Below the pieces are notes generated by a model that did not search any database, was not told where the DNA came from, and worked only from the letters and a program-made list of their open reading frames with translations. From IMG/VR virus record IMGVR_UViG_3300032235_000396, positions 1 through 29,350 of that record: DNA of 29,350 bases. One strand, 5' to 3'. Shown piece by piece: positions 1 through 29,350 of the stretch. The position numbers were made by a program, and so were the translations under genes. The DNA is from a virus. Numbering within the stretch: position 1 is the first letter of the stretch; every line of letters begins with the position of its first letter.

Positions 1-361
1 CTCCGCGGATAGCAGACTCTCCGACGCCATGTATGCTGTGGGCTAGTTGGATGCCAGCGGACTCCAAAGCCTCAGAGATGGCGGCGCTTTCTTTGTCGTA
101 TCCGTACCCGCCTACTTTGCCTTTTCCGACTGCGTAAGAGTCTTTAAGGTTGAGCCATACGCAAGCATAGGCGGTAGATGCTGGCCAGTACACGCGGACC
201 GTAGCAACGGCGGGATGCTCTGGAGCGCCTGTATAGGGGCATCGGTAAGGCGCTGTGGCCAAGTCTAGGAGCTGGTACTGGCGATAGAGGCCGTGCTGCT
301 CTTTGCGGTAGGAGCCTAGAGAGCGGGACTGTGGAGTGTAAGAGGTTACTGTGTTTTTCAT
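1..361 (-). CDS. Hypothetical protein, 3' end cut by window edge
   Basis: An open frame runs leftward from an ATG at 361 to the window edge without a stop, giving 120 codons of an incomplete protein. The product starts MKNTVTSYTPQSRSLGSYRK and has a Gly/Lys-rich turn followed by a helical stretch (YDKESAAISEALESAGI). I do not recognise the family. It is the last visible gene of a leftward cluster of three, 34 bases after the stop of the gene ending at 396. There is no Shine-Dalgarno sequence; the start follows an A-rich run. The balanced amino-acid composition and uninterrupted frame argue that it is real. No function can be assigned. Confidence 0.7.
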   Translation of the reverse strand, partial: MKNTVTSYTPQSRSLGSYRKEQHGLYRQYQLLDLATAPYRCPYTGAPEHPAVATVRVYWPASTAYACVWLNLKDSYAVGKGKVGGYGYDKESAAISEALESAGIQLAHSIHGVGESAIRG

Positions 362-395
362 TTTTTGGGATGTTTAGGGTTGAGTAGGGTTGAGA

Positions 396-587
396 CTAGG
401 CAAGGACCGCGCGGAGCTTATCGGCCTGGGCAAAGCGGCCACTACGGCGGTGGATAGCGCAGGCATGCTTAGCGTTGCGAGCGAGCAGCGTGTCGCAATA
501 CGCCCACCAGTAGCGGCGGCCTGTTGCGCCGGCGTTGCGGGCCTCTGTGGTCATGGGGAGTCGAGCGTGTACGATGTAGGTTTTCAT
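396..587 (-). CDS. Small basic hypothetical protein (63 aa)
   Basis: This is a 63-residue basic protein beginning MKTYIVHARLPM. The middle holds an RRYWWAYCD segment, and the C-terminal half looks like one helix with many Arg, Ala and Lys residues. No known domain is recognised. It lies between two other leftward genes and is probably co-transcribed with them. The start context is AT-rich with no Shine-Dalgarno sequence. It could be an early-expressed accessory protein, but that is only inferred from small size and position. Coding status rests on gene order and plausible composition. Confidence 0.5.
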   Translation of the reverse strand: MKTYIVHARLPMTTEARNAGATGRRYWWAYCDTLLARNAKHACAIHRRSGRFAQADKLRAVLA

Positions 588-628
588 GAGGTTTTATGGT
601 TTGTTAGTGGCGCCTTATCAGCACCCCT

Positions 629-655
629 TAGCCTCCCCCGGTGCGAGAGAGGCTA
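629..655 (-). other. 7-bp stem-loop between leftward genes
   Basis: TAGCCTC (629-635) pairs perfectly with GAGGCTA (649-655) around a 13-base loop. On the leftward transcript it lies just after the stop of the gene ending at 667. No T-run follows, so it is a weak terminator candidate at best and may be an mRNA-processing or attenuation hairpin. Its right arm overlaps an AGCGGGTGC word (655-663) that recurs in the divergent region. Confidence 0.4.
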
Positions 656-666
656 GCGGGTGCGGA

Positions 667-873
667 TTAGGCTTCGCAAATATCAAAGATCTCCGTGCCC
701 TTTGCATTGGCGCGCAGGGTGGCGAGCAGAGCGTGGGCGGCCTCCCACTCTAGGCAGGCCACAATCTCACCGTCGTAGTCGGTAGCGTGAGCGTAACGAG
801 AGACAAACATGGGGGTCCCGCCGTCGTTAATGAGGGCGGCGATGTAGGGTTGGCAGTTAGCTGTAGTAAGCAT
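667..873 (-). CDS. Small hypothetical protein (68 aa)
   Basis: This is a 68-residue acidic protein starting MLTTANCQPYIAALINDGGT and ending in EIFDICEA. The pattern suggests a small alpha/beta fold with a short strand (PMFVSRY), an acidic loop (DYDGEIV) and a helix (EWEAAHALLATLRANAK). No family is recognised. It is the first gene of the leftward cluster and begins next to the divergent non-coding region, so its promoter probably lies between 874 and about 950. The start context has no Shine-Dalgarno sequence. Coding status is likely from composition and gene order. Confidence 0.55.
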   Translation of the reverse strand: MLTTANCQPYIAALINDGGTPMFVSRYAHATDYDGEIVACLEWEAAHALLATLRANAKGTEIFDICEA

Positions 874-900
874 GCTTAGAGTATCGGCAGGTTTGTGAGA

Positions 901-930
901 TAACTTAAAGAAAAAAAGAAAGAAAAGTTA
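901..930. repeat. Purine tract flanked by 6-bp inverted repeat
   Basis: TAACTT (901-906) and AAGTTA (925-930) are exact inverted repeats enclosing 18 bases made only of A and G. It sits just upstream of the leftward gene starting at 873. It could be an easily unwound element, a regulator site or a leader hairpin. Only the sequence pattern is certain. Confidence 0.5.
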
Positions 931-946
931 AGCATGGCAGCGTGCC

Positions 947-1053
947 GGGTGCAGAGGGATGACCAGGCGAGCGGGTGCAGCTCGAGAGCGAAACAGGTGC
1001 AGCGGGTGCCGCATAAGAGCAGGGTGCCGAGTGCCGGCAGCGGGTGCGGGTGC
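947..1053 (+). repeat. Cluster of six GGGTGC repeats (iteron-like)
   Basis: GGGTGC occurs at 947, 973, 1004, 1022, 1042 and 1048, all on the + strand, with a near-match AGGTGC at 995. The longer word AGCGGGTGC occurs at 970-978, 1001-1009 and 1039-1047, and again at 655-663. One inverted copy (GCACCC) lies at 1091-1096. Spacing is irregular (26, 31, 18, 20 and 6 bases), which is looser than a classical iteron array. Such same-strand repeats in a divergent non-coding region often bind a replication initiator or regulator. Confidence 0.55.
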
Positions 1054-1119
1054 GACAAAGCATGAAGTATAGTTCAGGTAATGCGTGCCCGCACCCTCTC
1101 CCCACAGGCAACGCGCGTG

Positions 1120-1176
1120 CTCCCCTCGATGCCGCCCCTGCTCCCCTCAATCCGCCCCTACACTCCCCTCAATCGG
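1120..1176 (+). repeat. C-rich tandem repeat, 2.7 copies of 21/22 bp
   Basis: The word CTCCCCTC followed by RAT and a CGCCCCT block starts at 1120, 1141 and 1163, giving periods of 21 and 22 bases, close to two helical turns. The third copy is truncated after the ATCGG. The period suggests protein binding on one face of the DNA. It follows directly after the GGGTGC cluster and has the opposite strand bias. Confidence 0.6.
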
Positions 1177-1656
1177 CTGTTTCCATAACGCCAGACAACG
1201 TACGTCATATAGAGCTACAGAGAGGATTTGCAGCCGGGCTAGCTCCAAAAGCGGTCCAGGCTCGTAGGCAAAGCTACCGTGTCAGACTGGATCAGATAGG
1301 GGGGGAGGGGGTCGGCCTCTGTCTGAGAACTTTCGCTACAACTCATCCCCCCACCTGAAAATTATTTCCCGCAATGGCGGCCCCTGCTTCTGTCGCGCCT
1401 CTACTCCTCCTGGCCCCTGCTTCTCTGTGCACGCTCGCTTGACGCCCTGCCGTGTCTTAGCTACACCTGCCTGTGACGACTTGTGTGGCTGAAAAAGGAC
1501 GTGGGCATGTTGCCCCTGTGAGAGTAGCGCTTGTTCCCTCCTTGAGAGTGGAGGCTTGAGCGCCAATCTTGCAGCCGGTTTGCTTGTGCAGACTGGGCGT
1601 CCTTTCCTCGCGTCGGGTGTGTATAAAAATTAAACACTTTAATCCGTAGAACGAGA

Positions 1657-2166
1657 ATGCGTATGAGATTTACAATTCATGAAAAGCAGGTGAAGGCGAA
1701 GTTGGGTGCCGATTATGACTTGAGCAAGTACACGGAAGGCGTGGACTACAGGCGGCAGAAGACCGGGTTTGGCAGCCGCGTCATGTTTAAGACCGGCTTG
1801 TTTGATTTAAGCGGCGATCTTAATGGCTCAAGTGACGCTCAAGTGGACTTAACCGCGGTTATACCGCAACAAGAGCCAAGTATAATCGCGTTAAGTGTGG
1901 TTGATCCCAGTTTAGTGGAGCACAAGCAGGACAAGCCACCGATCTTAATTAAGGTGGACGATCTTAATTTGCCTGAGTCGCCAGTGATGACCAGGCCGGC
2001 GCTCTTGGACGGGAAGGTCCGCACAGCCAAGGTCGTTAAGAAGCATCAGAACCAGCGTTATGTGGAGACTGATACGCTTGGCAAAGTGTTTGTTGGGAGC
2101 AAAGGCCACCAAGTCAAACTTAACCAAGTCATCCAGGTTAAGGATGGTAGCCTCTACCTAGGCTAA
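1657..2166 (+). CDS. Hypothetical protein upstream of terminase (169 aa)
   Basis: This is a 169-residue protein. The N-terminal 50 residues (KQVKAKLGADYDLSKYTEGVDYRR and on) look like a small folded domain. The centre is rich in Asp, Pro and hydrophobic strands and probably flexible. The C-terminal 50 residues form alternating short strands ending VKDGSLYLG, suggestive of a small beta-barrel. I do not recognise the family. It is the only gene between the divergent control region and the terminase, and its length is in the usual range for a small terminase subunit, but no DNA-binding helix-turn-helix is evident, so that role is only a guess. Start 1657 was chosen over the in-frame ATG at 1663. 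The gene uses many TTA and CTT codons compared with the following head genes. Confidence 0.75.
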   Translation: MRMRFTIHEKQVKAKLGADYDLSKYTEGVDYRRQKTGFGSRVMFKTGLFDLSGDLNGSSDAQVDLTAVIPQQEPSIIALSVVDPSLVEHKQDKPPILIKVDDLNLPESPVMTRPALLDGKVRTAKVVKKHQNQRYVETDTLGKVFVGSKGHQVKLNQVIQVKDGSLYLG

Positions 2167-2210
2167 GTGTACTTAATCAATGGTAGCTATTTAAGCTATG
2201 TTACCTTGTT

Positions 2211-2250
2211 GCTACCCCTTCGGGCCGACGGCCCGACCCTTCGGGGTAGC
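2211..2250 (+). terminator. Nested GC-rich hairpin after the 169-aa gene
   Basis: GCTACCCC (2211-2218) pairs with GGGGTAGC (2243-2250), and inside it CGGGCC pairs with GGCCCG around a GAC loop. The sequence also allows an alternative TTCG-capped hairpin (ACCC-TTCG-GGGT, 2238-2249). It begins 44 bases after the stop of the 169-aa gene and could end its transcript, but no T-run follows, so intrinsic termination is not clear. Confidence 0.4.
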
Positions 2251-2293
2251 CTACTGAAGCTACATACTTCCGGTAAGGAGAAATCCGGAGTCT

Positions 2294-2348
2294 GAGCATA
2301 GTACCCCCAAGACTGAGTGTTAGCCACCTAGAATTGGGGGTAGTGCTC
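2294..2348 (+). other. Long 14-pair stem-loop
   Basis: GAGCA (2294-2298) pairs with TGCTC (2344-2348) and TACCCCCAA (2302-2310) pairs with TTGGGGGTA (2334-2342), separated by a small 3x1 internal loop, with a 23-base terminal loop. Fourteen pairs with a perfect nine-pair block are unlikely by chance at this spacing. It is the strongest single structure of the pre-terminase region. Confidence 0.6.
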
Positions 2349-2465
2349 AAAGTTGAAGCGTCACACTTCCGTATAAGTGTCACCGTCGCGTCGCATATCA
2401 CAGTCTTTGCCCATGGCTACCCGTTCAGCCTAGCATTGTCTCTATCGCGGACGACTGTGCAGCAC

Positions 2466-2489
2466 TCACCGATTCTTGAACATCGGTGA
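2466..2489 (+). other. 8-bp perfect hairpin
   Basis: TCACCGAT (2466-2473) and ATCGGTGA (2482-2489) form an uninterrupted 8-bp stem with an 8-base loop TCTTGAAC. It belongs to the hairpin series upstream of the terminase gene and could also be a dyad operator site. Confidence 0.5.
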
Positions 2490-2621
2490 TCTTTAATCTC
2501 GGCCCAGAGGTATACCGAGAACCATGTCTTCATCCGGTGGTTCCATGTTTCAGGTTGACCAGCGGCTACGCGGCGTTCCCTATGTTGGGGCGCAACGCGA
2601 ACATCCCAAAAATCCAGTACC

Positions 2622-4343
2622 ATGTCAATGTCAGACGAGCAGAAAGATCGCCTCATCCAAAAGATTCTCAAGTTTCCGCTGGTTGAGCATCCATTGATGC
2701 CGGCTCCCTCCGAGGAGCAGCGGATGACGATGATCAACAACGTCGGCCCTGAGGAAGTCATGCGCCTCTTCCTGATGCGGGAGCAACGTGTGAAGGCTGA
2801 GCTTTCTGATCCACATCGCTACGGTACGGAACTGGAATCTTGGAAGGATGCTGACTCAATCCTCAACAACCATTCGGAGCTGCTCATCCTTGGTGGCAAC
2901 CGGGCTGGAAAAACTGAGTACGCTGCCAAGCGGATCGCCCAAGCATTTGTGGGCACTGACCTGAATGGCTTTGCTCCTGACTGGGTGAAAGAGAAGTTCC
3001 GCAAGCGTGGCGTGAACATCTGGTGCCTACACCAGTCCAACTCGACCAGTGTGGCGATGCAGCAAAACGTCTTTCACAAGTACCTACCGATTGAGCTTAA
3101 GGAAGCCAAGCGCAGCAGGACTACCCATGTGAGTTGGACGCAGAAGAACGGTTTCTCTGACAACACGGCAGTCTACAACGGAAACCAGATTTGGTTCATG
3201 AACTACATGCAGGACATCAAAGTCGTCGAAGGCGGCGAGGTGGACTTTGTGTGGTGCGATGAACTTGTTCCGGCTGACTGGCTGGAGACGCTCAAGTACC
3301 GTTTGGTCACCCGCAACGGGAAGCTGATCGTTACCTTTACGCCCATTCAGGGCTACACCCAGGTTGTTAAGGAGTTCATTTCTACCGCTAAAATTAAGCA
3401 GTGGAAGCAGAGCGAGCTTCTGCCCAACAACAACGTCATCGGTGTACCAAAGGGACACATGCCCTACATGGCAGAAGGTGTGTACGGAAAACACGGCTGC
3501 ATCTGGTTTCACTCCAAACTTAATCCCTACAACAACTGGGAGCGGATGTGCCAGACCCTCAAAGGGCGCAGCACGCACGACATCAAGATCCGTGCCTATG
3601 GCTGGGCAGACCAGACTGCCGGCAGTCAGTTCCCAATGTTTGGTGAGGCAAACATCTTCACTGACAGTGTTACGGAACGTGTGCCAGAGGGCACCAACTA
3701 CATGGTGGCTGATCCGGCAGGAGCCCGAAACTGGTTCATGCTCTGGGCCAGGGTGGACGCACATGGCACCATCTGGATCTACCGTGAATGGCCGGATCAG
3801 AGCTACGGTGAATGGGCGCTTCCAAGTGACAAGGCTGACGGTCGTGCCGGCCCTGCACAGAGAAGTGGAGCTGGCCGCGGCGTAAACGAGTACACTGAAC
3901 TGGTCTGGAGCCTAGAAACCCATGCTGACAAACGCGAGGAGATTGCAGAACGCTACATTGATCCGAGAAGCGCAGGCACGGAGACGACGAGCAAGGAAGG
4001 GGGTGTTACTCTTTTGGATCTTCTGCTTGACGCTTCTGAGCCTCTTTATTTCCTTCCTGCTGCTAGTGTCTCGGTAGATGAGCGTGTTTTAATCATCAAC
4101 GATTTGCTTTGCTATAATCGTGAAGCAGATATTGATATTAAGACTAACCACCCGCGGCTAATGGTGCATGAGAGTTGCCAAAACCTTATTTACTCTTTAA
4201 GAGAGTGGACTGGGCATGACGGGCAAAAGGGAGCGTGCAAAGATCCGATTGACGCTTTAGGTTATCTTGTGGTAATGCAACCTAGCCACTCAAAGCAATT
4301 AAACAAGGAGTGGCAAAAGTTTAATAAGTGCGGGAGCTATTAA
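2622..4343 (+). CDS. terL: Terminase large subunit (packaging ATPase-nuclease)
   Basis: This is the motor that cuts concatemeric DNA and pumps it through the portal into the prohead. The 573-residue protein has the full two-domain plan. The ATPase domain shows Walker A GGNRAGKT at residues 91-98, Walker B VDFVWCDE at 207-214 and the coupling motif VTFTP at 237-241. The C-terminal RNase H-like nuclease shows acidic clusters ADPAG (about 363-367), IDPR (447-450) and DPIDALGY (541-548), which would bind the metal ions. Start 2622 was chosen as the first ATG; 2628 is an alternative. No Shine-Dalgarno sequence precedes it. A small terminase subunit is not recognised nearby. From about 4020 the gene becomes clearly more AT-rich, with many TTA, ATT and GAT codons, which may mark a recombination boundary within the nuclease domain. 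Confidence 0.95.
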   Translation: MSMSDEQKDRLIQKILKFPLVEHPLMPAPSEEQRMTMINNVGPEEVMRLFLMREQRVKAELSDPHRYGTELESWKDADSILNNHSELLILGGNRAGKTEYAAKRIAQAFVGTDLNGFAPDWVKEKFRKRGVNIWCLHQSNSTSVAMQQNVFHKYLPIELKEAKRSRTTHVSWTQKNGFSDNTAVYNGNQIWFMNYMQDIKVVEGGEVDFVWCDELVPADWLETLKYRLVTRNGKLIVTFTPIQGYTQVVKEFISTAKIKQWKQSELLPNNNVIGVPKGHMPYMAEGVYGKHGCIWFHSKLNPYNNWERMCQTLKGRSTHDIKIRAYGWADQTAGSQFPMFGEANIFTDSVTERVPEGTNYMVADPAGARNWFMLWARVDAHGTIWIYREWPDQSYGEWALPSDKADGRAGPAQRSGAGRGVNEYTELVWSLETHADKREEIAERYIDPRSAGTETTSKEGGVTLLDLLLDASEPLYFLPAASVSVDERVLIINDLLCYNREADIDIKTNHPRLMVHESCQNLIYSLREWTGHDGQKGACKDPIDALGYLVVMQPSHSKQLNKEWQKFNKCGSY

Positions 4344-4346
4344 AGT

Positions 4347-6464
4347 ATGTTAAGAACCAACACTGATGTTCTGGCAATTGCCTCAAAGAACCCGCATGTA
4401 GGCGAACTTTTGAGCGAGTACAATCGCGCTATGATCAACTCCTCTCAGGGGAATCTGGTCACTAAGTTTGACAATATCCGTTTCTGCCGGTGGCCTGGGC
4501 AGACTGATGACGGCAAGAAACACTCTGAAAACCGCAGCGAAGGCGATCCAGCATGGCCGTTTGAAGGTGCTTCTGACGTTCGCACCCGCCTCATCGACGC
4601 TACCTGTAACGAACTGACCGGCCTGCTTGTAGGTGCGTTTCAGAAGGCAGAACTGCGAGCCAACGGCACTGAGCTAACCGACATGCCTGTGTCCCAGATT
4701 GGGACGACTCTGCTCCGCTGGATTCGCGACTGCAAGATGCCGCAACAACTCTACAAGGAGGCTACTCTTGCTGCTCAGTACGCACTTCAGTACGGCTGGA
4801 GCGCCTTCTTTGTGGGCTGGCAACAGAATATCAGTGTCCGTACTCAGGACATTTCCATGGATCAGATCATGGCACTGGCCCAGCAGTCAGGCAGCCAAGT
4901 GCTCATGGAGTTGCCTCAGTTAATTACGACTGCTCCTGAGCAAGCTGCGGAGATCATGCAGACTGCTCTGCCTGCCCTTAAGGCGTCTGATGCCAAGCGC
5001 ATGGTCCGTGAGTTGGCCGAAACCGGCGCAACTACGATGGACGAGGAGTACGTCAGCAAGAACTTGCCTGAGATCGTTGCCCTGAAGCCTTGGGACGAGA
5101 TCATCTTCCCGCCCGAAACAGCAGATTTGCAGCGTTCCCGCGTTATTTTTCGCAGAACTTGGATGTCTGAGGTTGAGTTGCGTGAAAAAATCACGACTGA
5201 AGGCTGGAATCCAGACTGGGTTGAGCGTGCGTTGCAGCAGTTGGGCAAATCCAGCTCCTACTACAACATCAACCTACTGCCGACCACCACCATGATGGTT
5301 TACAACGGTGTAAACTACATGAACATGGTAGAGATTGTGTACTGCTACACGAAGAGCCTCGATGGCGACGCTCCTGCAATCTTTTACACTGTTATCTGCC
5401 CTCAGGCAGCGTCAAATCGGCAGTCTGACGGTGACTCTTGGGCCATTCACGAACGCCTCGATTACGCCCATGGCGAGTATCCCTTCGTGGAGTTCCGCCG
5501 CGAGCAGATCCGCCGCGCTATCACTGACACCCGCGGGATTCCTGAGCTTGCAACGACCGATCAGGATGAGATTAAGGCTCAGCACGACTCGATTCGTGAC
5601 CATACAGCCTTCTCTACACTGCCTCCGATCAAGGTCGTTAAGCGTGTCGGTGCCATCAACAAGATCGGCCCAGGCGTGTCTTTGCCGGTTACCAGCCAGA
5701 ACGATTACACGTTCATGGAGCCGCCGGCCCGTGAGCCTACCGTAGCGTTCAACCTGATCCAGCGTGTTGAGCAACAGCACGCAGCCTATTTTGGCACGAA
5801 CAACTCGATGGTGAATCCCATGACTACCCAGATGCTTCAGCAGGCACTGGTCAACTCATGGCTGCTGTCGTGGCGCTCTGTGTTCCGGCAGATGTTCTCC
5901 CTGTGCTGCCAGTACATGCCAGCGCAGGAGATTCAGCGCATCACCGGCGGTGTATTGCCTCAGAACTTGTCTGAGATCCACAACGAGTTTGACATCAACG
6001 TCCGCTTTGACGTGATGAACTTGGACAAGGAGTACATCGCCCAAAAGGTGGACTTCCTGACCAAAATTAAGCAGATGGACACAGGTGGAGTGCTTAATGC
6101 TAATCGCATTACCGAGATGTTGATTCAAGCTATCGCGCCAGAAATGGCCGGTGAACTGATTATGAATCAGGAGCAGGCATCTCAGAAGATGTTTAAGGAT
6201 GTTCAGAATGACATCGGCATGATGCTTCTTGGTAACGAAGCCCTGTATCAAGAGAATGATCCCGCGGCTCAGACTAAGATGCAGTTTGCCCAGCAGGTGA
6301 TGCAGAATAATCCCAAGGCTCAAGCTGCTCTTCAGAGTGACGAGAACTTCAGGGCGCTCTTTGAAAACTACATTAAGAGCCTGCAAATGAGCGTAATGCA
6401 GCAGCAAAACGCGCAGATTGGCCGACTTGGTGTGACACCAATGCAGCAGCAACCTGGGCAGTAA
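4347..6464 (+). CDS. Portal protein
   Basis: At 705 residues this fits a podovirus-type portal, the twelve-subunit ring at the capsid vertex through which DNA enters and leaves. It lies directly after the terminase (3-base gap) and ahead of a scaffold and capsid gene, the standard position. Visible features are an N-terminal segment with DNIRFCRWPGQ and an acidic insert, a WDEIIFPPETADLQRSRVIFRR segment in the clip/wing region, and a long helical C-terminal part ending in Gln-rich sequence (QQQNAQIG ... MQQQPGQ), as in portal barrel tails. The identification rests on size, order and general similarity rather than one diagnostic motif. A GGGAG about ten bases before the ATG is a marginal ribosome site. 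Confidence 0.85.
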   Translation: MLRTNTDVLAIASKNPHVGELLSEYNRAMINSSQGNLVTKFDNIRFCRWPGQTDDGKKHSENRSEGDPAWPFEGASDVRTRLIDATCNELTGLLVGAFQKAELRANGTELTDMPVSQIGTTLLRWIRDCKMPQQLYKEATLAAQYALQYGWSAFFVGWQQNISVRTQDISMDQIMALAQQSGSQVLMELPQLITTAPEQAAEIMQTALPALKASDAKRMVRELAETGATTMDEEYVSKNLPEIVALKPWDEIIFPPETADLQRSRVIFRRTWMSEVELREKITTEGWNPDWVERALQQLGKSSSYYNINLLPTTTMMVYNGVNYMNMVEIVYCYTKSLDGDAPAIFYTVICPQAASNRQSDGDSWAIHERLDYAHGEYPFVEFRREQIRRAITDTRGIPELATTDQDEIKAQHDSIRDHTAFSTLPPIKVVKRVGAINKIGPGVSLPVTSQNDYTFMEPPAREPTVAFNLIQRVEQQHAAYFGTNNSMVNPMTTQMLQQALVNSWLLSWRSVFRQMFSLCCQYMPAQEIQRITGGVLPQNLSEIHNEFDINVRFDVMNLDKEYIAQKVDFLTKIKQMDTGGVLNANRITEMLIQAIAPEMAGELIMNQEQASQKMFKDVQNDIGMMLLGNEALYQENDPAAQTKMQFAQQVMQNNPKAQAALQSDENFRALFENYIKSLQMSVMQQQNAQIGRLGVTPMQQQPGQ

Positions 6465-6465
6465 T

Positions 6466-6717
6466 ATGACGCAAAAAGAACGCGCAGCTTACGGCTTTGC
6501 CGGCAAGAACCACATGTGGGATCAGATCATTGAGACGATCCAACAGATGCAGGAAACCATGTGGATGGCAGCTATCAGCAACAATCACAAAGGCGAAGAC
6601 CGTGTTCACGCTTGTGGCCAAGCAGATGGTGTAAACTTGGTTTACTCAACTCTTTTAACACTAAGACAAGAAGCATTAAAACTAAATGGCTTGACTGATG
6701 AAAAGGATTTGGCATAA
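6466..6717 (+). CDS. Small hypothetical protein between portal and scaffold (83 aa)
   Basis: This is an 83-residue, mostly helical protein (MTQKERAAYGFAGKN, then a Met/Gln-rich helix QIIETIQQMQETMWMAA). It starts one base after the portal stop, so it is almost surely co-translated with it. The Gly-Glu-Asp-Arg-Val-His segment near residue 44 and the Leu-rich C-terminus show no recognisable catalytic motif. Position suggests a role in head assembly, but no function can be assigned. The last 25 codons are more AT-rich than the first part. Confidence 0.75.
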   Translation: MTQKERAAYGFAGKNHMWDQIIETIQQMQETMWMAAISNNHKGEDRVHACGQADGVNLVYSTLLTLRQEALKLNGLTDEKDLA

Positions 6718-6784
6718 CGCCATTAACGGGCCTTCCAGCGTTACTGGATTGTAATTAAAAAAGGACACTTGCGACCTTAAACGC

Positions 6785-7765
6785 ATGAACGAAAACGAAG
6801 CACAGCCTGATTCCGGTGATCAGGAGGCAGGATCAAATGCCGTTGCACAGAAACTCGGTTTAATGGACGAAAGAGATCTTAGTGATCTTCTCAAATCCAC
6901 ATTCCTTAACGAGGAGGAGACGGCTCCGGTCACACAGGAGCAGGAGTTGGAAGAAGTGGCGGATTCCTCTGGCGAGGACGATCAGCTTGCTGAAGACGAT
7001 TCCGAACCGCACGAAAGCAGTTCTTTGACCAAGGGTGTCCAGAAGCGCATCAACAAGTTAGTTGCTGCGAAGAAGGCTGCCCAATCTGAACTTGAAGCGC
7101 AAAAAGCGCAGTTGGCACAGCTTCAACAGGAACTTGAGTCTGCAAAGGCTTCTGTGCCTGTAAAGCAGCAAGACCAAACTGACTTTGCAGAAGGGCTGAA
7201 TACCTTTGACCAGGTAAAGGCCGAGTATGACAAGGCAGTCGAAGTGTTGCTGTGGTGCGAGGACAACGCGGATGGAGGCGTCATTACCCTGCCTGACGGC
7301 ACGGAACATGAGCTTTCAGACAAGGAAGTCCGCGCAATGAAGCGCACGGCAATTAAGCGCAAGGAGGTTGAGCTTCCTGCACGCCTGAACTACCTGCAAC
7401 AGCAGCAACAGTCAGACGCGCAGGTTTTTGCTGACTTTCCTTGGATGGCAAAAAAGGACTCTGAAGAATATCAGGTTGCCCATCAAATTGCTAAAGACTT
7501 CCCAGAGCTAAGAAAGCGAAGGGCGGACTGGAAGCATGTTATTGGGCTTATGGTTTTGGGAGCAAAAGCGTATGCCGAACAAAAGGCAAAAACTAAGACT
7601 CAAAGCCAACCGATTCGACGGGCTCCAGTGCAGCCACGTGTCACAAAAGCTCCGCCCGCACGCACTTCAACATCAGATGAAACAAAGGCTAAACAGCAGT
7701 TTGCAAAAACTGGTGGCAGTCGTGACGGCTTAACCGACTTGGTAAAAGCAATGAACTTTGTCTAG
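6785..7765 (+). CDS. Capsid scaffolding protein
   Basis: This 326-residue protein has scaffold architecture: a very acidic N-terminal third (residues 1-80, including EEETAPVTQEQELEEV and EDDQLAEDDSEPHE), a long coiled coil at about 85-125 (KKAAQSELEAQKAQLAQLQQ), further helices, and a basic C-terminal tail rich in Arg, Lys, Pro and Thr ending GLTDLVKAMNFV. Scaffolds co-assemble with coat subunits through a basic C-terminal helix and leave before or during DNA filling. It lies immediately upstream of the major capsid gene, the expected place. Sequence is poorly conserved in this group, so the call rests on architecture and order. An AAAGGA lies too far upstream (about 21 bases) to be a normal ribosome site. 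Confidence 0.8.
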   Translation: MNENEAQPDSGDQEAGSNAVAQKLGLMDERDLSDLLKSTFLNEEETAPVTQEQELEEVADSSGEDDQLAEDDSEPHESSSLTKGVQKRINKLVAAKKAAQSELEAQKAQLAQLQQELESAKASVPVKQQDQTDFAEGLNTFDQVKAEYDKAVEVLLWCEDNADGGVITLPDGTEHELSDKEVRAMKRTAIKRKEVELPARLNYLQQQQQSDAQVFADFPWMAKKDSEEYQVAHQIAKDFPELRKRRADWKHVIGLMVLGAKAYAEQKAKTKTQSQPIRRAPVQPRVTKAPPARTSTSDETKAKQQFAKTGGSRDGLTDLVKAMNFV

Positions 7766-7798
7766 TTCACGCAGTAAACGCAGTAACCTTATTCAATT

Positions 7799-8881
7799 AT
7801 GCCTGTTCTAACAGAACCCAATCTATCCGGTCGCGGTAAACGCGAAGACCTCATGGACATGATCGCCTTGGTTGACGCCAAGGACACGCCGTTCACGTCC
7901 ATGGCCAAGAAAGGCTCCAAGCCTGGCAATATGTACTTCCGCTGGCAGTCTGACAGCCTCCCAACCCCTCAGGTTGGTGGCACGCCGGACGGCTTGGACG
8001 TAAACCTCACGACTGGTGTCACCAACTACGTTGTTGGCTACCGCGCTGAGCTTGCCAACTACGCTCAGGTTTACCGCCGCGCAGTCCGCGTCTCCAAGCT
8101 GACTCAGGACATCGCTGATGTCGCTGGTGTCCGTGATGAGCTGGCTGACAACGTTGCCAAGGCAATCACTGGGATCAAGCGCGACATGGAAGTCACCATG
8201 ACCTCCAACCAGGTTTCCCAGCTCGACACTGGTGACCAGACGACTGCGTACCGCACCGCGGGCGCGCAGACCTGGATCAGCAATGCCGGCACTGGCACTC
8301 CGACTCCTGGCGACATTCCCACGATTTTCCGCACTCCGACGACCTCTATTGTTGGTGGCGGCACTGCGCTGGGGACCTCGCTGACGGACACGGTTGTACA
8401 GGGCCTGCTCAAGTCGATCTTCGATCAGACTGGTCACTACACCAGCTTTGACTGCATCGTTGGGACGGATCTTAAGCGTGCCTTCACCGGCCTGCTGGGT
8501 ACCACTTCCCTGACGACCACCTCGACTGCTGGCGTGACTGGCGCAGGCGCAACGAAGGTGCAGACCTTCCAGCGCGATGCAGCCGCGGACACCTACATTC
8601 AGTCAATGGACGTGTTCCAGGGTGATTTCGGCACGGTGCGCTTGCATCCGACGACCTTCATCGGCACCGTTGGTGGCAGCCCGTTTGTATGGACTCCCAC
8701 TCCCTACAAGGGGTTGGTGCTCGACATGAACCTCATCGAAGTTCGTTACGGTGGCAATGTGGCTCAGGTCACTGCCCTGTCTGACAACGGTGGTGGTCCT
8801 GGTCGTTTGATCGAAGCAGTTGCTGGTCTGGTTGTCGGGAACCCGCTGGGCCTCGGCAAGTTCGACTACAACGCTGCTTAG
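7799..8881 (+). CDS. Major capsid protein (DUF5309/SU10 type)
   Basis: This is the 360-residue coat protein forming the icosahedral or prolate shell. The N-terminus (GKREDLMDMIALVDAKDTPF, then a KKGSKPGNMYFRWQSDSL segment) has the pattern of the DUF5309 family, the capsid protein of Escherichia phage SU10 and relatives. The end of the protein (LVVGNPLGLGKFDYN) is also typical of a beta-rich HK97-fold P domain. It directly follows the scaffold gene. Codon use is GC-rich and even, as expected of a highly expressed virion gene, although the start lacks a Shine-Dalgarno sequence. A structured non-coding segment follows the stop. Confidence 0.92.
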   Translation: MPVLTEPNLSGRGKREDLMDMIALVDAKDTPFTSMAKKGSKPGNMYFRWQSDSLPTPQVGGTPDGLDVNLTTGVTNYVVGYRAELANYAQVYRRAVRVSKLTQDIADVAGVRDELADNVAKAITGIKRDMEVTMTSNQVSQLDTGDQTTAYRTAGAQTWISNAGTGTPTPGDIPTIFRTPTTSIVGGGTALGTSLTDTVVQGLLKSIFDQTGHYTSFDCIVGTDLKRAFTGLLGTTSLTTTSTAGVTGAGATKVQTFQRDAAADTYIQSMDVFQGDFGTVRLHPTTFIGTVGGSPFVWTPTPYKGLVLDMNLIEVRYGGNVAQVTALSDNGGGPGRLIEAVAGLVVGNPLGLGKFDYNAA

Positions 8882-8891
8882 CAGTTTTAGA

Positions 8892-8935
8892 GCCCGCCAA
8901 GGCTAGACGCGAAAGCGTTCCTCAAACCGGCGGGC
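8892..8935 (+). terminator. Stem with internal GAAA hairpin after capsid gene
   Basis: GCCCGCC (8892-8898) pairs with GGCGGGC (8929-8935), and inside it GACGC (8906-8910) pairs with GCGTT (8915-8919) around a GAAA tetraloop. It starts ten bases past the capsid stop and could protect or end the capsid transcript. No T-run follows, so it may instead be the first domain of the structured segment that continues to 9220. Confidence 0.5.
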
Positions 8936-8948
8936 CACTACTTCCGCG

Positions 8949-8993
8949 ACACCTGCGGCGATGCCAGTGGTGTGACAGGCCGGAGAGACGGCC
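8949..8993 (+). repeat. GAC/GAGAGA RNA element, copy A
   Basis: P1 is ACACC (8949-8953) with GGTGT (8969-8973). GAC (8974-8976) and one A follow. P2 is GGCCG (8978-8982) with CGGCC (8989-8993), capped by GAGAGA (8983-8988). Inside P1 a short TG/CA extension with a two-base GT bulge is shared with copy B. Confidence 0.65.
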
Positions 8994-9057
8994 CCAACTC
9001 ATCAACCATGTGTTGAAGGAGTAACGAGGCCACCGTATAGTGGCTTCAGCTTTTGCG

Positions 9058-9142
9058 ACACCTGCCATGCTGGCTCCATGCCGGCGGCACGGACCGGGAC
9101 TTCTCGGTCGCCGCAGTGGTGTGACTAGCTGGAGAGACAGCT
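9058..9142 (+). repeat. GAC/GAGAGA RNA element, copy B
   Basis: P1 is ACACC (9058-9062) with GGTGT (9118-9122), and it encloses a longer composite hairpin than copy A. GAC (9123-9125) and one T follow. P2 is AGCTG (9127-9131) with CAGCT (9138-9142), capped by GAGAGA (9132-9137). P2 differs from copy A at several positions while still pairing. Confidence 0.65.
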
Positions 9143-9173
9143 TCGTCAGCGATTGACGTGTGAGTCGTGGGGA

Positions 9174-9212
9174 ACGCACCTCTTAGTGGCGTGACACCTC
9201 GGAGAGACGGGG
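9174..9212 (+). repeat. GAC/GAGAGA RNA element, copy C
   Basis: P1 is ACGC (9174-9177) with GCGT (9189-9192), extended by AC/GT with one bulged G. GAC (9193-9195) and one A follow. P2 is CCTCG (9197-9201) with CGGGG (9208-9212, one G-T wobble), capped by GAGAGA (9202-9207). It ends eight bases before the ATG of the 78-aa gene, so P2 could affect ribosome access. Confidence 0.6.
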
Positions 9213-9220
9213 GCACTTTT

Positions 9221-9457
9221 ATGATCGTACTTCCTATTCCAATAATCCCTGAATTGATTCAACGATATGTCGGCGTGCAGGCTCCAGCCAATCTGGTAGC
9301 CTTAGCCAACAGAAAGCCCGCCAGTAGCGGGCCTGAAGGCACAGACGGCTCAGCTATGCCGCCCAGCAAGATTAGCCCCTACAGTGGCATCTATGACGCA
9401 CAGGGGCGGCTACCAAAGATTCCAGGTGCAGGCACAACTTTCATGGCTCGCGTATGA
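9221..9457 (+). CDS. Small hypothetical protein (78 aa)
   Basis: This is a 78-residue protein whose first 20 residues are hydrophobic (IVLPIPIIPELIQRYVGV), followed by a Pro/Gly/Ser-rich tail (residues 35-70). No family is recognised. The frame is open further upstream to a GTG at 9167, but that start would lie inside the structured RNA elements; the ATG at 9221 matches the start contexts of other genes here and follows the last GAGAGA element. Its stop overlaps the next start (ATGA), implying coupled translation. It may be a membrane-associated or head-completion protein, but neither can be shown. Confidence 0.6.
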   Translation: MIVLPIPIIPELIQRYVGVQAPANLVALANRKPASSGPEGTDGSAMPPSKISPYSGIYDAQGRLPKIPGAGTTFMARV

Positions 9458-9777
9458 TTAGCATCCCAGAAAACATGGTTGGGCAGCTTGAAAAAGAGCT
9501 GCGTGCAGGCTGGGAGCGTAATAAGATTGAGGCTAAGGCTGCAGCTCAATCCAATGCTCGCTTTAACGCGGAAAGACACAAGTCTGTGGAAGGACTTGGT
9601 CAAAAGATTGCGACGATACCGGCAACGGCTTACCACTTTTGGGGGCAAAAGCTTGGATACGGATGCTGGAATGACAAAGCATTCATGCACGAGTTCTTGC
9701 GTGACAATCCAGAGTGCAGAGTAAATAGTGGTGGCGTAAAAGAAATCAGTGTAGGATGGACGCCACCTAGCAAATGA
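9454..9777 (+). CDS. Conserved phage protein of unknown function (107 aa)
   Basis: This 107-residue protein has an N-terminal helical, charged half (QLEKELRAGWERNKIEAKAA) and a C-terminal half with aromatic residues (ATAYHFWGQKLGYGCWND, then FMHEFLRDNPECRV). A similar short protein follows the capsid gene in other phages with this capsid type, as far as I recall; its role is not known to me. It overlaps both neighbours by ATGA junctions, so the three genes from 9221 to 10970 form a tight translational unit. A head-completion role is inferred from order alone. Confidence 0.75.
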   Translation: MISIPENMVGQLEKELRAGWERNKIEAKAAAQSNARFNAERHKSVEGLGQKIATIPATAYHFWGQKLGYGCWNDKAFMHEFLRDNPECRVNSGGVKEISVGWTPPSK

Positions 9778-10970
9778 AGACAGTACCATTTAGCGCAATT
9801 CTTGCAGAGTCATGCCAGTTAATTGGCTTGGATCGGAATACGCTAAATGACAAGTCATTTGCAGCTATCCGCGATTTCACTAATCGCCGGTTAAGCATGA
9901 TCTGGGATCGGGAAGATTGGCCCGATATTCAGGAGATCCAGCAGCTTTGGCCAGGCACTGCCATCAGCAATGTTGTCGCTGATCCGATTGAGTTGCTGAC
10001 TGAGTCAGGCGTTGAGCTTCTTCAGGAGAATGGCAACACACTGTTCTTTCAGAATGCTGAGAACACGATCCCTGTAACCATCACGCTTGATCCAAACTAC
10101 CCGCGGATATACCTCAGGGACTTCTCTGAAGAGGCTTGGCAGCAGGGAACGATTGGCAACTCAAACGTCAACATCATCAATCCATTCTGGATTCTGAAGG
10201 AGGACGGCACGCTCGCATCTTCTGCTGCCACTCAGTACACGTTCAGCTACACTGTTGGCGACCCAACGACAGACCCGTACATCACATCGGTCACTGTGCA
10301 GATGCCTTGGTGCACGCCTCAGTGGACGAACATTAGCGGCTCAACGCTGGAGTTTGTGAACAACCGGCAGCCCATCGCAGTGGTTGCTGGTCAGGCAATA
10401 GGTTGCTGGACAAATGATCCTCGCAAGACTTCCCGCGGGAGGGATGAGTCTTTCATCGTGGAAAACATGCCTAACTTGGACACGAACACAACAGTGTCCA
10501 CAGAGATCTTGAGTCAGGATCTGTTTGTGCTCAGGTTTCCAAACTTCAGCACCAAGTTTGTGCTTTTGCGTGCTGTAGCCCCATTCTTATTCGGCACTCG
10601 ATACGATGCCACCTTGGCTTATCCTGCTGGCTCACAGGTCTATTATGACCCAAATCAAGGCAGCTCTGCGTACAACCCGCCAAGCAAGAACCTGCCAGTA
10701 GCTGGCAACTTTTGGAACGCATACAGCAACGCTGCTATCGGCGTGCTGCCGGCTAATCCAAGCTTCTCTTGGAGGTTGGCTGAGATTCCGTTCCGTTTTA
10801 AGAGCTACCTTGTGAATGCTGTGAGTGCTGATTTCCTTCGCTCTGAAGGACGAGCGGCAGAGGCTGACTCGCTTGAAGGCATGGCTGAGTTTGCGGTTCA
10901 GCAGCAGATTGATGTGCTTATCCGCCAGCAAGGCCAGATTCAGCGGATGAACATGGTGTACACTTATTAA
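9774..10970 (+). CDS. Putative head-tail connector or tail structural protein (398 aa)
   Basis: This 398-residue protein begins with a helical region (residues 1-50, including AAIRDFTNRRLSMIWDREDWPDI) like the helical start of head-tail adaptor proteins. A mainly beta middle follows (about 100-290, with Thr/Val/Asn-rich strands and many Trp and Pro), then a C-terminal helical region (RFKSYLVNAVSADFLRSEGRAAEADSLEGMAEFAVQQQIDVLIRQQ). Helix-beta-helix order and position after the capsid genes favour a connector or gatekeeper on the portal, but no diagnostic motif is present. Start coupled by ATGA to the 107-aa gene. Confidence 0.55.
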   Translation: MKTVPFSAILAESCQLIGLDRNTLNDKSFAAIRDFTNRRLSMIWDREDWPDIQEIQQLWPGTAISNVVADPIELLTESGVELLQENGNTLFFQNAENTIPVTITLDPNYPRIYLRDFSEEAWQQGTIGNSNVNIINPFWILKEDGTLASSAATQYTFSYTVGDPTTDPYITSVTVQMPWCTPQWTNISGSTLEFVNNRQPIAVVAGQAIGCWTNDPRKTSRGRDESFIVENMPNLDTNTTVSTEILSQDLFVLRFPNFSTKFVLLRAVAPFLFGTRYDATLAYPAGSQVYYDPNQGSSAYNPPSKNLPVAGNFWNAYSNAAIGVLPANPSFSWRLAEIPFRFKSYLVNAVSADFLRSEGRAAEADSLEGMAEFAVQQQIDVLIRQQGQIQRMNMVYTY

Positions 10971-10972
10971 GT

Positions 10973-11176
10973 ATGATTACCAAGTTCATTAGAAAGAGGA
11001 ATCAGGACCCATCTAAGGCGTTCAATAAAAACTTTGCCAGAATACAGGTTTCTGGTAATAACCAGACTTTCATGTTTAAGAAGACTGTGCCAGCATCTTC
11101 TGCGGCAAACTATCTTACAACTGAAGCCGGATTTAATCTTACCACTGAAGGCGGAGACAAATTGACTTTAGGCTAA
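10973..11176 (+). CDS. Small virion-associated protein (67 aa)
   Basis: This 67-residue basic protein starts MITKFIRKRNQDPSKAFNKN. Its C-terminus holds two similar beta-hairpin-like units, YLTTEAGFNLTTEGG and DKLTLG, a pattern seen at the ends of short phage tail-associated proteins. It sits in two-base and one-base gaps between the connector-like gene and the long fibre gene. No known function; a small tail or fibre-attachment part is plausible from position. Confidence 0.65.
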   Translation: MITKFIRKRNQDPSKAFNKNFARIQVSGNNQTFMFKKTVPASSAANYLTTEAGFNLTTEGGDKLTLG

Positions 11177-11177
11177 T

Positions 11178-13391
11178 ATGGGCGACAAAATCACTCAACT
11201 ACCAGTAGCAACAACCGTTGATGGAACAGAAATCGTCCCGATTGTCCAGGGTGGAGCAACTAAACAGGTCACTGGAACAATACTGCGCCGCCCAGTCGGA
11301 GCTGCCGGAGGAGATCTTGCAGGAACATATCCTAATCCTACGCTTGCTGCTATCACGTCCGCACAGACAGTCGGAAGCGCAACCCAGATACCAGTCGTTA
11401 CCGTTGACCAAAAGGGACGTGTAACCGCGGCGAGCACGGTTGCCAACACGATGGGTACAGTCACCAGTGTTGTGGGTGGCACTGGGCTGACGGGCGGCAC
11501 GATTACGTCCACCGGCACGTTGGCAGTCAGCTATGGCACAACCGCAGGAACGGCAGCACAAGGAAACGACGCTCGCTTGTCTGACTCTAGGCCTCCCACT
11601 GGCGCTGCTGGTGGCGATCTGGCTGGTACATATCCCAATCCAACGTTGGCTGCGGTTACGACTGCTGCCACTGCTGGAAGCTCATCGCTTATTCCAGTTG
11701 TAACTGTAGACGCCAAAGGTCGTGTCACTTCGCTGGCGACTCAACCTAACTCTGCCTTGGGCGCTGCTGGCGGAGATCTGACCGGAACGTATCCAAACCC
11801 AGCGTTGGCGGCTGTAACTACCGCTCAAAGTAACATTGGAAGCGGAACTCAAGTGCCTGTCATTAGCGTTGATGCTAAAGGTCGCGTGACTTCGCTTTCT
11901 AGCGTTCCAGTATCTGCTTCTGTAAACGCGATCACTGCACTAACTGGAGATGTTACTGCAACTGGACCTGGCTCTGTGGCCGGCACTTTGGCAGCTATCA
12001 CGACTGCTCAGACCAACGTAGGCAGCAGCACGACTGTGCCGGTTATCAGCGTGGACGCAAAGGGACGTGTGACCGCACTTAGCAGCACGCCTATCAGCGG
12101 TTCTGCTGGCGGCACAGTGACTAGCATCACGGCTGGGGCTGGTCTATCTGGCGGCACAATTACTGGCAGTGGCACAATTGCCATTGCGGATGTTACCACT
12201 GCTCAGACTGCGGTTGGCAACTCGACTACGATTCCGGTCATTACAGTAAATGCTCAAGGGCAGATTACAGCCCTTAGCACAGCAGCAGCCGCTGGCGGCG
12301 TTGCCTTGGCAACCACTGCTCCAGCAGCCCTTGCTGCAACCGCTCAAGTTGGAACTGGCACAACGGCAGCAAGAGATGATCATCAGCATCCTTTTCCAAC
12401 TACTGCACAAGGAGGCACGGGGCAGACAACTTATACGGATGGACAGTTGCTGATTGGAAATAGCACTGGGAACACGCTCTCCAAGGCAACGCTAACCGCC
12501 GGCTCCAACGTAACCATCACGAATGGGCCTGGAACGATTACGATTGCGGCAACTGGATCAGCAACATCAGGAGCAATTGACGCCTATGTGCTTGTTGTAG
12601 CTGGAGGCGGAGGTGGTGGGTATAACGCCGGAGGTGGCGGAGGTGGTGGTGGGTTTGTTTCTGAAAACATGTCCCTTAATCCAGGAACTGTATACAATGC
12701 AGTTATTGGAGCAGGTGGAGCTGGCAGTACTCTTTCAAATGTTACTCCTGGAGCTGGAGCAGCCGGCTCTAATTCTACATTTGCAAACTTAACTGCGTTA
12801 GGCGGAGGTGCTGGAGCATACACAAGCACAACTGTATTTGGAGGAAATGGAGGATGCGGCGGAGGCGGAGGCGCTACGACTGGACCAGCTACAGGTGGAT
12901 ATGGGACTTCATTTCAAGGGTACAATGGAGGATCAAATGGTGCTTCAATCAGTGGCTATACAATGGGGTGCGGAGGTGGTGGAGCAGGGTTACCCGCATT
13001 GTCGATTAACACAAACAGCACAACTGCCCCTTCTGGAGGTGCTGGGGCACTTAGCGTTATCACAGGCTCTGCTGTTTATTACTCTGGTGGAGGTGGAGCT
13101 GCTGGAGATAGTAGAATCGGAGCAGGAGGGCCAGGAGGCATTGGGGGGGGAGGAAAAGGCGCGGGATTTGATGGTTCTGCGGTAGCTGGAACTGCAAACA
13201 CTGGTGGAGGTGGAGGAGGCGGGGCATATTATGCTGCTAACTTTACTGCAAAAGCAGGTGGTTCTGGAGTGGTTATTTTGTCTATCCCAACTAGTCGCTA
13301 TACTGGATTCATAACTGGATCTCCTGTTGTGACAACGTCTGGAGACAGGACCATTCTTCAATTTAACTCTTCTGGGTCTTACACAGCTTAA
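11178..13391 (+). CDS. Tail fibre with internal repeats and polyglycine tip (737 aa)
   Basis: This is a receptor-binding fibre by architecture. Residues 1-35 form a conserved base (MGDKITQLPVATTVDGTEIV). Residues 40-370 carry five degenerate repeats built on GGDLAGTYPNPTLAA and VPVISVDAKGRVTALS. An ARDDHQHP motif at 398-405 matches the His-containing fibre motif DHxHP. A GGTGQTTYTDGQLLIGN block follows at 412-428. From about 470 to 700 the protein is glycine-rich (runs of up to 8 Gly, with Ala, Asn, Ser and Tyr), like the polyglycine-II sandwich adhesin tips of some phage fibres. The C-terminal 35 residues are beta-rich. The N-terminal base and several blocks are shared with the 376-aa fibre at 13757. 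The glycine-rich tip is a likely site of host-range change. Confidence 0.85.
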   Translation: MGDKITQLPVATTVDGTEIVPIVQGGATKQVTGTILRRPVGAAGGDLAGTYPNPTLAAITSAQTVGSATQIPVVTVDQKGRVTAASTVANTMGTVTSVVGGTGLTGGTITSTGTLAVSYGTTAGTAAQGNDARLSDSRPPTGAAGGDLAGTYPNPTLAAVTTAATAGSSSLIPVVTVDAKGRVTSLATQPNSALGAAGGDLTGTYPNPALAAVTTAQSNIGSGTQVPVISVDAKGRVTSLSSVPVSASVNAITALTGDVTATGPGSVAGTLAAITTAQTNVGSSTTVPVISVDAKGRVTALSSTPISGSAGGTVTSITAGAGLSGGTITGSGTIAIADVTTAQTAVGNSTTIPVITVNAQGQITALSTAAAAGGVALATTAPAALAATAQVGTGTTAARDDHQHPFPTTAQGGTGQTTYTDGQLLIGNSTGNTLSKATLTAGSNVTITNGPGTITIAATGSATSGAIDAYVLVVAGGGGGGYNAGGGGGGGGFVSENMSLNPGTVYNAVIGAGGAGSTLSNVTPGAGAAGSNSTFANLTALGGGAGAYTSTTVFGGNGGCGGGGGATTGPATGGYGTSFQGYNGGSNGASISGYTMGCGGGGAGLPALSINTNSTTAPSGGAGALSVITGSAVYYSGGGGAAGDSRIGAGGPGGIGGGGKGAGFDGSAVAGTANTGGGGGGGAYYAANFTAKAGGSGVVILSIPTSRYTGFITGSPVVTTSGDRTILQFNSSGSYTA

Positions 13392-13394
13392 TTT

Positions 13395-13754
13395 ATGGCT
13401 CACTTTGCAAAAGTAATTGATGGCATTGTTGCTCAGGTAATTGTTGCTGAGCCTGACTTTATCAGCACCCTTGCTGATTCAGGCCAGTGGCTACAAACCA
13501 GTTACAACACCCGCGGCGGCGTGCATTACGGACAGGACGGGCAGCCTGATGGCGGCGTGGCGCTGAGAGCCAACTATGCCGGCGTTGGGTACACATACGA
13601 CCAACAGAATGATGTCTTCTATGCTCCGCAACCTTTCCCTTCATGGACGATTGGCGCTCCTGACTGGATCTGGAAGGCACCAGTTGACATGCCGTTGGAT
13701 GGCAAAGAGTACAAATGGGACGAAGCTGCCCTAAATTGGATTGAACTCGCTTAA
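13395..13754 (+). CDS. Conserved phage structural protein of cyanophage type (119 aa)
   Basis: This 119-residue protein starts MAHFAKVIDGIVAQVIVAE and contains WLQTSYNTRGGVHYGQDG, GYTYDQQNDVFYAPQPFPSW and a C-terminal DGKEYKWDEAALNWIELA. This pattern recurs in short proteins of marine and freshwater cyanophages and other aquatic phages, where they lie among virion genes. Its biochemical role is not known to me. Here it lies between two fibre genes, so a fibre, tail-tip or head-decoration role is plausible. Start 13395 follows an AATTT context, with no Shine-Dalgarno sequence. Confidence 0.8.
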   Translation: MAHFAKVIDGIVAQVIVAEPDFISTLADSGQWLQTSYNTRGGVHYGQDGQPDGGVALRANYAGVGYTYDQQNDVFYAPQPFPSWTIGAPDWIWKAPVDMPLDGKEYKWDEAALNWIELA

Positions 13755-13756
13755 TT

Positions 13757-14887
13757 ATGGCTGACATCAAAATCTCCCAGCTTCCAGTAGCAACGACCGT
13801 TGCTGACGCTGACGTCCTTGTCATCAATCAAGGCGGTGACACTAAGCAGGTAGCCCGCAGCCTGGTTAAAGGCGCAGGCACGGTGACAAGTGTCACTGGT
13901 GGCACCGGGCTTACTGGAGGCACGATCACGGGCTCAGGCACGCTTGCTGTGTCGTATGGGACAGCCGCTGGCACTGCCGCACAGGGCAATGATGCCCGCC
14001 TTTCAGACAGTCGCACGCCATCTGGAGCTGCCGGTGGGGATCTTTCAGGAACGTACCCAAATCCTACACTCAACACGGTAGCGGCGGCAAAGGGCGGCAC
14101 TGGACAGACAGTTTACACGGATGGCCAGCTTTTGATTGGCAACACTGCCGGCGGGCTTACCAAGGCTACGCTGACTGCTGGTAACGGTGTCACGGTAACC
14201 AACGGCAATGGAAGCATTACGATTGCTACTACTGGAGGAAATGAACCCGCCGGAAGTTTTTATGAGTTTTTTGAGCAGTTTTTTGCAACCGCGCCATTGC
14301 TTGGAAATCTAGCTTTTGCTGTGACTGGCGGATCAAACACACAGGTTTCAAGTATTGGTTTTGGCGTTGTTACAATGTCTACGGGAGCAACGGCAGCGGC
14401 AAACCAGCAATCTCGACTCACTCAGGTCACCAACGCACAAATTACTGGCACTGGAACTGCACGTTGTGTTTTTCGCGTAGGTCAAAGCGGAGCAACTTGG
14501 TTTGATGGCACACTCACAGGTGCGTTTCGCTGTGGCTGGGGAGATTCCGTTACGGGCGAGTCTGCAAACGGCATTTACTTCCGCTCGCAAAATGGCCAAG
14601 GAATTGATTTTGTAACAAAAATCTCAAACATAGAAACACTTACATCCACAGGTGTTTCTTTTTCTGATGGCACTTTTCAGACATTGGAAATCCTTGTTAA
14701 TGCAGCCGGAAATCAGGTGATTGCCAAAATTAACGGCAACACAGTCGCAACGCACACGACAAACATTCCAACGGGCAGGTTGATCTTTTTTAGCCACATC
14801 AACCGCGTGGCTGCGACTGGCACGGCAGTCATTGCAAACATGGATTTTGTTTATCTCAAAGTTACTCCAACAACGCCATTCTTTTAA
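13757..14887 (+). CDS. Second tail fibre, paralogue of the 737-aa fibre (376 aa)
   Basis: The first 170 residues repeat the design of the larger fibre in short form: base MADIKISQLPVATTVADADV, then VTSVTGGTGLTGGTITGSGTL, QGNDARLSDSRTPSGAAGG, and the GGTGQTVYTDGQLLIGN block. The DNA is also close at the base: CCAGTAGCAACRACCGTTG at 11202-11220 and 13784-13802, one difference in 19 bases. The C-terminal 200 residues are different: a beta-rich, lectin-like domain (FFEQFFATAPLLGNL ... FFSHINRVAATGTAVIANMDFVYLKV) with no glycine-rich part. It probably attaches to the same base with a different receptor or cell-surface target, an inference from the shared base and distinct tips. Confidence 0.8.
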   Translation: MADIKISQLPVATTVADADVLVINQGGDTKQVARSLVKGAGTVTSVTGGTGLTGGTITGSGTLAVSYGTAAGTAAQGNDARLSDSRTPSGAAGGDLSGTYPNPTLNTVAAAKGGTGQTVYTDGQLLIGNTAGGLTKATLTAGNGVTVTNGNGSITIATTGGNEPAGSFYEFFEQFFATAPLLGNLAFAVTGGSNTQVSSIGFGVVTMSTGATAAANQQSRLTQVTNAQITGTGTARCVFRVGQSGATWFDGTLTGAFRCGWGDSVTGESANGIYFRSQNGQGIDFVTKISNIETLTSTGVSFSDGTFQTLEILVNAAGNQVIAKINGNTVATHTTNIPTGRLIFFSHINRVAATGTAVIANMDFVYLKVTPTTPFF

Positions 14888-14890
14888 CAA

Positions 14891-15034
14891 ATGACTACGG
14901 TATACCGCATTGTTCATCCATATGGCTGGGTTGAGTTCATAGACCAAGCAAAGGCAGAGGCATATCGCGACAGCCACCATGCTGGGTGTGAGATTCAAGA
15001 ACTTCAAAGGGACTTGTCTGAAAATGCCTCGTAA
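14891..15034 (+). CDS. Small protein (47 aa)
   Basis: This is a short open frame of 47 residues: it begins MTTVYRIVHPYGWVEFIDQA and ends in a charged helix (CEIQELQRDLSENAS). It starts three bases after the fibre stop and overlaps the next gene's ATG at 15024. Gene-dense packing and natural composition support coding. The YRIVHPYGWVEFID segment looks like a beta-hairpin. Function unknown. Confidence 0.6.
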   Translation: MTTVYRIVHPYGWVEFIDQAKAEAYRDSHHAGCEIQELQRDLSENAS

Positions 15035-15296
15035 ATCTACCTCTCTGTCTGTTGGCCGCGGCGAGAAGCTACCCGTTTCCAAGGGTGCTGGGCTCACTGC
15101 AAAAGGCAGGGCCAAGTACAACAAGGAGACTGGCAGTAACCTCAAGGCTCCTGCTCCGAATCCTAAGACCAAGGCTGACGCTGCTCGCAAGAAGAGCTTC
15201 TGCGCCAGAATGTCTGGAATGCCTGGCCCAATGAAGGATGCCAAGGGCAACCCGACGCGCAAGGCTGCTTCGCTTAAACGCTGGAACTGCCGCTAA
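15024..15296 (+). CDS. Conserved small basic phage protein (90 aa)
   Basis: This 90-residue, strongly basic protein starts MPRKSTSLSVGRGEKLPVSK and contains GAGLTAKGRAKYNKETGSN, KSFCARMSGMPGPMKD and a final KRWNC, a pattern I recognise from short proteins in many aquatic phages, including cyanophages. The frame extends upstream to 14979, but ATG 15024 gives the conserved N-terminus and leaves the 47-aa gene intact except for an 11-base overlap. The two Cys and many Lys/Arg residues suggest nucleic-acid or virion binding; its role is not established to my knowledge. Confidence 0.75.
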   Translation: MPRKSTSLSVGRGEKLPVSKGAGLTAKGRAKYNKETGSNLKAPAPNPKTKADAARKKSFCARMSGMPGPMKDAKGNPTRKAASLKRWNCR

Positions 15297-15299
15297 TTT

Positions 15300-15464
15300 A
15301 TGGAAAAGTTCATATCGCACATCCTTGAACAGGTGGCAGGCCAAGGCTTGTCCATGGCATTCACCATCGTTGCTGTCTACTATCTGTACGGCAAGATCAA
15401 GGAGTGCGAAGCGGATCGCAAAGCTCTTTGGGAACGACTGTTTGAGCACACTGAATCAAAATGA
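15300..15464 (+). CDS. Small single-span membrane protein, holin candidate (54 aa)
   Basis: This 54-residue open frame starts MEKFISHILEQVAGQGLSMA. It has one hydrophobic span at about residues 13-31 (GQGLSMAFTIVAVYYLYG) followed by a charged helix (KIKECEADRKALWERLFEHTE). This matches the plan of very short holin-like proteins. It precedes another small membrane protein and the endolysin, so a role in timing membrane opening for lysis is likely. Its stop overlaps the next start (ATGA). No Shine-Dalgarno sequence; the start sits in a TAATTTATG context. Confidence 0.65.
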   Translation: MEKFISHILEQVAGQGLSMAFTIVAVYYLYGKIKECEADRKALWERLFEHTESK

Positions 15465-15631
15465 GCATCCTCAAAACCTACCTACGGCAACCTTCCACCT
15501 GGCTTGGCCTCGCTAAAATTGGAGCTGCCGCTGGCATATATTCCGCCGGAGTTGGTAACTCTGTCGCAACTGCTATTGTCAGCATTTTTGGCTTGGTGGA
15601 CGTCATTCGCAATGAGCGCCAATCCAAGTAA
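15461..15631 (+). CDS. Small membrane protein, second holin or antiholin candidate (56 aa)
   Basis: This 56-residue open frame starts MSILKTYLRQPSTWLGLAKI. It has a moderately hydrophobic central span (about 14-47: LGLAKIGAAAGIYS, then SVATAIVSIFGLVDVI) that could be one long or two short membrane helices, and ends in a charged RNERQSK. It overlaps the holin-like gene by 4 bases and the endolysin start by 20 bases. Such overlap with the lysis enzyme and the two-gene pair suggest a holin/antiholin or holin/pinholin arrangement. Which protein forms the pore cannot be told from sequence. Confidence 0.65.
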   Translation: MSILKTYLRQPSTWLGLAKIGAAAGIYSAGVGNSVATAIVSIFGLVDVIRNERQSK

Positions 15632-16154
15632 TCCCAACTTCGAGCGTGCCCTGAAGTTCGTCCTCAAGTCTGAGGGCGGCTTTGTTAATCACCCGCATGA
15701 CAAGGGTGGCAAGACCATGAAAGGCATCTTGCAGCGTGTCTACGACAAGTATCGTGACGACAAGCAGGAGGACCGGCGTTGCGTGTCTCAGATTTCTGAC
15801 GAAGAGGTTGAAGACATCTACTACAACGATTACTGGGTGCCTGGGAAGTGCTACAAGTTCCCGTGGCCACTGTATGCCGTTCACTTTGACGGATGCGTGA
15901 ACAGTGGGGTTGGTCAGGCTGGCAAGTGGCTCCAAAGAGCCGTGGGCTCCGCTGCTGATGGCGCTATTGGGCCAAAGACCATCATGGCTTACGAGGCCAA
16001 GGTGCAGGAAGTTGGCGTGGATGCCATCGTTCAGGACATTCTTAAGCAGCGCAATGGCTTCTACAAGCTGCTTGTTGAGAAAGACCCAACTCAGAAGTCA
16101 TTCATAAATGGCTGGCTTAATCGCTTGGATAACCTTAAAGAATACATCGCATGA
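15612..16154 (+). CDS. Endolysin, GH108 peptidoglycan hydrolase (180 aa)
   Basis: This protein cleaves the glycan strands of the host cell wall at the end of infection. The N-terminal part, with FVLKSEGGFVNHPHDKGGKT at residues 16-35, is the GH108/TtsA-type catalytic motif with Glu21 as the expected general acid. The C-terminal part (AVGSAADGAIGPKTIMAYEA) matches the PG_binding_3 domain that follows in this family. Length is normal for the family. The frame is open to 15504, but ATG 15612 puts the catalytic motif at its usual distance from the start. There is no signal peptide, so release depends on the holin-like proteins just upstream. The stop overlaps the zinc-ribbon gene by an ATGA. Confidence 0.9.
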   Translation: MSANPSNPNFERALKFVLKSEGGFVNHPHDKGGKTMKGILQRVYDKYRDDKQEDRRCVSQISDEEVEDIYYNDYWVPGKCYKFPWPLYAVHFDGCVNSGVGQAGKWLQRAVGSAADGAIGPKTIMAYEAKVQEVGVDAIVQDILKQRNGFYKLLVEKDPTQKSFINGWLNRLDNLKEYIA

Positions 16155-16402
16155 GCAAGCTCACCTTGGTACTTGGCTCCCTTATGGGTGGCGGCAACAA
16201 AGAATACTGCCCAGATTGTGGCTGTGAAATGAAGTCCAACGGCACTTGCCCGGACTGTGGCTATGGCGAGGAAGAGGACGAAGATGACATGGAAGAAGAA
16301 GGTGAAGATGAGGGCATGGACATGCAGGCCCTTATTGACCTCAAGAACGACCTTCAGCGAGTAATGGAAAAGATCGACAGGTTGATCGTCAATGGCGACT
16401 AA
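16151..16402 (+). CDS. Zinc-ribbon acidic small protein (83 aa)
   Basis: This 83-residue protein has four cysteines in a CPDC-x9-CPDC ribbon (residues 20-36) that would bind one zinc ion. An extremely acidic stretch follows (about 40-58, Glu and Asp with few other residues), then an amphipathic C-terminal helix (LIDLKNDLQRVMEKIDRLI). The first ten residues are mildly hydrophobic. It is coupled to the endolysin stop and overlaps the next start by 11 bases. The domain order suggests a binding adaptor or DNA-mimic rather than an enzyme. No family is recognised with confidence. Confidence 0.75.
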   Translation: MSKLTLVLGSLMGGGNKEYCPDCGCEMKSNGTCPDCGYGEEEDEDDMEEEGEDEGMDMQALIDLKNDLQRVMEKIDRLIVNGD

Positions 16403-18554
16403 CGACACACAGCCAGCCCAAATCAGGGATGGTGATGACTGGTTCCTAGGCTTTGCAAGCCGACTAGATCCAGGCAACATCCCCGAGAAGATGTTGCAAT
16501 CCTCACAGAACATGAGGTTGCAGCGGGGCACTGCTACGATTCGTTTAGGCGCAAAGAGGCTTAACGGATTTATTCAGGACAACCGCATTCCAGATCTGCG
16601 GAGCACGACAGTGTACACTGACCCCAACACTGGGGAAGACTTCATCCTGATGGTGCTGGGTGGAGGGATGATGCTGTGCTATCAGGACGGCACGGTTTAC
16701 AAGTACATCAATTTTACTTACTCCACGAACGTCAATCCGGTTGGGTTTACATCCCCAGAGATTAACATTGGCACGGAGACGCAGGCAATTCAGGCGCTTG
16801 ACAAGGTGTACATTCTCCGCGGGTCTGCCACAACTCCGGCAGCAGCGGTTACGTTCACGAATGCAGCCATTTCGTCTGGAACCTGGGGCACATTTACTGT
16901 CATTGGATTCCCATGGAGAAAGTGGCTTGCGCTACCATACGTTACGGACACTGATGCCGGAACGGTAACGATTACCATTCCAAGAGATCACGGCTTTCAA
17001 ATTGGAGATGTTTTGGAAGTATTTTCTCCAGTGCAGTTTTCCACTACGATTACTGCAATAACAAACACGACGATAGTTGTTGATTACAGGCCGTCGTTGC
17101 CAGTGTTTCCAGGTAATATCTCATTCATGCTTTACACTGATGTGTACGGCACTGAATTGATTATTCAAAGCACACACCAGCCACATTTTAATGGAACTTA
17201 TCCAGTACAGAATCCTGCCACTATTCTGACAACTGGAAATGTTGTGCTTCATTATTTTAATAATACTGGAAGCAATATATCTGCTAACACAAATCAATCA
17301 GGCATGACTGCATTGCAGGCAAAAAGCCCGATTGTGTGGGATGGCGTGTCCACTACGGCATCGCCGGTTAATCAAACAACCGTGATGACCGGAACAACTG
17401 CTCAGGTTCCTCCGGCAGACTTTGGAATCTACTTTCAAAACAGGTTAGTCCTAAAAACCAGCGATCACTACATTGCTGTGAGCGACATATTGAGCGACAC
17501 GTTTGATATGCAACTCAACAACTTTAACATCAACCTTGGCAGCGGTGATGACATTATTGGGTTCCTGCCGTGGATTGAGAGTCAGTTTTTGGTGTTTATG
17601 CGCCGCGCTATTTACATTGCGTTCGTGCAAACCACTAACTACATCTCTGGCCCTCCTGGGATAGAGAGCAGCATTACTGTGGTCACCAACGAGGTTGGGT
17701 GCCTTTCTCGGCGCAGCATCGTAAATGCTGGCCAGTTCGTGTTCTTCTTGTCTCCAAAGGGCGTGCATATGCTGACGCCGCAGCTCGATCTTAAGCTGCT
17801 GGGTAACACTCAGCCACTCAGTGAGCCGATTGCTGACTTCTTTGATGCAATCAACTACAACACGGCCTTTCACGCAGCCGCGGCGTATTACAATAACCGC
17901 TTTTACATTAGCATTCCTTGGAAGGGCAGCGAATACAGCGCCCAAAATCCAACTTGGAGCTACAATAACCGGATAGCGGTTTACAACACACTCAATCAGC
18001 AATGGGAGTCGATTGACTCATACCAGAGCGACATGTTCGTGGATGAGTTTTTCACATGCTCCTATGGTAATGAAAGACGCTTGATGGCCGGCTGCCGTAT
18101 CTGGGCAGGCTGGAGACAAGGAGATGCCTTTAATCCGATCCTGAGCCCAGGCGTTGCGCTGTTTGAGGAGACTCAAGACTTTGACGAATGGTCGTACATT
18201 TACGACGATCCAGACTACGTCATCATGCCATCTCCAATCATCGGCATTATGAGATCAAGGGAGTACATGTTTGACTCCCTTAACGAGAAGCGGTTTCTCA
18301 GGGCTCAGGTACAAACCAACAATAACGTAGGAGATCGTGTTCAGATTTACGTTAATGTGCATGATTTTGATGCCAGAGAAATGGTGATGGACTACACCTT
18401 TGAGCAGGGAACCGACGCCACACTGAGGCCGCGGATTGCCCTCAGAGGATCTGCCATTGATGTTGAGGCGCACATTTTATCTGGATCACCTTCAATTAAA
18501 ACGATTCAGGTGACTGGAATAACAACTGATAGACAGATGATTTCACAAGAATAA
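16392..18554 (+). CDS. Large virion protein, tail nozzle or stopper candidate (720 aa)
   Basis: This 720-residue, mainly beta protein has an N-terminal GFASRLDPGNIPEKMLQSSQ, then MRLQRGTATIRLGAKRL. That layout (a small list of locations or dimensions then a beta-rich domain) recalls the starts of podovirus tail nozzle proteins of the T7 gp12/P22 gp10 kind, although no exact motif proves it. Trp-, Tyr- and Asn-rich strands run throughout, and the C-terminus is a beta domain (ALRGSAIDVEAHILSGSPSIKT). The position after the lysis cassette and before ejection proteins fits a tail-tube end piece. A general virion-structural role is firm; the nozzle call is inference. Confidence 0.6.
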   Translation: MATNDTQPAQIRDGDDWFLGFASRLDPGNIPEKMLQSSQNMRLQRGTATIRLGAKRLNGFIQDNRIPDLRSTTVYTDPNTGEDFILMVLGGGMMLCYQDGTVYKYINFTYSTNVNPVGFTSPEINIGTETQAIQALDKVYILRGSATTPAAAVTFTNAAISSGTWGTFTVIGFPWRKWLALPYVTDTDAGTVTITIPRDHGFQIGDVLEVFSPVQFSTTITAITNTTIVVDYRPSLPVFPGNISFMLYTDVYGTELIIQSTHQPHFNGTYPVQNPATILTTGNVVLHYFNNTGSNISANTNQSGMTALQAKSPIVWDGVSTTASPVNQTTVMTGTTAQVPPADFGIYFQNRLVLKTSDHYIAVSDILSDTFDMQLNNFNINLGSGDDIIGFLPWIESQFLVFMRRAIYIAFVQTTNYISGPPGIESSITVVTNEVGCLSRRSIVNAGQFVFFLSPKGVHMLTPQLDLKLLGNTQPLSEPIADFFDAINYNTAFHAAAAYYNNRFYISIPWKGSEYSAQNPTWSYNNRIAVYNTLNQQWESIDSYQSDMFVDEFFTCSYGNERRLMAGCRIWAGWRQGDAFNPILSPGVALFEETQDFDEWSYIYDDPDYVIMPSPIIGIMRSREYMFDSLNEKRFLRAQVQTNNNVGDRVQIYVNVHDFDAREMVMDYTFEQGTDATLRPRIALRGSAIDVEAHILSGSPSIKTIQVTGITTDRQMISQE

Positions 18555-18556
18555 CA

Positions 18557-19342
18557 ATGAGCAAAATTACAACATTCTCTGATTTTTTAGCATACACAAT
18601 TTATTACAAAAACATCTGCAAGAACAATGACCTGCTAAAGCAATACTGGGACGGATGTACTTCAATTTATGTAAATAACAACTATCCTGTTTTTCAGGCT
18701 GGTTTGTTTTCAAATAATTTTGACGAGCATTTGGAGATTTTACATGAAAGGCACTGGCAAAACGGATCAAAAAAAGTCCTAGATGCCGGATGCGGAATTG
18801 GAAAGGTCACAAACTCTTTTGCAAAAAAGCACCCTGAAGCATCTTTTACAGGGCTGACAATTTCATCAGAGCAGGTCCAGATTGCAGAGGCAGAGGCAGA
18901 GGCTCTTGGAAACTGCGCGTTTGTACAAGGGTCTTATGACTCTATGCCGTTTGAAGATGCCACCTTTGATTTTGTTTATTTTTACCAAAGCATAGGATAT
19001 AGGCCGCTTGTTGATGTCCTTGCAGAGGCGTACCGTGTACTTAAGCCTGGAGGCAAATTGTTAATTTCTGACATGTGTTCTGTGGATGACCCTCATCCAC
19101 ATGAGGCTTGGGAAATAAAACAGCTTCAAAAGATATGGCATTACATGTGTTACCCGTGCTGGTATCATTTGAAGGCAGCAGAGATTTCTGGCTTTAAGTT
19201 AATTGAGCACAATTCCAATCTAAATCAAATTGTTGATTACACTGTTTGGGCAGATTTGGTAAACGGTGGGCTTGGAAGTTTCCATAAAAATGAAGTTCCG
19301 TTTTCGCCAATTAAAGTTTCTGAGTTTTTGTATCAAAAATAA
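18557..19342 (+). CDS. Class I SAM-dependent methyltransferase (261 aa)
   Basis: The enzyme transfers a methyl group from S-adenosylmethionine to an unknown acceptor. Motif I is VLDAGCGIGKVT at residues 74-85, followed by GLTISSEQVQIAEAEAEA (99-116) and the post-motif YRVLKPGGKLLI at 159-170. The TISSEQVQ segment and the spacing resemble the sterol, tocopherol, cyclopropane and terpenoid C-methyltransferase type more than DNA methyltransferases, and there is no DPPY or NPPY motif. The first 70 residues are an unrelated helical cap. It is followed at once by a DDxxD protein with an overlapping start. The pair uses visibly more AT-rich codons than its neighbours, which fits recent gain. Acceptor unknown. 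Confidence 0.85.
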   Translation: MSKITTFSDFLAYTIYYKNICKNNDLLKQYWDGCTSIYVNNNYPVFQAGLFSNNFDEHLEILHERHWQNGSKKVLDAGCGIGKVTNSFAKKHPEASFTGLTISSEQVQIAEAEAEALGNCAFVQGSYDSMPFEDATFDFVYFYQSIGYRPLVDVLAEAYRVLKPGGKLLISDMCSVDDPHPHEAWEIKQLQKIWHYMCYPCWYHLKAAEISGFKLIEHNSNLNQIVDYTVWADLVNGGLGSFHKNEVPFSPIKVSEFLYQK

Positions 19343-19776
19343 TGGATTATTGTAGCAAGCCAAGCGAAGTGGCCAAAACGCCAAAAGCATTAGGCGTGAT
19401 GCAATTTATTGCCAACGGGAACAATCACGCTTTTGATTTCATTTGGAGATGCTGGAACTTTTGCCACATCATAGATGACTTGGTTGACAAAGACGAAAGC
19501 GTAACGATCAACGAAATAGCCAGAGAGATATTTCTGTTTATTCAGATGATTTCTTTGAATCCATTTTTTCAGCTTCACAAGCATAGCCTTCTTCCGCTTA
19601 TACTGAATGCTTGTGATGGCTGGGTGGCCGGAGAAAGAGCGGCAAGCCAAGGAAAACGATATTCAGCAGTGCTTAAATGCAGCGACTTTGTGATATATTC
19701 TCATGTCGCCTTCCTTGTTGGAGGGTGGGAGCACATGCGGAATCTTGACGAGATACGGTCTTACGATAAGGAGTAA
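19342..19776 (+). CDS. DDxxD-motif helical protein (144 aa)
   Basis: This 144-residue helical protein contains RCWNFCHIIDDLVDKDE at residues 36-52, so DDLVD at 45-49 has the DDxxD form used for diphosphate binding by isoprenoid synthases. The Trp-Asn-Phe-Cys-His part and the C-terminal VAFLVGGWEHMRNL resemble helical phage proteins of unknown role that share an (I)DD-containing helix. It is under half the length of a terpene synthase and lacks a visible second metal motif (NSE/DTE), so catalysis is not shown. Its start overlaps the methyltransferase stop by one base, so the two are co-translated and likely act together. Codon use is AT-rich like the partner. Its end holds AAGGAG, a ribosome site for the next gene. 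Confidence 0.65.
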   Translation: MDYCSKPSEVAKTPKALGVMQFIANGNNHAFDFIWRCWNFCHIIDDLVDKDESVTINEIAREIFLFIQMISLNPFFQLHKHSLLPLILNACDGWVAGERAASQGKRYSAVLKCSDFVIYSHVAFLVGGWEHMRNLDEIRSYDKE

Positions 19777-19779
19777 ATT

Positions 19780-21378
19780 ATGGGCGATTACGGCGGCGGC
19801 GGATCAACAGTAGTACAGGCACCAGCGGCTCCTGATTACACGGAGTCGATGGAAAGCATCTTGGCTGCACAGGTTAAGATGGCTCCTGAGGTGTATGCCT
19901 CTGAGGCGAAATATCAGCCACTTTATGGTGCCCTACAAGCTCAGCAGCAGGCATTTCAAACTCAGCAGAGCTTGGACATCGCCAAGAAAGCCTATCCGCA
20001 AATTGCGGAGATGGAGGCGGCCTACAATCAGGCCAACCGAGCCGCTGAACTTGGGCAGCTTCAGACCGCTTTGCCGGCATACCAGCAGGCATTTAACGCT
20101 CTGACTCCTGGGTATGCTCAGGCTGTCGAAAATGCCGGCCAGTTAGCTCAATCAGCAACAGCCCAAGCTCTTAATCGACCAGTTTTTGGTTCATACCAAA
20201 ATGCGGTCAGGGACCCGTATGGGGCACCGATGACATTGGCGCAGCCGCGGATGGTTTCCATGGCTCAGCCACAGGCGCAGCAGCCTTCTTTAGCTTCTGG
20301 AGCCCTACAGGTCCAAGGCAACTTAGGGCCAATTTCTGCTGAGCGCCCTGGCATGATGCTTGGCCAAAGACAGGGTCCGGCAGATAACATTGCCAGACAA
20401 ATACAAAATATACCTAGCACACAGCAGGCTTATTCTAACCTGCAAGAGACTCCTGCCGGCGGATACGTCAACGCAGTTCGAGGATTTACTCCAGACAGAA
20501 ATCTGGCATCAAACATCCAGAACCTAGATCAGGGTTCTGTTAATCAGTATATTGGAGCAATGCCAGGAATGGGGCAATACGCCGACTTCTTGGCACAGAG
20601 TTCTGCTCAACAGCTGATGGCCGGCAAAAGCCTTACAGCAGAAGAGCAACGCCTGGCAGATCAGGCTGCTCGCTCTGCGTATGCCGCAAGAGGGACTGCG
20701 CTTGGACCTCAAGCAGTAAGCGCTGAGATTCTTAACCGTTCTGATGTGGCCAACAGGCGCTATCAAGAGCGATTGCAAAATGCGGCTCAAGCTGCCGGCA
20801 CAATCCAAGCCATTTACCAGCCAGCATTGGCTCAGTCATTGCAACGCCAGCAGGCTGGTATTGAATACGGCATGGGGCAACAGAAGCTCCTTCAGTCCGC
20901 TCAAGAGCAGGCTTACCAACAAGCCATGGGTCGCGAGCAGCTTGGCGCAGGCATTCAGCAGGCAGCTTTCCAGCAGGCACTGCAACGTGGCCAAGCAGAA
21001 CAGCAGGCTTACGCTGCGGGAACACAGGCTCAGGCGGCTCAGGCTGCTTTGGGTGCTGGAGCTATGTCTCAGTTGCAGGCAGCTCAGGCTCCTGTGTTGC
21101 AGGCATTCTACAAGCAGCCTATCCTTCAGGGGCAGGAGGGCCAGGCGCAGCAGATGGCAATGGCCATGCAACAGCAGTCAGGACCGCAGTTGTTTAACCC
21201 AGAGTCTCAGACTGGCATGGGTAGCATCTATGGCGCGTACAACTCGCAGATGAACCTAGCTGGCGCTCAGGCTCAGGCTAATGCTGCCAAGTCGGCTGGG
21301 CAGTCCAGTATGATTGGCTCGCTTGGCGGCGGTCTTTTATCTGCTGGAGGAATGATCGGCGGAGCAATGATTCTTTAA
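19780..21378 (+). CDS. Gln/Ala-rich internal virion (ejection-type) protein (532 aa)
   Basis: This 532-residue protein is very rich in Gln and Ala and appears to be almost all helix, with long Gln-Ala repeats between about 60 and 480. It opens with MGDYGGGGSTVVQAP and ends in a glycine-rich hydrophobic tail (SLGGGLLSAGGMIGGAMIL) suited to membrane contact. These traits fit an internal virion or ejection protein that enters the cell with the DNA, as in podoviruses. It is the first of the large proteins of this block. Unlike most genes here it has a good ribosome site, AAGGAG six bases before the ATG. Specific equivalence to P22 or T7 ejection proteins cannot be claimed. Confidence 0.65.
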   Translation: MGDYGGGGSTVVQAPAAPDYTESMESILAAQVKMAPEVYASEAKYQPLYGALQAQQQAFQTQQSLDIAKKAYPQIAEMEAAYNQANRAAELGQLQTALPAYQQAFNALTPGYAQAVENAGQLAQSATAQALNRPVFGSYQNAVRDPYGAPMTLAQPRMVSMAQPQAQQPSLASGALQVQGNLGPISAERPGMMLGQRQGPADNIARQIQNIPSTQQAYSNLQETPAGGYVNAVRGFTPDRNLASNIQNLDQGSVNQYIGAMPGMGQYADFLAQSSAQQLMAGKSLTAEEQRLADQAARSAYAARGTALGPQAVSAEILNRSDVANRRYQERLQNAAQAAGTIQAIYQPALAQSLQRQQAGIEYGMGQQKLLQSAQEQAYQQAMGREQLGAGIQQAAFQQALQRGQAEQQAYAAGTQAQAAQAALGAGAMSQLQAAQAPVLQAFYKQPILQGQEGQAQQMAMAMQQQSGPQLFNPESQTGMGSIYGAYNSQMNLAGAQAQANAAKSAGQSSMIGSLGGGLLSAGGMIGGAMIL

Positions 21379-22217
21379 TGACTGCTGAACAAATTATATC
21401 ACTTGCGCTTAAGCACGCTAAACGACCTGCTGTTCTTTGGAGCGGCGGCAAAGACAGCACCGTGCTGCTTGATCTTGCCAGAAAGGTCCGGCCTGATATT
21501 GAGGTTATTCACTTCAAGCTGCCGTTCCTGTCGCATAAGTACGCCTTTCATCACCTTGTACAAGAGAACCTAGGGCTGACTGTCCACGACTGGGTTCCTG
21601 TGTCTGTGGCATTGACGCACGGAAACAGCAGGATTGACGTGTGCGAAAATTACTCGCTTGGCGATGGCAGCTTAAAGGTGATGCGAGGCACTGAGCCGAT
21701 GCAGGCCGGAAAGCCTTGGGTATGCGGCAAGGAGTGGCTCAATCGTCCCAAAGGGCACATCGTCTCTGACTTTGATGTGCTTCTGTGTGGGCACAAGAGT
21801 AGCGACGAAGATCCTCTGACTGGAAGCATTCCGCTTGAGATCGACAAAAAGGTTCTTGGCCCAAACACGGAAATGTGGTTTCCGCTGCGTCACTGGACCG
21901 ATCAAGACATCTCTTCGTACATCAAGACCAACGGCGTGACCTTTGACACGAACAGGTATGATGAGAATGTAGTTAGCAAGCCAGACAAGCACATGAACAC
22001 TGACTACGTTCATGCCTGCTTTAATTGTGTAGACAAGCGACTCGGCAAGTTTGTGGATTGCCCTAAGTATGGCATCCAAGTAGAGAACGTCCATGAGCAC
22101 GTCCTGCACGATCAACCTGTCGCTGAATACTGCAACATCCGATCTGGATTGCAGAGCCTGCGGAGCGTGTTGCAGTCACAAATGGAGTTGGCCGGTGCTT
22201 CGCCGGGACAGGGCTGA
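21378..22217 (+). CDS. PAPS-reductase-family PP-loop protein (279 aa)
   Basis: This is an adenosine-nucleotide PP-loop protein. AVLWSGGKDSTVLLDLA (residues 18-34) holds the SGGKDS loop that binds the ATP-like phosphates of PAPS, APS or an adenylated substrate. Cysteines in HACFNCVDKRLGKFVDCPK (about 212-230) could hold a metal or an Fe-S cluster. The family includes PAPS and APS reductases, DndC-type DNA phosphorothioation proteins and tRNA thiolases, so sulfur chemistry is likely but substrate is not known. It starts one base inside the ejection-protein stop and its last 125 bases overlap the next gene in another frame. No other sulfur-pathway or Dnd gene is in the window. Confidence 0.85.
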   Translation: MTAEQIISLALKHAKRPAVLWSGGKDSTVLLDLARKVRPDIEVIHFKLPFLSHKYAFHHLVQENLGLTVHDWVPVSVALTHGNSRIDVCENYSLGDGSLKVMRGTEPMQAGKPWVCGKEWLNRPKGHIVSDFDVLLCGHKSSDEDPLTGSIPLEIDKKVLGPNTEMWFPLRHWTDQDISSYIKTNGVTFDTNRYDENVVSKPDKHMNTDYVHACFNCVDKRLGKFVDCPKYGIQVENVHEHVLHDQPVAEYCNIRSGLQSLRSVLQSQMELAGASPGQG

Positions 22218-22425
22218 CGCAGCAGAAATACCAGCAGAACTCATTCGAGATGATTACCCACTTCTTAAAACGTGCAACAATAGATGCGCTGCATTGTCTG
22301 GAGTTGTTGGAGAATCAGTTTCGTGTACAATTTACGAAAATCGTCCACAGGCTTGCAGGCAGTTTAAGGCCGGCAGTCTACTGTGCTTAGAAGCTAGGAG
22401 ATCATTTTATGGCAAAACCAATTAA
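22093..22425 (+). CDS. YkgJ-family cysteine-cluster protein (110 aa)
   Basis: This is a metal-binding protein of the YkgJ type. CRACGACC at residues 20-27 gives the CxxCxxCC cluster, and CTIYENRPQACRQF in the C-terminal half is the second conserved block, so a zinc or Fe-S site is likely. ATG 22093 is the only good start upstream of the cluster, so the first 125 bases lie inside the PP-loop gene in another frame. Its stop also overlaps the 253-aa gene by 17 bases. It sits directly after a PP-loop enzyme, so the two may form one redox or modification unit; that link is inferred. Confidence 0.8.
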   Translation: MSTSCTINLSLNTATSDLDCRACGACCSHKWSWPVLRRDRADAAEIPAELIRDDYPLLKTCNNRCAALSGVVGESVSCTIYENRPQACRQFKAGSLLCLEARRSFYGKTN

Positions 22426-23170
22426 TCTTTACCAAGGCCCAGCTCCGGCAGCCATGGGCATGATGGGCCAAGGCATCCTTGAGGCTGGAGCCAACATTGG
22501 CCGCACGATTCAAAGTGGCTATGAGGCAATGGGTAAAGGGCTTGCTGGTGGGATCTCAAGTGCAGCCAGTTCGATTGCTGGGGCGTATACGCAAAGCAAA
22601 GACGATCAAGCCAAGTTTGACGCTACCAAAAAGCTGTTCAATGCCTTTGAGAGCTATCTGCCAAAGCAAAAAGATCTAGAGACTGGCAAGGAGTTTAGCC
22701 CAATTGGAAATCAGATTAGGGCGATATTTAATGACACAACGATGTCAGTCAGAGAGAAGAATGCCATGGCTCCGACGTTACTAAGCTTCCTTGCTAACGC
22801 ACAGCAGCAGTACGGCAGAGAATCGGTTGCAAACATCATGAACGCTGGTCGCGTTGAGGCGGCTGGCGCTCGCAGGCCGGGGCCAGTGGCAGGCACCTCT
22901 TTTGGTGGAGTGCCTACAGTTGACCAACTCCTCAACTCTTCTGTTGGGCAGCCTCAGGCCAATGATGGCTCTTACGCTTTGCCGGCAAATCCATCTCAAG
23001 GAAACCCTGGGGCATTGATAAGCAATGCGCCATATGCTCAAGAATCAGGCACGCGAGTTGATCCAAATACTGGAATGACTCAATTCTGGGATCCAAAAGT
23101 AAAGCGCTGGATTGATGAGGAGTTGTACTTTAATCCACAAACACTTGGGCTAGAGCGTCCGCCTCAATAA
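22409..23170 (+). CDS. Putative ejection protein (253 aa)
   Basis: This 253-residue protein has an N-terminal Gly/Ala-rich amphipathic part (about 10-65, including MGMMGQGILEAGANIG and GKGLAGGISSAASSIAGAY), helical middle segments (KKLFNAFESYL), and a Pro/Gly/Asn-rich C-terminal half. The length and composition recall the smaller ejection proteins of P22-like phages, but no motif proves it. It has a clear ribosome site, AGGAG eight bases before ATG 22409, and starts inside the end of the cysteine-cluster gene. It is probably co-expressed with the ejection proteins before and after it. Confidence 0.6.
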   Translation: MAKPINLYQGPAPAAMGMMGQGILEAGANIGRTIQSGYEAMGKGLAGGISSAASSIAGAYTQSKDDQAKFDATKKLFNAFESYLPKQKDLETGKEFSPIGNQIRAIFNDTTMSVREKNAMAPTLLSFLANAQQQYGRESVANIMNAGRVEAAGARRPGPVAGTSFGGVPTVDQLLNSSVGQPQANDGSYALPANPSQGNPGALISNAPYAQESGTRVDPNTGMTQFWDPKVKRWIDEELYFNPQTLGLERPPQ

Positions 23171-23175
23171 TTTTT

Positions 23176-24675
23176 ATGGCTGATCCAACCTACCTAGACA
23201 GGCTTTACGACGAGATCGGTCAGTACGGAGATCGCATCAAAGCTACATTTGGCGGAAGCGGAGGATTGCCTCAAATTGCTGCAAATTGGGCAACTCCTTA
23301 CGGTCCTTCTCGGGAAGAAATGCTGGCAGAGCAAAATAGGCTTAGGCTACAGCAGGCCAAAGAGGAACTGATGGCGCAGCAAAGTGCTGGGCAATTGTCA
23401 GAAGCAGACATGCTTGAAGGCCAGGCTATTCAAGAAAATATCGGAAACCAACTTCAAGGACTTGAGCGGCGTATTGGAGTTCCAGCAGCTTCTCCTGAAG
23501 AAATAATGCAGCAGCAGGACGAGGGGAATCGCCGGTATGTGCAGTATTTAAGGCAAAATGCAGCGGCGTTACAAGGGCCGTTTCTGCCTCAAGACCAACG
23601 GGAGGCTCTTTCCAGAGAAGAGTACCAAAAGTACGTCATAGAAGGGCAGGCTCCAGTAAAAGCACAACTAAGCCGGCCAGCAGAGGTTATTCCAGCCCCT
23701 GCCGCGGTTGCAGAGATGGCGGCGGCCATGCCAAGACAGCAACAGCCTCGTAGTATCCCAACGCTTTCAGAAGTTCCACAGGAGGCTGTTTACGCCCAAC
23801 AGCTTGGGCAGCCACAAAGAGCTACCATTAAAGATAAAATTGCTTCGCTTCCATACGAGGCGGACAGAATTGACGCAACCAGAAAAGTCATTCAGCAGGC
23901 TAGACTGAAGACGTACAATGATGCGTTAAAGTATGTTAGCGAAACTTATGGCATTGAGACAACCCAGGGCCAGAATGCGTTAAAGACAATCAAGGACAGC
24001 ATTGAGGAAAATCTTCCTTTACCAAAGCCAATTGAAGAACATCAGCAGTTTAAAAGTGCTGAGAAAAACTGGACTGATTTAAGGGAGACTCAAAATAGAA
24101 TCAGCAAGGTCACTGGACAAGTTGAAGAGGCCCAAAGGCTGATGGAGATTGATCCAAATCAGGCCCTTATTCACATGAAAGCAAATGTGATTAAGCCGCT
24201 TAACTCAATCCTGTCTAATGACGCAATTCAATTGCAGGAAATGATTGTTCGCTTTAGCGATTTGCTAAGCGGATCAGAGCTTGCTCAGATTGCAGGAAAG
24301 GGGATATTTAATCCTACAATTCTTTTTAACAAATACCTGTCTCTTGATGACAAAGAAAAAGAAGGATTTATTGAAAAGTTTACAAGAACGCTTTCAGAGG
24401 CAAATCCTCAACGGTTTCTTGATACTGCAATTAACGGAGTAAACGGATACATCAATCGGTACAACAAGGATCTGACCAATCAGGTCATCAACATAACAAG
24501 CCCAACGGTTGCAAGGCAGATGGGAGCCGTGTTGATGGAGCCACTAAAGGCGAGACCGATGCAAGCTGAGCTTCCAGCCACATATCCTCAAGCTGGAGTC
24601 CCAGTTGCTGGGCAGCAAAAAACTGCCGTTCCGCTGGATATTGAGGCGATGCGGTCTCGTTACAAAAAGCAATAA
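23176..24675 (+). CDS. Putative internal virion protein (499 aa)
   Basis: This 499-residue protein is helical and Gln/Glu/Ala-rich, with long stretches of coiled-coil type (about 50-170 and 215-340) and a proline-rich linker around 155-200. Recognisable catalytic motifs are absent. The C-terminal end is Pro/Ala-rich (LPATYPQAGVPVAGQQK). It lies between two other ejection-type genes, so a role in DNA delivery or the internal core of the head is inferred. The start follows an AATAATTTTTATG context without a Shine-Dalgarno sequence. Confidence 0.6.
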   Translation: MADPTYLDRLYDEIGQYGDRIKATFGGSGGLPQIAANWATPYGPSREEMLAEQNRLRLQQAKEELMAQQSAGQLSEADMLEGQAIQENIGNQLQGLERRIGVPAASPEEIMQQQDEGNRRYVQYLRQNAAALQGPFLPQDQREALSREEYQKYVIEGQAPVKAQLSRPAEVIPAPAAVAEMAAAMPRQQQPRSIPTLSEVPQEAVYAQQLGQPQRATIKDKIASLPYEADRIDATRKVIQQARLKTYNDALKYVSETYGIETTQGQNALKTIKDSIEENLPLPKPIEEHQQFKSAEKNWTDLRETQNRISKVTGQVEEAQRLMEIDPNQALIHMKANVIKPLNSILSNDAIQLQEMIVRFSDLLSGSELAQIAGKGIFNPTILFNKYLSLDDKEKEGFIEKFTRTLSEANPQRFLDTAINGVNGYINRYNKDLTNQVINITSPTVARQMGAVLMEPLKARPMQAELPATYPQAGVPVAGQQKTAVPLDIEAMRSRYKKQ

Positions 24676-24677
24676 TT

Positions 24678-26975
24678 ATGGCTGACATCAACGAACTTTA
24701 CGACCTCTTAAGGAGTGCTGATGCTGCCGCCCAAGCAGGCGACCAGCAAGCGGCAGCCGATGTTCAGGCTTTGCTTGGTGAGATTGATCGGATTCAATCC
24801 GAGACAAAACAAGCGCAGCCGGTTGCAGAGCAAAGCGCAGGAAAGGAGGCGCTCGATTACGCTGCACCTGTAATTCGTGGAGTTCTTCCAGCCGTAGCTA
24901 CTCTCGGAGCTGGAGCTCTTGCAGCAGCAGCGGTGGGGGCACCAGCAGCCGCTGGAGCTGGCGCATTGGCTCTTGGAAGTGCTCTTGCTGATCCAATTGT
25001 TGCTGGTGTCAATAAGCTGTTTGGAACTCGCTTAACCAGCCCAACAGAAGCCTGGTCACAGGTCATGGATCAAATTGGCATACCCGTTTCCTCAAGTGAG
25101 GGAGCCAGGCTTGTCGAAGCCATTTCTGCGGGTGGCGCAAGCGCACTTACTGGCGTTGGAGCAGGAAAGCTACTCATGCAGCTTGCTTCCCCAAAAGCGA
25201 GAGCAATTGGCGCAGCACTGGCGTCTGGCCCAGGCCAACAGGTTGTTGCTGGCATGGGTGCTGGCGCTGGCAGTGAGATTGCCAGATCAAAGGCAGAAGA
25301 ACTTGGAGCAGGAGAAACTGGCCAAACTATTGCCGGGCTTGTTGGTGGGCTTGCTGGTGGTATGGCTGGCGCAAAGCTAGGAGCTTCAAGAAGCCTTGCT
25401 CCAGTTCAGCCAAAAGTGCCAGGCATGACTCCCGCCGAAGTTGCAGCAACGGTTGCAGAGGCTGAGGCTGCCGGAAAGTCAGTGATGACTTCTGATGTAT
25501 TTCCACCTGAAACAAAATGGCAGAAGCTTAGGCAGGAGTTTACTGAAGGCACACTTCTTGGAACGGCCCCACAGCGGGCACTTGAACAGCAGGATCGTGT
25601 CAACACAGTGTCTGAGTTGCTGTCTCGATTCGGAGCCGCAGCTGATTCTGAAGTCATTGATGACGTGATGAAATCGCTTGGCCGCGAGAGGTCAGCGCAA
25701 CTTTCAACATGGACAGGCCAAAAGAATGCAATCATTGGCAGAGTATCTGGCGCTATGCCAGCCATGCAGGCTTCTGAGCTTAGCTCTACATTGGCCACAA
25801 TTGATTCAGAGGCCAAACGGTTAACGGGAATCAACAAAAGTCATTATGCTCCTGCAATCTCTAAGCTGTCTGAAATTAAGGCAGCCCTGTTAGGAGATCC
25901 AATCCTTGATCCAGCAACAAATGCTGTGATTGGCTACACAGGAAAGTCGCTTGCTCAGATTGAGCCAAATCTTCGTGTTGTAGGAACCTCTTTGGCAAAA
26001 GATCCATCTCTTGCCCACATCAAGAGTGAATTTGAAAAAATTGGCCAAAAGGTTTATAGGTCACTACGGAATGATGTGAGAGGTTTTATTGAGGCGGCTG
26101 AAGGCCCTGCTGTAGCCTCAGAGTGGACAAAGGCAAATGCCGAGATCCACAACATGATTGGAGAGACTGAATCTACTGCACTTCGCTCTGTGCTTCGTAG
26201 AGGCAAAGCCAATCCAGAACAGGTTGCGCAGTTGTTATTCTCCCAGAAGCCAAGCGACATTCGTATCCTGGTGAGGAACCTTGATGCTGCTGGACTTGAT
26301 AGCGCCAAGTCAGCAATCCTCTCAAAGGTTGCCAAAGACTCGCTTGTCAGCAGTGGCGATATTTCAATTCCAAAATTTCTCAACAATATCCAGAAGCAGT
26401 CTAGGCCGCTTGGAATTGTTTTTAGTCAGCCCGAGTTGGATTTAATCAACGGCAAGATTAACTACCTCAAACTCACTCAGCGATCTGGCTCGTTTAACGA
26501 CAATCCGCAGACCGGCGCAAAGCTGGCGATGCCGTTGTTCGTGCAGATGATCGCTAACGCTGCCGGTGGCGTTGCTAATGCTGCCGGTGCTATCGGGGGG
26601 ATTGGCTTGGCTGCCCGTGCGTATGAGTCTCCAACAACGCGGAGGCTCTTAATGAAGTTGCCAAGTCTTGCTCCAAACAGCCCAGAGCAGCTTGCGGTGG
26701 CAAAGCGAATTTCGACGTCATTGCAGTCTGACTATGCCAATCAGATTGCAGACCAGGTTCGTAACAAACAGCTTACATTCCTGCCTGAGTCCACGCAGCA
26801 AGAGAAAGTTGGTCAAGGAATGGCCATGACAGACGCCACAACTGGGTACAGGATGCTGACCAAAGACAACAAGAAGTTTGGCCTGTATGGTCCAGACAAT
26901 CAGCGTATTGGGATCTTCAGCTCACAGGAAGACGCCCGCAAGCGCGCAGAGAAGGAATTTAGAAAACGCAAGTAA
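24678..26975 (+). CDS. Large Ala/Gly-rich ejection-type protein (765 aa)
   Basis: At 765 residues this is the longest gene product of the ejection block. After an acidic helical start it has a long hydrophobic Ala/Gly-rich region (residues 62-112, including VLPAVATLGAGALAAAAVGA) and further small-residue segments at about 145-235 (ASALTGVGAGKLLMQLA and AGLVGGLAGGMAGAKLG) that could enter membranes. A helical middle part follows, with another small-residue segment near 625-650 (AAGGVANAAGAIGGIGLAAR). The C-terminus is basic, ending EDARKRAEKEFRKRK. Repeated membrane-active segments and helices fit a channel-forming ejection protein; no lytic transglycosylase motif was seen. Confidence 0.65.
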   Translation: MADINELYDLLRSADAAAQAGDQQAAADVQALLGEIDRIQSETKQAQPVAEQSAGKEALDYAAPVIRGVLPAVATLGAGALAAAAVGAPAAAGAGALALGSALADPIVAGVNKLFGTRLTSPTEAWSQVMDQIGIPVSSSEGARLVEAISAGGASALTGVGAGKLLMQLASPKARAIGAALASGPGQQVVAGMGAGAGSEIARSKAEELGAGETGQTIAGLVGGLAGGMAGAKLGASRSLAPVQPKVPGMTPAEVAATVAEAEAAGKSVMTSDVFPPETKWQKLRQEFTEGTLLGTAPQRALEQQDRVNTVSELLSRFGAAADSEVIDDVMKSLGRERSAQLSTWTGQKNAIIGRVSGAMPAMQASELSSTLATIDSEAKRLTGINKSHYAPAISKLSEIKAALLGDPILDPATNAVIGYTGKSLAQIEPNLRVVGTSLAKDPSLAHIKSEFEKIGQKVYRSLRNDVRGFIEAAEGPAVASEWTKANAEIHNMIGETESTALRSVLRRGKANPEQVAQLLFSQKPSDIRILVRNLDAAGLDSAKSAILSKVAKDSLVSSGDISIPKFLNNIQKQSRPLGIVFSQPELDLINGKINYLKLTQRSGSFNDNPQTGAKLAMPLFVQMIANAAGGVANAAGAIGGIGLAARAYESPTTRRLLMKLPSLAPNSPEQLAVAKRISTSLQSDYANQIADQVRNKQLTFLPESTQQEKVGQGMAMTDATTGYRMLTKDNKKFGLYGPDNQRIGIFSSQEDARKRAEKEFRKRK

Positions 26976-26979
26976 CCAT

Positions 26980-27132
26980 ATGCCACTCAAGCACTCACCC
27001 ACCGAAAAGGCGTTCGTCGAGAACATCAAAGCCGAGATCAAGTCCGGCAAGCCGCCCAAGCAAGCCGCGGCCATCGCTTACTCAGTACAGAAAGAAGCTG
27101 CTAAGAAACAGGCCGCTGCAAAAAAGCGGTAA
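26980..27132 (+). CDS. Small basic conserved phage protein (50 aa)
   Basis: This 50-residue protein starts MPLKHSPTEKAFVENIKAEI, contains KPPKQAAAIAYSVQKEAAKK and ends in a Lys-rich tail. Similar short basic proteins with a KQAxAIAYSxxKE block occur in many phages. The frame extends upstream into the 765-aa gene, but ATG 26980 gives the expected N-terminus. Function is unknown; DNA or protein binding is plausible. Confidence 0.7.
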   Translation: MPLKHSPTEKAFVENIKAEIKSGKPPKQAAAIAYSVQKEAAKKQAAAKKR

Positions 27133-27176
27133 AGTTTTCTTGAATCGCTGCCGATTCCATAGTTGTCTGCAAACCA

Positions 27177-27207
27177 GTGGCAAGCGGGCACGGTTGCTCG
27201 CTGCCAC
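27177..27207 (+). other. Hairpin before the SSB-like gene
   Basis: GTGGCA-A-GCG (27177-27186) pairs with CGCTGCCAC (27199-27207), nine pairs with one bulged A, around a 12-base loop. It lies in the 94-base gap between the 50-aa gene and the SSB-like gene. It could end the structural-gene transcript or belong to the next leader. No T-run follows. Confidence 0.4.
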
Positions 27208-27226
27208 ATAACCAAATAATCCAAAC

Positions 27227-27907
27227 ATGAAAGTTGCTAAAATCGCTGACCTCGCCAACTTGGCTGACGGCAGCATCATCGGAGAGATGTCAGTGCAGGT
27301 TAAGGCTGCATTCCCGCCAAAGACCGGCGAAGGCAAGTACGGCCCATGGCGTGTACAAGCCGTAATCCTCAAGGACAGCACCGGAGAGACTCGGGCGTCC
27401 TTCTGGACCAAGGACGAGATGAAGGATCTCGTCGGCCAGACCATCACCATCAAGTCACAGGGCGGCTCCAAGGGTCTTCAGGGACTCAGTGTAAAGTTCA
27501 ACTCACACTCAAATACCAACGAGCTGAACGTCACTGACAAGGCTGCAATCATCGACTCTGCTGCTGGCGCTTTCCGTCAGGCTGAGACTGCCAACAAGGT
27601 GAACGCATCCCTTGCTTCTGGCCAGGGCGGCGGCACTTCTGCTGATGCCAAGCGTCTCATCTTCCAGCGTGCTCAGCTCTATGTTGAGTGTGCCAAGGCC
27701 GCAAAGTGGGCGGCCAGTGAAGCTGGTATCACTGAAGCAGAAGGCATTCAGGCCATCCGTGCTTCTTTGTTCATCTCTGCCGACAAGGCCAACCTCTGGA
27801 ACTGTTTCCCTGTTACTGTGGCCAAGCAGGCCCCGGCAGAAGTGCCTGACGAGATCCCCATGGGCGGTGACGACGTTGATGAGTTCACCAAGGAAGCCGG
27901 ATGGTAA
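27227..27907 (+). CDS. Single-stranded-DNA-binding protein-like (226 aa)
   Basis: The N-terminal half looks like an OB fold: short strands with KAAFPPKTGEGKYGPWRVQAVILKD at the front, then TRASFWTKDEMKDLVGQTITIKS and GLQGLSVKF. The C-terminal part (about 120-205) is mainly helical. The protein ends in an acidic tail (DEIPMGGDDVDEFTKEAGW), as in SSB proteins, where the tail recruits replication and repair partners. Thus it probably coats ssDNA during phage replication or recombination. It opens the DNA-metabolism part, and its stop overlaps the resolvase start by 7 bases. Confidence 0.75.
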   Translation: MKVAKIADLANLADGSIIGEMSVQVKAAFPPKTGEGKYGPWRVQAVILKDSTGETRASFWTKDEMKDLVGQTITIKSQGGSKGLQGLSVKFNSHSNTNELNVTDKAAIIDSAAGAFRQAETANKVNASLASGQGGGTSADAKRLIFQRAQLYVECAKAAKWAASEAGITEAEGIQAIRASLFISADKANLWNCFPVTVAKQAPAEVPDEIPMGGDDVDEFTKEAGW

Positions 27908-28305
27908 ACTCCCGCGCCAAGGGTGCCCGTGGAGAACGACTCTGGCGTGATGAGCTCCGTGAAGCTGGCTTCACTGCAAGGCGGGGCCAGCAGTTCGCCG
28001 GGGGCACAGACTCGCCTGACGTCATCTGCGAGGAGCTTAAGAACCTCCACATGGAAGTGAAGTGTGTGGAAGCTCTGAACCTCGACAAGGCTTGCGAACA
28101 AGCTGAGCGTGATGCGGGACAGAAAGCCTGGATCGTGGCTCACAAGAAGAACCGCAAGCACTGGAAGGTGACCATGGACGCCGGCTTCTTCTTCCAACTC
28201 CTCCGTGAAGGCATGGACTGCCTCACTGAAAAGCAAGAAGTTGCTGAAGATGTTAGTATGCTTCCGCCCGACAGGGGTACGATGTGGTTTAAGTGGAAGA
28301 AATAA
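27901..28305 (+). CDS. Hjc-like Holliday-junction resolvase (134 aa)
   Basis: This protein is a PDDEXK-type nuclease of the archaeal Hjc kind. KGARGERLWRDELREAGF (residues 7-24) gives the conserved Glu12, and GGTDSPDVI at 34-42 with EVKCVEAL at 52-59 gives Asp40, Glu52 and Lys54. Hjc-like enzymes cut four-way DNA junctions; in phage they can debranch DNA before packaging. The start overlaps the SSB-like gene (ATGGTAA), so both are co-translated. Its C-terminal 70 residues are longer than the minimal fold and carry a Trp-rich end (MWFKWKK). Confidence 0.8.
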   Translation: MVNSRAKGARGERLWRDELREAGFTARRGQQFAGGTDSPDVICEELKNLHMEVKCVEALNLDKACEQAERDAGQKAWIVAHKKNRKHWKVTMDAGFFFQLLREGMDCLTEKQEVAEDVSMLPPDRGTMWFKWKK

Positions 28306-28312
28306 CTCTGGG

Positions 28313-28373
28313 ACGCCAGATCGGGAACGCCGCCAAGTGTCAATGGGCGTGACTTGCCGGGGAGAGACCGGCA
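28313..28373 (+). repeat. GAC/GAGAGA RNA element, copy D
   Basis: P1 is ACGCC (28313-28317) with GGCGT (28346-28350). GAC (28351-28353) and one T follow. P2 is TGCCGG (28355-28360) with CCGGCA (28368-28373), capped by GGAGAGA (28361-28367), one base longer than the other loops. Another GGAGAGA follows at 28375-28381 without the GAC part. Confidence 0.65.
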
Positions 28374-28427
28374 CGGAGAGAAACCTACCGTGGGGTAGCC
28401 TTAAAGCTGTCCTGAAATACGCGCCGA

Positions 28428-28470
28428 AGGTACGAGGCATATGCAGACCTGACAGCCGGGAGAGACCGCT
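28428..28470 (+). repeat. GAC/GAGAGA RNA element, copy E
   Basis: P1 is AGGT (28428-28431) with ACCT (28447-28450). GAC (28451-28453) follows. P2 is A-GCCGG (28454-28459) with CCGCT (28466-28470), one bulged C, capped by GAGAGA (28460-28465). An alternative outer pairing CCTGA/TCAGG (28448-28452 and 28469-28473) would compete with P1. This is the most divergent copy. Confidence 0.5.
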
Positions 28471-28515
28471 CAGGGGCTGCGCATCTGTCAACACGCAGAC
28501 CAACCAAAATATACT

Positions 28516-28821
28516 ATGCCTAAAACAAACTCAGAGACAATGATGCTAAAGCGGGTGACACCCAAGCAGTGGTTCACTCGCGTCAACAACGTGCCCAAGA
28601 AGATGCAGACCGAGGTTGCCCATGTGGTGTGGTGGGACTGGTTCTCAGGCCGGAACGTCACTCAACGCTGGCCACATTTAGACACGTTCATTAAGCGACC
28701 CAAGTGGCACCAGCCAACGGATGCTCAGATCGTCGAAGGCCTCATGCTGTGTGGCTACTCCCAGGCTTATGCCACCAAACGCATCACCAACAAGAACAAC
28801 AAAGGACAAAGCAAGAAATAA
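28516..28821 (+). CDS. Hypothetical protein (101 aa)
   Basis: This 101-residue basic protein starts MPKTNSETMMLKRVTPKQWF and contains VVWWDWFSGRNVTQRWPHLD and GLMLCGYSQAYATKRI before a Lys/Asn-rich tail. The compact helical pattern with several Trp residues suggests a small globular domain. I do not recognise it. It follows the second structured RNA segment and precedes a coiled-coil gene by two bases. No Shine-Dalgarno sequence (CAACCAAAATATACTATG). Confidence 0.65.
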   Translation: MPKTNSETMMLKRVTPKQWFTRVNNVPKKMQTEVAHVVWWDWFSGRNVTQRWPHLDTFIKRPKWHQPTDAQIVEGLMLCGYSQAYATKRITNKNNKGQSKK

Positions 28822-28823
28822 AT

Positions 28824-29350
28824 ATGATCGACCAAGAAAATCTAAACCAGTGGACGGTAGACCCAGACAAGCTTAAGCGTGATTACGATGAACTTCAGAA
28901 GAAGCATGAGACATTTAACGAGCTCATGGCTGATCATTTTATTAAGACGAACAGGGGTATTATTAAACTTCAAGCAGAACGAGATGAGGCCCGCGAGGAA
29001 GTGAAGCGGCTAACTTCTGCTCTCTGCAACAGCAATGCACAGCAACTTGATCAAGCATTGCATGAGCGCGACGAAGCCCGCGCCGAGGTGGAACGGTTAA
29101 AAGCGCAGATTCTTGAAGATCAAAGCAAGTGCAACCCCTATGTGTCGCTTGCAACGCAAAAAGATTTATATCAGGCTCTCGCTGACATTGAGAGGTTAAA
29201 TGAAAGACTTGGTTTTGTATCTGATGAGTCAATCAATGCAATGAACCAACGCGACAAAGCACACGCCCGGCTTCAGAAACTGGAAAAAGAAATCCGAGAG
29301 GAAGAGCATGAAAAACAGGCCGAGATAGAGCGGCTCACGATGGAGTTTGC
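28824..29350 (+). CDS. Coiled-coil protein, 3' end cut by window edge
   Basis: The frame from ATG 28824 is open to the window edge (175 codons). The protein is almost entirely coiled coil and carries a repeated charged unit: QAERDEAREEVKRL, HERDEARAEVERL and NQRDKAHARLQKL. Such proteins are common in phages as structural or scaffold-like parts, but no function is shown by the sequence. It starts two bases after the 101-aa stop, so the pair is co-transcribed. Confidence 0.75.
   Translation, partial: MIDQENLNQWTVDPDKLKRDYDELQKKHETFNELMADHFIKTNRGIIKLQAERDEAREEVKRLTSALCNSNAQQLDQALHERDEARAEVERLKAQILEDQSKCNPYVSLATQKDLYQALADIERLNERLGFVSDESINAMNQRDKAHARLQKLEKEIREEEHEKQAEIERLTMEF

Follow-up and report, generated by a model that had tools for sequence, protein, structure and literature searches.

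A two-hairpin RNA element with conserved GAC and GARAGA motifs in phage and bacterial genomes

Several described RNAs resemble in part the element reported here, in which a P1 stem is followed by an unpaired (U)GAC and a single base, and these by a P2 stem of 4-6 bp closed by a GARAGA loop (sometimes GAGAGU). The boxB/nut site of phage lambda is a short hairpin with a purine-rich loop located in early leaders, and the element may be likened to it, with the differences that its loop is the hexaloop GARAGA and that GAC and P1 stand in the place of boxA. The put RNA of phage HK022 (putL and putR) consists of two stem-loops within about 70 nt (PMC9378689), and its position in the lambdoid left operon appears to be shared by the copies of the element in coliphage mEp390 and in E. 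coli prophages; however, the element is also present as tandem copies, upstream of terminators and within tRNA arrays, and no antitermination has been shown for it. The abiF RNA (RF03085) is also a small, phage-borne hairpin motif used in tandem, but it has another sequence and fold and, unlike the element, for which none is known, a toxin partner; in C. difficile the AbiF toxin is neutralised by an antitoxin RNA in which the abiF motif is present twice (PMC12373285).

The Proteo-phage-1 RNA (RF03044), a phage RNA family, is found together with the element in RNA cassettes of prophages, but its own match does not overlap it and ends 95-97 nt before the GAC core in seven related prophage loci (5 of 20 and 2 of 11 scanned), in six of which a scored terminator directly follows the element. 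The HEARO/IscB omega RNA (RF02033), an RNA of cyanobacterial mobile elements, was considered because in one Planktothrix phage the element is located upstream of an HNH gene. It was rejected: no match was found at the element, nor in the four phages searched, and in three cyanobacterial genomes the HEARO matches do not coincide with those of R1, the covariance model of the element. HDV-like theta ribozymes have a layout different from that of the element. They are, like it, phage RNAs tied to tRNA genes (PMC10879173, in the portion accessible), and no HDV-type ribozyme was matched in the Rfam scans.

The window, that is, the whole stretch of 29,350 nt of viral DNA analysed here, carries five copies of the element (Table 1). 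The preliminary description had placed five copies on one strand and had recognised in them no known riboswitch or ribozyme core; all five are present on the + strand, about as placed, and the second claim was borne out, since none of the 4227 families of Rfam 15 reached its cut-off across the window, and hence none on the element. A sensitive Rfam scan of positions 8882-9453, which leaves out copies D and E, gave only two matches overlapping the element (E 1.3 and 7). In the relatives scanned the matches over cut-off were to tRNA, Proteo-phage-1 and sRNA-Xcc1, none of them on the element core, and at one related locus (L658) a sub-threshold RprA match spans one copy. The RNA family has apparently not been described before.

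Table 1. Copies of the element and associated features in the window (bits for copies A-E, model R1; z, fold against shuffles)
Feature	Position	Strand	Description	Score
Copy A	8946..8994	+	P1 ACACC/GGTGT, GAC, A, P2 GGCCG/CGGCC, loop GAGAGA	59.3 bits, z -2.6
Copy B	9055..9143	+	P1 ACACC/GGTGT, GAC, T, P2 AGCTG/CAGCT, loop GAGAGA	50.2 bits, z -1.9
Copy C	9171..9213	+	P1 ACGC/GCGT, GAC, A, P2 CCTCG/CGGGG, loop GAGAGA	34.0 bits, z -1.3
Copy D	28310..28373	+	P1 ACGCC/GGCGT, GAC, T, P2 TGCCGG/CCGGCA, loop GGAGAGA	32.7 bits, z -0.3
Copy E	28428..28471	+	P1 AGGT/ACCT, GAC, A, imperfect P2 GCCGG/CCGC, loop GAGAGA	17.4 bits, E 1e-3, z 0.25
abiF-like RNA hairpin	8893..8935	+	RF03085; in the intergenic array of copies A-C, 10 nt before copy A	26.6 bits
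Major capsid protein gene	7799..8881	+	phrog_1328; upstream of copies A-C	E 1.5e-35
Small ORF	9221..9457	+	start chosen by reading the sequence; in frame with GTG ORF 9167-9457	
RusA-like Holliday junction resolvase gene	27901..28305	+	phrog_244; upstream of copies D-E	E 2.2e-19

Structure and covariation of the element

All five copies are members of a single structured RNA family, whose fold is read from the same strand as the phage genes. The covariance model R1, built from 59 relatives, retrieves all of them, copy E from 28432 on, with the reservation that copy D is one of its training rows. The exact core GAC-N6-GAGAGAC is present in four of the five copies. A scan of the window for this core with one mismatch allowed gave 5 matches, where 1.18 were expected and none of 100 shuffles reached 5; one of these matches (position 789) does not represent the element, while the longer P2 of copy D caused it to be missed. 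Compared with their own shuffles, copies A and B fold well and copies C and D weakly, while copy E, the weakest of the five, has a broken P2 and folds no better than its shuffles. Two additional hairpins are predicted within the P1 loop of copy B, and the P2 of copy C ends 8 nt before the ATG of the small ORF.

The preliminary description had taken the changes of both stems with pairing kept as the mark of a selected RNA structure, and in the enlarged sets of relatives P1 and P2 were both found to covary. For P2, 338 instances were anchored on P1', GAC and the loop without pairing being demanded (about 9 came from loci with a fixed P2), and 935 of the 1014 cells were paired, 861 as Watson-Crick and 74 as G.U, the others being 11 A.C and 68 of other kinds. 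The excess of G.U over A.C implies that the read strand acts as RNA. For P1, in the loci picked by their capsid protein, all 50 instances of GGTGT had ACACC in the preceding 90 nt and 2 of them had ACGCC, whereas of the 10 instances of GGCGT 7 had ACGCC and 4 had ACACC. In the other P1 classes an exact 5-nt partner was found in 44 of 248, against a mean of 15.7 and a maximum of 27 in 500 shuffles. The P1 statistics were rerun without the loci whose search patterns named P1 letters, and the 100% P1 pairing of alignment A1 is no evidence, as it was the criterion of selection. In the set with fixed P2 (n = 187), 44 instances reached a P1 stem score of at least 5, where shuffles gave about 33 on average.

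When P1 was fixed and the loop left free, GAGAGA or GAGAGT was kept in 42 of 46 new instances. The invariance of the GAGAGA loop that had been claimed holds in the window, with the exception of the GGAGAGA loop of copy D, but not strictly in the family, in which the loop varies (GAGAGA, GAAAGA, GAGAGT and rarer forms). P1 is likewise far more variable in the wider family than among the five copies. Spacing is also variable, with 5-8 nt from GAC to GAGAG and a P1 loop of 5 to about 115 nt. The sets of elements share ancestry to an unknown degree, and the counts given here and below are not independent events.

Distribution and genomic neighbourhood

The element is very common in IMG/VR, every count of the five pattern scans being at least the value obtained. 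The absence of further copies in related phages would have refuted the family; up to four copies are found 3' of the major capsid gene in these phages. The element was also met with in cultivated phages and in a few E. coli prophages, on plasmids and on the chromosomes of bacteria, including 39 of 81 Marinobacter genomes.

Among the matches listed, a same-strand tRNA starts 2-13 nt after P2 in 43 of 591 viral elements, with a gap of 4-5 nt in 19 of the 43, while no tRNA lies within 20 nt downstream in the other 548 and none of the 591 has an opposite-strand tRNA within 100 nt. Twelve of the 43 tRNAs are tRNA-Met, several of them from related phages. In the first set, 43 of 295 elements had a tRNA within 500 nt, compared with 4.3% of random positions in the same loci. 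Four decoy motifs gave 3, 9, 4 and 21 matches, none near a tRNA; a fifth, CAG plus the loop (249 matches, 17 near a tRNA), looks like the element in a shifted register and was excluded as a control. In the cultivated phages MD18 and Mwe-JY26 the element is placed between tRNA genes, and in phi19:1 a tRNA follows it after 3-4 nt.

A terminator on the same strand begins 25-100 nt after 26 of 587 elements (4.4%, against 0.5% at random), at least 12 of these cases coming from two groups of look-alike loci, and terminators 200-400 nt upstream are likewise enriched (4.1% against 1.2%). Some copies (in PS3, on a Sedimenticola plasmid and at several Marinobacter loci) close a unit, with a terminator or a convergent gene next to them, and many are inside ordinary operons; in the related capsid loci a start codon follows at 7-12 nt in 34 of 36 such cases. 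With crude ORF calls, under which an ORF overlapped 153 of 339 elements, an opposite-strand gene came next about as frequently downstream (81 of 327) as upstream (83 of 327), in keeping with stand-alone use.

The abiF-like hairpin of the window is under the RF03085 cut-off of 37 bits; it retains the conserved residues but departs from the printed consensus at two bases. The motif comprises 17 distinct sequences with compensatory changes in the stem, 15 of them within 25-176 nt of an element, the remaining two being that of the window and that of locus L065, whose elements had earlier been removed as duplicates. None of 20 relative loci reached the RF03085 cut-off, and the co-occurrence has no control, as the loci were fetched for holding the element or the capsid gene.

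In 46 bacterial loci no common neighbour was found, the largest neighbour-gene cluster comprising 6 loci, and a toxin partner was rejected on this ground; as regards type III toxin-antitoxin RNA, there was no adjacent cognate toxin, and the window genes scanned gave no toxin-like match. Sixty neighbours of bacterial copies (49 from Marinobacter and 11 others) gave single matches to Cas3, PDC-S46, Fic, AriA, AriB and a type III methylase. The idea of a defence island is weak, because 60 control ORFs also match strongly in PADLOC (MzaA 5e-77, RtcR 2e-96, mad3 in four) and the difference in families, 139 against 26, is mostly due to one AriA-like protein that alone matches 98.

Mode of action

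Among the roles suggested in the preliminary description (regulatory leader, protein-binding RNA or packaging-related RNA), that of a protein-binding RNA is favoured. In its complete form, which is tentative, slightly more so in view of the strong control matches, and could well be wrong, the proposal is that the element is an autonomous protein-binding small RNA, a unit of phage RNA and tRNA cassettes, and that it perhaps serves, as its abiF neighbour may, as a decoy against host defence, with a partner still unknown. The placement of copies often recalls that of small RNA genes: they are found as tandem repeats, within tRNA arrays, near phage RNAs and in some cases before terminators. Ordinary processing of tRNA and mRNA would yield a two-hairpin RNA of roughly 45-90 nt, an inference without RNA-seq or Northern evidence, and this RNA would present GAC and GARAGA to a protein in trans. 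It may further be supposed that the phage titrates a target, not identified, among common host factors or defence proteins, by analogy with the neutralisation of the AbiF toxin by abiF antitoxin motifs; where copies stand in tandem, behind the capsid gene or within the early left leader, they would raise the dose. Nevertheless, the copies within operons or 7-12 nt before start codons fit a cis role too.

Such a role could be that of a processive antiterminator similar to HK022 put, in which the nascent two-hairpin RNA would bind RNA polymerase and carry it through terminators and untranslated stretches, as in early leaders, tRNA clusters and long late operons. This explanation, rather unlikely on the whole, has on its side the outline shared with put and the early-leader position: mEp390 has two copies in the interval that separates a repressor-type gene from the next long early gene, and two E. 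coli prophage loci have four and three GAC-hairpins in the same interval (780-930 nt in the three cases), with terminator-like hairpins nearby. Moreover, elements are often upstream of untranslated RNA, and a universal partner such as RNA polymerase would account for the wide host range. However, the left-operon position is not found in the capsid, tRNA or Marinobacter loci, and where it is found the PL promoters were assigned by visual inspection and an annotated hypothetical CDS of mEp390 overlaps the first copy. The E. coli form is scarce (4 of 5426 genomes, as two pairs of like records), the rightward strand of loci L744 and L745 holds no copy in a hairpin scan, and HK022 itself gave no convincing match to R1 between 26000 and 40751 (best 7.5 bits). 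The copies at unit ends are unsuited to antitermination, and one terminator falls within a sub-threshold RprA-like match and may end a separate sRNA.

The tight gaps to tRNAs and start codons would also be expected of a processing mark or a small self-cleaving ribozyme making the 5' ends of tRNAs, ORFs and further elements, cleavage being only inferred. The diversity of hosts without a fixed neighbour gene, the conserved unpaired bases between variable stems and the long variable inserts in P1 agree with it, and the theta ribozymes near phage tRNAs provide a published parallel (PMC10879173, accessible portion). It is nonetheless an unlikely explanation: no Rfam ribozyme was matched in the loci scanned, gaps of a few bases also separate the tRNAs of phage arrays (phi19:1), P1 is barely above shuffles in many distant copies, and the element is also located directly before terminators.

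It is highly doubtful that P2 merely acts as a 3'-end stabiliser, shielding the upstream RNA from 3' exonucleases once a downstream tRNA or mRNA is cut off; the placement after the capsid gene, before tRNAs that RNase P can cut and sometimes before terminators would suit it, but a plain stabiliser needs neither a conserved loop and GAC nor up to four copies per capsid locus. An already disfavoured and extremely improbable reading, a DNA-level signal (a phage RNA polymerase promoter or a recombination site) with inverted repeats that only look like RNA, has in its favour the promoter-like placement before ORFs and tRNAs and a core about as long as a T7-type promoter, but a DNA cruciform could not distinguish G.U from A.C, spacing is variable and bacterial chromosomes carry the element too; a T7-type promoter, suggested by GTGAC-N6-GAGAGA, was dropped in view of the variable spacing, the covariation and the G.U bias.

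Whichever explanation holds, the element is a structured RNA present in very many phage contigs, without Rfam match where scanned, often beside tRNAs and, in this phage group, also with an abiF-type antitoxin motif. If, as in the preferred protein-binding reading, its partner is a protein of the host or of a defence system, RNA counter-defences could be searched for in the small-RNA arrays of phages; a role as ribozyme or cis antiterminator would instead provide an explanation for many phage transcripts. The coliphage copies make every reading testable in a laboratory strain.

Other candidates and a likeness to 23S rRNA

Four further candidates were dropped. A long conserved upstream block in some uncultured Gammaproteobacteria looks like 6S RNA by eye, and Rfam found none in the three scanned. 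A Shine-Dalgarno sequence in the loop is not supported, as GGAG is not conserved and loops with GGAAAG and CGAGAG exist. A CsrA site was discarded because hosts such as cyanobacteria are not known to have CsrA, and an attC-like site because of its mismatch with the consensus.

A most doubtful conjecture is that the element, as an overlooked common RNA of tailed phages cut from tRNA-like arrays, mimics the 23S rRNA loop at the peptidyl transferase centre; if true, the mimic could trap a ribosome-directed factor or a defence toxin in almost any bacterium. The likeness is short and was spotted post hoc through a text search with an octamer, its chance occurrence not being assessed. Around A2058 the 23S rRNA reads GACGGAAAGAC, according to the rRNA oligonucleotides quoted in an excerpt of PMC7449152, and the element displays GAC and then GGARAGAC in the same order.

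Structure and conservation of the element

The element is a new family of orphan structured phage RNA, itself a known kind of RNA, and no novelty of action is implied. Its core order is P1 stem, (U)GAC, one base, P2 stem and loop. The preliminary description had proposed that both stems change with pairing kept, and this holds in the enlarged collection. From 1014 P2 cells 861 are Watson-Crick pairs, 74 are G.U, 11 are A.C and 68 are of other composition; since G.U exceeds A.C, the read strand of the element is the one that folds as RNA. In the loci selected by capsid homology, the GGTGT copies have ACACC within the 90 nt upstream in 50/50 cases and ACGCC in 2/50, and the GGCGT copies have ACGCC in 7/10 and ACACC in 4/10. 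Outside these classes an exact P1 partner was present in 44 of 248 copies, where shuffling gives a mean of 15.7. Many distant copies have a weak P1, and hence P2 with its flank is taken as the core.

The loop of the 591 viral elements is GAGAGA (340), GAAAGA (230), GAGAGT (12), GAAAGT (5) or another sequence (4), and the spacer from GAC to P2 is one base in 485, loop and pairing being selection criteria in these counts. When neither was required (n = 46), GAGAGA was found in 31, GAGAGT in 11 and other loops in 4. A T lies directly 5' of GAC in 178/210. In the window's subfamily GCG precedes P1 (149/179), TGC follows it (148/179) and AGT precedes its 3' strand (166/179).

Distribution of the family

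The window virus, a record of 29,350 bases, is, from its gene content (terminase, SU10-type portal, major capsid protein, tail fibre and virion proteins, RusA), a tailed phage. The five copies previously recognised in it, A to E, were all recovered by R1, the covariance model of the element; A-C lie in the gap from the capsid gene to the next ORF, and D-E that from the RusA-like gene to the ORF at 28516. ARAGORN detected no tRNA in the window. By eye, a clear Shine-Dalgarno sequence is missing at many of 24 ORF starts inspected, hinting that the host uses it little.

Further copies in related phages and metagenomes, proposed earlier as a test, are present. At least one GAC-hairpin with an element-type loop occurs in 74 of 81 loci (the window and the best 80 of 196 capsid relatives), with one copy in 23, two in 30, three in 15, four in 6 and none in 7; copies anywhere in a locus were counted and some loci are incomplete. 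R1 gave 79 matches, at least one in each of 31 virus records chosen via loci with a match or the capsid gene, and always on one strand within a record. Match numbers from all five IMG/VR pattern scans are lower bounds.

A single pattern scan across contigs from bacterial genomes yielded 46 loci, mostly from Gammaproteobacteria, with four from cyanobacteria; a few, lacking stems, look like chance matches. With R1 the element was found in 39/81 Marinobacter genomes, two of them already known from that scan, and in 1/146 genomes of cyanobacteria, namely that taken as centre, under stricter filters and with a model biased to the window's subfamily. BLAST located it in cultivated phages of Marinobacter, Phaeobacter, Planktothrix, Microcystis, Pseudomonas, Acinetobacter, Cellulophaga and E. 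coli (mEp390), and in five plasmids; several of these matches are near E 1, and their support comes from R1 and stem checks. The lambdoid prophage form occurs in 4/5426 E. coli genomes. No published description of the motif came up in searches of open-licence texts, which could miss one under another name, and the Rfam 15 families gave no match to the element where scanned.

In Marinobacter, by eye, hairpins lie 5' of the element, as does a palindromic box (approximately GTAAGA-gatc-TCTTAC in L272, L273, L465, L472, L474 and L481), perhaps an operator. Defence and mobile genes stand near the Marinobacter copies, but strong PADLOC matches are also obtained from a control set. In uncultured Gammaproteobacteria (L203, L209, L210, L216, L227, L231) a long, conserved, structured-looking block lies 5' of the element; the three scanned (L203, L209, L210) had no Rfam match to it.

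Neighbouring tRNAs, genes and RNAs

A same-strand tRNA, of many types, starts 2-13 nt 3' of P2 in 43/591 elements (2-3 nt in 5, 4-5 nt in 19, 6-7 nt in 9, 8-13 nt in 10), and no opposite-strand tRNA was found within 100 nt of the 591 viral elements. tRNA-Met follows by 4-12 nt in L007, L019, L030, L043, L088, L294, L343, L377 and L441, the first four being capsid loci where the pair stands 3' of the capsid gene; 5' ends such as CGCGGGG and CGCGAGG resemble those of initiator tRNA. Among the 36 elements of capsid loci with the ATG of an ORF of at least 60 aa within 30 nt, 34 lie 7-12 nt 5' of the ORF start.

Features adjoining the element in the window and in other loci (L-numbers)
Feature	Locus	Position	Remarks
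Major capsid protein gene	window	7799-8881	5' of copies A-C
abiF-like RNA hairpin	window	8893-8935	adjoins copy A; RF03085, 26.6 bits (cut-off 37)
Proteo-phage-1 RNA (RF03044)	L527	2409-2487	
Proteo-phage-1 RNA (RF03044)	L528	4867-4944	
Proteo-phage-1 RNA (RF03044)	L513, L548, L606, L624, L511		
RprA-like sequence	L658	6787-6915	50.6 bits (Rfam cut-off 70)
RprA-like sequence	L744	4825-4925	48.3 bits (Rfam cut-off 70)

The abiF-like motif is represented in the window's phage group by 17 distinct sequences whose stem changes are compensatory, and 15 of these have a scored element at a distance of 25-176 nt; at the Rfam cut-off, RF03085 was matched in 0/20 loci. In seven related loci the 3' end of Proteo-phage-1 RNA lies 95-97 nt 5' of the element core; a scored terminator stands 3' of the element in six of the seven, and both RNAs may form one transcript. 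In L527 and L606 tRNAs stand upstream of this pair. The interval from the repressor to the first early genes of mEp390 and of E. coli prophages is occupied by several copies. The sub-threshold RprA-like matches, with a terminator, belong to the left-operon leader of lambdoid prophages, among those scanned.

Possible function

The element, a unit placed in tRNA arrays, tandem arrays, leaders and apparently stand-alone sRNA genes, resembles a small RNA gene in its behaviour. The constancy of GAC and loop amid varying stems suggests, by inference, recognition by a protein. The sole concrete hint of function is the nearby abiF-like motif; AbiF has an RNA antitoxin built of abiF motifs (PMC12373285), and the window hairpin is possibly a phage RNA against AbiF-type defence. 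Hence a protein-binding RNA that acts in trans, possibly as a counter-defence decoy, is tentatively ranked first, without being granted an even chance. Antitermination of the put type, and processing or self-cleavage, remain serious rivals to this trans-acting role. A strictly cis role on downstream genes is not favoured, because the flanking gene is on the opposite strand equally often downstream and upstream (from crude ORF calls) and some copies end transcription units.

Two likenesses concern short sequences. Around A2058 of 23S rRNA (GACGGAAAGAC), GAC and GGAAAGAC stand in the same order as in the element, which may be chance; the oligonucleotides compared come from PMC7449152. The reported P22 small RNA P22G (phage P22 21,873-22,076; PMC13397905 Table 2) contains a core-like hairpin, GAC-U-GAUG-GAAAGA-CAUC, which emerged from a text search for the octamer, with strong selection bias, and may be coding sequence.

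Follow-up and report, generated by a model that had tools for sequence, protein, structure and literature searches.

The gene for a 144-aa helical protein of a short-tailed phage was found to be a long-standing part of the DNA-ejection module in the window (i.e., the whole stretch of 29,350 nucleotides that was analysed), and the methyltransferase gene overlapping it was an optional, separable neighbour that gave no proof of a terpene pathway. The role tentatively favoured for the protein, as a real possibility rather than the probable answer, is that of an ejection-module factor built on half of an isoprenoid-synthase fold, in the slot held by gp13 in T7 and gp14 in P22, with the methyltransferase as an accessory. 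The protein is conserved in many environmental phages, and none of the searched libraries assigned it a function; it supplies a candidate for the gp13/gp14 slot, which is poorly understood. The positions of the features are collected in Table 1.

Table 1. Positions of the gene pair, its motif and the virion genes in the window.
Feature	Position	Strand	Length, matches and remarks
Terminase gene	2622-4343		
Major head protein gene	7799-8881		
Virion structural/internal virion protein gene, directly upstream of the pair	16392..18554	+	720 aa; phrog_3287 4.7e-10, phrog_511 7.7e-05
Class I SAM-dependent methyltransferase gene, optional	18557..19342	+	261 aa; PF13649 1.7e-21
All-helical protein gene, phrog_21390 family, predicted half isoprenoid-synthase-like fold	19342..19776	+	144 aa; phrog_21390 1.3e-11; AF2 model
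HIIDDLVDKD motif, residues 42-51	19465..19494	+	C-terminal end of helix 28-49
Gly-rich virion protein gene, directly downstream of the helical-protein gene	19780..21378	+	532 aa; equivalents in relatives are virion/ejection
DNA transfer (ejection) protein gene, same module	24678..26975	+	phrog_770 3.5e-48

Overlap and base composition of the gene pair

The reading frames of the methyltransferase and the 144-aa protein had one base in common (TAATG). The original prediction had reported two genes with a one-base overlap, a DDLVD motif in the second protein and a TISSEQ segment in the first, and all of these were recovered: both open reading frames lay where they had been placed, the aspartate motif occurred within HIIDDLVDKD, and the methyltransferase segment read GLTISSEQ. 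The overlap of the two genes was conserved in related contigs. Hence, the pairing was not due to chance.

The reported AT-richness of the pair was also confirmed, with GC contents of 39.1% for the methyltransferase and 43.4% for the helical-protein gene vs 51.6% for the window. A recent cargo insertion of both genes had been proposed, and this claim was not sustained. Of 51 family members, 47 had a helical-protein gene that was richer in AT than the sequences flanking it (mean difference -0.059; Wilcoxon p 1e-9, a value that serves only as a guide because the compared sequences are related), and the gene kept its slot; only the methyltransferase was optional. Low GC was thus intrinsic to the helical-protein gene, and its AT-richness was no mark of recent arrival.

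Position in the virion and ejection module

The helical-protein gene lay directly upstream of a virion or DNA-ejection protein gene wherever the neighbourhood was readable; a few loci ended too early or had an ambiguous mechanical open reading frame downstream, and the slot was counted over readable neighbourhoods. The downstream virion gene in these neighbourhoods was often Gly-rich at its start. It matched phrog_8003 and phrog_6121 (virion structural) and phrog_4287 (DNA ejection protein) in the relatives, and the 532-aa downstream protein of the window had no PHROG match of its own. In three relatives, the upstream gene matched phrog_511 (internal virion protein); in the window, it matched phrog_3287.

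Several other features of this region were recorded. Three genes of the window (22409-23170, 23176-24675 and 24678-26975, encoding 253, 499 and 765 aa) were similar in order and size to the P22 ejection trio gp7/gp20/gp16, and only the last of them had a PHROG match (DNA transfer protein). A PAPS-reductase-family gene (21378-22217; PF01507 5.2e-11) was sited between virion genes and was overlapped by 125 bases by a gene for a CxxCxxCC zinc/iron-chelating domain (22093-22425; PF03692 2.2e-09). The same two genes were paired in L006 (8685-9524 and 9400-9732). In some phages, a Peptidase_S74 endosialidase-chaperone domain formed the end of the virion protein encoded after the helical protein (L002:5844-7031, 6.8e-08; L022:6068-7102, 2.6e-04, just under the cut-off).

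The phrog_21390 family and its conserved motif

The 144-aa protein matched phrog_21390 (PHROGs v4) over residues 23-135 with an E-value of 1.3e-11, and it had no Pfam match up to E 10 and no NCBIfam match. This family was common to 52 of the 53 aligned relatives, the best of which reached 1.4e-31. The family was without assigned function in PHROGs v4, and nothing tested set the proteins studied here apart from it. Iterated scans of viral contigs yielded 112 relatives, and the best 80 loci of the 112 were kept; the relatives in viral contigs therefore numbered at least 80. Further members were present in bacterial genome assemblies and in Achromobacter phage CF418P1. Literature searches returned no paper on the family, and the search for phage terpene synthases led to plasmid-borne gene clusters. 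In the viral structure library, the significant matches to the helical protein were uncharacterised phage proteins only.

Conservation was evaluated in an alignment of 53 sequences that were less than 90% identical to each other. H42, D45, D46, L47, D49 and G128 were invariant in this set, and D51 was kept in 51 of the 53 sequences. One search pattern included the motif, with H[FVI][WI]DDL[VI]D in 79 of 91 loci, and the absolute invariance of H..DDL.D was therefore partly a product of the search. DDxxD was nevertheless kept in all relatives found without the motif pattern, namely 12 found via another pattern, L160, L162 and L169 found via the profile, and L094 and L095 found through the methyltransferase. 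The motif histidine was absent from L162 (QLLDDVVDGD), L094 (RIVDDIQDE) and L095. Homologues lacking the DD pair had been named beforehand as evidence against an isoprenoid-synthase link; DDxxD was present in every aligned relative.

Predicted fold and comparison with isoprenoid synthases

The AlphaFold2 model of the window protein (model 1), which was built from the 53-sequence alignment, was all-helical with a pLDDT of 93.1 and a pTM of 0.88. A total of 239 Foldseek candidates for this model were re-aligned with VIA-align, and all 50 entries listed were isoprenoid or prenyl synthases. The model was aligned with the polyprenyl synthase 4jyx at Z 8.5 (136 of 144 residues, rmsd 2.9) and with MoeN5 5b02 at Z 8.4 (142 residues, rmsd 3.3); values of Z 8.0-8.5 are within the range that helical models reach without relationship, and the suggested threshold for helical models is 13. 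The alignment with E. coli OPPS, in which the first motif is at D84, stopped just short of the second Asp motif (D211), at approximately residue 210.

Model 2 (pLDDT 93.9, pTM 0.87) was obtained for the divergent member L068 with an alignment that excluded the window clade. Isoprenoid synthases occupied ranks 1-17 for this model (VIA-align, Z 8.0-5.2, 134-153 of 156 residues aligned), and the first unrelated chain followed at Z 4.7 with 91 residues and 7.6 Å. Some alignments of model 2 ran beyond the region of the second motif. Foldseek itself gave E-values of 1.7 and above for model 1, and no isoprenoid synthase was among the 50 matches listed for model 2.

Two models from different alignments both gave prenyl/isoprenoid synthases as the best structural alignment, mainly over the half bearing the first Asp motif. 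A fold unrelated to these enzymes, which had been named as the finding that would speak against the original prediction, was thus not what the models indicated. Judged from the models, the helical protein is probably kin to the isoprenoid synthases. The isoprenoid-synthase fold that had been proposed remained the best structural match of two models, for half of the fold; the full length was missing, and the Z values fell in the range that calls for caution.

The comparison was also carried out at the sequence level. A phmmer search of the PDB with the helical protein found nothing. The family profile was aligned with phytoene synthase 5iys on DDLID at E 1.1, and SQS_PSY (PF00494) matched one of the 53 members (E 0.048). 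Profile-profile comparisons were made with 65 SQS_PSY and 30 polyprenyl synthase sequences; the best alignment was with SQS_PSY, in register on DD..D and not significant (probability 0.5%), and the control of SQS_PSY against polyprenyl synthase scored only 11.6%. A proof of isoprenoid kinship from sequence alone was rejected on the basis of the phmmer, profile and profile-profile results.

The window protein had no match to the family models PF00348 and PF00494 (Pfam up to E 10). No second DDxxD or DxxxD motif was found in its 144 aa, in accordance with the caveat in the original prediction that a protein of this length had no second metal motif. Nor was there an RRG segment behind the first motif: DDLVDKD was followed by ESVTINE. 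Because the second metal motif, RRG and approximately half of the enzyme were missing, no catalytic claim was supported and the protein was not filed as a prenyl synthase.

Class, occurrence and separability of the methyltransferase

The methyltransferase was assigned to the class I SAM superfamily by strong HMM matches to PF13649 (1.7e-21; 77.1 bits vs a cut-off of 27) and PF08241 (2.4e-20), which bore out its predicted identity as a SAM-dependent enzyme. It reached no specific NCBIfam cut-off among the models listed, and the model for geranyl diphosphate 2-C-methyltransferase (NF041943) gave 33.5 bits vs a cut-off of 400.

The methyltransferase adjoined the helical-protein gene in the window, L004/L005, L006 and L011. 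In a second, divergent lineage (L094/L095), an adjoining methyltransferase was 62% identical, and its neighbour carried RIVDDIQDE and matched phrog_21390 at 8.1e-12. Moreover, the helical domain in L022, from a beta-proteobacterial metagenome bin, carried a distantly related methyltransferase fused at its C-terminus. This repeated association and the L022 fusion make a functional link between the two proteins possible. The fused open reading frame of 368 aa (L022:4965-6071; also L161:841-1947, - strand) comprised a DDLVD domain and the methyltransferase, and phage-like virion genes were located around it.

The methyltransferase was missing from L023, in which the helical protein was 68% identical and the junction was clean: the helical-protein gene started a few bases past the end of the structural gene, and the sequence closely matched the junction in the window. 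In L030 and L033, the methyltransferase was located approximately 15 kb from the helical-protein gene, after a portal-size gene. Orthologues were observed at L164:3791-4564 and L165:3683-4456, after a portal-size gene and an 88-aa gene and near a phosphoesterase-like gene, in two phages with the helical protein elsewhere. No methyltransferase of this kind was present in 21 of the 28 family-bearing records, some of which are fragments. The methyltransferase of Roseobacter phage CRP-810 (WOZ07712.1) was 41% identical over its full length; it differs in being placed among replication and accessory genes in a phage without a helical-protein homologue. Its occurrence there, the absence of the methyltransferase from L023 and the distance between the genes in L030/L033 indicated that the two genes are separable. 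The phage methylated-terpene operon that had been suggested was accordingly rejected as the default reading: the methyltransferase was separable, most relatives had none nearby, and its score was below the geranyl diphosphate C-methyltransferase cut-off.

Proposed role and rival explanations

In the proposed role, the 144-aa protein belongs to the conserved virion/DNA-ejection genes of a large phage group. As modelled, its fold would be that of a class I trans-prenyl synthase limited to the first half, with a single Asp-rich motif, H..DDLxDxD. A divalent metal may be bound through DDxxD, possibly with a diphosphate ligand, and the protein may dimerise, which would bring two motifs together. 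The protein may help to assemble or stabilise the ejection apparatus; the position of a gene does not by itself establish its function. The methyltransferase would be an accessory late gene that entered the junction in some lineages and sits elsewhere in others. Two facts are left unexplained by the ejection-factor reading, namely the L022 fusion and the methyltransferase beside the helical protein in L094/L095. A bolder proposal, which we regard as distinctly improbable, is that the half-length class I isoprenoid-synthase domain dimerises to a two-motif site, handles a polyprenyl diphosphate in assembly or ejection, and recruits the methyltransferase in some lineages, even as a fusion.

The protein could instead be an unrelated bundle with a common helix arrangement, namely a virion assembly protein whose DDxxDxD would bind metal for structural or regulatory purposes. 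This explanation is unlikely but by no means negligible, as the Z values were under the 13 suggested for helical models, the Foldseek E-values were above 1 and the profile-profile probability was 0.5%. However, the two models ranked isoprenoid synthases first, and in model 2 these filled ranks 1-17 before a next chain at Z 4.7. Furthermore, the conserved motif was itself a DDxxD at a helix end, as in isoprenoid synthases.

A working half-length enzyme was also considered, in which a homodimer with two DDxxD motifs would bind or convert an isoprenoid diphosphate (e.g., polyprenyl diphosphate) and the methyltransferase, where present, would act on the same isoprenoid. The fold match, the DDxxD in every aligned relative, the overlapping methyltransferase in two lineages and its fusion in L022 point to such an activity. 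The half length, the single Asp motif not followed by RRG and the methyltransferase score far under the geranyl diphosphate C-methyltransferase cut-off nevertheless make it improbable; moreover, most relatives had no nearby methyltransferase, and the genes conserved around it were those of ejection and the virion rather than of lipids. Very improbable is an accessory cargo unit of both genes that was inserted among the virion genes and serves, e.g., host takeover or counter-defence. The low GC (39%) and optional occurrence of the methyltransferase, the clean L023 junction and the location in the late operon of L030/L033 are compatible with cargo, but the helical protein kept its slot and occurred without the methyltransferase in very divergent phages. 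Cargo is thus largely refuted for the pair and possible for the methyltransferase alone.

Comparison with known systems

The helical protein resembled class I trans-prenyl/isoprenoid synthases (4jyx, MoeN5 5b02, FPPS and OPPS) in its predicted helical fold, which was aligned over 136-142 of 144 residues, and in one DDxxD at a helix end. Unlike these enzymes, it had approximately half their length (144 vs about 250-350 aa), one Asp motif instead of two and no RRG; the identity to them was 8-12%, with no PF00348 or PF00494 match above the cut-off. If it is half of an isoprenoid synthase, the protein would provide a compact natural instance of the half of the fold that has one motif, and would pose a testable question, namely what a diphosphate/metal-type site is retained for in virion assembly. 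The gene pair shared a class I methyltransferase with TIS.EQ beside a DDxxD protein with the system of geranyl diphosphate 2-C-methyltransferase (NF041943) and a methylisoborneol-type cyclase. It differed from this system in the methyltransferase score (33.5 vs 400 bits) and in the partner, which here had 144 aa and a single motif.

The slot itself was compared with those of T7 and P22. T7 gp13 (138 aa; Pfam name "probable scaffold protein") is encoded directly before gp14, and P22 gene 14 ("virion stability factor", about 151 aa) is located directly before the injection protein gene 7. The PF11090 and DUF2824 models were found in T7 and P22, respectively, and were absent from 23 family-bearing records; PF11090 was absent from the window also. 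Unlike T7 gp13 (PF11090) and P22 gp14 (DUF2824), the helical protein matched neither family model in sequence, and the analogy is positional only: in each case, the first internal or ejection protein gene is immediately preceded by a gene for a small protein. This analogy is consistent with different proteins filling one slot in T7, P22 and the helical-family phages.
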